This document shows, in pieces, positions 1 through 64,000 of a stretch of 64,000 bases of DNA. Source of the DNA: Holothuria scabra (taxonomy: Eukaryota; Echinodermata; Holothuroidea; Aspidochirotida; Holothuriidae). The notes under the pieces are model-generated. The model worked only from the letters and a program-made list of their open reading frames with translations, had not been told where the DNA came from and did not search any database. The translations under genes and the position numbers were made by a program. The stretch lies in contig CM074190.1 in NCBI GenBank assembly GCA_037179385.1, forward strand, positions 5,284,284 through 5,348,283, given 5' to 3'. The first letter of the stretch is position 1. Every line of letters starts with the position of its first letter.

Positions 1-417
1 AAGTTGCATTTATTTGGGGCTTTACCATAGTTACAAGTAACGTTACTCTAGGCATTGCTCCACTTCTAGTCAGCGAAATGAGGTGGGTACAGTACTGTGT
101 AGAGATACGTCGACAGAGAGAGGGATTTCGATCAGAGGGGTCAGTTTCGTCCACACGTCCACACGGACACCTATGTATGCAGGTAGATAGCCTGAGTCTC
201 AGTGCGATATAAGACATGGTTTTCACAACTTCCAGTTGGCCTGTACCAAAGCCGGTACTAAAGCTACCAATTGTCGTATTTCTCCTTGGGTTGTATAAAA
301 ACATGTATGCAATACTCTATCCTAACTTTTTGAATACCTGCTCTTCTACTTGAAGAATTGAGCACTCTTTTAAGTTTTGTTTTTTGAACACCTATTTGTA
401 CAGTTTATACTAATTAA

Positions 418-423
418 TAAATA

Positions 424-457
<34 letters not shown>

Positions 458-560
458 CTATTTATATATGGATATATATATATAGTTATATATATATACA
501 GATATATATATATAGGTATATATATATACAGGTATATATATATATATATATATATATAGG
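418..560. repeat. AT-rich microsatellite (TA)n
   Basis: Almost uninterrupted TA dinucleotides, broken at intervals by CAGATA, GGTATA and CAGGTATA variants. The open frames across it are low-complexity tyrosine/isoleucine repeats and are not genes. Confidence 0.95.
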
Positions 561-1800
561 TGTCCGTAAATTTGACAACTTTGAAGTCATTGTATTTACT
601 TTGTAAATATATGAGGGCGCCCTTGACCGTTTACGTATTCCTATAGAAAAAGTGTGTAGAACGTTAAGGCGAAACTTATATTTCGCCCCCAAAATTTTCC
701 CCCAAAGATCAACTTTTCAACAACAACTTTCTCCCTAAAGTGCCGAATTCGTGAAATATCTATGTATATATTGTATCGAAAATTGGTCGAAAAGAGGTAG
801 TAGAAAGTTCTTTAAAGTTTGCGAAAACTTCACGACGTTTCGGTATAAACCCCTTCATCAGGTGGCAGGAACCAAACTGAACAACCAACAGAGTGCGACT
901 GGTGAAACACAAAACAAAAAGAAAAAGAGGGTCCTGGATGAAAAGGTACACACGTAAAATGAACACGGTCGGAAAAGTAAAATGGAAGAGAAAAACGGAG
1001 ACCAGCAAAAAGGTCACCTGAAAAACGAGCACGAACGAACAGGTGTAAAAAGTTAAAACTGGGATATTTGAGAGTGAATTTTACAAAAGGTCAGTTCTAA
1101 CATTAAAGCCGTGTGGAGCGAGAGTACCAAGCCTCGTGATAAGTCGGTTTTCATCACTTAGGTGGTCACGTGACCGTGCTGTTTTGAACAAAGTGAAGGC
1201 GGTGAAATTTTCAGCCACTGGTTATCCTTGGAGATTCTGTTTGATGGACCTAAGGTGCTCGGTGACTCGGTTCTCTCTCCCAAATACAACTAGTTACAAC
1301 TCCCACAAGCTAAAATAAAAACTACATTAGAGGAAATTCAAAGCTGTCAACGTTTGGGCCTGAAATATCGACTTGATTGTGTTTGACAACAACTGGGCAT
1401 GCATTTCTGCTCAGACGGTTACAGGGAAATGTTTCAAGGTGATGCTGAAGGGAGTTTGTGGGTGGGGAAGCCCCAACCAAATGTTTTGCTAAATTTTTCT
1501 CAATTCTGAAAGCAGAATTGGGAGTTCCTGAACTTCCTGGAAAATATCACTTGTTGAAGGGTCCTGTCGAAGGGATTCTACATTTTTGTAACTTATAATA
1601 GGACGGACTGAAGGGTGATATGAAATAACTAAAGGAATGCGTACCATATGTTGGAACCAGATTTGTTCTTTTTCCCCAAGACTTCCTCTCTTCTAGTTCC
1701 TTGAATTCTGCGTAGGGCATTATCTAGAGAGAATTTAGGCAGGGTACTGGCGTTTTTCAAAAAGGATAATATATATTATCCTAATTGGCAAGAAATAAAT

Positions 1801-1882
1801 TTCTTGGCAATTCACAATGCTCTTTTCAACAGTAACTCACATACTGTGTTACTGTTAAAAAGAGCATTGTGAATTGCCAAGA
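1801..1882. repeat. Inverted repeat with arms of about 35 bp
   Basis: The left arm (1801-1835, beginning TTCTTGGCAATTCACAATGC) and the right arm (1848-1882) are reverse complements with one mismatch near the loop, leaving a loop of about 12 bases. A fold-back MITE or MITE end is the likeliest origin; no target-site duplication was recognised. Confidence 0.8.
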
Positions 1883-2662
1883 AAAAAGAAGACATGCTTT
1901 CATCGGGATGTATTTAACTTGTAGCTTTTACGGTTTTCTGGAAAGAAACAGAACTTGAAAGTCTCACTAGTCTTAACCTAATTAATTTCCTTTTCTTCAC
2001 TATTCTTCTTTTTCCTTTCTCATCTACGTTTCTCCGTTTTTCTTTCCATAGTTTGTTCCTTCTCCAACTAGATCGTTTGAGCTGATCTTTCCTGTGAAAT
2101 TTTCCTGGGGTCACTTTCCCCTGTCCCCGATAGAGTGAATTAAACTTTGGTATATAGAACAGCATCACAACTAATTGAATTTGGAAACAATTGTCGTTCA
2201 ATACGTTAGGTGAAATAAAAACTGTATGATTCATGTTTCTTGACCTTATGGACCCTCTAATCCTCCTGAAACACTGCGGACACTTGACTGCTTGAGAAAA
2301 ATCAATAAGCCTCATACGGTGAAAAAAACAAATAGACGTACAGTATATAGCCTAGTAACATAGCACCCATCCAAATTCACTATTCTGCAATCTCAACAAC
2401 GTGATGCACTGAACTGACAAACGGATTAAGTAATTATACACATCGAACTGAATGTTTTTTGCGTATTGAAACAAGCTACATAGATATTTCACTTCTTAAG
2501 ACCTACCGGTACTGAGCACGGAACATGGGAAATGAATTAGGTTATTCCTATATATTCACAGTATTTAAGATCCACCGATTTCTTCTACAGTTCTACACAG
2601 ATTGAAAATCAAAGCTAGAGGCCTAGAAAGCTTCAGGATACCCGTTGTTGTCAATTGTCAAA

Positions 2663-2851
2663 ATGGAATCCTTTGAAGAGCCGTCAACAGGTGATCAATC
2701 CCAGATAAAACAAGATGATCAGATTTTGGTATGTAATAGATTATTTTGCTTTATATATCTCATTGCTCTGTTTCTCCGTAAATTTTATTTTCAGGGAATT
2801 GATCAAAATAAAAAAGGCTTTATTTTAGAAAGACACATTACTCTTTTATAG
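2663..2851 (+). CDS. Candidate two-exon short ORF with an EF-hand-like loop
   Basis: An ATG at 2663 (context GTCAAAATGG) opens a frame that reaches a good donor (TTG|GTATGT) at 2728. An acceptor (TTTATTTTCAG) follows at 2794, and the next exon 2795-2851 stays in frame and ends in TAG. The intron would be only 66 bp. The 41-residue product reads through IDQNKKGFILERH, which matches the first eight positions of an EF-hand loop (D-x-N-x-x-G-x-I) but lacks the Glu at position 12. The product is very short and a dispersed repeat starts immediately after the stop, so this may be a gene fragment or chance. I assign no function. Confidence 0.25.
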   Translation: MESFEEPSTGDQSQIKQDDQILVCNRLFCFIYLIALFLRKFYFQGIDQNKKGFILERHITLL

Positions 2852-2990
2852 TCACCCTGTAGAAATAAACTGAGATTGCGACTGGAAGAGGATGAACTCA
2901 AGACAATTGTGGGAGGGTCTTAAGTAAGACGTTTAAGAGAACTGGAACTGTTTGGGGTGAGAGAATCGGGCCTGTCAGCTCTTTTAGATG
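2852..2990 (+). repeat. Copy of dispersed repeat R1 (partial)
   Basis: The segment with GAAATAAACTGAGATTGCG, GGAAGAGGATGAACTCAAG, ACAATTGTGGGAGGG and GGAACTGTTTGGGGTGAGAG recurs in diverged form near 7620-7775, 17390-17500, 22160-22280 and 26630-26755. Only the 3' half of the family is present here. Confidence 0.65.
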
Positions 2991-3691
2991 GAGTGTGTGG
3001 TCTCATTTGATGAATAAATTTCTAGATGCAAAATGACTACAGCTATTTACTTTTAGTTCTTTGTTGGAGCATTTTAAATGCAATAATTCTCTTTTACACC
3101 CCTCACTCCCCTGCCCCTTTCTCGTACGTAATTGCTAGCTGCGGAAGGAGCCTACGGGATGACCCCTACCCATTAAATTTTTTAATAAAATTCGGTGACC
3201 TTACAAGCAATCTGGTTTCACATATGCTACCATCCGTGAGAAAGGAGGGATGAAGTCGGTGGAATGGTAATTAATTCCCCACCCTGCGTACTTCACTGGA
3301 GGGGTAAGATAAAATTTATTGATATCTATCTTAAAATAGCAATGGACAAAAGGCACCTCACTTAAAAAAAAATGAATAAATGCATCTTGCAATGCAATGT
3401 TAGTAACACTTCAGTTTATAATTTTAAACATTATTCATTTCGTTTGCACAAAAAATAAAAACGACAAATTTTTGGTCGGTCTCGAAGCGAGACCATGACT
3501 ATTTCCGAGACCGCAATGATCCGACACTAAGACCAAGACCGAGACCAGGAAAACCGATCTCGATACCGGTCTCGGGCACTACAACACTGATCCAGACACA
3601 ATCTCAGTTTGCTGCCTGAGGATGTGTGAATAAAAGCATAATATGTATAATCGAAACATTCTCTGTAATATGAGCTTCCATTTTTAACTAG

Positions 3692-3967
3692 CTGTCAATA
3701 AAAGAGCCGAGGCAATTGATAATCTCTGTGGACTACTACAAAACTTGGAGTTTGGGATAATAGGACAGACCCTTAAAATGGGATCGAATGTACATTTATT
3801 GGGTAGGAACTACTACAGATATCGTGAAAATAAACGATTGAAGAGTGTTGCCAAGGACATAAATTCATTTTGTAACAAAATGAGGGGTCTTTGTAAAGAG
3901 AGTATTCCGAAACAGTTCCTCCGTATTAACAATATACGAGACTCCTACTTTAAAACGCACTCGACCA
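3692..3967 (+). CDS. Candidate orphan exon, unknown product
   Basis: A 276-base frame is open between an acceptor (TTTTTAACTAG at 3691) and a strong donor (ACCA|GTAAGT at 3968). Both bounding introns would be phase 1, so the exon is symmetric. It encodes about 91 residues, charged and helical-looking, including EFGIIGQTLKMGSNVHLLG and CNKMRGLCKESIPKQFLRI, with three Cys. The frame stays open past the donor to about 4104. I do not recognise the sequence and found no partner exons, so it could be part of a gene with distant exons, a transposon-borne domain, or chance. Confidence 0.3.
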
Positions 3968-6900
3968 GTAAGTCATGGATCGTTTTAGGAAAGGGTCACC
4001 CTTTCTTCCCACAAGAGAAAATTTTCATAGGTTATTACATCTCAAAGATACTTTCCGCGCAAACATGTATGCTAAGATTTAATCTCAATTTGGTGACTTT
4101 GTAATTGGCCGCACAGTGATTGCAACTTGTACGGAGGTTGATTGATGTCATTTCTATTCATCTAGTAAACCTGCCTTGTTCATCACTTATAACTATCCAC
4201 CCCACTACCGTTGCGCAAGTTCTCATCCCCTCCCGTGTACCCGGGCCTATTGGGGATTCAGCCAATATGATTTTTTTGTTTTATGTTGTCTATTAAGTAT
4301 TACATGAGCATACAGCCAAATCAGTATTAAGTTTTAATAACACGGTCATCATTTTGCTACATATTCCGGCAAAGCTTCCTCATGGATCGAAAAAGCACCA
4401 ATGATGTTATGTTTGAAGTTATCGTTTACTGCAATTTCCCGCCTTTTATTTAAAGTGCCATGCCTCATTCCCTCTGAAAGTACGTTTACATTCCCGGTGT
4501 GGCAGTTTTTTGGGGTCACATGAAAGTTACACATCAATTGCTACAAAACTACAACAGTCCCTCATATTCCAACTCTCGGCACTGATGTGGACAATTGACA
4601 AATGTGTGGACAAATGCATAAAGACTGTTCCGTTTAAATCATTATCACTTGGCATTTCTTTACACGGGACGTACATAACTTAAAGAATGCAAATCAATAT
4701 AGTCAATCCCTGCGGGTATTAGCTTAGTACTTGCTCAATAATCCGAATGTTACAAGAAAAAATGAGTAACAAAGCAGTTGACATCTTATGAGAGAAAGAG
4801 AGAGAGGAGCTGGAATCCAAAATATTTTCAAGATGTATCCAACTACCAGCAATTGACCTCGAGACCATGTTATCGATACTGTGGGCTTGGAGAATTACAT
4901 CGATTTTAGCATTTGTATACACTCAACAAGTATTGGCAAAAATACTGGGCTCGTTCCAGCGAGAAAATAAACAAATGATCCTCATAAATTATTTATGCAA
5001 TTATTCAGCTACAAAATTTGAGCTCATCCCGTTATTCATGCTGATAAATTTGAGCAAAGCAGCAGTACCATGATATTTCTTGAAACTACACAAACGAACA
5101 CACTTGTTTTGCCGTGCTCTGTAAACATATTTGAATTCTAAACATGTTTAGCAATTAGGCACTAAGCGTTAAGCAAGTTAAATGTGTTTAAAAACGAAAT
5201 GGTTGGGAATAAGACACGCGTGTTTAGCATATTAAACATGTTTACAAAGTGGGGCAAAAATTGCTTAGAAAAACATTTAAATCCAAAACACCTTTTTTTA
5301 GAGTGTGAATATGAAATTAAAGGTTAAGGTTACGTGCACCTTAAGTCTAGAATATCAGAAATATATATTTTAGAGATATCTGTAAAATTAATCCTTTTTC
5401 GTCCAAATGTCATTGCCATACAGCCATAACTTTTTCTATTGCTCAAACATTAAAATTTTAATGCTTGTACAATGCCTGGTGTTATGATTCAATTAAGATT
5501 AATCTTTCAACGCATCAAGAGGTCAAGTCATTTAAGCAGTCTTGTCGTTCACAACGATATTCACAACGAAAACAGTATCAGTATCCGAGTAGAGCCAAGT
5601 GGGATCAGATTTGGAGAACTATTATTGAGCCTGCTTACCAGAAATAAAAGGCAAGAGCAGTCACCCGAAACTCGTTTTGCAGCATCAACTTAATAACACA
5701 GTTTTATTGGGTTTTTTTTTTTTCAATTCAATAATTTAATAGTGCTGCAACAGCTCAACCAAGCAGTTTTCCCTAGTGAATTTCACATTTGAGGAGAAAC
5801 AATATACTGCCACGTGACTCTCATGTTGCTATTATGAAACAGAACAGTTGAATTCTTTACTTCAAGTTGGAGTGACTGTATTCCTTCTTTAAAGGCAGAT
5901 ACTCGCCACCCCGGACAGTTCCAATTCTCTCACGCAACTAATTATTGCCCTTTCAATATCCTTGCTAAACATTCTTACCTTAATCTTAGACAGTCATAAT
6001 CTGAACGGACACATCTCGGTCACAATACGAGGGCTAATGAGCAATCAGAGCAATCTGTGCAAAGTCTTTTATTTGAGCCACTGTGTGTCTTTCAAAGTTG
6101 ATGTCAATCAAAGAGCAGTTCAAATGGAGAAGTTTGTTACCCCCTTTCTTTATTGGCTTTAAGAAAAAGGTGAGAATCTTTGGCACAACTCTCACCTTAT
6201 CATTTAAAAAGACGAGAGATTTCAATAACCAGTATCTGATGGTTTTCTTGTATTCTAACTGCAGTCAGCAATAGACGCTGCAATGCTCGAGTGAGATGGG
6301 TTCGTCAGTCAAGTATCCTCCCATTCTATGTTAGTAGTCGAAAGTCTCCGATTAACAACAATGAATTGGGAGAGTCGGGATAGTTCTAAGTACTTTTGGA
6401 TTGTGAGACATGATGTCAAATTTGGGTTTTCGGGCAACTATCTCAGTTTCTATCTTGCTGATACTTCGGCCAGTAAACGATAAACAAAATAATTGCAAAT
6501 TCTGTTCTGTCAATCGAATAGAAATACATTTTACGGTTACAAAGAGTAGTACGGGCCTTCGTGCTTGTCAGCGGATAAAATTAATGCTTTTGAAAGCAAA
6601 ACAGCCAAACGAAACCAATATCTGGCTACACATAGGGGTGTCCGTTTTACACAAAGCAAGAGTCAGAAAACTGTCAATTATGTGACAGATACCAGTTGAC
6701 TTCGCTTACTATCATGTGCAACTATAGATGAATAAGTTACTTGGAAGTGTAAATACTTCTCACGTGACGGCATCACAAGCTTTTCACATGGATTATTTCA
6801 GCTATCACTGAAAAAAAAAAACTTAGAATGGTTCCTCTACTGACTAATTTGACTCAGGCTTACTAGAGTATAAATTAGTCGGTTGACTGGTCGTTGGTCA

Positions 6901-7450
6901 CAAATTACTCATTGCATTAGTTAGTGGTCACAAGCTAGTCAAATAACTTGGTAGGAGCACCATCCTGGCTAGTTTTCATGTCGGAGGACAACCCTGGTAT
7001 GTACATTCAGGCTCGCTTGTCCTCAAACGTGGCGGTTGCTAACCCCAGTTGTGACGTCACTGAGAACTATCGTTTCTGTAGAGGTTATGCACTTGAGGCC
7101 GGTCTTAATTTGGCATTGACATGCAGACGTCATTCTTTGCGCAGAACTTGGAACTTGTGGCTACAAGCATAAAAATTCGCGTGCGTGTAGCAGACAATGC
7201 GAGTATTCGGCTGGTTGACAAATCAGCTGTCTGCATTTACCTGTGTTGGGTTTACCTCAGCTCTGTGACTTCATATGCACAAGGCCTATACTGGAAGGAA
7301 CTGATCATGCGCAGTACGTGTGTTACCAATACTCGCGCACTACAACACCTTTAGAACGGTAACAATTGTTGTACAATGGACGCCTGGACGACAAAATAAG
7401 AAGACACGCAACACAGTGACGTCAGTGCATAACCTCTATACCCTAAGGGA
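3968..7450. other. Intergenic stretch, repeats only
   Basis: This holds a MITE at about 5085-5305 and a diverged R1-like segment at about 5890-6300 (AAAGGCAGATACTCGCCACCCC). There are also two CRE-like TGACGTCA palindromes, near 7052 and 7419, embedded in the inverted sequence GTAGAGGTTATGCAC / GTGCATAACCTCTAT, which suggests the ends of an old element. The open frames are short and unsupported. Confidence 0.5.
5085..5305. mobile_element. MITE, CACTCTAA-terminus family, TAAACATGTTTAGC subfamily
   Basis: The body contains TAAACATGTTTAGC-like palindromes and AAACATGTTTACAAAGTGGGG, and it ends in CACCTTTTTTTAGAGTG. The same order of motifs is found at 20457-20685, about 21285-21473 and about 24045-24232. 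The left end is degenerate here. Confidence 0.65.
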
Positions 7451-7454
7451 GGGT

Positions 7455-7775
7455 TTTGTCATTTAAAGGCAGTCATTCGTCACCCTAAACTACAGTTTCA
7501 GTATGCATACATCAAAACTCTCAATTGGTACAGCTCTTTGATTGGCATCACATTCAGACAATGCATCATACCTAAATTACACAGCATGGGCACTGAGAGT
7601 GTCTGGATTACACATTATGGACTTGTATGGCCACTGGGACAAGCCATGAAGCAATAAACTAGGATTGTGTCTGGATAAAGATGAGTTTTAGATAAATGTG
7701 GGAGGGGCTAGAAGTAAGTAGGTTGGGAGAAATGGAACTGTTTGGGATGATGAAAATATGCCTCTAAGTTACCCA
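7455..7775 (+). repeat. Dispersed repeat R1, near full length
   Basis: This begins near AAAGGCAGTCATTCGTCACC. It continues through AGCTCTTTGATTGGCATCAC, GAGTGTCTGGATTACACATT and AAACTAGGATTGTGTCTGG to GGAACTGTTTGGGATGATG. It is the best copy here for defining the family, which lies in the + orientation at every copy I found. No promoter boxes or coding sequence are evident, so the class (SINE-like or MITE) is open. Confidence 0.65.
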
Positions 7776-7876
7776 GTAACTGCTTTGTTTACAAATTTTA
7801 AACATTCGAGTACTGGGACTTGAACATGCGACAGCAAAAGACTCTTGTTGACAACAATGCTATTATAGTAAGGCTA

Positions 7877-8153
7877 CACTCTAAGCGCCAAAGAGCGCAC
7901 TAAGTCGCTCTTGAAAAGTGTGCAAAGTGTGAATTCACTCAATCTGAGCGTAACGTCAAGGCCCACTTTAACGATTTTCTTCAGGGATTACTTTTTCTTA
8001 AGAGTGGTCTCTGAGGGCATTCCAACGGGGTGAAAGTTTGCTCTTTTAGAATGATTGCAATTCACTCTTATTAATTTTCGCTCCTTTGGAGTGAACTTTA
8101 TAACTTTCACTGTTCTAACGAATGAAATTTCATTCTTTTTTATTTTTAGAGTG
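7877..8153. mobile_element. MITE with CACTCTAA ends and TA target duplication
   Basis: The left end is CACTCTAAGCG and the right end TATTTTTAGAGTG, flanked on both sides by TA (7875-7876 and 8154-8155). Short CACTC/GAGTG-type motifs recur internally. TA duplication and length suggest a non-autonomous element moved by a Tc1/mariner-type transposase; that is inference. Confidence 0.75.
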
Positions 8154-8809
8154 TAGTAGATTTGAAGATTTGAAAACCATATGCGTCTGGCATTACCACG
8201 CTATCTGATTATTTTTTTCGTTACTTTTTTTTTTAACATTTAAGGTAGGCCTAGCCCAAGACTTTTTTCTCCTTACTTGTAACCAGTGACTTTGGAAGTG
8301 GGTGGGGTTGCAGTTTTTGGACTATGCACCTTACCCTACTCCATTGACCAAAAGGTACCTTTTGATGCTAAAAGTTTCGCTTTTTCAAAGAGAAAGAACG
8401 ATTTTTTACATTAAAAAAAATAAAATTGCGCACTGAAAAAAAGGTGAAAAATGCCCCCTTTGCTAGCCATGCTATACTAGATAACAATTCCAGTGTGGGC
8501 CTTTCTATGCCCCCTGTAAACATTGAACATTGATAACATTTTGACCCACAAACTATTTAACTGACAGTTTTGAAAGGTATCTGATGGTAGGTGGAGTACG
8601 GTAGGCCAATGATTCCCTACCTAAAGTAGGAAGTCTTGCTCGAAAGGTTATCGAAGCGGATCCGGAGCGCCACCTTCAATTGGACAGGAGCGTATGAAAA
8701 TCCCTACCTTTTGGACAGCGGGAATGAAATTTCTGACGCTTGTAACCAGTAGCTTAGGAGCGGGGAGGGGTAAACGGACTCTTCAGGGAAAAAGGCCAAG
8801 CATCCAAAT

Positions 8810-9250
8810 TTTCTTTTTTTTTCAAGTGTGAATACCACTGTATTAAAGACGTAATGTGGGGTGCACAAAGCGCGCCAAATTTTTGGCCTTTCAAAAAAAA
8901 TATTAGTAGATATGGGGCTTGTATTGCAGAAGACTTGGCAGGAAGGAAATTTAAAAAGTTTCGGAGATTACTGAAGAATCTGAGCTTCCTATATTGGTGG
9001 CAAATCTGAGAATGGTGGAACGACGACTTAACATCGTTGTTACTACATAATGTTATCTAAGCCCTAAACTCTAAGGACACTTTCCGACGACTTGTCAAAA
9101 GTTTCCGGGGCTTTAATGTATTTTTTAGTCAAAATATTTCAAAATCAAAAGCTTACATTGGAGAAAATTTGGAATTTTATGAAAGACAGTTAACAAAGAT
9201 AGCAATATAACTGCATGTGTCTCATGATGATGTGGTGTCTCATATGCCAG
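8810..9250 (+). repeat. Dispersed repeat R2, copy 1
   Basis: The segment containing GTGCACAAAGCGCGCCAAAT, AAAAGTTTCGGAGATTACTG, CGACTTAACATCGTTGTTAC and TTGGAGAAAATTTGGAA is recognisably related, in the same order, to 28870-29320. Both copies are diverged and non-coding. Confidence 0.6.
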
Positions 9251-10209
9251 TAAATATCCGTTTTTTTTTTTCATCTAGTCCAGAGCTCGGAAAAGTTTGC
9301 CAAACTGATTAATGAAAAAACACTAAAAAACATTTGAGATTGAACTTTGCGGCTCGCAAGCACGCCTAAGACTTTCCTTTTTGATATTCAGAGAAACAAA
9401 CAAAGGAGTATTTTGAACCGGAAACTGGGAACGAAAGAATGCTTCCCTCTCTCATTTTCCCCGGGGGATGTTATCCCCAGCCAACAGCGTCATACGCCTA
9501 ACTAGCAAATTTTTATTAACGCCGGTGAGCTTTCTCACAAAAAACATGTATCACTGTCCCTATGCAGTTCTCAATTACTGACAGGGCACATTTTTCTGAT
9601 TGAACTGTTTGACACGCCTGTAGACAACGAGCAGTCGGTCGAAGTGGGACTCGTCTGCCTGACCTTAAACATCCTAATTTTATGGTTCTGTCTGCAATTA
9701 TCCTCAAATTCAGTGGATCAGGAAAAGAAAAGAATTGGAATGTTTTAAGACAGATACTCGTCACCCCAAACTACAGGGGTGGCACAGTGGACATTTTTAC
9801 CGTTCCAGACCAATTTTGAAACACCTTACAGAACACCATGGAACAACTTACCCCTTCCCCAGCCTTCAGTGCCCCTTAAGCCCGGTGCACACCGCCACGA
9901 CTACCTACGACGCGACAAGACTTCACCTGTCGTAGACAATCTGCATAAATCGAAGACTTTCGGGCGCCTTCCTAAACCCACGAAAATACCATGTCACACC
10001 GCTCCGACACTAATCGATGGAGCGACGCTGCACGTGGCGCGCCATCAATCAGGTTATTCCAGGTTTGAGATTTAGGCCCTACAATAAATTTGAAATGGTT
10101 CATTTTTTGGCCTCTGGGTCGCAATTAAGAAATTATTGGCGTGTACAGGCTCTAAAGTAGGCCTTTTACACTGTCCAAAGTTTGCGTATCGTGTCCTTTT
10201 AAAAGATTA

Positions 10210-10345
10210 AACTCGGTATATGAATTAGTAAGTTAGATGGGCTTTAACGGCTCAGTTTCTAACCGAATTGTCAAAGTCGGGCTGGCCACGGCCTTTTTTC
10301 CAGTTGTGGCTCATTGGCTTGCTTCTCTTAAGGGCTGTGATTTCC
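10210..10345 (-). mobile_element. tRNA-derived SINE, 3' part
   Basis: This is the reverse-orientation copy of the family seen complete at 28480-28715. It shows GTAAGTTAGATGGGC, CTCAGTTTCTAACCG, GGGCTGGCCACGGCC and TTTTCCAGTTGTGGCTCATT in the expected order. The tRNA-like head is missing. Confidence 0.75.
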
Positions 10346-10489
10346 CTGGGACGTAGGCTGGAGGAGGGGGTGCGTGCAGACGCACCTCCCCGCACCAGCT
10401 GGAGTTCCGCTCAAAATGAGGCAAAAAAATTCTTCAAAAAACATAAGGGAAAAAAGAAGCTCAAGGAGACTACGATGCTACTCCCTGAC

Positions 10490-10522
10490 CAGGGAGGTGT
10501 TAGGACCTCTAACACCTCCCTG
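10490..10522. mobile_element. Micro-hairpin element MH-a (33 bp)
   Basis: This is a 14-bp perfect inverted repeat, CAGGGAGGTGTTAG and its complement, around the 5-base loop GACCT. The flanking 7-mers CCCTGAC and CTCTGAC agree at six of seven positions, as an aged target-site duplication would. It shares its termini with MH-b and MH-c. Confidence 0.6.
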
Positions 10523-11710
10523 CTCTGACCGCCGTCTCCACCCAGCACGCTTGTGCCTACATGCAAGAGGATGAATACAAGTCGGCTATTGCAGATTTAT
10601 CTGCCAGCCTTCGTAGGCGAACGAATGTCTTACAAAGGTATTAACACTTGTTATTTTGAAAATAAATATAGAAAGAAAAATATTCCCCTTAAAAAGGAAG
10701 TAATTTCTAATTGGCTCGGTATTCTAGGCCTACGTAAATGCTTGAACATGAACGCACAATGACTGGTTTGAAGTTAACGGACTTGTTCCGTCTTTTTCTG
10801 TGCAAAGTATCTTCAAGTGACGCACTTTTATAAGTGCGTTCATTTTCCGAGCACGCAGAAGTTTGCATCAACTAAAATCCTGATAATACACTGAGAAATG
10901 TCTTCTTCGCGTATGTAATGCGTTGTAAAAGCGTACGCACACTGACCTCTTTGAACGATGGATTTTTTTTTTTTTTTTTGCTAATACGGCTTTAGTTTTT
11001 ACACGAATCGCCGGTTAGACTGGTCAACGCTAGGTCTCATCTACACTTCCACCCCGATATTTACGTCTCTATGAGGAATCAGTTTCAGCAACAGTGTAAG
11101 TAAACGTGTGGAATATATGCTTATAATATCTTTGGGGTTTACCCCGTCTTCGAACCTCCAGTTCGTAGGTCTATCACATGGCGTTAGTCTACTCTGACTG
11201 ATTTAGCGCAAAATTCATCGCCCCACTATTCAAAAGAAGTGTTCGTATGTCTTTCGCCTCCAACACGCTTACGTTTTGTACACTTGTTAAAATGAAGAAA
11301 AAAGATGGTCCCTACACGAATAGCTCCTTATTCTCGAGTCATTTCGTTCATTATCCTGCTGTACAGCACCACCATTGTGGGCAATTCATCAACGAAAAAT
11401 CACAGTCCGCTTAGCAGGCATACATTGCAAACATGCAGTTGGCTTCGCGCTGAACAGACCATGGGTGAATGCTGCGCTCTGATTGGACAAACCGCATGAG
11501 GCCTGTTTGTCGCGTCGAAGACGAGTTCACACCAACACAACGAGTACGACCTAGACCCGACTACGACTGAACATGCTTAATCTTGCCGACGGCATACAAC
11601 CCGACGGAATCGTAGTCGTGGGAGTGTTCACACCGCCCATACCCAAGCCGACGCGTTGGGTGGTCGCCGTCGTGTCTTGCGTCGTCGTGGCGGTGTGAAC
11701 CGGGCTTTAA

Positions 11711-14420
11711 CTCGTACGTCAGGCTATACCTATTAATTGTGATTTTGAGTAGGCCCACTGCTCATTATATCCTTAATGCAATTACTATCACCTAAGTACT
11801 GGTTACATGATTTAACTGAGAACCCCACAAACACATAAGAACAACTCAAAGTGAGTTTCATCGTAATCAACATTTTCCCCAAAAATATTCCCTTTGTAAA
11901 ACAAATTTCAAGTCCAAAAAGAAACGGTGGCGGACCTTTGAGCATCCCTAGCTCGACCCACACACTGAGCCCGAAGTATGAGAATGAGAAAATAGACTTA
12001 TAACCAACTCTCCAGATACTTCAACATGTGTCGCTGATTCAGTGGAGGAGCTGTCATAATTATGGTCGAGGGCGGTCCCCCCCCCCCCCCCGACGGACCA
12101 AAATCGTCTGTCGGTACTTTATTCTTGCACCATTTATTGGGAATTAGACATAAATTAATAGCGTAATTGGTTTAAGGCGAGGATAAAAAAATGCTCAAGC
12201 AGCCACCAGTAGCTGTACTATCTGCACTTTATTGTAATAAAAAGGGTCTTTTGTAATGAAGGGATATGTTTTGCCAAAACGTATCTTCATGCTTTATACG
12301 CACTAATGAATGTTGTCTATGTGCTAAGTTATTTGCTCTCACACCAAGCGTGATCATAGCTTACAAAATACACCTGTTGACATGAAATTCACCCTCCCGG
12401 CCAATAAAAATGTTGCAAAGGGCGCAACAATAATTGTAGCTCAAATAGCCCTCTTGTTGTAGGGTATGATTGTCGACATAGACAATAAAAAAGAGTTTAT
12501 AAAGATACCAAAATAGCTTCCACAACATTTTTCAAAATAATTTGAAGAGGACATTCAGGTTAAAATAAAATAAAACTGTTATCATAGTGGTAATGATTTA
12601 AGGGTTTTAAAGAGCAGTTTTTATTTTGCTTTTCTTCAAGTGACTATTCTCATGATAAATGACTATTTCTGACACTGCACTATAATCCCATGAAAATACT
12701 TATTTCTGTACTTTCGTGGTCTCAAAAACCAGAAAATTGTATCTAATAAGCCTATTGGTTTAGGTTAATTTTATTTACTATGAATTCGGTATCTAGAGAG
12801 CCAATCATACATTTTTTCTTAGTTGGCTATTTCGTTCAGTGTACTGAATTAATGGTTATTAAGATTGTAAGATTGCCTGCTATTTAGCTGTGTTTTTTTT
12901 TAGGTTTAATCTTTATCTTTACCAAGTAACCCATTATTACATTAAAATTTTAAATCGAGGCCTGACAATAACACAAAATGTAATGACCGCCTTCATACTA
13001 GAATGTGAAAGAGAGCGATAGAAACATGGGCGTCCGCGGGTAGAGGCAAGGGGGGGGGGGACTTGCCCTCCCTTGGAAAATAGTAAACCTGAAAAAACGA
13101 AGAAAACATAAAGAAAAAGACGAAGAAACATTAACATCAACACTTTTTAACAGTTCACTCAGTGTTTTCCCTATTTTAATGCGGTAAATAGGCTTTAGAA
13201 ATGCCATTCTCAGCGATATGAGAGGCACTTTGGGCAAAAACTTTCTTGCGCTCCGCGCCAACTTATGGTTGCGCGGACCTTTCCCTCCTAAAAAAAATAT
13301 GCTCCCTCCCGAATTTTCTTCTGCAAAGGCCCATGGATATAAAATTTAAACATGTTTTTATAGAAAAACTTGCTGAGGAGAAATGGCAAAGAAGTCTTTT
13401 ACCAAGTGCGGAAAATCAAAAGGAAAGTGCTGAAAATCAAATGGAGAGTCTGAAAAGCCGTAGCTTCGATCGCGCTGAGGCTCAGGGTATTTACTCCTTC
13501 GAAGCCCCTCTGCAGACCATTTTCGCCCCCTCTGACCGAAATCCCTAGCTCTGCCACTGCGCTGCATGTGTGTAATGCACGTGGGGTAGGTCCAACCCGT
13601 TGAGCTACGTAACAATCCCATATCAGCTTACCCGGGCCCGCGGAGTGGTTCGTTGTTTTCTCAGCTCCTGAGCTTCTTAAATTGAAGGGCCTGGATGTGA
13701 CTGAACAAGGAATATGCCGTACAGCCTGCTACGTAGGTAAATATCAGCCGTGCTCCCTACAGCGTCAAAAGGCCACCTTCTTCAAACAATTGGGCATTAT
13801 TACCGCCTCACTACGTTTGAGATGTTTACAACACCAAATTAGTTGGCAGCAGTTGTTTGGAGTCATCTTTGATTAACGGATTTCATTAACAACAACACTA
13901 CTGAAGAATAAGATAACACCATAACCCAATCGATGTACACCACTCGTTTTCAATTCGTGGTTCATTTTTGTATTCCTGCGTGTCGTCAGAATAAAGGCAC
14001 TAAGAGGGTTACGATCGATTTTCAGTGTTCTTTATATAAACCTTGCTCGGCTTAGTGGTTTTGTCCTATAGCAACCAGGTGGGGCCATAGAATATGTTGG
14101 CTTTGGCATGTTCATTGGAAAGAGATCTGTGTAGTATCATATACGCAATGCACTATTATTGTATTAAGTGAAGATTACTTTTTTCGGTGTTCCATATCAA
14201 TGTAGGCGACTAGTGACATCATTTAAGTGTATCGGCCTTCACTCAATTTGCTTTGGACTTGTATTTTGGATTTTAAGGCCTGTTTTAGCAGGATAAACTC
14301 AAAGTAAAATAGGCCTAACCTCAATAATTTGCTAGGATATTTGGATGAATAGCTTACGCATTTGTAATGTACATCTATGCCACGTCACGTTCGTGACCAT
14401 CAACCCACAACAGAGACACT
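11711..14420. other. Intergenic stretch, repeat remnants, no gene seen
   Basis: This contains a C-homopolymer near 12078-12091 and an element of about 540 bp (13016-13556). That element has a G-tract after a GGCGTCCGCGGGTAGAGG-like left end and a right end CTAGCTCTGCCACTG, resembling the hAT-like CAGTGGCGTAG family seen complete at 32786-34901. No coding exon could be supported. Confidence 0.45.
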
Positions 14421-14426
14421 GTTCGG

Positions 14427-14435
14427 AATAAAAAG
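14427..14435 (+). promoter_or_regulatory. Possible TATA-like box of the EF-hand gene
   Basis: AATAAAAAG lies about 30 bases upstream of a possible start (TTCTAACAGTTGC, about 14454-14466). A possible non-coding first exon then ends in a consensus donor (CAAAAG|GTAACA at 14527). This is placed by position only; it has no independent support. Confidence 0.25.
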
Positions 14436-14459
14436 GGGACCGCTCGACGCGTTTCTAAC

Positions 14460-14527
14460 AGTTGCTTGCTCAGAAGATTTGATCACCTTCACTTCAGGAC
14501 TGGACAGGAAATTTTTGGATTCAAAAG
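14460..14527 (+). other. Possible 5' untranslated exon
   Basis: The segment ends in a good donor (AAAAG|GTAACA). The start codon at 15844 lies just inside an exon whose acceptor (TCAGCAG at 15837) implies an upstream untranslated exon. This is the nearest donor preceded by a promoter-like sequence. Other upstream exons are possible. Confidence 0.3.
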
Positions 14528-15843
14528 GTAACACTATAGTTAATTTGTAAATTTGAGACTTCAAAAAACACTGCATTAGTTTAATTTAGTATAGTTTATT
14601 CTCTTTTCATCCTCCGAAGAGGTATAAGAGGCAATAAAAATAACATTAACAGGATTAATTACATTTTACAAGAACAACAAAACAAATAAACAAACAAAAA
14701 GAGAGAAAATAAGAAAAATAAAGTACAAAAATGTATGAAGAGAACAAATATCTAATTAAATCCGTCCCCAACATAAGACTTAAACGCTATTCTTAACATG
14801 GTATTTCAGGAATGCCTATAACTATAAAAACTAGAAAAGTTGTTCTTAGCACTAGATAATTTTGATGGCATTAGCTTTAAGTAAGTCCCTGAGCCGGATG
14901 CTGGTAACTTGAGGGGTATGTCATCTTTTTTGAGGGACTCAGACACTGTGGGCACTGTGAGCCCGCGACCGGGGGGATCCCAACTTGAATTATTTATAGA
15001 AGACTGTCCTGTTTATGATTGGCTCCTGAGAGTCATGCGACAACATTTTTTCTCCGCGAACCTGAATTTTACAAGAAATTACTGAGGCGGCTAGGCTTAC
15101 CGTAAATATGCATTACTGAAGTCCTAAAATATCTTTGAAGAAAAATAAGAAGCAATTTGTGAGATTTAGCTGTTACTTCAAAACAAGTTTTGGGGATTGC
15201 TCCTGTTCTTTAAGTGGGCTACACTGGAGTAGAGGGGGTGGGGCACTTCAAAACAATATTGCTGCCATTTAAATTTTTTGAGTACAGGTCAATTTTAGTG
15301 ATGATAGGTAGGACCAATTTTGTGGCAACATTAACCCAAGTGGAGTTTTGAAAAGCCATTTAAGGCTACAACATAGTGTGAGTAACTCAAAATCATAAAT
15401 ATAAAGAGTAAACGTTGTAAGTATGGTTAGGTCATACCCAAAATTACTATTTTGTGAAAACTTACTTTACCTACCGCATTGGTTCTAACTTACTAGTACC
15501 AAAATTTCCTCCCTTAGCCAATTATAATTTCCATTGCGTTATTTGCGGCATTTTAACAGTTTAATATGTAGGCTATTCCGACCAACCTTAAAGTAATTTT
15601 CACCACAGAACCTTCCACACACCTTCCGTGATTTGCCTAACCAGCAGGCCACGCCTAGTAAATTATCAGCAATGTCACAGAATATTATCAGGAACAGGCT
15701 GTTATTCAATACGTATTCCACTATTTAAGTTCTACAAAAGATGTAGAGCTCTGGATGCGGTATTAGAAATTCGATGTTTCAGTAAAGACGGATAGTGCAG
15801 TTAAAAACTTACACAGTAATTTATTTTCCTTCAGCAGGGCGAA

Positions 15844-16026
15844 ATGGGTGAGACGAAACCGGACCATCAGGCGATGTTGTACAACCGTGATCGTCTGAGG
15901 GACCTAAAGACCGGTATAAATAAGGTCCTGGATATACTTCATGGAGTCCTTTGTCTTGAGACTTGCACGGACAACGAGGGAAAAATCACAAAAATAGCTG
16001 AATACTATGAAAGTCTTCAAAGAGTG
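15844..16026 (+). CDS. EF-hand gene, coding exon 1
   Basis: Residues 1-61, starting MGETKPDHQAM. The acceptor TTCAGCAG precedes the ATG by six bases, and the donor is AGAGTG|GTAAGA, phase 0. The part around LHGVLCLETCTDNEGKITKI holds both conserved-looking Cys and a DNEG turn, but I see no named domain. Confidence 0.75.
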
Positions 16027-19000
16027 GTAAGATTTTTGACCGTCATTACTTAAAAAGTTGAGGTCATTAGGTCTATCGTTAGTTCATTGGTTCACGATGT
16101 CCGTCGATATGTCGCAAAGTAACCATTACCTTTTTGGTAATTAAGTTTAAGGCTTTCGCACTCATTAACAGTTGAATATTGCATAAAATTATGCTTCTCC
16201 TGTAAAGTTTACAGTATATAATTCTTTTGTCAGGAAGGGACCCTCTTATCTTCGTGATGCTATCGGTACTTAAGTTTTTCCCTCCCACACTCTTAGGTCA
16301 GTCCTCTTGCAACGAGACTAAGTAGTTTGATAGTTCAGTGTTCGCGACCGTGGGTGTATGATTATAGTGGGCCGGGTCATGATATGGAATTCACTTTCTC
16401 TTAAACTAAATTTGAAATGCGTCAATATTGACTCGAATGTGAGAGGGACACGTGCAACTCCCGTAAAAATTTTCTTAAGTCAAGGGTAGACTGAGCACAT
16501 TATTTAACAAGGATTTTCGTGATTGGCTTTTGCAATTGTATAGTATCGATTGTGTTCTTTGTTAGGGTTATTATTAGGGATTAGGTTAGAGATCAGCGCT
16601 GTTGTTAGCCAGTTAGGAATTTTCTTGTTAAGCAGTGCGCATCGTCCCATGCGCATCGCCTCAAAGTCGATGGGTGTGCATTTCCAAAATATGTGGGGGC
16701 GTGACCTCTGTCAGAGTAGCCCGGGACTGACGCCCATGCTTAAAGACTAATATAAGAACTTTTTAGTTTTTTTTTTCTAATTTGGCACTGTATAGCGTAG
16801 CTAAGAGTTTAATAATTTATGTCATAAAGTAATGACATGAATAAGCAGTCTAAACGCTTGCCGTGGTGGAGTGGGTTAATAGTACGCAAGCGTTTTCCCT
16901 GATTGCTTAATTTGAAATGTAAATCACAATATTGCAATGTGATTCAATTTTTCCAAACATATTGACTGCATGATTAGGCAATCATTGCACAATTAAGTAG
17001 ATATCAGAGTATGACAGACTTCTCTGTGTATACCTCATTTAAGCCTTGACGAGGCATGTATGCAGTATTCGGATGACCTTACTACTGTAGGATTTCATAT
17101 GAAAAAATAAATATTCCAGGTTAAGTTTTCCAAACCCTGTACTGTAGCAATAAGTTTTTGTTAACTCCTAATATCTCATCATAACGATAAGACGGCATTT
17201 GGCAGTCTTTCATCACTTCAAACTGCATATTTTTTGGTTGATATATACTACTACAGAAATTTGCAACTGGCGCAGCTCTTTGATTGACATCTAATTAAAA
17301 AACAAATGCAGAGTAGCTCATTTTGCACATCATGTACTGATAGTACCTTTATTGCATATTAGGGACTCATATACTCACCGTGGTATGCCCTGAATCAGTA
17401 AAATAAGATTCTCTCTGGAAAAGGATGAGCTGAAGACAGTTGTGGGAAGGGCCAATAAAAAGTAGACTGACTCTGACTGAGAGAATTGGAACTGCCAGAC
17501 GAAATTAATAGCTGCCTTTAAATAGTTTTTGTTAAAAATGTTTCCAATTTTCCACTTCTCAACAAGGCAACAGAATGTTATGTCAGGTGAACTTATTGGC
17601 TCGACTCCTTTTGTTCACCTCAATAATTGAATGCCCGGTACAGTATATTATTGAAACACTGTGGGGTTTCTTTGAACATCTTTCATTGCATACAGTATCT
17701 GCCATCTTAACAAAGAATGATGAGACTCTTTTTCCCAAATAAAGCAACACGTATGCACAGGTTCGCCGCTCTTTCATAATCCCCCCCTCCTACTTAATCG
17801 TCGAGCAAATCGACAAATTATTCCTTGTCCCAAATTTTAAGAATTTCAAAATTGAATGGAAATCGGGGTACTATCCCATATATTTTGTCCAGGAATTGTA
17901 GCTATTCGTTTCATGGGCATCAAAATCACTATTGAAACCCTTGTCAGATTAACGGTGACATCCAGTATTTCCCATAATGCACTATATCTCGAGAAAAATA
18001 ATTCTTTGAAAATCAGTATCTTCCGAGCACTTTGTGCTATTAAGAAGCACTTTTCAACTCCTGAAAAGGAAAATTTCTGCTGATTCTGCTGGTCTTTCCC
18101 AACGTTTTCATAGGAGGGTAATACTACGTCCGCAGGCTCGCAGGCTTTGTTTTCATAACATTTATATTACTTCCTGTTAATTTATGTCCACTAATTTATA
18201 AAACATTTCCGTTTATTGCAGAATATGGAAACGAAAATATAAACTGTATTGTTCATAGTTATATGCAAAATTTGTATCTAATTATTGTTATGTTGTGGCT
18301 TTAATTCGATGTTCTTATATGCGAACTCGCAATGACTTTGTTTGTATTATTTTGGTACTGCAAGTCTTTACCGTACGACAGCGTTATGAACATGACGTAG
18401 GCCAAGTATAGTCGACAGACAAGTTTAGGAGATGGTAGTTTCGCTTTTTATGTTTATTCCATGCTGTTGTATTTTCACAGGAGCGAGAGACATGGGGAAG
18501 ACTCAAAGAAGAATTTATCGACAAACAAAAGGACTGGAAAGACGTAGATAACTTGAAAAGTGAAAAAACTATTTCAGAAATTTTGCTGGATTTTGTTAAA
18601 GAACTTGATGACATAAAGATCGATTTAGAAGTAAAGCTTAAAGTAAGTACATGGAGATCATTGATATTTTATAAAGGAACACTCTAAAAAATATTTAAAC
18701 GATTTTGTTTAAAAATTAGGATACTCACGAAAATGAGTATTTCTACTCGAAATAAGTGAGTACTTCAACTGAATGTGTGCAAAATTTTACACAAATTGTG
18801 CAAAATTTTGCACAAATTCAGTTGAAGTACTCACTTATTTCGAGTAGAAATACTCATTTTCGTGAGTATCCTAATTTTTAAACAAAATCGTTTAAATATT
18901 TTTTAGAGTGAATCTTTTCCGCTAGAACGATTGATATCACACAAAAACTGATTTTGTCAAAATATTTATTGAAAGTCCCAAAACGGGTGCAGATAGAGGC

Positions 19001-22000
19001 GTCTCAAAATTTTTCGACCTGGATTCGGGTTGAAAAAGGGCCAACTGATCGCAAGTTTCGCAGTCAATTTTTGGTAGGGGCCGAAAAGTGACTTCTTCAG
19101 ACTGCCATGAATATGGTCTACCGGAGCGCCGGTCACCTACCCTTTAGACTGCATGTTCTGCCTTTTAAGAAAGGCTGAGATGGTGCTATTTTTACAAAAT
19201 CGAAGCATATTTCATATTATTTGAAAAGTACATGTATACTTCGGAGTGATTTTTCCCGATTAGCTGATTGCTAATTGCATGGGGAATGTCCCATCCTCAT
19301 TGGGCACACTAATGATTCGAACATAAAGGAAAATCGATACGGAAATTGTATCGAATAAGGGAACTTACTCAACCGCATAGATGTTAAATATAATGTTGAA
19401 TTAATAGCTATTTCCCCAGTGAACAGCGGCTCATATAGTTCAACGGAACAAATGTGTGCGAAGTACCGTGGAAGAGATGAAACTGACGTAAGTGCAGTTA
19501 TTCAGTTAGATAAGATGTAACGACACACCAACACGAATGTGTTATCATGGTGGCATACTATTCACATACTATTCATGTCCTCCCGTTTAGTCCCTCTTAC
19601 GACAGGCGGGGGAAAACGTGGGCATATACAACCCCCTGTCCACAGGGGGAGAAACTGTAAGTGCAGTTTTGGCGGCATGGTTGACCCATTAATTCTAAAT
19701 CCGTTCTCAAGTTCATTGGCACAAAAAACGTATTTGTGCGCATTTGTTCATACTCAAAATATCATTACAGGGGTAGGCATACAATAAGGGAGGGCCAATC
19801 AGCGTTTTAGGCTGCCACGTCTACCCCTTGGTTACACCACTGGGTGTCACCAGTCAGTCCCCCTCCCCCACCCGAGAGTCGGTCGAGCTGTGAGACCAAT
19901 TTCACACAATACTGTAAGTATAGCTCTTAAGTGTATCTATCTGAAAACTTAACGCCAATTGTAAACAATATATCATATATGTTTGAACGCAATTCACGAA
20001 TCTATCGACTCACTTATTCTCTTCAGAAGAAAGCAACCGTTGGACCAAATATATCTGACGATTTGGGGCAAATTTGATCGAGGAATTTGATATGAATGTA
20101 GTCCTTGAATGGTGTTAATGATGTAAGGTTTTTTAAACATTTTAAGATTTCCCGAAAGAGAGTTCCAGTTCTAAGCTACTCATGTGATTCTTCAGGAGTT
20201 GACATATAAGCGATTAGTATACTTATGAATGCCGAAGTATCTAGAATATGTAAAGAGCATTAGATCAAAGTTTTGGTAAACTTTACCACATACCTGATAC
20301 TTTCTTGACAATGGGACAGATTTGAAATGTTTAAATTATTTAAGTATGTAGTACAATGTTATACATATTCTACGGAACATTGGATATTTTTAATATGCTT
20401 CTTTTACAAGAGTGTGAATGCGCTAAAAATATTTCCACAGAATAGAAAGATCGGTACACTCTTAAAACGCATTAAGCAATTAAACACTTATTTTTTCATC
20501 ACTTTGTAAACACATTTAAATTCTAAACATGTTAAGGTATTCAACACTAAACGTTTAGCAGTTAAATGTATTTAAAAGTGAAATGCTGAGGAATTATACT
20601 CATGTGTTTAGCAATCTAAACGTGTTTACAAGTGGGGCAAAAGTGTTTAAGAAACGTTAAATTCCGAAACACCTTCTTTCTAGTGAATGAGATGGAAAAA
20701 GATTAGGCCATTATGAAGTAATAGACGATTGTAAGAACTGTTGCTACTTTGGAAAGTGGGGTCCTTGTTTCACATGTAATTCCATTTACATGAGTCTATG
20801 GTTTCATTCGATTTATTGTTAATTCAAATTCCAAATCATCTTGTACACTTTTAAAGTTATAATTAAGTCTTAATAAAGGTGCCTCCTTTAACAAACATTA
20901 AAGTCGTCTGTTTTTTATGTTTTGACTTGTTTCTTTCTTTTAATTTTTGTTTTGCCTTTGACTAGGTGTTTTTTTTTTTTTTTTTTGTTGTCCAAAATAA
21001 GTATGCCTACTTTCACTGTTTTATTTAAAAAGGAAAAATGCATTTAAGTTGACTAGCCGATGTAAAATGTAAGTGAACTTCTTCATTCCTTATAAAGTTA
21101 CATCATTTAAGTTCTCAGATTTAAATTGTCTTCTAATCAAAGAGTGTATGTTACCACTCAAAACTTGAACTGTTTGTGAATAGTTTGTTTAAAGGGAAAA
21201 GTGCAGCTACCCATAACCAATTAGAATTTGTGTATCTTGTCATTCTATTTCAAGAATGGACTCTTATGACGGCATTTGTGTTATTTACTAACATTCTCAA
21301 ACGTGCTAAACATGTTTAGCTATGAAGCACTAACTGATTAGTAATTAAACGTGTTTTGGAGCGAAGTATTTGAGAATTAAACACGTGTGTTAAGCATCTA
21401 AGCGTATTTACAATGTGGGTGCAAAAAAGTGTTTAGAAAAAACGTTTTACTCCTAAACATCTTTTTAGAGCGTAATTTAGTGTAGCTGTCACTCTTGAAT
21501 ATGCCTACACAGATATTTTACGGTACCGTAACTAGGCTAAAATCGTTATTGTGTCTGAATACTGGTCTACACTGAAATTATATCGTAACTAATTTTTAGG
21601 CTAAACTCATTATCGCTTCGAATTCGCTATCACTGCTTGGGGTGACAGAGAATTTATTTCCTTTCAAAAGATAATGTTGTCAATGGTCTAAACTACTCTA
21701 AATTAGTGATAATCTTCAACTTCTATTGGTTCATTATAAGGTCAGGTGACTGTGCGCTATTCCGTGATACACTCACGGTTATGGATAACGCTCCTCTTAG
21801 GCTATACTCCGTGTTATTCTGGGTTGAGCTGGTTTATTATTTTTATTTACAAACGAACTGTTTTAATTCTATCTTTTATCTCAATATTGTTGTGTACGAA
21901 TGGGCAAGGCCGCAACTCTGGACCTGTTGCAGTAGAACCGGATAATGCCAACTCGGGGTGGTCGGTGAATTCTACAACGCCTGTGCGTGCATTGCTTGTA

Positions 22001-25000
22001 TTAAAGACAGTTAACTCTCACCGTGCTCCCAACTACAGTTTTGCTGTTTGATTGGCAGCAAGGTAAAAAAATGCAGAGGCTACTGTAGCTCATATTACAC
22101 AGTCAGTACTGTAATGAGAGTGTCTTGATTACGCATTGGTGTCTTGTACACCCACCTGGCATGAAACAATGAACTGGGATTGTGTCTGAATGAGAATCAG
22201 TTTTAGACAGTTTTTGGAGGGGCTTAAGCAGGTTTTAAAAATTAGACCTGTTTGGGATGAGAGGACTAGGCCTCTAACCCTTCTATCGTGTATCATGCTG
22301 TGCCAACACACTGCTAATCATTGTTTAACTTTTATTTCTTTTTCAGGAACGGAAAGAAACGGAGAAGGGACTGAATTCAGAATTAGCTTCTTTACAAGGT
22401 AAATTCAACGTACATTGACTTTGCAGGTGTATACTGTACTCCTTCTAATTCATATCTACCGTGCATTTGAAATCATGTCCCAATATTTTCGGTTGGTCTA
22501 CGTCCACTAGTTTCTTTAACGATTGAATGATAGAAAAAACAGACTATTGACAACTTCTGCCGCAGTAAACACCGTCGGTTCCTTCAACTTTGATGAACCT
22601 GCCACTTGCCGTTTTTTAGTCTACACATCTGGTAATCAAAACATTTCTAATTTCATGCTATTCCTATAAGCAAATATGGTCTCAGATCACGTATATACTT
22701 AATTCTAAATCAAAGTGGCCAACAAATGATAGGATGTCCCGACTTTCAAAAGCAGGAGATTACGCCACCAATACACAATCATTCAACTTTTAAAAAAAGT
22801 TTTACCCTGGATGGTCCCTTGCCGGGGGTCACTTTTACTATTGCAAAATTGAACGTCACTCCAATTAATACAGAAGAGATTCTGGACCAGGCATGGTTTG
22901 TGAATCAAATTCTGAGATCATTCTACGGCTTGCTCTTCTTTCCGTCCCCCTTTCATCTAATTTTAAATTTCCTTTTTGTTAGCACAATTATATGAAGAGA
23001 GGCAACAGAAGATGGAGTTAAAATGGAAACTCGAGGAGATAACAGGAGATGACGAAAATGGGAAATATAGTACAGCTTTCTTACAGCAAAGACTAAAAGA
23101 AAAACAGGATATGATCGCAGAGTAAGGCTGCCAGTTTTGTCTTTTACGTAAAATAAGGTACCGAGGGACCATTGCAGACATATCAGCATGCACCTCTACG
23201 CAGTGTTTTCATAACCACTAAATTCAATGTGCATTTCACAAGAGAGTGTGGGATAGTGTGACAAATGCAGGGCTTGTTATGTTGGGAGCAACTGTGAATG
23301 TTGAATCCTGAAAATCAACTTTGAGGCATTTTTCCAATAAGTAAGGTAATCAGGGATACATATGTGTTCACTAGTAACTTGAAATCACAAATCTTCGTTT
23401 TGCCATTAATTTTATTCTAGGGTAAAACATCGCCACACTTCTCCGCGAAGATTCGCGGCAGGGATAAGGGAATCCAAAGTTACTTTAAGGCTGAGGACGG
23501 GACATCCAGTGGCGGTGTCAGAACGTCAAAATTGGGGCGGAGGCAAACTAAGGGAAAGAGAAAATGTTGGGGGCAAAAACTGTAGGGCGCAGGGCCAAAC
23601 TGAGCCCAAGCGCCCTTTCCTGCGAGTGAGGTACCGTAAGGCATTAAGTACCGGTATGTGCTGTGTGTGTGTGGTGACTTCTGTCAAAGATTAATTTTGT
23701 AAAAAGTTACAGTCAATGGATGTATTTCCCAACAAGTGAGTCACAACTGGAAAAGGCTGACTTGAACGAATTGGTTGGAGACTAAAATTCTATCTAACCT
23801 AACCCAACCTAACCCAACCTTAATTAACTTATATACATATACTGGTTTTCTTTCTTTTATAACCAGGTAAAGCAGATGATAACTGACGCAAATGCAATTC
23901 GGGCGCAGCCGTCATGCGATTGGGCAATAGCCTACCATTGGTTGCGATAAAATGAATTGCACACGACAATCTGATTCTGTGTCCTCCATTCACTATAAAA
24001 TAGTACCGTATAAATTAGTTAAACGTTTTTCTAGTAACGTTTTTATCTCCGCTTGTAAACACGTTTGGATGCTAAATAGAGGCGTCTTATTTCTAAAGAT
24101 GTCGCTTTTAAACACGTTTGATTGCTTTACTTTTTGTGTTTTATAGCTGAACATGTGTAGACTTAAGACGAGTTTTCAAAGTGCACGGGGGAAAACAAGT
24201 GCCCAATCGCTAAACATGTTTTGAGAGTGTGACCAAGGGTGTCCTGTGGGAAGTTATATGTAGCTTTTTTTCACTTAATTTTAAAGATTACAACGAGGAA
24301 GTACAGCTCAACTCTGGGAGAAGGAAAGAAATAGAATCCTCGAAACATCAGCGAAACGAGAGTTGGAATTATCCAAAGAACTTGAAGAGTTAAAGAAAAC
24401 TCACGAAGATATGAAAGAACGGTTAATGGCAAAAGTCAAGGTACCACGAAATCACCCTTAGGCTATACTTAATCCTAATACGCACTCAGCTACGTTAAAT
24501 TTGTCACGTTGGGTTAAAAGGAGTTATCAGTGTTTATTATTGAAGAAAAATATGTGGTAAAAATGATAAGATTCTTTAATTCACAATCTGCCACCTATAC
24601 TGTCGCAAAATAAGGCACACCGAATTTCTTTTCCATAATCCTGTGATTATTATTTGAAAAAAGTGTCTATAGTAGCCTGAACCTCTTCCGTGGGAGCGAT
24701 GTCAAACTTGAAAAATGGAAGTTACGGGAATACTTCATTGTGTTACGGTAAGCAGGGAGGTGTTATTAGTCTAATAACACCTCCCTGCGGTAAGTCAGTC
24801 AACTTCAAGCAATGCGTGTTGTATTTGGTGTACGTGACTGTATGTACGTTTTGACCGACCCAAAGACACACTCTCTATATAGCTAAGGCGTGTATAAAAA
24901 GAAGCCCCATTACTAGTGTGATGGACATTTAGCCACATGGGAAAATACACATTACTTTGGAAAAGTTAACCGACAATTTTTAGCAACAAATTGTGGTCAG

Positions 25001-28000
25001 AGTGTATCATCTACTAGTCAACACGGTCGACCACTTCTCAACAAAATAAATGAAATGAACAAAACGCCAGTTCCACAGAAGAACGATATGTTCCCGTTTC
25101 CATTTTTGAAGCTCCTACGAAATGGTGAAATCAGCTCCCTGACGAGTTACTCGAAAATTGTGGATACGCCGGTCGCTAACTTGTAGGACACTGTAGACAC
25201 AGCAACCCAAGTTCCACCCCTGTATTGTATGCACCACTATTGACAAAGTTTAACTTGTTTTTTTTTTTTTTGAAACATAAAAGTTGCAATTTTGTTCATT
25301 CATTCGCTTTGACCTTTTTCAGGAAATTGAAGAAAAATCCAAAAAGGAAAAAATTAAATATGAAATGACGCAAAAGACATCGAGTGACGGTAAGAAATAA
25401 ACCCCTTTCAGTTGTTTATAATGTAGTGATAATAAATATGCATTCGTGAGAGTTGAACCCTTAAGAACATAGAAATGACGTCATAAAGAGTAGGTACAGT
25501 TACAGCCTTTAATCGGAAAACCAGAGATATAATAATCGCGTGTTTTAACTGTTATGCTGTCGTTTTTGTTATGTTGCCTTTTTACTACATTTTACATCAA
25601 ATTTCAGGAAACCAACGAATTGTTGAAGATTTGAAAAGGAAACTATATATAGCCGAAAGAGATCTCAAAAAGGCGGAGGAAGAACTGTTATCCCAACAAA
25701 AACTAGTGGTAGGGTGCATCAAAGGAGTCAGGTCGGATTTTGCGTAAGTTTTATGGACTTGGTTTCTATTTCGGGATCTTAGTCTGCGAGGCTAGACACT
25801 CAGGGTCTGCTGCCTCCTGATATTTCCTAATAGGCCTAGGCCTACATATGTACATCCAACCTACATCCCTGATCTATCACATTAATTAGACACTTCAAAT
25901 GTTTTTTTTTTTTTAGAAAAGTCATTTTTAGAAAAGTCAGAAGCTAAAAGTCATAGTAATTACAAGTCTTCGAAAGAGCCAAAGTTCCCTGTATTGACTC
26001 GTATTACCAGTATATGCATGTACATCAATAAAGTATACTAGTATTCGATACAGCATGTGAATTGCGTAGAGGAACCTGACAGTTTGGGTATAGGTCGGTT
26101 CGGCTTCTGCTTTTTAAAGGAGCCATTTTTGGTCTGAGGTCTTTCATTAGGATCCAAACAGCTCACTTGATGCAGGGAATGATTGTAGATTGTAGATTCC
26201 CAGTTTCAGTGCAGTTGTACGTACCTCTTCCCCGCATGCGTCATTCTCCATTGCCAAATCAGGGCTTTGAGTGTTAAGCTACTCGTGTTAAGGCTCAACT
26301 ACAGATAGGCAATTGGTCTCCATGATGCAGTTGAGAATTTTACCATACATTTTTAAATAATCGGATATAAAAACCAGGAGCACTTTCATGCTGGCACCAA
26401 TGACACAACATAAACTGACTCAACGAGGGAAGATGATAAGAAACCTAACACATCCCTCATTTAATAAGGATAATCATTCTTCAATCCAACCTACAGTTGA
26501 ACGACGAGCTTACCAAATTCCCAATTGTCCAAGATCTTTGATAGGTATCAAATGTAGAAAATGCAAAGTAGCTTATAAATACACAAGATGCAATGAGAGA
26601 GTTCTGATTACACATTAGGGTCTTGTCTATTCTCACCAGGGTATGTCCTACAGCAATTAACTAGGATTGTATCTGGTCATGAAAGACTTTGGGAAGCTCG
26701 GGGCTTAGAAGTAGGTTGACAGAGTTGGACCGTCTAATGCCTCATACCTTGAACTAAACACTAAATACTTGCAGCGTTGTACCAAATAGCTCTTACCGTC
26801 GAGCCAACGGAAAAATGTCTTGAAGTGTATTGTCATGAAAAAGAGAAATAAAGTGTTTTGGCTCTTTCGTTCAGTTTACAACCTGAGGAACTGTTTATTC
26901 GAATTTATATTTAATTTTCGGTGATTAAGTCTATAAGTGTCATTGTCTCCAAGTGGTCTCGAATACCCATGCACACTCCTTGCCGTTTAAGTGTTGTAAA
27001 GAAAAACATAAAAAATGATAGCCTATTTAAACTATTGTTGTTGCAGGGTGATCAACGAGCGGAGGGAAAACGGAGAATTCAAAGAAGGAGATATCGAGAA
27101 GATGACATTAATCTTAGACGCCATCTATCACGGGGCTGTCGAAGGTCGTTTGGAAATAACAAAAGCAGATCTTCCGTTACACTATATTGCTTTAAATGAG
27201 GTAGGATATACACAGCATTACGCCTTTAGATATAATTTGTAATTTGCAGTGAACTTGAAGCAGTTGATTAGTTAGATAACATGTGTTAATGTTTGTTAAT
27301 CCTATTTAATATTCTTATTATTTTAAAGTTGTACATTAAAGTGTGACCTTAGATTACATGCTTTCGTCTTCCACTTGTCTTTTTAAACAGTTAAAAAACG
27401 AGTTAAATTGAGCTGGTGGGATTTTCCTTCACTTAATATCGATGTCATGAATTGTAATCAGGATGCTATTGGACAAGATCGTCTGTACAAAATTCCTACA
27501 ATTTTACAAATTATTCCTAAGGTATATATATTTTTTAGCGAAGGCGGCGATCGCAGAATCACGGGCCATACATTCAAAAGTTCTCTAAATATTTGTTGAC
27601 CGAGCGGAAAAGTTCCGTTAGTTGATCCAGGGAGATTTCCTGAGGTAGTTCTTTACCACCCGTGGAATACATAGAACGGCGGGTTCTTACTAGAACACCG
27701 GATTCGAATGGTTATTTATAATCTAATGCAAGCGAGGTCTAAAGTTTTTTTATTTGTATTTATTCTTCACAATCAATTCACCCATAGAGACGCACATACA
27801 ATGTTTGTTGATTCGATGTTCACATGCCTTACACGAATTTATAGGCCTATGCCTAACACATGTTGAACAAGCCTTTTGAACTTAAAATTTTGTAAAATTT
27901 TGTTTTCCGTAGGATCTTAACGGACACCCAGGAAACAAAAAACTGTCCAATAATATCGGGTAAGTGGCCCCAAAAGAAATAATCTTCCCTTATACGTAAT

Positions 28001-31000
28001 CCACATAAACTTGATGTTAATGCATTCCCAGTGGTGTCATTTCAACCGCTAGAAACTACAACCTTCTGATCTCATTTGATTTTATCCCACATTACATAGA
28101 AATGTTAGTTCACTTTGTAACATACACATTATGAAATCCAACAGTGCACGCAATCGTCGGAATTTTCATACATATTATCTTACTTCAACTCTATGTAAAG
28201 TGTGAATCATGGATAAGGTCGACTTGATAAGGAAAAAATGGTTATTTTTGGTTCACGCGCCGAACAAGTACGTAATTCAGCCCGTTTTCTGGGTCATAAA
28301 ATTAAATATCCCCTATAATGCAGTGATGTAGCTAGGCATTGGTAGGTTGGAAAAAGAATGAAGGGTCTCATCTAATGGCAGCAAGCTTAATGAACACCGT
28401 TTAGTTTCACAAAAACTAACCCGGTCTGTGAACTTCTATAAGGGAAAGTGAGAGGGAATTCCCTGTCCCTGATCGCGTGTTTGGTATAACGGTAAGAGCA
28501 TCCGCCGACGCGGAAGGCCCGGGTTCGCTTCCCAGGTCGAGTCACACCAAAGACTCTAAAAATGGAACTTACTTCTATTGTGCGCGATGCTTCTCATAAG
28601 CAATGGAGTAGGGAAAACAAGCCAGTAAGCCACAACTGGAAAAAGGCTGTGTTCGGCTCGACTTGAACCAATAGGTTAGAAACCGGGCCGTAAAACTCCA
28701 TCTAACTAACTAACCTGACCACACCTTTATCTTTTGTGCATTTCTGATTATGTCTTAAACCATTCAAAAATTGATGTAGTATTGAAAAAAAAAATCGAAA
28801 TGAAATCGTGGTAAAGTAGTCGTTCAATAAACATTAGAAGCTGGCCTTTATCAGTGACGTACCGACAGCTAGACATTTTCCAGGGGTGGCGAATATCTAT
28901 GTGTCCTGAATATTACCATGCAAGGGAACATAATGAGCAACACACAAAGCGTGCCGAAATTTTGCTTTTTAAAAACTATTTTAAAATACGGAGCTTTAGT
29001 AAATGCTGCATTCTGTTGAAAAAAATTTGGTTTTCGTTTTTGGAGGTTTAGTGTTTGGTGAAATATTGAGGAAGATTGCACTGCGACTTAAGATCGTTAT
29101 ATGTCGCCTAGTGTTTGTTAAGGCCTGCGGATTGATTCTCTCTGACAAAGTTTAAATATTTCCGAAACTTTGTTGCCCTTTAAGACAGATACAGTTTTTT
29201 GAAAATCAGGAGCTTAATTAGGAGAAAATTTGGAAGCTTATAAAAGAAAAATGTGGAAAATCCGCGAAATATAGATGTAGTTGACGAGGGGTTCGCTTGA
29301 TGGTCTGGTGTCACAAATGGATAATTCCGATTTTCTTATATTTTTTAATATATATACAGCCAGGGACATTTGTCGCCTGTCCTCCTGTAGTTACGTCACA
29401 GACCGTTAGGAAAAGATAGGGTGAGTGCATGTCCTTCAGATTCAGAAAGAGTAAATACAAAAGAAACCAAAACAAAAACACAAACAACAATAACAAAAAA
29501 TAAATAAAATCGTTAAATGGTTTCGCGTTTCCCACTGGGTTCAGTCATCATCTTTCTTCCTTGACACTTTCATTAAAATTATTACGCCATAGTGGGCGAT
29601 TTGTAGCTTCCGCTTCTTTCTGTGAATAATTTATAAACGAAGTCACACCGTGGGCCAGGTTAGCTGGACCATTAGTCCTGTCAATCCCTACCCGTGCATC
29701 CGAAAACGAGACCAAGACCAGAGAATGGAAAGACCGACACTGGAAACCTAGTATTACAAAACTGATCTGTACAAGTTTGAGAAACTTCAAATGGTACTAA
29801 TTCTATATTTTTTCTCAGTTTACGGAAAACTGTCGACCGACATATAGCATCAATTTCTAATGATGTTAAGCATTGTGAAAAACCAGCAGCACCGGTAAAC
29901 CTTAAAAAAGACCAGGTGACGATATCAAATCCAGAGGGACATAAGACCAAAAAGACAACAAAGAGGAAATCAAGCAAAGGTGTGGCAGCCAAGACATCTG
30001 CAGATAAAGACGTGAAGAAGAAAGATGACGGTAAGTGTCAATTTTCAATAAATTTAAAAAAAAATTCAGTCATGTCCTGATTTATTAGCTCTAGCCTTCC
30101 AGTTCTTTGTCTTCGTGTATCATGGAGTTTTTCACACCGGATATTGGTGCAAAATTTTATTCGGACGATAAACTAAAGACTAATAAAAAGCTGATGAAAC
30201 CCACTAATTGCATGACGACTTTACTAGTTGATCGGATTCTGCGAAATTCGGGGAGTGTAGAGAGAATAAACAGAAGCTTTAGCTGAGTGAACCACTTAAT
30301 CGAAGAACTTATTCGAGTGTTACCAAAGCAGGAATATCCAGATTCATTTTGTAGGAAAAAGATATAACATTTTTACTGGAAATTGTCAGTGAATCAGGGT
30401 TATTATCAGGGCGAAATTGGATTAACCTCACCCAAATCAGCAGAAGAGGGGAGATCACCCCGTTAGGTAAACGGGTTCTTGATTAATTGAAATGATTCTA
30501 ACTGAACGCACTTTAGGGTATGTCTTTTCAGCCACCGTGATTAGAGTTACTTATAGAATCAACGTGTCTATACCTTATGATGTTTATTTGGTGTATGTAT
30601 TGAGGCTATTACAGTAACTCCTTTGTAATCTGTTAAGAGGACGGTTCCATGCTGAAACTACTGTTGCTATAGGTTTGACTGATATCTTTAAGTAAAATTC
30701 CAGTGAAATCATCCATCTACTCTCTTGAATTCTAAACCTGAATTTGACATTTTACAGATAACCCAAGGTTAATCAACCCCTTGACGGGAGAATTAGATAT
30801 TGATTTGGCACTCAGGTGTTTTCCGGAGATGGACGAAATGGAGGTAAGAGTAGCAAAGATATACATCACGGCAATGATAATATTATTTTGAAGAAATATT
30901 ATTGTGTAAATACTTTTTACTTGACGTCATAGAAACTTTTCACGTGGAATATTTCAGCCATGTTTGGGAGCAATCCTACGTTATGCACGCTTGCCCCAAA

Positions 31001-32473
31001 CATGGGAGTAACAAGAGATAGTTAATCACATTAGTTCACAGTGTTTAGGATATTTCTTTCATTTGATCTGATTTTATTGAAAAAGTCCGTCATAAACTAG
31101 CGCACGGGCGGAATTTGCTCTTCGTTAAATATAGTGGTTGAAAAGTTTGGATGGACGTTAGCTGTAGTTTGATATTAACTTTTGTGCGTTGTGTTTAGAA
31201 GACCGTGTAATTAAATTTAGATATTTTACAAACGATTTGATAAGTTTCACAGAGAAGACAAACAAGAAATAATTTGGAACATTTTTCGACAGGAAGATTC
31301 AGCCTCTCCTCAGCCAGCTTAGAGTCTGTTCCAATGTCACTTAATTATATCATGAAATTACTACATCCGAGGCAATACTTCCATGATTATATAAAGTCGA
31401 AAGACATCAACTCGTGAAGTTTCCGTCATCACGGTTTTCACGATTGATCAACTGGATATAGTGATTACTAAATGAAATTATACCATAAATAAATTAAGCT
31501 TAACCGGTCAGCACTTGCTACTAGGTATATTTTGACCGCCCTTCAGAGGACACAGCTTCCTTGAGAAGCAGAACTCCTTCGGGAGTATATTGATTGGTTT
31601 CGCCAAATGGCTTTTCATCGGAGAGTTGGAGGGACTATATTATATTTTCACCTGCATTTTGGAGTTCTAGGTTACCGATCTCTTATTTTACAACATTTAA
31701 ATATTCAATCATTTTCTCCATAGATTAGAGAACATTTAGAGCACTACAGAAGATATGACACCAACGGGGACTGTTCTCTCGATTTTTCCGAGTTAATTCG
31801 GGCCGTACAGTCAACAGTAGGGGACTATTACACACCTAAACAAATAAAGGTAATAATTTATTGGCCCATAGCAAAAGATTAATATTGGTACAAATGGATT
31901 TTAAGAAGGTGAAGCATATGGCCATCGCCCTACTGTAAAGACGTTTCTTAAAAAATGACACTGGAGGTGAAAATTCCCAAACTATATGCTGCCTATATTT
32001 CTCCAAATAGTTTCCCAAATGTATGCGATCGTCAATGAGCGGTTGGGCACCACCGTTAATTTTCACCATGCACATTGTCAAGTGGAGCCTTCCTCTAAAA
32101 TTTCACCCTATAGAAAACACATCTCGCCGTCTCTCTTTAAAAAAATATTCCATCCCTGGAAGTTTTCTCGTCAAATCCTGCACCCTTCAACTGGTCAATA
32201 CTTTGTTTGGCTGGAAATAGTCTTCCATGTACAGTAACTGATAAACCAGGATTAATTATACTGCGATGTCTATCTTCAAAAGTTTTCTTTTTTTCTCTCA
32301 CGCAGGACGCGATGGCGGAGATAGATGCAGACGGTAATGAAACCATAGATTTCTATGAATATCTCACTATTTCTTCGAAACTCCTCCAACAGTCCGGAAA
32401 GGCTGAAATATTTCGGAGTAACATAGTCAAACATGCAAATACATCTGTTTCAAGAATGTGTTCTATTCAATGA
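15844..32473 (+). CDS. Unrecognised coiled-coil protein with C-terminal EF-hand pair (13 exons)
   Basis: The coding exons are 15844-16026, 18481-18642, 22347-22398, 22983-23121, 24287-24440, 25323-25389, 25608-25743, 27047-27200, 27913-27959, 29819-30030, 30758-30843, 31724-31849 and 32306-32473. All splice sites are GT-AG and every junction keeps the frame, giving 1686 bases and 561 residues. Residues 1-300 are rich in Glu, Lys, Leu and Gln and read as coiled coil; about 366-436 is a basic, lysine-rich linker. Two canonical calcium loops follow at 476-487 (D-T-N-G-D-C-S...E) and 513-524 (D-A-D-G-N-E-T...E), spaced like a normal EF-hand pair. No signal peptide or membrane segment is seen. The product probably binds calcium and self-associates. 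I do not recognise the family. The start ATG at 15844 has G at -3 and +4, directly after an acceptor. Confidence 0.8.
17220..17500 (+). repeat. Dispersed repeat R1 in intron 1 of the EF-hand gene
   Basis: CAGCTCTTTGATTGACATC, AATGCAGAGTAGCTCAT, GGTATGCCCTGAATCAGTAA and GAGAATTGGAACTGCC follow the R1 order. Confidence 0.6.
18481..18642 (+). CDS. EF-hand gene, coding exon 2
   Basis: Residues 62-115, strongly charged (ERETWGRLKEEF, DKQKDWKDVDN) with heptad-like Leu/Ile spacing. The acceptor TATTTTCACAG and donor CTTAAA|GTAAGT are both phase 0. The frame is open throughout and fits both neighbours. Confidence 0.8.
18680..18910. mobile_element. Perfect long-hairpin MITE in intron 2
   Basis: This is a 231-bp palindrome with CACTCTAAAAAATATTTAAA termini. 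The outer arms of about 94 bases are identical by eye when one is reverse-complemented. The centre is a near-palindrome of GTGCAAAATTTTGCAC-like units. The termini link it to the 7877-8153 and 20457-20685 elements. Flanks are GGAA and AATC, so the target duplication is at most AA. Confidence 0.85.
20457..20685. mobile_element. MITE, CACTCTTAAAA / TAAACATGTTTAGC subfamily
   Basis: The left end CACTCTTAAAACGC follows TA (20455-20456) and the right end is CTTTCTAGTG. The interior carries AAACACATTTAAATTCTAAAC, GTTTAGCAATCTAAACG and AGTGGGGCAAAAGTGT, as in the copies at about 5085, 21285 and 24045. It lies in intron 2 of the EF-hand gene. Confidence 0.7.
21285..21473. mobile_element. MITE, TAAACATGTTTAGC subfamily
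   Basis: GTGCTAAACATGTTTAGC, TTAAACGTGTTTTGGAGCG, TTAAACACGTGTGTTAAGC and CATCTTTTTAGAGCG follow the family order. The left boundary is uncertain. Confidence 0.6.
22005..22280 (+). repeat. Dispersed repeat R1 in intron 2 of the EF-hand gene
   Basis: TTTGCTGTTTGATTGGCAGC, GAGTGTCTTGATTACGCATT, GAACTGGGATTGTGTCTGAA and GACCTGTTTGGGATGAGAGG match the family in order. Confidence 0.65.
22347..22398 (+). CDS. EF-hand gene, coding exon 3
   Basis: Residues 116-132 plus the first base of codon 133 (ERKETEKGLNSELASLQ). The acceptor is TTCTTTTTCAG and the donor ACAAG|GTAAAT, phase 1. It is short, but phase and charge pattern fit the neighbouring coiled-coil exons. Confidence 0.75.
22983..23121 (+). 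CDS. EF-hand gene, coding exon 4
   Basis: Residues 133-178 plus two bases of codon 179. It is a coiled-coil-type sequence (QLYEERQQKMELKWKLEEI) with a short acidic break, TGDDENGKYS. The acceptor is TTTTTGTTAG and the donor GCAGA|GTAAGG, phase 2. Confidence 0.8.
23715..23830 (+). mobile_element. tRNA-derived SINE, 3' tail
   Basis: GAGTCACAACTGGAAAAGGC, GACTTGAACGAATTGGTTGG and AGACTAAAATTCTATCTAAC match the 3' half of the 28480-28715 copy and end in (CCTAACCCAA)n. It lies in intron 4, in the sense orientation. Confidence 0.75.
24045..24232. mobile_element. MITE, TAAACATGTTTAGC subfamily, diverged
   Basis: CTTGTAAACACGTTTGGATG, TTTAAACACGTTTGATTGC, GCTGAACATGTGTAGACTTA and CTAAACATGTTTTGAGAGTG follow the family order. 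It lies in intron 4, just upstream of exon 5. Confidence 0.5.
24287..24440 (+). CDS. EF-hand gene, coding exon 5
   Basis: Residues 179-230. Strong coiled-coil character (AKRELELSKELEELKKTHED). The acceptor is ATTTTAAAG and the donor GTCAAG|GTACCA, phase 0. Confidence 0.8.
24753..24787. mobile_element. Micro-hairpin element MH-b (35 bp)
   Basis: This is a 17-bp perfect inverted repeat CAGGGAGGTGTTATTAG around a single T. It is flanked on both sides by the identical 7-mer CGGTAAG (24746-24752 and 24788-24794). It lies in intron 5 of the EF-hand gene and shares its arm sequence with MH-a. Confidence 0.75.
25323..25389 (+). CDS. EF-hand gene, coding exon 6
   Basis: Residues 231-252 (EIEEKSKKEKIKYEM...), highly charged. 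The acceptor is CCTTTTTCAG and the donor GTGACG|GTAAGA, phase 1. Confidence 0.75.
25608..25743 (+). CDS. EF-hand gene, coding exon 7
   Basis: Residues 253-297. The last clear coiled-coil stretch (IVEDLKRKLYIAERDLKKAE) passes into a more globular-looking VVGCIKGVRSDF. The acceptor is CAAATTTCAG and the donor TTTTGC|GTAAGT, phase 2. Confidence 0.8.
26475..26755 (+). repeat. Dispersed repeat R1 in intron 7 of the EF-hand gene
   Basis: GATCTTTGATAGGTATCAAA, GTTCTGATTACACATTAGGG, TTAACTAGGATTGTATCTGG and GTAGGTTGACAGAGTTGGAC follow the R1 order, diverged. Confidence 0.55.
27047..27200 (+). CDS. EF-hand gene, coding exon 8
   Basis: Residues 298-349. It reads as a folded helical segment (EGDIEKMTLILDAIYHGAVE, then ITKADLPLHYIALNE) rather than coiled coil. 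The acceptor is TTGTTGTTGCAG and the donor AATGAG|GTAGGA, phase 0. I recognise no named domain. Confidence 0.8.
27913..27959 (+). CDS. EF-hand gene, coding exon 9
   Basis: Residues 350-364 plus two bases (DLNGHPGNKKLSNNI). The acceptor is TTTTCCGTAG and the donor ATCGG|GTAAGT, phase 2. It is supported mainly by frame continuity with both neighbours. Confidence 0.65.
28480..28715 (+). mobile_element. tRNA-derived SINE, near complete
   Basis: The head GTTTGGTATAACGGTAAGAG reads as an A box and CCGGGTTCGCTTCCCAG as a B box of a tRNA-like promoter. The tRNA-unrelated body contains GCCACAACTGGAAAAAGGC, TCGACTTGAACCAATAGG and CCATCTAACTAAC. This copy defines the family. It lies in intron 9 of the EF-hand gene in the sense orientation. 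It is not a functional tRNA, because the acceptor stem does not pair. Confidence 0.85.
28870..29320 (+). repeat. Dispersed repeat R2, copy 2
   Basis: CACACAAAGCGTGCCGAAAT, GCGACTTAAGATCGTTATAT, TTAGGAGAAAATTTGGAAGC and GATGGTCTGGTGTCAC parallel 8810-9250. A CAGTGACGTACCGACAG start at 28854, just upstream, resembles the hAT-like termini elsewhere in the window. Confidence 0.55.
29819..30030 (+). CDS. EF-hand gene, coding exon 10 (basic linker)
   Basis: Residues 365-435. The second half is very basic (HKTKKTTKRKSSKG...KDVKKKDD) and could act as a nuclear-localisation or nucleic-acid-binding segment; that is inference from composition. The acceptor is TTTTTTCTCAG and the donor GATGACG|GTAAGT, phase 1. 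Confidence 0.75.
30758..30843 (+). CDS. EF-hand gene, coding exon 11
   Basis: Residues 436-464 (NPRLINPLTGELDIDLALRC ...). The acceptor is GACATTTTACAG and the donor ATGGAG|GTAAGA, phase 0. It leads directly into the EF-hand pair. Confidence 0.8.
31724..31849 (+). CDS. EF-hand gene, coding exon 12 (EF-hand 1)
   Basis: Residues 465-506. The loop D-T-N-G-D-C-S-L-D-F-S-E (476-487) has all calcium ligands: D1, N3, D5, S7, D9 and E12. The incoming helix is IREHLEHYRRY and the outgoing one LIRAVQSTV. The acceptor is TTCTCCATAG and the donor ATAAAG|GTAATA, phase 0. Confidence 0.9.
32306..32473 (+). CDS. EF-hand gene, coding exon 13 (EF-hand 2 and C-terminus)
   Basis: Residues 507-561 and the TGA stop. 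The loop D-A-D-G-N-E-T-I-D-F-Y-E (513-524) is canonical. The acceptor is CTCTCACGCAG. A further frame opens after an acceptor-like TTATTATCTAG at 32497 and runs 34 codons to a stop at about 32600. A weak donor inside this exon could splice to it, giving an alternative tail. Confidence 0.85.
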   Translation, partial: DAMAEIDADGNETIDFYEYLTISSKLLQQSGKAEIFRSNIVKHANTSVSRMCSIQ

Positions 32474-32785
32474 CAGAACCTTCTCCTTATTATCTAGGAA
32501 ACTTCTGAATCTGACGTCAGCAGTGATCAGGGAAAATACGAGTGGATGCAATTGAATACATTCCTAGAGAATCTTTTCAGTGATGGGAACAGGCTGTGAT
32601 CCTGGATCCGGACCGGACTCTTTGCGTGAGAGCATAGATAGGCAATCTACGAATCAGATGGCGGAACGGGTACTTTGTGTTAGACACTATTAACTTATGA
32701 AGTTTCTTGTACGTATCTATCAGTTTATTAGTATACATGAACTTGTTGCCTTGCCTAACGTAGCTTTCAAACTGTTCCTTAAATG

Positions 32786-34901
32786 CAGTGGCGTAGCTAC
32801 TCGGGGGGGGGGGGGCAGGGGGGCAAGTTGCCCCCCCTCGGAAAATAATTTGGGGAAATTTGATGAATTTTCTTACTCTCACAAAAATTTCTCAAAATTT
32901 TTGTCAGAATAACAAATTCTGAGACATTTCTCATATATAATTCAAATTTTCATGCAACAAATTAACCAAGATTTGAGATTTCGTCAGTGTCCCATGAACC
33001 GGCCATACTCCCGTTCCACAGTAATGTCCTCGCCGCGTAGCAGATCGAATGTTCTCTTGCATACGCGAGGTTTTTATGATCAGTGCATTTCAGTGTACAT
33101 GAAGCTGTTAGTCAGGAATTTAACAACAGCTGATACAGTACAACAAACACTGAAAAGCTATATAAACCCGAACTTATCCCCTTGCACACAGTCCCTGCGT
33201 TGTACACTTTGGGAATTCAGTAAAAGGATGTGAGAACTGACCAGTCACTAACGTAGACCCCCCCCCCCCCGAGTTTATTATATTGTCCAGCAAGCTACGA
33301 GTAGCTATACCGATTTTACTCTGTGTACATAACGATGGATGGGGCTGAAACAATCCATGGCCAACGAATAACTTAAAGTTAGTCTAGAAATTAGGAAGAA
33401 CGGGATCAATCGACATACTTAGATTTTGTTACTTAACCTAATCGTCGGAGGCTTACAGGCTAGTTCGGGAAAAAAGGCTTTCTGCTCACTTGGGGTGTAG
33501 CAATAAACGTGTCCATGAGTACCTTGTAGTCTTCCTCACTTAACAGATTGCTGTTCTAACAGGATGTAATCGAGCCACTATTAGGCCTCCTTTTAGTGGT
33601 GTACGAAGGGGGAAAAATGGGCCATGCCCCCCTCGCAGATGGCATTTTTTCTTTGTTCTTAAAAATTAGTAGTCAAACTTTAGTAACACAGATTTTACTT
33701 CAAAAGTGTGTGGTACCAGGTTGCATATGGACACCCAATTTTTCAAAAATTTCCAAAGGAGAAGGATTGTCTCTGCAAGTACGTCCCTCAGTGATGCCAA
33801 TATTTTAATTCCTACAAATAGGCAAATTCTGTCAAGTTCCAATTTTTACTTTAAAAGGTAGACTTTGTATCCCATTGGTGGAATCGATAAAAATAAAGAC
33901 TACATGTTTAGATTCCCTTTACAAGCATGAATACGCTATTTTTGACCAACTGAGAGATCTGATTTTTTCGATTTTTTTTTTAAAGCTCCGCGCCAACTAA
34001 TGGTGGCGTTTCGCTCAGTCTTTTGGGCAAAATCACATTTTGGGGTCAGATTACCCCTTAACTCTCTGATCACTTTTCAGTTTGCGAACATATTTTGAAG
34101 GAAGGATTTTATTTGCAAACGACAAAAGAAGGTGGTGACTGGGTAGATTCTTCGCATAAGTCTGGAAAATGCTATTTCCGGCCATCTGAGGGGTCTGATT
34201 TTTCGAAATTTTTTTACGCTCCGCTCCAACCAATGATGGCGCTCCGCTTAGAAAATTTTTATGACGAAATAACGTTTTGTGGCCTAGAATTACCACAAAT
34301 CCTATACCGATCAATGCTCTTTTATTTTGACTCCTAACAGTGTGCAAATCTAATAACAATTTTTACTTCGTAAGGTAGCACTAAATGGCATAAGAATGCA
34401 TGTAAAGACACAAACGTTTCATTTGTATCCTCATGAACCACCACGATATAACTTTTTACACAGTTCCTGTCAAAGTCGAAAATCTTGCACCATTTTGCAT
34501 CTAGTTTCCTTGGAAAAGTCAAAAAATTTCTGGACACCGCTCCTCTTAGACCATACTGCATGCCCACCCGACCCCCCCCCCCCCTTCAGAGAAATCCTGG
34601 GTACGCCACTGCGTTAGCACATACAAATAAACCAGTATTGTTGACCAAAATAATATACTAAGAGCTGTTATTCCCAATTGCTCTATGTTATACTTTAAGA
34701 TCAAAAATGCAGGTATACAGGAGACGGGGGGGGGGGGGGAGGGGGGCTAGGTGGGCTTTAGCCCCCGCACTTACATAATGACATGGTAATGTTGTTTTGC
34801 TTGTAAATTTGCATTTTTATATGAAATACACATTGGAAAATTTGGGGGAAATTTCATACCTTTGCCCCCCCCCCCCGGAAAAAATCCTAGCTACGTCACT
34901 G
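32786..34901. mobile_element. hAT-type non-autonomous transposon with 8-bp duplication
   Basis: The left end is CAGTGGCGTAGCTACTCGGG and the right end, on the other strand, CAGTGACGTAGCTAGGATTT. The 8-mer CTTAAATG directly flanks both (32778-32785 and 34902-34909). An 8-bp duplication with CAGTG-type ends is characteristic of hAT elements. Long G and C runs sit just inside each terminus. At 34560-34611 a second right end (CTGGGTACGCCACTG) suggests a nested or composite structure. No frame exceeds about 105 codons, so no transposase is encoded. Confidence 0.8.
33502..33507 (+). terminator. Possible poly(A) signal for the EF-hand gene
   Basis: AATAAA, the first canonical hexamer noticed downstream of the stop at 32473, about 1 kb away. 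It lies inside the hAT-type insertion, so if used, the insertion supplies the transcript end. An upstream non-canonical signal is equally possible. Confidence 0.2.
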
Positions 34902-34909
34902 CTTAAATG

Positions 34910-37900
34910 TAATTGGTGCTGAAAATTGGAGATTAAACAGGAGTTGTGAAAAATGCTCTGTAATCTATCCCCTGGAATGTTTCAAGTTGCCATTGAAATA
35001 ATATAAACTAATTGCCACCTTGCCCTTCCAGAACATACTTTGTGTAGCTTTCGGTCGAGCTGAAGCCACGAAATCCCCTCTGGCCGTGGCCACATGCTGA
35101 ATGGGATGAACTATGACTCTGTTCTCTGCACGCTTCTGATATTTTTAACACATTAAAATGGGGTTGTTAGGACTGTACGTTAAACGTTCGATGGAGAAGT
35201 GTAGAAGAAATGTTCGTGTCATCAAGTAAAAACCGCAGGTGACTGTCCAGTATTCCGACACCACTATGTCCGACAATCTCTACGTTCATCTACGGTCGTT
35301 TTATCAGAACATTAGGGTGTGGGAATTCAGGGTTGACCGATTTTATAGGGCTGTAACCAAAAACCCTCGTGTGATATCCACTGGCAAGGAGTTAACCAGG
35401 GAGCAGGAAGAAAACCAACGGACATGTCCAATAATCTACTTATTTGCCTAATGTGCTTTTGAAAGGTCAGTTGGTTCTCTTCTAGCTCCCTGTTTTTTTT
35501 TTTTATTTCTTTTTATAAAGGACAACTCTGTCTGACATAAACTGAAAACAGAAAGAAAACGTCAATTGCAGCCGATTGAATGGACAAGGCTCTTTAGCCA
35601 TGACAACAATTATTCGTAAAGTAAGGTAGCCAGCCCCTTTCTAAATCAGCTAAACAGATGCAAAGCTCGTCGCAAAAAAATTTTTAGAGGGACTACGACA
35701 CCTCGTGCAATTTTAGTCCCGTCCTCTAACTTCAAGTCACTGATGAATTGACAGTGGATCCTGTAAGCTCAAATCGGTAAACAGACGGCTTGTTTGTAAT
35801 CGATTTTCTTTCTTTTTTCATTACACAAATTCTCATTGCGGGGGGATATTACAGAGAAGCGAATTTAAATAGGGGAGGGGCTCATTCTCCAATTGGGCCT
35901 CAAAAAGTCAAGCCTGGATGTGTGTAAAAGTGCTTGGTTAAGGAAATTCCAATGATATCTTTCACCGAGGAGAGACATGGCCCTATATTCCAGGCGGAAA
36001 ATTAGGGACGCAAGGACCGGCGACTGCAAAATTTAGCGAGGATTGTTAAGATGCAACGAGAACTGCGACTAACGGCAAGGGGTGAAATATTTTTGGAAAT
36101 TTTCTCGCACACTGCGCGCCACTCAGTGCATTTCCATCCAAAGCGAAATTAGCATGGAACAGCGTATAAGAATATACGGACACTCCTAACAATGTTTGAT
36201 TTTCTTCGATATTATACGGTACGTTTTACGTTATATGTTACAGTCACATACAGCATGCGCGGATCCAGGGTGTCCAAGGGTTCAAGTCCCCCTGCTCTTG
36301 GGCACCAAATATTGTAAAAAGCCAATTTTAAAAATTTTCAACATGTCGTGTCACGAGGGCGGTTTTTCTTACAAGGCAGTTGTGTCTTTTCCTTCAACCA
36401 CATCATTGAACTACTGTATATAGCGTGCACGCGACCTCATAATGGCTTAAATATCCAATGTTTCGCGCGCTCCGTCCGCCTGCTAGTCATGGACCCGATT
36501 AGGTTGGTTGGCTGAGTGCATAAGGCTAATGGGTTCCGTTATGGATGAGCTGCAGAATTAAAGAATGTAACGAAAGGGGTTAACTTTTGCCTTTCTCGTT
36601 TTTGAAATCATCTTAATGAAGTTTGATCGGATGTCCAGGCAGCAAATTTTTCCTCACGCACAGTAGGCTATTTTTAATACATAAATTTGTCACGCATGTG
36701 ATCGCGGTCGTCAATTTGTACCACCTCGAAAGGAAAAATATCTTCATCCAGCTTTTTCTGCAACAGTTCTGTGACTGCTGGTACGAGGAATAGGCGCCCT
36801 TTTATCGATTTCTAACATTTTTTTCCAATTTGCCATTTTTTCTGAGGTAAATTCACTGTTTACTTCTCTTGTTTATCCATTAAAATCCATCTCAATAGCA
36901 TTTACAGTATTCAACGGTAGAGGATTTTATAATAGTTCTAAAAACGCAAAAACCTCGTGCAGTCGACAATACACTCCATGGTCTCAGTGGTGCATGGGTG
37001 AACAAGGAAAGAGGTGCGCGTTCCAATCAATTTCCGATTTCCCTCAAAGTCCCAAAGGCCTTTAAGCTATATATTCGCCTATGAGAAGTCTGAGGAATCT
37101 CAACTACCAAGTTTTTATTAATAATAAGCTTTTATAGTTTAACCCTGTTACATCACAAATGGTTTTCAAACTATTAGGCCATCAATTTTTTCTCGCGCTT
37201 CATACCCTTCCTCAACATAACTGCGGATATTTACAGCTTGAAACAGTCTTCCTGGGACTTTTAAGACCGAAAAACCCAGGAGCTTCTTTGAGTTTTCCCC
37301 TGGACCTCACCCGTTAAGGATTTTGCGCTTTGCGTTCGCCGTTCACGCTTCGCGTTCAAACTTTCGAATATGACGTAATTCACGCGGCCGTTGCCCCCAA
37401 AAGTTAAAAAGAAACCTATATGTCTGATCGGGTGGAGCAGTTAAGTTTCATCTAGTCCCACTACTGAGGAAAAAAAACAACCTTTCTTCTTCACCGCTAA
37501 TACTTCTCAGTTCCTATCAATTTTCATTGCAGAAAATCCATCTTTTCATGCGAACGATTAGAGTGCACCAAATTGCATTTCAAGCCCTTTGAAAATGAAA
37601 AAAAAAAACGTTCATACCCTTCCCCAGGCGGACACCCCTCCCCTCAGGCCGGAGATCACACTTTGGACCCCATGTGAAAAATAATACTGTACTGATCCGC
37701 CGCTGCATAGTGACGTGCCAAGCTATCATCAAGCAAGCGTTGCCTAACGTTACATTTTCGGTAATTGTTAGGGGGAGGAGTGGGATTAATCACAGGATGA
37801 TGTCAATCAGACATCTGCAGACTAGCCTCATTTCATTTGGTGGGGAAAGTATTGGAGGCTCTTTCTTTCAACCTATCACCTCGTGCTGTACAACTATAAA

Positions 37901-38720
37901 CGCACCAGACGTAAGACATTAATTCGCCTATATCACGGTAGTAAGCTAGTCTTTGCAAAGCAGTGTTCATAACACCTCCCTGGTTTGATGGCAAGTTGGA
38001 TCAGTATCGACACGATGCCTTAGACAGGGGCAGCCTAGCTTCATTGAACTCCACCACCGCTCCTTTCATTTCTAATACGCGAGTTCGGTAATTCGTTGCC
38101 CATGGAAATATGGGACACAGCGCTGTGGGATATATATACAAATCGAACTCTGTACGTAGCATACCTTAGGTGCGTTCGATTTAGCGGCTTGAGCCGGCTC
38201 AACTGGCTCAGCCAACGAAAGATCTTTCTGAAAAGTGCTCTTAACGTCATCAAAACGTCAACACTTGAGCCAGCCGGCCGGTCTAGTTGAGCCGCGGACG
38301 TAGTCTATGTCATATTTCGTCCAGTCAAGAAACTTGTTGAGCCAGTTGAGCCGCTTAATCGAACGCACCTCTTGTTTTCCTCAGTATGTATATAGATGCA
38401 TAATGCGTCTAGCCAAGTCAAACGAATGTAGGGGTCTCTGTGCTACTTATCGAAGATTAAAATGCAAATTTTAACACCAAAAAGACAATAAAGGCATAAT
38501 CCACTGCACAAAACCACAGTTAACATTTCTCGTTATGTTATGGATCGATTGAGAAAGAACTTCACCAAATTTTCATGTAAACTCAAATTTTGTAACACAT
38601 GTTGTCGGTGCGGGATTGGTTTGTTTATCCCGACGATTTAGAAGATGTACTCATGTGCAGAGTTAACAAAACGAATTAGCGAACTGGGTCATTGAAGTAC
38701 CATGATTAAAATAACAGGAA
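34910..38720. other. Intergenic region between convergent genes, no gene seen
   Basis: No coding exon is supported. It contains fragments with transposon-like character: GCGCGGATCCAGGGTGTCC near 36258, a GCGCTTTGCGTTCGCCGTTC repeat near 37326, and the MITE at 38168-38370. CpG dinucleotides are frequent, unlike the XPG unit to its right. Confidence 0.5.
38168..38370. mobile_element. MITE with AGGTGCGTTCGATT ends
   Basis: The left terminus AGGTGCGTTCGATTTAGCGG and the right terminus (other strand) AGGTGCGTTCGATTAAGCGG are near-identical inverted repeats. The trinucleotide CTT flanks both ends, a possible 3-bp duplication. Several AGCCGGCTCAACTGGCTCA-like internal repeats are present. Confidence 0.75.
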
Positions 38721-38745
38721 AAGGTCTTATATCGCTTTCTCACAT

Positions 38746-38751
38746 TTTATT
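38746..38751 (-). terminator. ERCC5: Candidate XPG poly(A) signal
   Basis: AATAAA on the minus strand (TTTATT on plus), about 960 bases after the stop codon. It coincides with the composition boundary described in the findings. Confidence 0.45.
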
Positions 38752-39284
38752 CATGACAAATGTGATATTCAATGTACAGATGAACTTAAAATGTACATTA
38801 CAATAGAAAGATATTATTAATAAACTTGAATTTCAGAACACATTAATGCTTCTTTTATTTTTGTTAAGTAACCAAATTTACTTTTCCCTACCCAATGCCC
38901 CATTGGCAGGATGATACTTTCCAGAGGGTGAACTTTGTTGCTATTTGAACATTTTTGCAAAATAAGCCCACCTGGAACTGTGAAGGACATAAAAATTGTA
39001 AATATGATAGCAGCAGTGTAAAAGTTATAGTGAATGTATTCACAGCCATGAACACTGTAGAGAAGAATCATGTTCATGGATAAAAAAAAAAATATGATGC
39101 CAGCAGACCCAGCTTCCATAAACAATGCCATAAAGGTGACACAAGTTACCTCAAAGGGAGGGGGTGGGGAAATGATCAGTGTAATTCCTTTACATACTTC
39201 AGAAATTTCCCCTCATTCATTTGAAACAAGTATCACCTTCAATTTTAATGCAGTTTCCTGAAACTCAGACTTTGATTTAGACAT

Positions 39285-39398
39285 CAGGGGCCTGTTCCAC
39301 AAAGAGTTACGCACGATCTTAAGTATGATTTACTGTTGGCTTAAGTATGGTGAATCAAACTTTCGATTGTGCGTAACTCTTTGTGGAACGGTCCCCTG
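39285..39398. mobile_element. Hairpin MITE in the XPG 3' UTR
   Basis: The left end CAGGGGCCTGTTCCACAAAG and the right end (other strand) CAGGGGACCGTTCCACAAAG continue as matching inverted repeats through GAGTTACGCAC. Arms are about 30 bp in 114 bp. CpGs are retained inside an otherwise CpG-poor unit, which suggests a young insertion. No target duplication was recognised. Confidence 0.8.
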
Positions 39399-39710
39399 GG
39401 CAGTTTCTTGTTTGTTTGGAATTTCCAAACTGATTCATGGTGCAAAACAGTGAAAAATGTTTGGTTCACATAAATATGTGCATCAACCATTTTTCACATT
39501 TACGGATTTACCGGTTTTTTATTTAAAACATTTTACCAAGTATAACTGCATGACATTTTGTTATGAAATAAAAGAGTATGCTTACATCACACTTTCCATC
39601 CTTGCTGGAGTTTTTACACATTTTACGGTTCTTTTGATGTTCAGGCATTAACAAAATTGAATACTGCTACTCAGAGGTATATTCCATGAATTAAACATTA
39701 AAGAAATGAT

Positions 39711-41759
39711 TTACTCTTCATCACTACTACTACTTTCTGAAAGTTTTGGTCCGCTAAAGGATGGTGTAGTTGACTTGAATCGAGTCTTCTTTTTCAATAG
39801 TTGCTTCCCTTTACCTTTACTTAATGCACCACCCCTGCTCCCTTCTTTACCCCTTCCTGAGGCAGTTGCCCTCTGTCTACGAGGGGGTAACTTTGCCTTT
39901 GTTGGAACAAAGTCCTCACCATCATCCACCCCTGAGTCTTTATCCAATTCTTCATCAACACCTGAATCATAATCAGAATCTTTCCTCAAATCAGGAATGC
40001 CAACAATTTCATTTGCATCACCTTCAAAGTAATTTACATTTCTTCTTTTTCTTAAAGACCGAGCAATGTTACTAGCTTGATCAACCGCACCTTTTACCTT
40101 ACTAGTACTATCCTTTTCCAACTTAGCACCTGTTGCACTCTTTTTCACTTTAACAGCTGAATCAACTTTTCTTGCTGTCAAAAATGGATTCCTTTTCACC
40201 CTTTTTGCCATCTGAGCTCTTTCCTTTGCAGCATCTTGTTTAAGATTGATCTCACCCTCAGTTCTACATTCCTCTAAAACAGCTCCATCAGGCCTCATGC
40301 CTTTGATTTCTTTATCTTTCTTTTCCCTGTACAATATTTTCTCTCCTGTTCCTCCCCTCCCTTCAGTCTCACTATTTTCAAGATGACCCAACCCAGACAC
40401 ACTTTTCTTAAATTGTTGTGATTCCAAACCACCTGAGTCAACTCCTGAACCTTTAGAAGGCACTTGTTTTCTCAAATAAGGGTTTCTTTCTGCTCTTCGC
40501 ATTGCCTGCACACGACTTTCTTCTTCATCTTTCTCTGGTTCTTTTTCATCCTCTATTCTGTACTCATCTTCATAGTCCTTCCTTTGTAAGGTCCTTCTAG
40601 TCTGGTTCCTCTTTTGACCTCTCCCACTATCTCTCATCTGCCTCCCTCTTTGCAAAGATGTTCCCCCCTCATCACTATCACTCTCATTTCTTTGGGCATC
40701 TCTTCTTTGTTGCCTAGAGCCCCCACCCACCTTCTTTCTATACTGTCCATAACTACCATCCTTTCTTTGCACTTTCCCCTGGCTTTCTCTTTTTACTTCC
40801 TCTGTAACAGCTACCTCCCCTTTGGCTTTTTTATGCACCACAGCTACTCCACCTTTATTTCTTTTAGGGTCAACTAAAGAGTATTCATCATCACCCCTTT
40901 CCCCATCCCTTCCATGATTCTTGTCTTCATCATATTTTCTCTCAAGATTTTTCATTATCACACCTGCTCGTGACCCTCCAATCATTTTACCAGCAACATT
41001 ACTAGTGCCAGCTGCTATTAACTCATCAATGTCATATTCTGTGTCTGAAATTTGATTCTCCCAGTAGGAATCAGATTTCTCTCCTTCATCATCAACATCC
41101 TGAGAGTTTGAATGCTGCAAAGCTGGATCCATTAGATTGTTTGCTTCTCCTTCCTCACCACCTGGTTCTTCCCTCCCTCCCTCTGCCGGTATCCCAGCTT
41201 CATTCTCTCCTAAACTTTCTGCCTCCCCATCATCCCAATTATGTTTCTTCCAAGAACGACCAATGCCCCGATTATTTTTGGTAAATAACTTTCTCCTCCT
41301 GTCCCTGCCAATCCATGCATGGCGCCCTCTATCACTCTCCATACCCCGTGCTATTCTTGCTACAGCTGTATGGTCTATATCACTACTGCTTTCATCATCG
41401 TCTGAGATTTCATCCACAACCTCCATCTCATCACTCCTCCCTTTTATCTTCTGAATCCCCCTCTTTGACTGTTTTCTCTGTTTTCCTTTTCGTTGGTTGC
41501 CTCTCATTTCCTTATCATTTCGACTCATCCTTTTGTTAGAAGGTTCATCCTTGTCTTCCTCCGAATCCCTTTTTCTTCTTTTTCCATCGCCATCCATCCT
41601 TTGTTCTTCCAGTTCAGAGTCTTCTCCATCAAGATTCTGGTCGCCATCTGGGTTTGATAACTTCTGCAAAACTTCTTGTACCCTCTTGCTTTTAAACTTC
41701 ATTCTCTCTTTGTCAACATCATGTTGCAAAAAGAAATATGAGCTGATCTTGCCTTGAAC
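39711..41759 (-). CDS. ERCC5: XPG exon 14: PIP box and very long C-terminal tail
   Basis: This exon has 682 codons plus the stop. It opens with QGKISSYF, matching the PCNA-binding PIP consensus Q-x-x-I-x-x-aromatic-aromatic and corresponding to human QLRIDSFF. The rest is disordered-looking, alternating Lys/Arg-rich and Glu/Asp-rich blocks with several bipartite-NLS-like clusters. It carries the paired motifs [10 protein letters not shown] and [10 protein letters not shown], and SGVD twice. The end is a Ser-rich acidic tail (SESSSSDEE). The human tail after the PIP box is about 200 residues, so this is roughly three times longer. Confidence 0.93.
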   Translation of the reverse strand, partial: VQGKISSYFFLQHDVDKERMKFKSKRVQEVLQKLSNPDGDQNLDGEDSELEEQRMDGDGKRRKRDSEEDKDEPSNKRMSRNDKEMRGNQRKGKQRKQSKRGIQKIKGRSDEMEVVDEISDDDESSSDIDHTAVARIARGMESDRGRHAWIGRDRRRKLFTKNNRGIGRSWKKHNWDDGEAESLGENEAGIPAEGGREEPGGEEGEANNLMDPALQHSNSQDVDDEGEKSDSYWENQISDTEYDIDELIAAGTSNVAGKMIGGSRAGVIMKNLERKYDEDKNHGRDGERGDDEYSLVDPKRNKGGVAVVHKKAKGEVAVTEEVKRESQGKVQRKDGSYGQYRKKVGGGSRQQRRDAQRNESDSDEGGTSLQRGRQMRDSGRGQKRNQTRRTLQRKDYEDEYRIEDEKEPEKDEEESRVQAMRRAERNPYLRKQVPSKGSGVDSGGLESQQFKKSVSGLGHLENSETEGRGGTGEKILYREKKDKEIKGMRPDGAVLEECRTEGEINLKQDAAKERAQMAKRVKRNPFLTARKVDSAVKVKKSATGAKLEKDSTSKVKGAVDQASNIARSLRKRRNVNYFEGDANEIVGIPDLRKDSDYDSGVDEELDKDSGVDDGEDFVPTKAKLPPRRQRATASGRGKEGSRGGALSKGKGKQLLKKKTRFKSTTPSFSGPKLSESSSSDEE

Positions 41760-44700
41760 CTGGGAACAAAAGAAGTGTCATAGACTTGGACTTAGGTCTC
41801 ATTCTTTTTAACTATATTTTTACAGTGAAGCTGTTCTCTATGCCCCCTCCCTCCATTTTACGCAGTCAGATACAACTGTAACAATTTTTTCCAAACTGTA
41901 ACAATTGCTACAAACCTAATTTCTATCCTCTTTGATTCACTAAGCTCTAAAGATGTAGTACTTTTTTAAAAGCTTTCACAAAATACAACTCAAGTCAAAA
42001 TTTGCTTGATATCACACTAAATGCTTGAAAAGCAGGAGAAACACAGAATGGTTTCAAGAACACATGATTGACACACAACTCCTTCTGCTTGCAATGTTAT
42101 TGTTTCACGTTGCCAATATTTGAAAAACAATGGGGCAAAAAGAGAATTTAACTTACTATTTTCTCCCTTAGTCTTTTCAACACTGGCAACAGAAGTTCAT
42201 CAGTCTTTCCCCTTATCCATCCTAACTTTTCCTGAGCAAAAGTAAAATCTGTCAAGGAGATATTACTTGAAATGTACAAAAATCTTCTCTTTGACTGTAA
42301 TAAAACAAAGCTGTGACTCTCAATTTAAACACAATATGCCAAACACCCCTTAAGTGCTTAGCAACACTGTTTCCTCTAAGAAATTATATATTAGGTCAAT
42401 ACACCCAGTATGAAAAAAATCTGACTTCCGGAAATTTCAGTTTTGTGGAACTGTACTTACATCAGATGAGGGAAGAAAATTACAACCTCATCTTTCCTAC
42501 CAACATCAGTGCATCAAATTGGTATTAAGCCATTTTGTCAAAGGCGTGTTACATAGCAGCTAAGCATGAATACTGCAGAAGGCAATATCAGCAAAATCTC
42601 GCAAATTTCTTGCAAGGTACAGAATTGTGTCATTCACCCTGAATTATATTAACATGGGGAACAAAAATATTGTCACATAATTGAAAGGAGGCATCCCTGA
42701 AAGGGTATGTGCTCATCCCTGAATTAGTACAAAGGGTATGCTAACAGTGCTCATCCCTGAATAAATACAAAGGGTATGCTAACAGTGCTCTTCCTTAATA
42801 AGAGGTACTGAGGGTATGCTGTTGGAATGAAATGCTGCATGTTCTTGTCAAGTAATGGATGCAAATAGTTGCAGCAATTTGTTACATTTTGTTAGTCATG
42901 TCTGAATGGAAGTAAAATCAAACTATCTGTTAGTCATGTCTGAATGGAAGTAAAATCAAACTATCTTCATTAAATTCAGAAGTTGAAGAAACTACAATTC
43001 ACTGCATTTAAAATCTAGGAGGCACTTGTTTCCCTAAATAGAGGGGCTAATTTGGTTATATCTTTACTTAAATCAGGAGATGTGAAAGGTATAAAAATTG
43101 ATCTCAACAGTTGTTGTACAAATCTGCAAGGCCCTAAATAAAACTCAAGACAGGGATGTTAAGAGGAAAAGAGGGTAAATCAGAGTAGGATTTCAAGTAT
43201 GCAAAAATGAATATTACAAAGTACAAGAATGTAGGATATGAAGGAGTCATTTTACTAATTAAATCCACATGACCCTTTGTCTTGGTTGAGAAAAAAAAAC
43301 AAACATTCCATGAGGCCTGCATACTCTTTAGACTATGAAAAAAGAGAAAACAGTGTGTATAAGCAATGACAGTATGTCACATTTCATTCACTTTTGATTT
43401 TGGTTAGAAAATGGTACTTGAAATGCTACTTTCCCAAGAGATGCCCTCACTATTTCATACCACATTTCACACATAAAGAGCATTTTTCTTTATAAAATAT
43501 ACAAAGAATTATCTACATACAATGGACCATTAAATTCCAAAACAAAATGTGCAAAGGTAGAGTCATTTTTCTTTATTTCAATGTGTGTGTGTGTGTGTGT
43601 GGGGGGGGGGGAGACATATCCCTCTGTCCTCCAAGATTGGTCCTGCCCATGCAGAGGGTCAAAAGACTCATCATAATGATTGCATGGCAGAACTTTCACT
43701 TTGACCAAAACTGCTTGAATTCTTTACCCTAAAGACATACTGTTTAGTACTCAACTTCCAGAATTTTGAAGAATTTTTTGTTTGCTTAACTTGATGTACT
43801 TTTCCTTGCCATCCCCACCTTACACACAAACATTCCACTTTTAATAACAGTAGCGTTTCCTACCAATGCAATTAATTTCCACTTGCTCTATGTGTGAAAT
43901 GCTGCCTTCATGAGTAAAGGATATTTTCTAAGTAAGTCCAAATCAGGTGAGTTCCATGTAAACTTTTCTTTCGATTTATCAACATCAGGATCAAGATAAG
44001 CCTTTATCACAACCTGGCTTGGAAAATCTGGATGCAGGGCCAACTTGCGAAGTTTTGACCGTACTCTTGACTCTGTGTTGGGAGGATCAGATTTGCGAGC
44101 ACTCTCCCACCACTGTCTACAAAGAACGAAAAGTGAAAAGAGTTACAAACTCAAACAATCCACTTAAGTAAATAAGCTCATTGAGCCCCATCAGAGTTCA
44201 GAACACAGATTGAGGGTAGGAGTAGGGGTCAAGGTGATATAACTGACAAAATAACACATCACTGGAAGGAGACCCACACATTGGAATTAAGAGGGTATGA
44301 GTGGGACAGGATTGCCTTTTTCAGAGCTGAAAAAAAATTTTGGTTTTAACTCTAAAGGGGAGGCCATACCACAGTGGGCTTAATCCCAAATCCAGTCCAA
44401 AAATCCAGTTTTATCTATTAAAGTAGTACCTATAGCTTTCTGTTAAGACTTTTTCAAAGGAATAATAGCAAGCTATATCTATTAGCAATCCTGATTCGTC
44501 TAACAATAAACTGATCTATTCACACTATTTAACCAACATTACCCCACACAGCTATATCAGTTTTAAACACAATGTGATATTTGTGCTCTTGTGTTCAATA
44601 TCATGAAGTTAAAATACATCTGGATTTTATTTTAGCAGTGCAATTTTCTCATGCCAATAATATTTTTACAGGGTTTGGCCATTTTTTAGCTTTTTCCGAC

Positions 44701-47700
44701 CAGAGAAGGAAGAGAATTTACTAAACCTAACAAAAAATCTTTTAAATTAACCTATCCAAAATCCCTATAGTGAGAACCGTGCCTAATGTTGAAAAAATGC
44801 ACTGTCTGTCACTCAATGAGAGATGCAATGGGGGAAAAAGACCTTTGCCAATTGACAAATGGTCCATGTCACCCTCTAGCTATGCTCCTGTAAATATTAA
44901 CGAAGGCATAAAGATTTCCAAAACATGAGCTCAAACATTTGTGTGACTCAGCTCAGGATATATTAGAGGACATTCAGTCACGATGGGAAGGGGGGAGGGT
45001 TAATGGTATGGCCTACTAAAAAGGAATCAAAAAAGAACATTACAAAAAGTAACCTACTGCCTTTACTAGCTCAAAACTTTGAACTCAAGCCAACTCTTTT
45101 TCAACATTATATCACATTTACAAGCTTAAACTGGCTGTAGGCGGCTATATAAATATTGAATTCTTCAGGGTTCCATTTCCTATGAGAACTGAAAATAATG
45201 CCTTACAATGCTCTATCTCTATGCTGAATCTTCTTAGGCCTCTTTAACTTTGTGCCAAAACAGAAACCTGTGGTTGAAAAAGTAATTGACTTAAAAGTTG
45301 AAGATGCATAAGTTCAAATTACAAAATATGACACCTTACTTGAATTTGATCAAGCTGTCAATGCCCTCTCCAGGAAATTCACTTAGTATCTCCAAGGCTG
45401 TAACAAATCCTACTCCCTGAATACCAATGGTATAATCACTTCCCATTAATAGACCAAGACTGATCAGTTTGAATCTATCCAGGGCTACATGGAAGAAAGA
45501 TATGAAACACTTTGGAGATAGCCCTGAATTCTTTGAAAAGCATAACACATGTGAATAAAATGTTGTCTAAAACAATTTAATCTTAAATCTATGACTTAGA
45601 TTTTATTTACTAGGACAGCTAGTAAAAGCTATTTCTGTACCAAGATATAATTAGTTTCAAGTCTTTTACTTATAGTTGTATAGAATGAGGTTATATAGCA
45701 TATGTAGTTAAAAAGGAAATATTGCGTTTAAAATGCTCCTACATAGCATTAAAAGTAAATAGCTCTAGTCATTTTCAAATCATTCAGTCTCAACAGTAAC
45801 CGTCAGCAATAGCTTCATCTCCTTAAAATATTATGCACTAGAGGAGTTATGAAATGTGTAAAGTTTGGGTGAACAATTATTTTTGAACAACAAACAACTG
45901 AATTTCTGTCTGAGTGTAACTTATTTCTTGAAAAGAAGGCTACCATATTGCCTTATTTGTAATACCTTATTACTCTTTGAAAATAAATATTGGTTTTAGA
46001 AGGATGAAATCGATCTCTATTTCCATAAAATTCTTTAAACAGTACTACGAACTAGAACACATTTGTATGAGATTCCATGATTCGTATCTGGCGCAAAACT
46101 GCTATCCAATGAGAGGTCAGGATCTGGGATATTCTCTTTCACGTCCGAATGAGCGTTTATATATCATTATTTGAAACCTTTCGGCATAACAAGAAACCTG
46201 TCTCATAACCATGATAACAGTGTATGAGAGCTACGGACTAGCTAATTCTCATGCAGCCCTTGTGTTCACATTTATGCATTGATGAAACTACAATACTTCA
46301 TCACATCATTAACACACATCATTTTACAGTGCCTTTTAAAAATGATAGTTTTGGACGTACCTATACGAAACTCAGTGACAAACCAAATAGGTTATTAAGC
46401 CAGGGTTTTTTTAACCGGGACCGATGGGTTGCCATAACCAGGGAGCTGCAGTGGCAGCTCCCTGCCATAACCTACAACCTAACATTTAAAGAAAGCACCA
46501 ATGTTTAAGGAAAAGATGATTAACATATAACCAACATTTGGTTAATGCATTTGCCCAACAGTTTAATAAAAGAAGTGCCCAACAAGTGGGTATGTTTTAA
46601 AATGCTAATTTACCAAACAGTTGGGTAATCTCTTGCCCAACAGTTGGGTTCAAACTTTACCCAATTTGGTTGGTTAAAGTTTTGCCCAACTGTTTAGGTT
46701 GTTGAATAGATGCCCAGTGTTGGTCAAAAAGTTGGGCAAAATTTGCCCAATTTTTTTAAGAGTGTATATAGGATGGGGTTATATAGCATATGGCAGTTTA
46801 ATATAAATGACTCCAAATTTGAGCTGGCATTCAAAATATTCATATACCACCTGACACAAATACAACACTTATTAATATTGCATTACTGGAAAGTTAACTA
46901 ATAAGATGGTAAAAATAATGTACAAAGCTGGAGGCCAAAAACTTCTCCTTTTGAAGCCCTTGTGTATTGGAAATAAATATGCACAGCATGCACATAAACT
47001 CCTTTTCATCTTTTTGAATTGTCTATCAATTTCCATCCTTAATTTATGTTTAATTTGTATTGTATGTTGCATTCTCATTAAACTTGAAAGCCGAATGAAT
47101 GTTAGCTTTTTCCCAAATAAATAGTGTTGTATAGCAAAGGAATGCAATTTAACCATGCTGTGATGTTGCTTGGTAAGAATGCAACAAGATGCCACAGTAT
47201 ATCAAAGGCAGGGTGTGGTGTAACAGATATCTGAGTTTATTACATGTGCACTGAAGTGACCAATGCTTTCATGTGATCACAATGTGTGAACAGTAATAAA
47301 CACAAACTTGACTGACCTGTCAGCTAGTCTCAATTACTATAATACATAACTTTTGTGTATTTTGGTATGCATGGTACTGTAAATGAATTAATCCAATGTG
47401 AAATGTGACTACATCAAGTATATATCTAGGGTGCTTCAATAAAATGGATTCAGGCAGAGGAAAAGGATGTTTCAAAAAGCAAGAGGGAAAGTTTTGCAAT
47501 CAACTATTCCACTCCCTCAATAAATACTACACCCAATATTGGCTGTAACTCACTTAGCTGTCTCTCTATAGCTTGGTTACTATAAAACAATACATCCTTG
47601 TCCTTGGTAAAGAAATTCTTGTAAACTTTTTGACCACCAAACAGCCAGACATCACTGTCATCTGTTATCACCCCTTCACATTGGCCAGATAGATCCAAAA

Positions 47701-50700
47701 ATGCACACTGCGCTTCTGCTTCTTGTGGACTCTCAATGTATGGAATCCCAAACAAATTGAGTAGCTCCTGGGGAGACAAAATATAATGCAAATTGTTTGA
47801 TACTATGAATGAAAATAATATAGATTCCATGATCACATCAATTGTTAAAGTAAAACTCACTCTTTTGGTAGTTAGTTAGTCAGTTAGAGTTTTACAGCCC
47901 AGTTTCCAAACTATTGGTTCAAGTTGAGCCGGCCACAGCCTTTTTTCTTGTTGTAGCCTTTGGTAGTATGTTACTTATTCAGTTAAATGTACAGTAGTTT
48001 TACAGCTCAGGTTCTAAACAACTGCTTTAGTTGGGCCAGACACTGCCTTTATTCCAATTTTAGGGCACTGGCTTGTTTTCCCTCTTCAATTGTTTAAATG
48101 CTGAGCAACAAGTACAAGGGGAGTAAGTACTTTTTTGAAAGTTTTCAGTATGGGTTTTGGTGGTAGGACACTATGTAATGAAATGGTGCAAATAAATAAA
48201 ATTTAGTCAGTTCTGTTGACTGAAGTAAAGTCTTGTGGAGGGGATAACTGGGGGTATCCTTCCTCCTTGCCTGAATCTTGAGTCCTACCTTGTTCTCCCA
48301 GGTCACAACAAGTATACAGAACAAAATATTTATGAAAAACCTGGAGTACCTTCCTTTACTTTTAAAACAAATCAATCTTGACAACACAGAATTAGTGCCC
48401 TTTTGAGTCTGCTATATTTAAAGAAGTCCAGAGTGCATACATGAGAGGAACCTACCCAAGTACCCAAGCAGAAAAAAAATATCCACAGCCATTGCTGCTT
48501 TTGCGCTCAATGTCATAAGAGAATGCCATCGCAATGTCTCTATTGTGCTGTTCACTGGACATTTCTGAGTAGCTTCACACACAATACTCCATTGAACTTG
48601 ACTTAATCCAAGGTTCCTGCCATGTGCCTGCTATGACTGGTATCAAATTTGAAAAGTAGCTCAGAGGATTTTCCCATCAAGTAACTTCAAAGAATCATGA
48701 TCAAGTCCTTACATATCAGGTACACTCTCATATGCTACATGCCTGTGTGAAGTCATCACTTCGTAACATTCAAATTTATGATAGGTGTGACAACCACAAC
48801 ACCTTTTAAAGTTGGGATTAATGCCTATAACAACTAAATTGTCCTCTGATTTCCACAACTTTAGCTGGTCATGCTGACATCTCAAAAAATTTATCCTTTT
48901 CCTAACCTTGTAAAGAACTTTTATCAATATCAATAAGATGTCCGTTCAAGCATTTAACAATAGCCCTGAAGGTTGACTTTTGATAGCAGTTTATCTCAGA
49001 CAAAACTTAAAGGGAATCTAGCCCTTCAATGCACCATGAGTAATTTGCTCCCATTTTGCCACACTTATTTTGGCCTACCCCTCTTTGAACCACTAAACTG
49101 TTGGACTTCAATTCAACAAGAATGGTAATCAAAGCTGTAATTCAATGAAGCAACTAATTTGAGAAATGAACGGGATGTTGGGTAATTTACTAGGGAACAC
49201 CAGTTTTTTCCTAAAAACTACAGTAGCCATTACAGATAACCTTAAAGGTAAATCTTTTGCAATGACAAAACAAGTAAAAATATTATCAAGTCAAAACTCA
49301 GGTCCAGCTGGGAAGCATAGATAAGAGCAGTCAACTGGGAAGGAATCAGAAGTACAAAACCAAACTGTTCAAATTAACTGTTTCTCGTGATTTCACTCAA
49401 AACTTAGAAAGTTTCAGTCATTGATAAATTTTAAAGAAAAGAATCAGTGCATTGGATCAGTGGTTACCATAACTTAACCCTGGTCAATTCTGACAAGCAA
49501 TAGATATTAGCAATTAGCAACATATCACTGATAAATACTGGAATTTACAGGGTTTATTGTAAGAGAACAGAATAAAGCTCTTCCAACTCCTCTTACCTTG
49601 CTATCATTATACATTGCTTCTGTTACAGAGGCAGCCATCCTTTGGTCCTTTCCTTTTTGAATTTCAAGATCATATCTCTCTGAGTCAAGACTTGCCTGCA
49701 TTGATTCAAATTCCTCCTGATTAAATGTAAAAAAAAAGGATACTATTTCATGGCAATTGTTCACGTTTAAACTACTCTGATTCCAATTCTGCTGTTCATT
49801 TTATACCTACTATTTCTAGGGGTAACTGATCCTTTCTTAAGGTGGGAAAAGTTAACCAGGGATGAAGTCCATGGAAATATTAAGTCCACCCAAAATTCAC
49901 CTAGTTAAAAATTCTGAAAGATGATTTTGCTGCTTTTGGAATATTTAATTATTTGCCATCACAGTAAATGTTGTAATTTTATACCACTAGTTGCAAACGC
50001 TCTCAGTCTGAGTCAAACCCATAAATTTTCCTTAACATGCTAAGGACAAATGGTCAAACTAAGACACTCCCCATATCCTTCAAACAAATCATTGTTTTGT
50101 TCTAGCGACTAATTGATGATTAAATTTGGTTTTCTTTCAGTGTGACTGCACACTTTTTAAACAGCAGTTTCAAACTGGGTTGCAAAAAGTTCAAAAATTT
50201 AACTTTTTGCAAAACTGTTGGATGTGGAACTTTATTTTTAGCATTTTCAAGTGGTAGTGCCCTTCGATACCGTCTTTAAGACATCAGTATCAACTCATAC
50301 CCTCCTTTAATCTCAAACTTAAGATAACCTTAACTTCAGTTGATTTACACAGAAAACAATCTGACTTCTGTTAAACCATCTACAGTGCTTTCTAGCTACT
50401 ATCACATACAAAGTTACAATTTACTAAAGAACATATTTTACTCAAATTCTGACGTTGATTAAATCTTGAGTGATCTTTAAAATGATGCAATTTGTTTTCC
50501 TCCCAAGTAAAAGGTCTTTAAACAGGATGCTAAACTTGAGTTAGCTTCAGGAGTCAGCCAAAATTTTCATCACAAAAATTACCCCTCTTCTCTCTGTAAA
50601 TATTTTCATAGTATATTCTAAGTATGAGTCAAGAGCACCTTTTCATTCAAAAATTTCCACTAGTAATTATGCTCCACTCTAAAAATATGGTAAGGCCTTG

Positions 50701-53700
50701 TGCATACTTAGCTATTCAAATACAGATAATTGCTATGAAAGTATGGGTAGATTAGAAGTCATAGTTGTGAGTCTTTCTCATAGCATAGTACCAACCCACC
50801 AAGGGCAGAGCCATGGTGCACACTTTTGGGTAGCTATGACCACCACTCACTATTAACAGTATACAGAGGAAATAGTTCCTTTCCACTCATCACTTTTTAA
50901 AACAAATTTTAAAATTTTCTGTGCCCATGCAAGGAATACCACCAGAGACCCTCTCTCTGTTCAAAAACAAGGGAAATCCATATCCACTCCAATTGGTAAC
51001 ATTACTGTAGCTTAATTGAATGCTCCTTTGCACAATTTTTGCACAACTACATATTAATACCTTTCAAGAGTGAATAAAGGATAATGCATTACAACAATAA
51101 GTTAAAATGGTGGTGCTGGATAGATTGCTGATACAATTGGGCAATACTGATACAGATGAATACAATAAAACCATGGTTGGTTTAAATTACTTGTTACACT
51201 TGCACTCAAGGGTAAATTCCTCCTGCTGGCAGCACTTTTAGAAGGTTAGGTTTCTATCAAGTGTCAAATTATTACACCCCTGGTACATTATAGGACTATT
51301 CTATAATAAGCTGGAGTGGTAACCATGAACAGCAACCTAACTCAAAATGAAGCAGTACTTTACACCAAATGCATACTGTAATTGCCTTCAGTCTCCAGGG
51401 TGTTAGGCATTGTTAATTATTCTTTAATTCAATCGAGCTGGGTCATTTAAAATGAATTCATCATCATAAATGGACTATTTGCATGCCATTACAAAATCTC
51501 ACTGACATGATGATGAAATGCACTCTCTGAAAAGTCTCACAGGATGGCATTCATTGTCTGCTAACATCTTTAGAAGTAACTAACACTAAGTTTGCCTTAG
51601 CTAAAACCATGATATTTATACATACCTCATCTAAGCCAGGTGGAATGTTTGCTTCAGGAGACCGAGTTGACAATGAATGGTCAATATTAATGCTGTCAAG
51701 AAAATGGTGACATTAATGCACTAATAAAGATAAAGATAAAGATCAAGATCAAGATCAAGATCAAGATAAAGATCAAGATCAAGATCAAAATCAAGATAAA
51801 GATAAAGATAAAGATAAAGATAAAGATAAATGTTTAGATTAACAGACACTCAGACAGGCAACCTGAGTGTAAAGATTTGAAAATTTTCTCCTAAATCATT
51901 GAAGTAAATTTATGTAAAATTCACATAATTACAAATATGCATTCCTCCATCGATAAAGCTTTTCCTTGATAAAAAGTTGACAACTGTAAAATGTCACTGC
52001 AAAGTGGTATGCTCATTTCAATACTTGACAAACAGCATCCCACCCCTCACACCTCCCCATCCATTTGCCTTCCACTTTGCTCTGTTTTGTATTTGATTTT
52101 CTTAGACCATCAATTCATGGTTTCACACAGATTTCTATGCACATGACAACATGCATTTAAAACTTCATGACAGATCCTAGTCATGAATATGGCTTGGTTT
52201 GCTGGATTTTATGCTTCAACTTCTTCTGGTTTATAAACTCTCTGTCACTATGGTGATCAAGAATGAAACATGCCAATATACAGTGTGCTTTGGCAATGAT
52301 GGCCAGAAAATGTCATTCTCAAAAATGAATGCCAAGTATCTTTAGTGTACAAAAATAACCTTACAAATTTTAACATTTTTAAAATTTTTCCCCTATATCT
52401 GGAATACCTCAAGAAGATGAACCACACAAAAGAAAGTTTGAATTTATTCATATCATGTGCCTTATAACTCACAGAAAGCTTAAATGTTGCCTGTGTTTAC
52501 CATTCCAATTTACTGTATGTCTTGTGTCAATAAATATGACCTACCCTTCTGTAACATTAACTTCTTCTGAGGTCTCATTTGCTGTAGACTCCTGAAATAA
52601 GCTGACTGGAAACAGTTCATCATGATTTGCTGTGGTTGGTGGGACTAGCTCAACCTCTATAGCTGCAGTTTAAACAAGACATTCTTCATCATTTGCTTGT
52701 TGCAACTTGAATGACTCAAGCCAACAGTGTATATCAATTAAAATTTGTAAAAAAAAGGACTTTGCCTGTTAGTATTTAATAATTAAAAATCATTAAGTTT
52801 TGGAGAGTCATATTTTCAGATAAAAACCAAGGGAAAGAATTTTTTCAGTGACAGAAGAAACTTTCAATGAAACCCAATGTGCTAGATACAGAAAATTCTG
52901 AATCATGCTAAAAAACATTCCTTCACAATCTTACATAAAATTTGATAAAAGAACTCATAATGCTGAAAAAATACCAACATTAGCACAACAGTAGTAAGCA
53001 TCTCATATCTTCATGTATACCTTTCAATATTAATTAAACAAAGAGTTTGATTGATATAAGTTTATTACTGTTATTATTCACTTTGATATTCAAGAGCATC
53101 ATAAGTTTCCTTGTGTCTATGATTGTGCATGCAAGTAGATAGGGGAATCAAACTGCAACTTGAGAATAATTTTCTGGGAAGCAAGTTGGCCTAAAAGCTG
53201 GCAGAATTTATATATATGCTAAAAGTACTTGCTTCATGTTGACCAAATATCATGACAAAAGTGACAATACTGTACCATAGAGTGACCTCTGACATGTGAA
53301 TTTGTTGGTTAGTTGGAGTTTCATAGTCCAGTTTCCAACCAATTGGTTCAAGTCAAGGTGTTTTCCCTACTCCATTGCTTATGATGAATACCAATGACAA
53401 TGGCAGTAGGTTCTGTTTTTAAAGTTTTTGGTATGATCCAGCCAGGTTCAAACTCCCAAATTTACAACTTGGTAAAGGTATGGTGACAATACAAGTGACA
53501 CTTTCAACTCAGGAAACTACAAAAGTGAAGTTGCAAACAACAATACCTGGATTTTAACCAAAGTCAAGTTACATACAGTTTATTTTAGTGACTGAGTCAA
53601 GTCATGACTTGAGTTACTGCATTATTTGGATTTTTAATAAGCTAGGACTTTTGAAATCACAAAGTTTTCAAGTGATGACTCTAGTCAAAACTTGATTACA

Positions 53701-56700
53701 ACTCCATGGTACACTTACCACTTTCAGCTGTTTTCCTATCTTCATTTCCTTTCATATCTTTTGATTTCTCTTCTTTCATCTCAGTTTCTCTTCCTTCTCT
53801 TTCTCTTTCCAGGATGGTAATTTCCATCTCTTCTCCTTCATCACCACACAACAAGATTTCATCTTTTTCTTCTTCCTTTCCTTCCTCCTCTACCTCAACT
53901 GCCTTCTCCTCATCTTTTGTCAAATCAATATTCTCTTCATTCCTTAAGTGCTCCTCATCTTTTGAAGACAAATCAATCACATCTGCATCTTGTCCCAATA
54001 CAGTCACTTTCTCTACTCCATCTCTACCAGCATTTCCACCATTTTCCATCATCTTTACGACAGCTTCCGCATCTTCCTCCAGTGATACATTTTCAACTTG
54101 TTTCTCCATCTTCTCCAAGATATTACTCTTCTCTTCCACAGCGGATTTAATCATTTCTCCATCCTTCACTGCTTCTTTGACTCCTGTCTTTTTATGAAAC
54201 CTTCTTTCCTCCTTCTCCCTATGCTCCTCATCTGAGTCATATTCATCTGACAAATTTATTTCTGATTCTCCGAGAAACCCTCCTGCTTGTGCCACTGTAC
54301 TTGACCTTGGTCTAAGTTCTCTTTGAGACTTAGAAACAATTTCTACCTTCTCTTTTGATCCTCTTGAGCTTGTCACATCTTTAGAAAGTGCTTTTCCTTC
54401 AAGTTTCCTTTTCTTCAAAATCTCATTTTCTTCCCACAGTTCACTTGCCTTCCTTTTTTCTCTGTCTCTTAATTCTTCTTCATCAATTAAGTTGTTCCTT
54501 GTCACTGCAGATTTCATCTCCTTGACAACATGTCCAGATGTACCATTCATTGTTTTTTCTTCTGACTGCAAATTGTACTGACTGAAAAACTTCCAAACCT
54601 CTTTTTTAATTTCTTCCTTCCTCTCGTCCCTTGAATTTGCTACTTTCTCATCTCCCAACCTGGTTGACTGATCCTCAACATTAACTGCATGCCTGGAATC
54701 CCTTTCAGATGGAGGTACAAACAACTCATCTACTAAATTGATTGCAGTATCATCTATACGACTGTCCTTGCTTTCAATCATATCATCTATACGACTGTCC
54801 TTGCTTTCAATCATATCATCAGTACTGGGAATGGTGTTTTTACTACTTTCTGCTTTTGTTGCTTCACTCTCTTCTTCTTTGGCCTGGTTACGGATGAGAA
54901 CATAATGCTGAGTGTCCTCAGATGCAACCCTCCCTGCCTCGAATGCTTCAAGACGAGTCTCATAGTCCAAGAGGACAGCGAGATCACCTGATGTCTTTGT
55001 CTTCATATCCCTTTGTAATTCATCCAGTCGATGTGTCATTTTACCCTTCTTCATAAGTCTACTCAACTGATAGTTAGAGAAATCATCAGCTTTCTGCAGA
55101 GAAGAGCAAACATACACACAAAGTTAATAAGTTTGTGTTATTTCCACACTTCACTGTGCTAGCAAAGATGAATTAACAAAGTAATTAAACTCAAGAGGCA
55201 TTCTATTCCCGTCCATTTTTAAACATGACATGTGCTTTTTAAATTTGTGTTGGTTCAATTCTGCAGGTAAAAGTAGTAGTGATGTGAGAAGTGCTATTGT
55301 TAAGTAGTAAGCAGTGTTGTAACAAGTCACGACTCAAGTCACTTCCTCTCAAAATGCCAGTGACTCAATAGAATTCAGGAGTAATTTACCCATTGAAACA
55401 GTACAGTGACTGGAGTCCATGACTCCACTCGAGTCACTTAGAAGTCTGAAAACTGGTGACTCGAGTCACTAATCTAGTGACTCGATTGCAACACTGGTAG
55501 TAAGTAGTGATGAGTAGTGATATAGGTAAATAGTCTAAATAGAAGGTTGCTAACACAGTGTTGGAAATTCAAACAAATCAGTATCTTCGTCATGGGATTC
55601 TGGGTTTTCCTACATTCCTAAAGTATCATTCATTCACTCCTGTCCAAAGTCAGAAGTCATCAGATAGTATAACACAAGAGGTCCATTCAAAATTATAGCC
55701 AGTATTACCTTGTTGTGACTGAATATGTATCATCTTGAAAAACCTATTGTGCTTGTGGTATATTTTGGGAATAGCATATAAATCTCTTTACCTTTCTATC
55801 AACTATTTTTCATAAATGTACAAGTGCAGGATATAATATTTACAGCTAGCAACTGATTCTTGAGACTCATATTTCATACTACTTAAGATGCAAAATTGAT
55901 TGCACTGATTCCCATGTTCATGGCCGTAATCAGACACAAGTGACATTTCTCTAGGATTGACATTAGAAAGTCTGGAGTATATGTCTCAAAGAGTTGCAAA
56001 TGAAAGAAATAGTCTGCCAGAAAATGGTGTATTCCACAAATCCTAATGTGAGTGTAGCAGATTATTATTGTGCAGGGGTTTGTTGGGTTTACAGGTTTGT
56101 GTGATAGTTTGTTGAGGGTTTGAAATGAATGGTACCAAATGGAGTTTGCCTTCATTGTTCTTTAACTTGTTATGCAATGTTATGTTAAAGGTTGTCATAC
56201 CTGAAAATGATTTCTTATTATTTGAATCTGCACAGATGCTTGGAACAATTTCTAAGGATAGCCATGGGCTTGCAAATGTAATATGAGAGGGCTCATGTAC
56301 AGTAAACTGACCCACAGTAAAGCTTTAAGCATACAACAACACATAGCAGAGAGTGCACCCTTCAATGGAGGCACCTGCATAACACTTGAATCAACATCAG
56401 TAAATGATGATGGCCCATTTGTATTAATTTAGTCACATACATGTATAAGACTACCCACACACATGCCCCTGGGATCCACTTGGAGCATTGATGTTCTTCA
56501 TGGTTTTCCAATTGATGTTGTAGGTAGTCCAAACAAGGCAGATCAGTAAAGCAACCCTCTAATGTTCCATAGCACCTTTAACTTCCCACATGGTACTGCA
56601 ACTTACAGACTGATTACAATATTTCAAATTTAGTTTTGGTATCAACATAAAGTAGTCCTGGACATAAAATATTCAATTGATGCTGAATTCTGGATGTTCT

Positions 56701-59700
56701 TGACCCCATGGGAAGTCATCACAGGCACAATTCTGCATTACCATGGTAGTATGTGACATTCCTTCCATTGGTGGCTTACTTGATACTGCAGGTACTATTA
56801 TAAAAACAAAGACCAAACATCCTGTGGATTTGCCTTCTAACAAAGCTGAATATGATAACCCACACAATTCCATCCCCCTAGGGTCATTGAACCCAGACAA
56901 TTCCAGCATGTATACTATACTCACACCATTCGCAATTTTATATTTTGTGAAGCTTAAGTTATCTGAGAGGAAATGGTCATCACTAGAAACTGTCCTACGG
57001 TTGGGGGAAGTGCCACATGAAGTAGAGTTGTCTGCAAAAAAATCTCTGAGATGTAAATTGTCAAAACAGGAGTTCATATGTTGACCAAATACCACTTAAA
57101 ATACCTTTGGTAATTCTTTGAATCTTGACCAGAATGGTTTCTTTCTGGACTCCCTGATATTTGTTATGACTTCATGCTGAATTTCTTCAGGCAAAGAACG
57201 AAAATCCTCAGAGTTTATATCTATATCATTTAAATCTTCATACTGAGCTTCAACTGCTTCTTGGACATCTATTCTTTCCAAGTACATGTCTTCCTTCTCA
57301 TCTAAAATTGTTCTAGTTCTGTAAAAGGAATAAAAATAACACTTCATTAAGTAGGACAAATTTTGATATAATAGAATAATCCATCTCTATCACCCTTGAA
57401 TAAGAAACGGACATAGGTGAAAGGTGGAATATTCAAACTTCACAATTAAATATATGAATGTGTACCAAAGGTCTAGAATATAAAGAAATATATTTAAGAG
57501 GTTTCAAAATGAGCCTTATTCATCGGACTCCCCTTGTGAAAGCTTACTTCATTGCTAAGATGGTAAGTTTTGAAATTTTTTTACTCAAATCGAAATATTC
57601 CCCTGCCCAATAATTTGTGACTTTTTTTGTACTGTACTCTGATATTGCCTCCTTTGTTTTCCTTTGATATTTAACAGTGTCTGTATGATTTCAAACACTT
57701 TTCCATTTTCTAGCTTAGCATGTTGTTAAGAGAGGACTTGCTTAGTCAAGCCATGCCATCACAGGGAGAAGTTGAGTACATGTTCAAATTTTGGCACAAT
57801 GTGTGGTTGCTTTCATAAAAACGAAGAAAAACAAAGACTATAAATTGAGAAGCATTACAATGAAGTCACATTTAAAATTGAGTGAATAAAGTTCATCATT
57901 TATACCTCAGCACAGGAATGTCCTAGTGATGTATAATATACGGTTTTGATATTTCAGGCTTTTGAACACTTTCAGGAAAAGTGAAATACTCCTCACATTG
58001 AATTGCTTATCAAGTTCACATTGAAGGCCAATCAAGTTCAAAATCTTTTTTCTTTGAAAAATATTTTCCAAATTTATATTTAGGTGATCATTTTCCTGAG
58101 ATTTATTCCAATAACTTACTTCCTCTTGGTATCCTCTGGTAGTGGAGGCAGTTCAAAAATGCTGGCATCTCTCTCTGATTTTGGGAGCATTCTGGACAAG
58201 TTTGCCTTCTTTCCTCGTCTGTTAAAACACACAATAAAAGTGACAAAGAGAAATCACTAGAAAATTTGCAGAGCGTGCCTGAAATATTGTATCTATGATT
58301 CCATCACATTGGTTAAAGTGCATGATGTAGAGACTGAGTATCTATCCATACTTATGAATGAGAACATTCCTCTCCTTGAACTTTTGAATTAGTTAGTTAG
58401 TTCTATGAGGTTTTACTGCTCAGTTTAAGTCATGCCTTTTTTCAGTTCTGTTTCACTGGGTTCTTTTCTCTACACCATTACCTATTTTGAGCACCAATCA
58501 CAGTAGGCTCCATTTTTTAAGTCTTTGTATCACCCGGCCAGGAGTTAAACGACATACCTCCCAGCTGTCAGTCAGATACTCTAACCACTTGACCATGCAG
58601 GCCATGATAAGAAGAACCAGTTCATTTACAGTTCAATATGGGTAAAGTGTACTACAATACATGCTTATGTTGTCAAAGCGGAAATGCCACAAACCCAGCT
58701 AGCAAACTTCTAGGAAGGCTGCAATTTGAGGTTTCAAGCAAAATTTCAATTAATGTGCTGCAATGGAATACCAACATTTTTCAGCTATTGTGTCTAACTG
58801 TAAATGATGCTTTGATGGTAAAAACCAATCACATTTGCAACAAACAAACTTTTCCCAAATATATCAAGAGTTCATAAAGCAAAGAAGTGAAATTCTGCAG
58901 AAAACTAATGACCTTCTACATCAATGAATAACTATGATCAGATGTAACTCATAACAAGCATATGTAATCACTGTAATGCCAATCAGATCAAGTTTAAATT
59001 ATTTAAATTGAAAAAACTATATAGTTAAACCTAGTACATGCATGTCGTAATGCTGTGTGGATGTGTATGATGAGTATAATGTTAAAGTGTATATCACACT
59101 AGTATGCTGTACTAGGGTACTGTATGAATGAGGTACCTGTCAGGCACATTCACACTGAGTTTATCTTTAACTAGGTTCTGTGATTTTTTAAATTAGTGTA
59201 GTACATTAACTATGAAAATCAGAATTCTGAGAAGTCAGGACTCAAGTAACCAAAATTCAAAATGGAAATGCCTAGAGTCATATTAAAAGTAGTAAATGAC
59301 TCAACTTGACTGCAAAATTGGGCGACTTATAACAACTCATGGGTAAAAACATTTTAAAAATACATAGTTGTAAACGGGAGTTTGACCAAAAAGTGTTTTT
59401 TGACAAGGAAAGGGGTGATGGGGGTAATTAATACCTAGAGCTTCCTGAGACTGCATGAAGAGCATGACTCTTGAGGTAGTTCTTCACAATCCTGTCTGCT
59501 GCCCTCTGTGCTCTTGCAACTGCTAGTTCTTTTCTCTTTCTTCTTGCATTCTAAAAAGAGAATAATAATGTCAGAAGGAATCTAAAATGACATCGATCAT
59601 TTTAGTTAACTGCAGTTCATAATCACCTCCATAAAATGAGTATACCTACACAGGCAGTGTAGTGGGGTGGGGATCATCAAGTTTTTACTGGCCTTCATAA

Positions 59701-60856
59701 TATTTACTATACCTATTCCACAGAAATCACATCTAACAAAATAAAGACAACAATTTATTTAAAAAAAAATATGTTTTTGAATTTACCGTAATGTACAGTA
59801 AATTTCTAGTTCCTACTTCATCTTTCAATGGACAAACCTCAAACCAGCTTTTTATACTGGGAGGGTCACTCGACCATTTGATCTGAACCCAGGAAGTAAA
59901 ATTCGTAACTTTTCTGAATTTGATGCTGTAATTTATGCTTTTGCCATTCAGTTAATGGCTATGTTGTGTCAAAGTGAAAGTTACAACTGAGAAATTTTGA
60001 ATAAAAGTGCAGCACTTTGCATTTTTTCTTTAATTAAATGTACATGCTTAGAAGGACACTGAAGGAGAACCCCTGCAACAGATGTCATTCAGATCTCTAA
60101 TCTCACAAAAAATAAATACTAATTTAGCTGCTTGGGAATAGTGTGTGCTGTTACTTGCCAAATTTTCTATATACAAATCCGATACCATATTCCTTAAAAT
60201 CAATTGGTACAATACTGTACGTAGTTTACACTTGGTGACTCAATTTTTCAAACTTTGGAATAAATTTGTGCTACAATAGTGAAAAATTTTTATTTTTTAG
60301 TATTCATAGGATAATATTCATAAAAAAAGTTCAAAAACTTGTATAAGAATTGTTTATCTATTATGTTTTTGTTTCTATTTTATGCTTTTATTATTCAATC
60401 CCTGCATGGGGCATGAGTGCTTTTTTGTGAATCTGTGCCCATTACAAATTGTCATTTTTTTTTATTCTTCTTAGTATTCCTGACCGGATAGTCTGCACGT
60501 ACAGTATACATGTTTACTGTAACATAACACTAACTGGTCAGCGACACTTAACCTTAAACTAACATAATATTGTATCTACCGGTATGCTATACTGATTTGA
60601 AAGCCATCAGATCTATGACTTACTCTCCTGCCATTGTCACTTGAAAAGGAATGAACAACAAAAATAGAAATTAAACTTACCAAAGTATGTTTCTTAAGTT
60701 CAGGTGCCACTCCATCAAAGACAAAAATTGGTTTTATTTTGTAGTAAAGCAGTTTACAAATTCTGTTGAACAGAACCAGCAGGTGGGCATTTGCTCTGGT
60801 AGTTCCCTGCACACCCTGCATTCCATACATAGCCTGATTGAGCCAGATGCTCACAT
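39711..60856 (-). CDS. ERCC5: XPG/ERCC5 structure-specific endonuclease, 5' partial (exons 2-14)
   Basis: XPG cuts DNA 3' of bulky lesions in nucleotide-excision repair in the nucleus, together with TFIIH and XPF-ERCC1. The exons are 60681-60856, 59435-59550, 58120-58218, 57105-57318, 53719-55093, 52545-52662, 51626-51692, 49597-49716, 47554-47767, 45340-45484, 43925-44116, 42157-42241 and 39711-41759, all in one continuous frame. The intron between 43925 and 42241 is AT-AC (U12); the rest are GT-AG. If exon 1 has the usual 29 codons, the protein is about 1685 residues, against 1186 in human. FEN-family acids are visible: the VFDG Asp, E-A-E-A, D-D-S-D and GSDYT, at human spacing. A PIP box (QGKISSYF) follows the nuclease core. 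Exon 1 (MGVQGLW...) was not found up to 64000, so intron 1 exceeds 3.1 kb. Confidence 0.96.
42157..42241 (-). CDS. ERCC5: XPG exon 13
   Basis: It encodes [20 protein letters not shown] plus LKRLREKI, matching human [20 protein letters not shown]. The exon begins after the AC of a U12 3' splice site (ATTTTAC|TTTTGC). Its donor is AAAATA|GTAAGT, phase 0. The residues FAQ are only obtained with the AC acceptor. Confidence 0.93.
42690..42966. repeat. Two short tandem arrays inside the U12 intron
   Basis: About 42690-42820 has three imperfect units of about 43 bp built on GTGCTCATCCCTGAAT and ACAAAGGGTATGCTAACA. About 42890-42966 has two near-perfect 38-bp units beginning CTGTTAGTCATGTCTGAATG. 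Confidence 0.8.
43582..43612. repeat. GT/G microsatellite
   Basis: A (TG)n run followed directly by a G homopolymer, within the U12 intron of XPG. Confidence 0.9.
43925..44116 (-). CDS. ERCC5: XPG exon 12
   Basis: It encodes [20 protein letters not shown] and later [20 protein letters not shown], matching human EWWHEAQKNP... and [20 protein letters not shown]. The acceptor is TTCTTTGTAG. The 5' splice site at its end is the AT of ATATCC, phase 2. Confidence 0.95.
45340..45484 (-). CDS. ERCC5: XPG exon 11 (helix-hairpin-helix region)
   Basis: It encodes [20 protein letters not shown], the metal-binding Asp of GSDYT plus the helix-hairpin-helix that contacts duplex DNA. This aligns with human [20 protein letters not shown]. 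The acceptor is TTCCATGTAG and the donor TTCAA|GTAAGG, phase 2. Confidence 0.97.
45960..46480. other. CpG-retaining insert in XPG intron
   Basis: Within an otherwise CpG-poor intron this stretch has many CpGs (ATCGATC, ACGTCCGAATGAGCG, GACGTACCTATACGAAAC, CCGGGACCGATGGG). It contains micro-hairpin MH-c. It is probably a younger insertion. No inverted termini were resolved. A roughly 25-bp direct repeat, GGTTATATAGCATATG with flanking similarity, lies on both sides near 45676-45707 and 46767-46797. Confidence 0.4.
46439..46464. mobile_element. Micro-hairpin element MH-c (26 bp)
   Basis: This is an 11-bp perfect inverted repeat CAGGGAGCTGC around AGTG. It is flanked on both sides by the identical 7-mer CCATAAC (46432-46438 and 46465-46471). 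It shares the outer CAGGGAG with MH-a and MH-b but has a different inner stem. Confidence 0.75.
46520..46765 (-). mobile_element. MITE rich in TTGCCCAACTGTT repeats
   Basis: On the minus strand it begins CACTCTTAAAAAAATTGGGC and contains many TTGGGCAA/TTGCCCAA units. It ends near AACCAAATGTTGGTTATATG. The terminus relates it to the other CACTCT elements. The 3' boundary is approximate. Confidence 0.6.
47554..47767 (-). CDS. ERCC5: XPG exon 10 (I-domain catalytic centre)
   Basis: It encodes [20 protein letters not shown] and later [20 protein letters not shown]. The Glu pair of EAEA and the Asp pair of DDSD are the metal ligands of the XPG I-region, spaced as in human E789/E791/D810/D812. The acceptor is GTCTCCCCAG and the donor CAGCTAA|GTGAGT, phase 1. 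Confidence 0.98.
47868..48130 (-). mobile_element. Two adjacent tRNA-derived SINE tails
   Basis: 47868-47965 reads CAGCCCAGTTTCCAAACTAT, GGTTCAAGTTGAGCCGGCCA, CAGCCTTTTTTCTTGTTG. 47970-48130 repeats the same order in a more diverged form (CAGCTCAGGTTCTAAAC, GCCAGACACTGCC, GGCACTGGCTTGTTTTCCCT). Both are minus-strand, i.e. sense to XPG. Confidence 0.75.
49597..49716 (-). CDS. ERCC5: XPG exon 9
   Basis: 40 codons, [20 protein letters not shown] then [20 protein letters not shown], the helical lead-in to the I domain (human ERIAATVTGQMFLESQ). The acceptor is TTTAATCAG and the donor AGCAAG|GTAAGA, phase 0. Confidence 0.95.
51626..51692 (-). CDS. ERCC5: XPG exon 8
   Basis: A short exon of 22 codons plus one base ([22 protein letters not shown]). 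The acceptor is TTTCTTGACAG and the donor GATGAG|GTATGT, phase 0. It belongs to the variable spacer and is supported by frame continuity. Confidence 0.85.
51724..51830. repeat. Hexanucleotide array (AAGATA/AAGATC)n
   Basis: About 17 units of AAGATA and AAGATC arranged in blocks of each variant, in the XPG intron directly upstream of exon 8. The block structure suggests expansion of already mixed units. Confidence 0.95.
52545..52662 (-). CDS. ERCC5: XPG exon 7
   Basis: 38 codons ([20 protein letters not shown] ...) in the acidic spacer between the N and I nuclease regions. The acceptor is TTTAAACTGCAG and the donor ACAGAAGG|GTAGGT, phase 2. It is not conserved at residue level in my reading; frame supports it. 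Confidence 0.85.
53305..53480 (-). mobile_element. tRNA-derived SINE, near complete
   Basis: GTTGGTTAGTTGGAGTTTC, CCAGTTTCCAACCAATTGGT, TCCCTACTCCATTGCTTATG and GCCAGGTTCAAACTCCC (tRNA B-box remnant) are in the order of the 28480-28715 copy, reversed. It is in the sense orientation relative to XPG. Confidence 0.75.
53719..55093 (-). CDS. ERCC5: XPG exon 6 (large spacer exon)
   Basis: 458 codons. The start [18 protein letters not shown] and [15 protein letters not shown] align with human DDFSQYQLKGLLKKN and RVVSEDTSHYILIKG. The rest is the fast-evolving acidic spacer that in human XPG contacts TFIIH. It includes [20 protein letters not shown] and an Asp/Glu-rich C-terminal part. A perfect 33-bp in-frame tandem duplication ([11 protein letters not shown] twice) lies at 54748-54813. 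The acceptor is TTCTCTGCAG and the donor AAAGTG|GTAAGT, phase 1. The large antisense frame at 53706-54197 is a mirror of the low-complexity coding sequence. Confidence 0.97.
54748..54813 (-). repeat. 33-bp in-frame tandem duplication in XPG exon 6
   Basis: Two identical copies of a unit starting TATCATCTATACGACTGTCC sit end to end, repeating [11 protein letters not shown] in the protein. Confidence 0.95.
55312..55496. mobile_element. hAT-type MITE with 8-bp duplication GTAGTAAG
   Basis: The ends CAGTGTTGTAACAAGTCACG and (other strand) CAGTGTTGCAATCGAGTCAC enclose repeated ACTCGAGTCAC/GACTCAAGTC motifs. GTAGTAAG occurs directly before (55304-55311) and after (55497-55504). It lies in XPG intron 5. 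Degenerate relatives rich in GACTCAAGTCA occur near 53540-53695, 59225-59335 and 61205-61375. Confidence 0.85.
57105..57318 (-). CDS. ERCC5: XPG exon 5
   Basis: 71 codons. [20 protein letters not shown] aligns with human [20 protein letters not shown], a diagnostic XPG segment after the N nuclease region. The acceptor is CCTTTTACAG and the donor CCAAAG|GTATTT, phase 0. Confidence 0.97.
58120..58218 (-). CDS. ERCC5: XPG exon 4
   Basis: 32 codons plus split codons ([28 protein letters not shown]...), matching the human VLPPLQEEEK region. The acceptor is GTTTTAACAG and the donor AGGAA|GTAAGT, phase 2. Confidence 0.93.
58385..58610 (-). mobile_element. tRNA-derived SINE, near complete
   Basis: GTTAGTTAGTTCTATGAGG, CAGTTTAAGTCATGCC, TTTCACTGGGTTCTTTTC, then TCACCCGGCCAGGAGTTAAA and CAGTCAGATACTCTAACCAC as the tRNA-like head. 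It is in the sense orientation relative to XPG, in intron 3. Confidence 0.75.
59435..59550 (-). CDS. ERCC5: XPG exon 3
   Basis: 38 codons. [20 protein letters not shown] and [18 protein letters not shown] match human [20 protein letters not shown]..., the basic helix after the N region. The acceptor is CTTTTTAG and the donor AGCTCTAG|GTATTA, phase 2. Confidence 0.95.
60681..60856 (-). CDS. ERCC5: XPG exon 2 (N nuclease region)
   Basis: It begins AT|GTG AGC ATC TGG, completing the Asp of the family motif A-V-D. It continues [17 protein letters not shown] and [20 protein letters not shown]. The VFDG Asp falls at residue 77 if exon 1 has the usual length, exactly the human D77 position. The acceptor is TTTGACCTAAG and the donor ACTTTG|GTAAGT, phase 0. 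Confidence 0.97.
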
Positions 60857-61924
60857 CTTAGGTCAAAGTTCAAGGAAAGAGATGTGATTTTAATTCAAGA
60901 GAAAATACTACTGTAACCTTACTTTGTGCTTGTGGTGCACACTATGTGTGTACTGTTTCAGATAAATGTGTACATCGAATGTTTCAGAGCCCACCCTCTC
61001 TCAAACAGAGATTTTTGCCCCTTTATTTAGTTCTTTAAACTCCAATAACAAGTGTTAAAAAACTATACGCCTGGTCATTGCCAGTATTGTTCATGACTTC
61101 ATACAGTGGTGCAATTCTTCCTTTAGATTTGCTGAGAGTGCAAAACCCACTAAAACTGGAAATTTTCCAAATGATACAGTGTCCCTACTTCAACATTGTG
61201 CTAACAAATCAATCGTTTCATTTGGTGACTTGAAAATAACTTGATTAATGACAACTGCTGACTGGAACTGACTTGATTAGTAAATTTGTACTGGAATGGA
61301 CTCAACTCAGATGAAGCACTGACTCAACTACATCTCTAAACTGAATGACTTGACTGACTCTGCATGCAACTGGAGCTCGTGGTGACAAGTTACAAAATAT
61401 ACAGTACTGAGAGTGGGTCACTTGCAACATAGCTATACACATGCCAGATAATATTATGATTCATGGTGGTTTCAACTAAAGGATTACAGTCTATTAATAC
61501 AATTAAGCTACAAAACATAGATCACACCTGTAATAACATTGCCAGCTTTCCATTTCAAGACTTCACACCAAAGCAACAAAGAGCTACACAAATGTGCATA
61601 CAGTACTCTCCAGCATTTAATTAAAGACAAAAGCACACCCATATTTGCAACTTATAACTTAACACTTACTGTTATCTGTGCCTATGAGTTATTTCATTCT
61701 GTGATCCATTAAGAAATTAATTGGCTGGGTTTCAGTTTTCCTTTTCTCTAGCCTGGAAAGAATGCCTGCAAATATTTTAGTTAACATCCTTTTGTCAAAC
61801 GTTTTGTACCTGTTTGGTAACTATTTTGCATGTATTTCATTCTCATATCAAATTAAGTGAACCATATCTGTTAATACACCTCAGTGCAATGGGGTTAATT
61901 CAAGCAAGCCAATTCCTTCTGGGT

Positions 61925-62060
61925 GTAGTTATTTAGATGGGAGTTTTAAGGCCCAGTTTCCAACCTATTGTTTCAAGTCAGGCCAACCACAGCCATTTTT
62001 CCAGTTGTGGCTCACTGGCTTATTTTACCTAAGTGTATGACTACCCCAATCAGGGTGCTT
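61925..62060 (-). mobile_element. tRNA-derived SINE, 3' part
   Basis: GATGGGAGTTTTAAGGCCCA, GTTTCCAACCTATTG, TTCAAGTCAGGCCAACCACA and CCAGTTGTGGCTCACTGGCT are in family order. It is in the sense orientation relative to XPG. Confidence 0.75.
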
Positions 62061-62964
62061 CAGATTTAGTTATTATCTGTCATTTACACTGTTCCCTTAC
62101 TTTCCTCCCCGACAGTTCAACCCCGGTACATTGCTAAGACCCCAGTATAACAACATCAAACCTCATTACTGTTACACAGAAAGCCAATGTTTCACCTTGC
62201 ATGTCTTCTTTTCTGGCCTCAATGTTGAAATGTTTTCCATAATGTATTGCTTGTTACTGATTATATTTTATTCATATTTTTAAGCAGTTTTACCGTGTTT
62301 TGTGCCGCGAGTACAAATAAAGGGGAGGAAACTTTGAGGAAGCCTCACCTTGTCATCTCTTTGCATGCACAATGACACTAACTTTACTACAGTTGGTGTA
62401 AGGCATTGTATTAGCTAATACAGTAGCTTCATATCAGAAAAAGTAAGGTGTAACATGAATTTCAGGCCAAAAAGGAAATCTAGACAAGGCCAAACTACAG
62501 TATACAAACAATTGGCCTTCTTATTTCACTTTATCATCTGTTTTTGTTTTACTTTTTTTACAAGACAAGATAAGATGTCAAATGTAAGATGAATTTTCCA
62601 AGTATTTATTTGGTATCAAGTTTCTTGTTCAACTTTTTATGCAAAGTACAAAATTGCCACATACAGTAAACATCACACAAAACCAAAGAAATTGCCAAAA
62701 CAACTAAATTGGTCAGTAAATATGACTGTACAATGAAATGAATTTGAAAAATAATTTTTCTTCATGATGTTATTACACTATATTTTCACCAGGCAAATAT
62801 TTTTTGCAGTGTTTACATAGTACCTCAAATTGCATATGAAAAGAGTAAAAACAATCACTATTGCTTTTCTCTAAGTGAGGTGGATGTGGACGTGGAGGGG
62901 AGCAGGAGGTGGAGAGGAGGGGAGGTGGAGGTGGATGCAGAGACAGAGAAGAAATTGGACTAGA

Positions 62965-63120
62965 TTAGACTGAATGGTGTTTTATGAACCTGTTCCTAAC
63001 CAACTGGTTTAAGTCAAGCCGGTCACAGCTTTTTTTCCTGTTGGGGTTCACCAGCTTCTTCTCCTTACTCCATTGCTTATGTTGAGCAGAAAGCTTAAAA
63101 GAAGGGTTTAATGTCACAAC
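62965..63120 (-). mobile_element. tRNA-derived SINE, 3' part
   Basis: CCTGTTCCTAACCAACTGGT, TAAGTCAAGCCGGTCACAGC, TTTTTCCTGTTGGGGTTCAC and CTTACTCCATTGCTTATG are in family order. It is in the sense orientation relative to XPG. Confidence 0.75.
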
Positions 63121-63801
63121 AGGATTTGGTATATTAGAGGGGTACTTATTCTAAGCATTTTGATGAAATTTGCATTGAAATCAGGTGTGTAGTTCTCAAG
63201 ATATAAGCAAGTAAAGTTTTCATATTTTCAACAAAAAGTGAACTTGAGGAAAGCACATATGACATCATGTCCCCACATAAGTGCACAGTCTCTTGTTTTT
63301 CTTTTCACTTTTAGAGTCGATTTTCTCCTCAACAACCCCATATTAATAAAATGTAATTGCATAAGTGGCATGAGAAGTTAACAAACTTTGCATTCCTCAC
63401 AGGGAGGTCCTATTCCTATTAACCTAGGGATGCACCAGATCCAAAGTTTTGGATCCAGCCGGAACCAAATTTTACTGGAACCAACTTGAAATTCAGCTGG
63501 CTTTTTCCCAGCCAGAACTGGATTTTTGCAATGCAGATGAATAAAGTGAAATTCAGAAAAGCAGAGAAACTCTGGGATAGAAGTTTACTGCTTTGTACCA
63601 TAAAGTTTGTGAAGGACTAATGGGAAATGTCTATAAATTTTTCTTCAAGTGTTGTAAAAGTGTATTTACCTAATTTTTTAACCAAAAATTGCAGTATAAT
63701 AGAAAAAAGGCATGAAAAACTGTGTTCCTGCAGAAGTACAGCAAAACTGTAGCAAAGGGGGGAAAGTAAGAGCTCTGTGTATTTTCCCTTCCTAAGTGAG
63801 T

Positions 63802-64000
63802 GTTGGCAACGTTATAAGGCCAGCAAGGAGTCAAGAGATCTCAGTTAAAAATTTGGTTAAGGACACTAAAGCTGGGTTTGAAAAAAAGTTGGCCAGTGAT
63901 GTTAATATTAACCCAAATTCTTTCCACGCCTATGTCAGGTCTAAGCAGCATGTTAAGGAGGGGGTTGGGCCACTTCACCATGTGAATGGTTTATTAGTTA
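63802..64000 (+). pseudogene. Non-LTR retrotransposon fragment (pre-RT region), cut by window edge
   Basis: The frame from about 63802 reads ...VKNLVKDTKAGFEKKLASDV, NINPNSFHAYVRSKQHVKEG, VGPL. This matches the conserved linker between the endonuclease and reverse-transcriptase domains of CR1/L2/RTE-like LINEs (A-K-x-x-F-E-x-K-L-A ... N-P-K-x-F-x-x-Y-V-R-S-K). An upstream WQRYKASKE in another frame indicates a frameshift, so it is probably dead. It lies antisense in XPG intron 1. Confidence 0.75.

Follow-up and report, generated by a model that had tools for sequence, protein, structure and literature searches.

The short palindromes with CAGGGAG...CTCCCTG ends that lie in the window (the whole 64-kb stretch of DNA analysed here) are very probably excision footprints of P-superfamily DNA transposons and not mobile elements. 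They had originally been predicted to be mobile units that contain hardly any internal sequence; of the three mechanisms suggested at the same time, the evidence favours the one in which a larger element leaves footprints on excision. A 17-nt stagger is, to our knowledge, peculiar to the P superfamily. According to the available parts of a review, P transposase places its second-strand cut 17 bp into the 31-bp inverted repeat, and this stagger is rated there as an unusual and distinguishing feature (PMC7776569). By analogy, and judging from the anatomy of the scars, a P-type transposase would here cut one strand at the edge of the element and the complementary strand 17 nt into the inverted repeat. 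Each flank would be left with 17 nt of transposon sequence as a 3' tail, and polymerase-theta-type end joining would seal the break. From one side to the other, the product would hold the first duplication, as many as 17 nt from one transposon end, in some cases a filler, as many as 17 nt from the other end, and the second duplication, and it would be palindromic because the transposon ends are inverted repeats. Some scars would later have been copied within larger repeats, as at two of the window sites (sites 1 and 3).

Palindromes in the window and in the genome

The window holds three exact palindromes, which are, together with their flanking 7-mers, as originally predicted. Footprint 1 (10490–10522, 33 bp) has 14-nt arms, CAGGGAGGTGTTAG, flanking GACCT, and is bordered by CCCTGAC on the left (10483–10489) and CTCTGAC on the right (10523–10529), which agree at six of seven positions. 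Footprint 2 (24753–24787) consists of the 17-mer CAGGGAGGTGTTATTAG on the plus strand (24753–24769), a single T (24770), and the same 17-mer on the minus strand (24771–24787), between two copies of CGGTAAG (24746–24752 and 24788–24794; 7/7); the T would be a filler base on the 17 + 17 rule. Footprint 3 (46439–46464, 26 bp) has 11-nt arms, CAGGGAGCTGC, flanking AGTG, and also lies between perfect duplications (CCATAAC, 46432–46438 and 46465–46471; 7/7). After dinucleotide shuffling of the window, not one of 100 shuffles contained even a single CAGGGAG...CTCCCTG palindrome. A looser scan (14–59 bp, with one mismatch permitted per end and in the duplication) found the same three palindromes and no fourth, the mean for 100 block shuffles being 0.0.

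The flanks of site 1 are 95–98% identical to those of L020, L028, L039, and L043 over 367–502 bp, and those of site 3 are common to L003, L011, L023, L035, and L040, which places both sites inside larger dispersed repeats. Sites 1 and 3 are older scars carried inside these repeats, and this is why identical copies of them exist. Many identical palindromes have long common flanks and were copied in this way, which speaks against the idea of a mobile unit. Site 2, at the threshold used, has no flank in common with any sampled place. Its 17-mer, CAGGGAGGTGTTATTAG, recurs in L008 (on the reverse strand) and in L037, where different letters follow, and related ends are those of the parent elements described below, CAGGGAGGTGTTACTAG (L104) and CAGGGAGGTGTTATTGG (L120 and L131). 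The end type of footprint 3, to judge from its first 11 nt, appears to resemble that of a transposase-bearing element at L082:724.

The half copy TAACACCTCCCTG that had been noted near these sites is present as a single end on the minus strand (37970–37982), and a search of the window for a partner, a CAGGG end next to the corresponding 7-mer, found none; the half copy may be either a footprint with a one-sided deletion or a truncated element. A search of the window for longer elements of 12 kb or less, with CAGGG ends and duplications of 7 or 8 bp, returned only the three palindromes and one 361-bp pair at 45166–45526, the ends of which agree in 9 of 20 nt and which was taken as chance. The window was also scanned for Rfam families (at the gathering threshold) and for tRNAs, and gave none. 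An XPG I-region exon lies on its minus strand, which marks the DNA as eukaryotic.

Across the genome (a 1.19-Gb assembly of 31 contigs), the pattern CAGGGAG-N(0-30)-CTCCCTG occurs at 8,302 places, versus 531 for the reversed control pattern. Duplications were scored at 52 places, namely 49 of 50 matches listed (one nested place being excluded), all lying early on contig C1, and the three of the window. At a length of 7 bp, 19 duplications were exact, 21 had one mismatch, five had two, and seven had three or more. At 8, 9, or 10 bp, none of the 52 matched with two or fewer mismatches, and at 6 bp, none was exact and one had a single mismatch. With randomly re-paired flanks, the frequency of a 7-bp match was 0.6% for exact matches and 1.5% for those with at most one mismatch, a figure that is somewhat raised by places with common flanks. 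Seventeen of the 52 places form four shared-flank groups; when each group was reduced to one, 39 places with unrelated flanks were left, at which 14 duplications were exact, 17 had one mismatch, four had two, and four had three or more. The 8 of these 39 places with two or more mismatches count against the footprint reading. At the other 31 (0–1 mismatch), both target duplications are kept at the length found in the parents, which is 7 bp, versus 0/39 places with an 8-bp duplication. The 7-bp duplications of the original prediction are real, and so is the genome-wide excess of the palindrome pattern.

A loose pattern, C-N-N-T-R-A-S, had been proposed for the duplications. A target preference does exist, but in 31 sampled duplications, taken in both directions, it becomes GTTNAAC, a moderate palindrome (45–70% per position), its palindromy, though not its letters, being forced by the pooling of both strands. 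The exact palindrome with 13-nt arms has no match in the viral and prokaryote collections (from which records close to the window's own genome may be excluded), as is expected for a eukaryote, and in the portion of the literature covered, the sole match to CAGGGAGGTGTTA was to work on Srd5a1.

Parent elements and the anatomy of the probable scars

Full-size elements with the same ends are present in the genome. When eight copies of the parent end were extended by 1,500 bp, five had the other end and an exact 7-bp duplication (elements of 697–705 bp), one had a duplication with a single mismatch, and two had no recognisable second end. A ninth parent, in L104, is 669 bp long with an exact 7-bp duplication. 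The parents share one internal sequence, at 78–99% identity, and the family probably moved recently, since the most alike pair is 99.4% identical. Their inverted repeats, 33 bp in length, extend beyond nt 17, the point at which almost every scar ends. In L123+L127, the terminal inverted repeats are alike at 31 of 33 nt; inverted repeats of about 31 bp and a duplication of 7 or 8 bp are as expected of the P superfamily. The ends of L106 and L123 read CAGGGAGGTGTGATTAG followed by ATGGAGATCC and CAGGGAGGTGTAACTAG followed by ATGGAGATCC. The first 17 nt of each L123 end are identical to the 17-mers worked out from the scars, and the second 17-mer had been worked out before the parents were examined. 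No parent of window site 1 was identified among these elements.

The palindrome type beginning CAGGGAGGTGTGA has 398 + 418 matches genome-wide, and its control has none. Among 100 matches listed for this type, 91 distinct places were retained for the study of junctions, seven second-strand entries of symmetric matches and two longer entries enclosing another match being left out. These 91 places hold 46 distinct sequences (strands merged), with lengths of 21–46. All 17 nt of CAGGGAGGTGTGATTAG are kept in 41 of the 91, and 16 or 17 nt of CTAGTTACACCTCCCTG are kept on the other side in 37; the remaining places have shorter remnants or are of related end types, with no fewer than eight of the 91 starting with CAGGGAGGTGTGAG, another end type. 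This abundant type is built mostly from the outer 17 nt, or fewer, of CAGGGAGGTGTGATTAG and CAGGGAGGTGTAACTAG, with trimming, TAG microhomology, or small fillers. In the commonest junction (18/91), the two tails meet at the TAG that they have in common; flanks were read for 13 of the 18, and these 13 represent eight separate events. Both 17-mers are whole in 3 of the 91 places, where they are separated by the filler AC (C2:10861912), by the filler GTGTGAT (C2:15541161), which repeats part of the tail, or by 12 nt of parent sequence (L096). A templated filler, a 13-nt copy of the tail, is also found in L105. Within exact duplications, L121 has 17 nt of one end and none of the other, and the strongly truncated L021 (17 bp) also has an exact duplication. 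Microhomology, trimming, and templated fillers together make up the end-joining signature seen in Table 1 of the partly available PMC2895639.

All 30 GATTAG 17-mers listed on contig C1 were classified. Five continue into the parent sequence ATGGAGATCCATCGA... for at least 7 nt, one (L096) matches 5 nt further, and 24 match at most 2 nt further. Three are one-sided (L108, L109, and L112; 3/30, or 3/24 of those that stop), with no second end and no second duplication. Since 10 of the 24 stopping places match one nt beyond 17, which is above the chance quarter, the cut may have been at 18 in some, several of the 24 going back to a single event (the ATGGAAC group). Genome-wide, the 17-mer CAGGGAGGTGTRAYTAG has 1,026 copies versus 155 that continue by 12 nt, mutated ends being missed by both counts and a single scar or element being able to hold two ends. 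For this one end type, at most 17 nt are kept per end, with the exception of L096 (C1:60100953), which may rather represent an internal deletion or a partial gap repair. By analogy, the same limit would apply to the other end types.

The transposase and the alternative readings

The P-type RNase H domain PF21787 has 31 matches in the genome, and the N-termini of L057, L061, and L062 match RAG1_imp_bd as well, with scores at its cut-off or slightly above. Two pairs, L060/L062 and L059/L061, are 98–99% alike across most of the length read. An element upstream of L057 begins at C11:35957327; its first letters are CAGGGAGCTGCCATTGACTGGAGAT, which has the plan of the parent end, including TGGAGAT in the same place, and which differs in part from the ends of the 700-bp parents. 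A relative adjacent to L077 is 93% identical to the L057 element from near its start; this relative has its own CAGGGAG there, without the approximately 18 nt that come after, and the flank beyond is unrelated. Later open frames by L057 match PF21789, and PF21788 is matched at 24.0 bits, just under its cut-off of 24.8. The right end of the element was not found up to C11:35966538, so that only one end is joined to the transposase gene. Approximately 1.3 kb past the last L057 frame lies a scar, GTTAATC-AAGGAAGCTGCCATTGA-CAGTAGCAGCTCCCTG-GTTAACC, the left part of which is the first 17 nt of the L057 element with two substitutions. The original prediction had proposed a search for longer elements with the same ends that encode a transposase; elements of about 700 bp with the same ends, and one similar end joined to a P-transposase gene, were found. 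Twenty-two relatives of one P transposase found here include eight that are organism-named, all of them echinoderms; the closest of these is that of Holothuria leucospilota (45% identity), the best match overall being at 83%. An echinoderm is thus the probable source of the DNA, although transposons are able to pass from one species to another.

It is very unlikely that the 20–40-bp palindromes are themselves recognised and transposed, with the 7-bp duplication as the result. One 30-mer at several unrelated sites (eight flank/duplication groups among the 13 of 18 listed that were read) is what such a moving unit would give, but this recurrent 30-mer is also what is predicted when two 17-nt tails are joined at the TAG that both contain. 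Copies of a MITE have one internal sequence and one length, whereas the palindromes comprise 46 kinds in 91 places, with lengths of 21–46, and they are built from 17 nt or fewer of the parent ends, which contradicts the predicted mobile units with almost nothing inside. Truncated or one-ended cases with exact duplications (L021, 17 bp; L121, one end), the templated fillers, which are unexpected for a moving unit, and the presence of full-size parents with the same ends also argue against this reading. A slightly smaller chance is given to the idea that the palindromes are extreme internal-deletion derivatives of the parents, that is, products of abortive gap repair and the shortest members of a MITE series. 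Defective P copies often arise by gap repair, as the available text of PMC4168063 describes, and L096 does retain parent sequence past nt 17; deletions, however, should stop anywhere, whereas 24 of the 30 C1 ends break off no more than 2 nt from nt 17.

That the scars stem from a different cut-and-paste superfamily whose ends begin with CAGGG, for example hAT, is extremely improbable. The ends of hAT elements often begin with CAGGG, but hAT excision leaves almost none of the element's own sequence, whereas up to 17 nt are kept here. For the hAT element hobo, duplications of 8 bp are given in the part of PMC3276498 that was available, as opposed to 7 bp here, and in this genome an element with an end of this kind encodes a P transposase. 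An equally slight chance attaches to template-switch or hairpin-slippage products, or chance palindromes. Some background does exist, as is seen from the 531 matches to the reversed control, and the shared-flank copy L035 shows an in-place change of the palindrome. However, the statistics of the 7-bp duplications are opposed to such an origin for most places, including the template-switch process once suggested for the window sites. The 7-bp direct duplications outside the palindrome and the fixed CAGGGAG ends would, moreover, be left unexplained, and we know of no template-switch or slippage process that makes either.

Related systems and significance

The end sequences of 1360 and Galileo differ, as far as is known, from the CAGGGAG ends found here. 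The available parts of two papers describe both 1360 (Hoppel/ProtoP) and Galileo, P-superfamily elements, as having 7-bp duplications and a palindromic target motif, like the elements here; the motif is GTTNAAC in 1360, which is the same as here, and GTANTAC in Galileo (PMC3276498, PMC4168063). The excision-footprint reading can be compared most closely with the repair junctions of the Drosophila P element which, as far as they are presented in the accessible portion of PMC2895639, have this anatomy: both duplications are kept in most junctions, with at most 17 nt per end, short tip microhomology (including TA and AT), templated insertions, and one-sided trimming, and a long-microhomology class is common among them (Table 1). 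The Drosophila duplications are of 8 bp, whereas those described here are of 7 bp and border CAGGGAG ends; moreover, the Drosophila junctions come from an assay in flies lacking Rad51, in contrast to the natural scars at thousands of places here, in a 1.19-Gb genome that is probably that of an echinoderm.

The N-RAG-TP of Aplysia, compared by its description in the available part of PMC8355894, has RAG1 N-terminal-like sequence, as do L057, L061, and L062 with their RAG1_imp_bd matches; N-RAG-TP is wholly RAG1-N-like, whereas the proteins here combine such a sequence with a P-type RNase H core. In the part of the literature searched, which took in few subscription journals, no report was found of a genome-wide set of natural P-type footprints or of similar tiny elements, and excision-footprint data were not found in the accessible text of a paper on zebrafish P-like elements (PMC10983969).

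We lean towards the broader view that the 17-nt cut is an old property of the P superfamily, including the branch with the RAG1-like N-terminus, and that joining of the polymerase-theta type is so frequent here that scars would outnumber surviving elements several-fold and would make up a repeat class of their own, a natural archive of break repair. Short palindromes with target duplications should be checked as possible footprints before they are annotated as new miniature elements. The position at which a transposase cuts would be readable from genome sequence alone, and thousands of naturally sampled end-joining junctions would be at hand. Since some of these scars carry known starting ends, the repair rules obtained from fly assays would be testable in another phylum.

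Probable footprints and change in place

The dispersed repeat that carries the window palindrome at 46439-46464 has a copy elsewhere in the genome (L035:1001-1024), in which the flanks are common to both but the interior of the palindrome is different, and this difference between shared flanks indicates that the palindromes are also altered in place. Two other stretches contain footprints of note: L096 has a pair with a spacing of 25 bp, and in the footprint of L105 a templated insertion repeats 13 nt of that footprint's tail (the transposon end inferred to stay on the flank after a P-type cut).

Other features of the window

A large, near-perfect inverted repeat at 18673-18917 (arms of 122 nt, 96% complementary, spacer of 1 nt) is perhaps a fold-back element, of a kind other than the footprints. 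Repeats of about 75-110 bp that resemble one another lie at 28609-28712, 61926-62031, 47871-47957 and 10225-10324.

On the minus strand, a PF00867 match at 47507-47875 shows that an XPG/ERCC5-type gene has an exon there. Frames near 60579-60857, which we read as XPG N-terminal-like, and long acidic open frames at 39711-41729 and 53696-55117, on the same strand, may be parts of this gene.

The N-terminus of P-type transposases

Domain profile searches of the P-type transposases in L057, L061 and L062 gave an N-terminal match to RAG1_imp_bd and, also N-terminally, a sub-threshold match to zf-AD. The P-type RNase H domain, PF21787, occurs together with PF12560 in six of the 22 homologues of one P transposase of this genome. 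P-type transposases with a RAG1_imp_bd match may be relevant to how the N-terminus of RAG1 arose.
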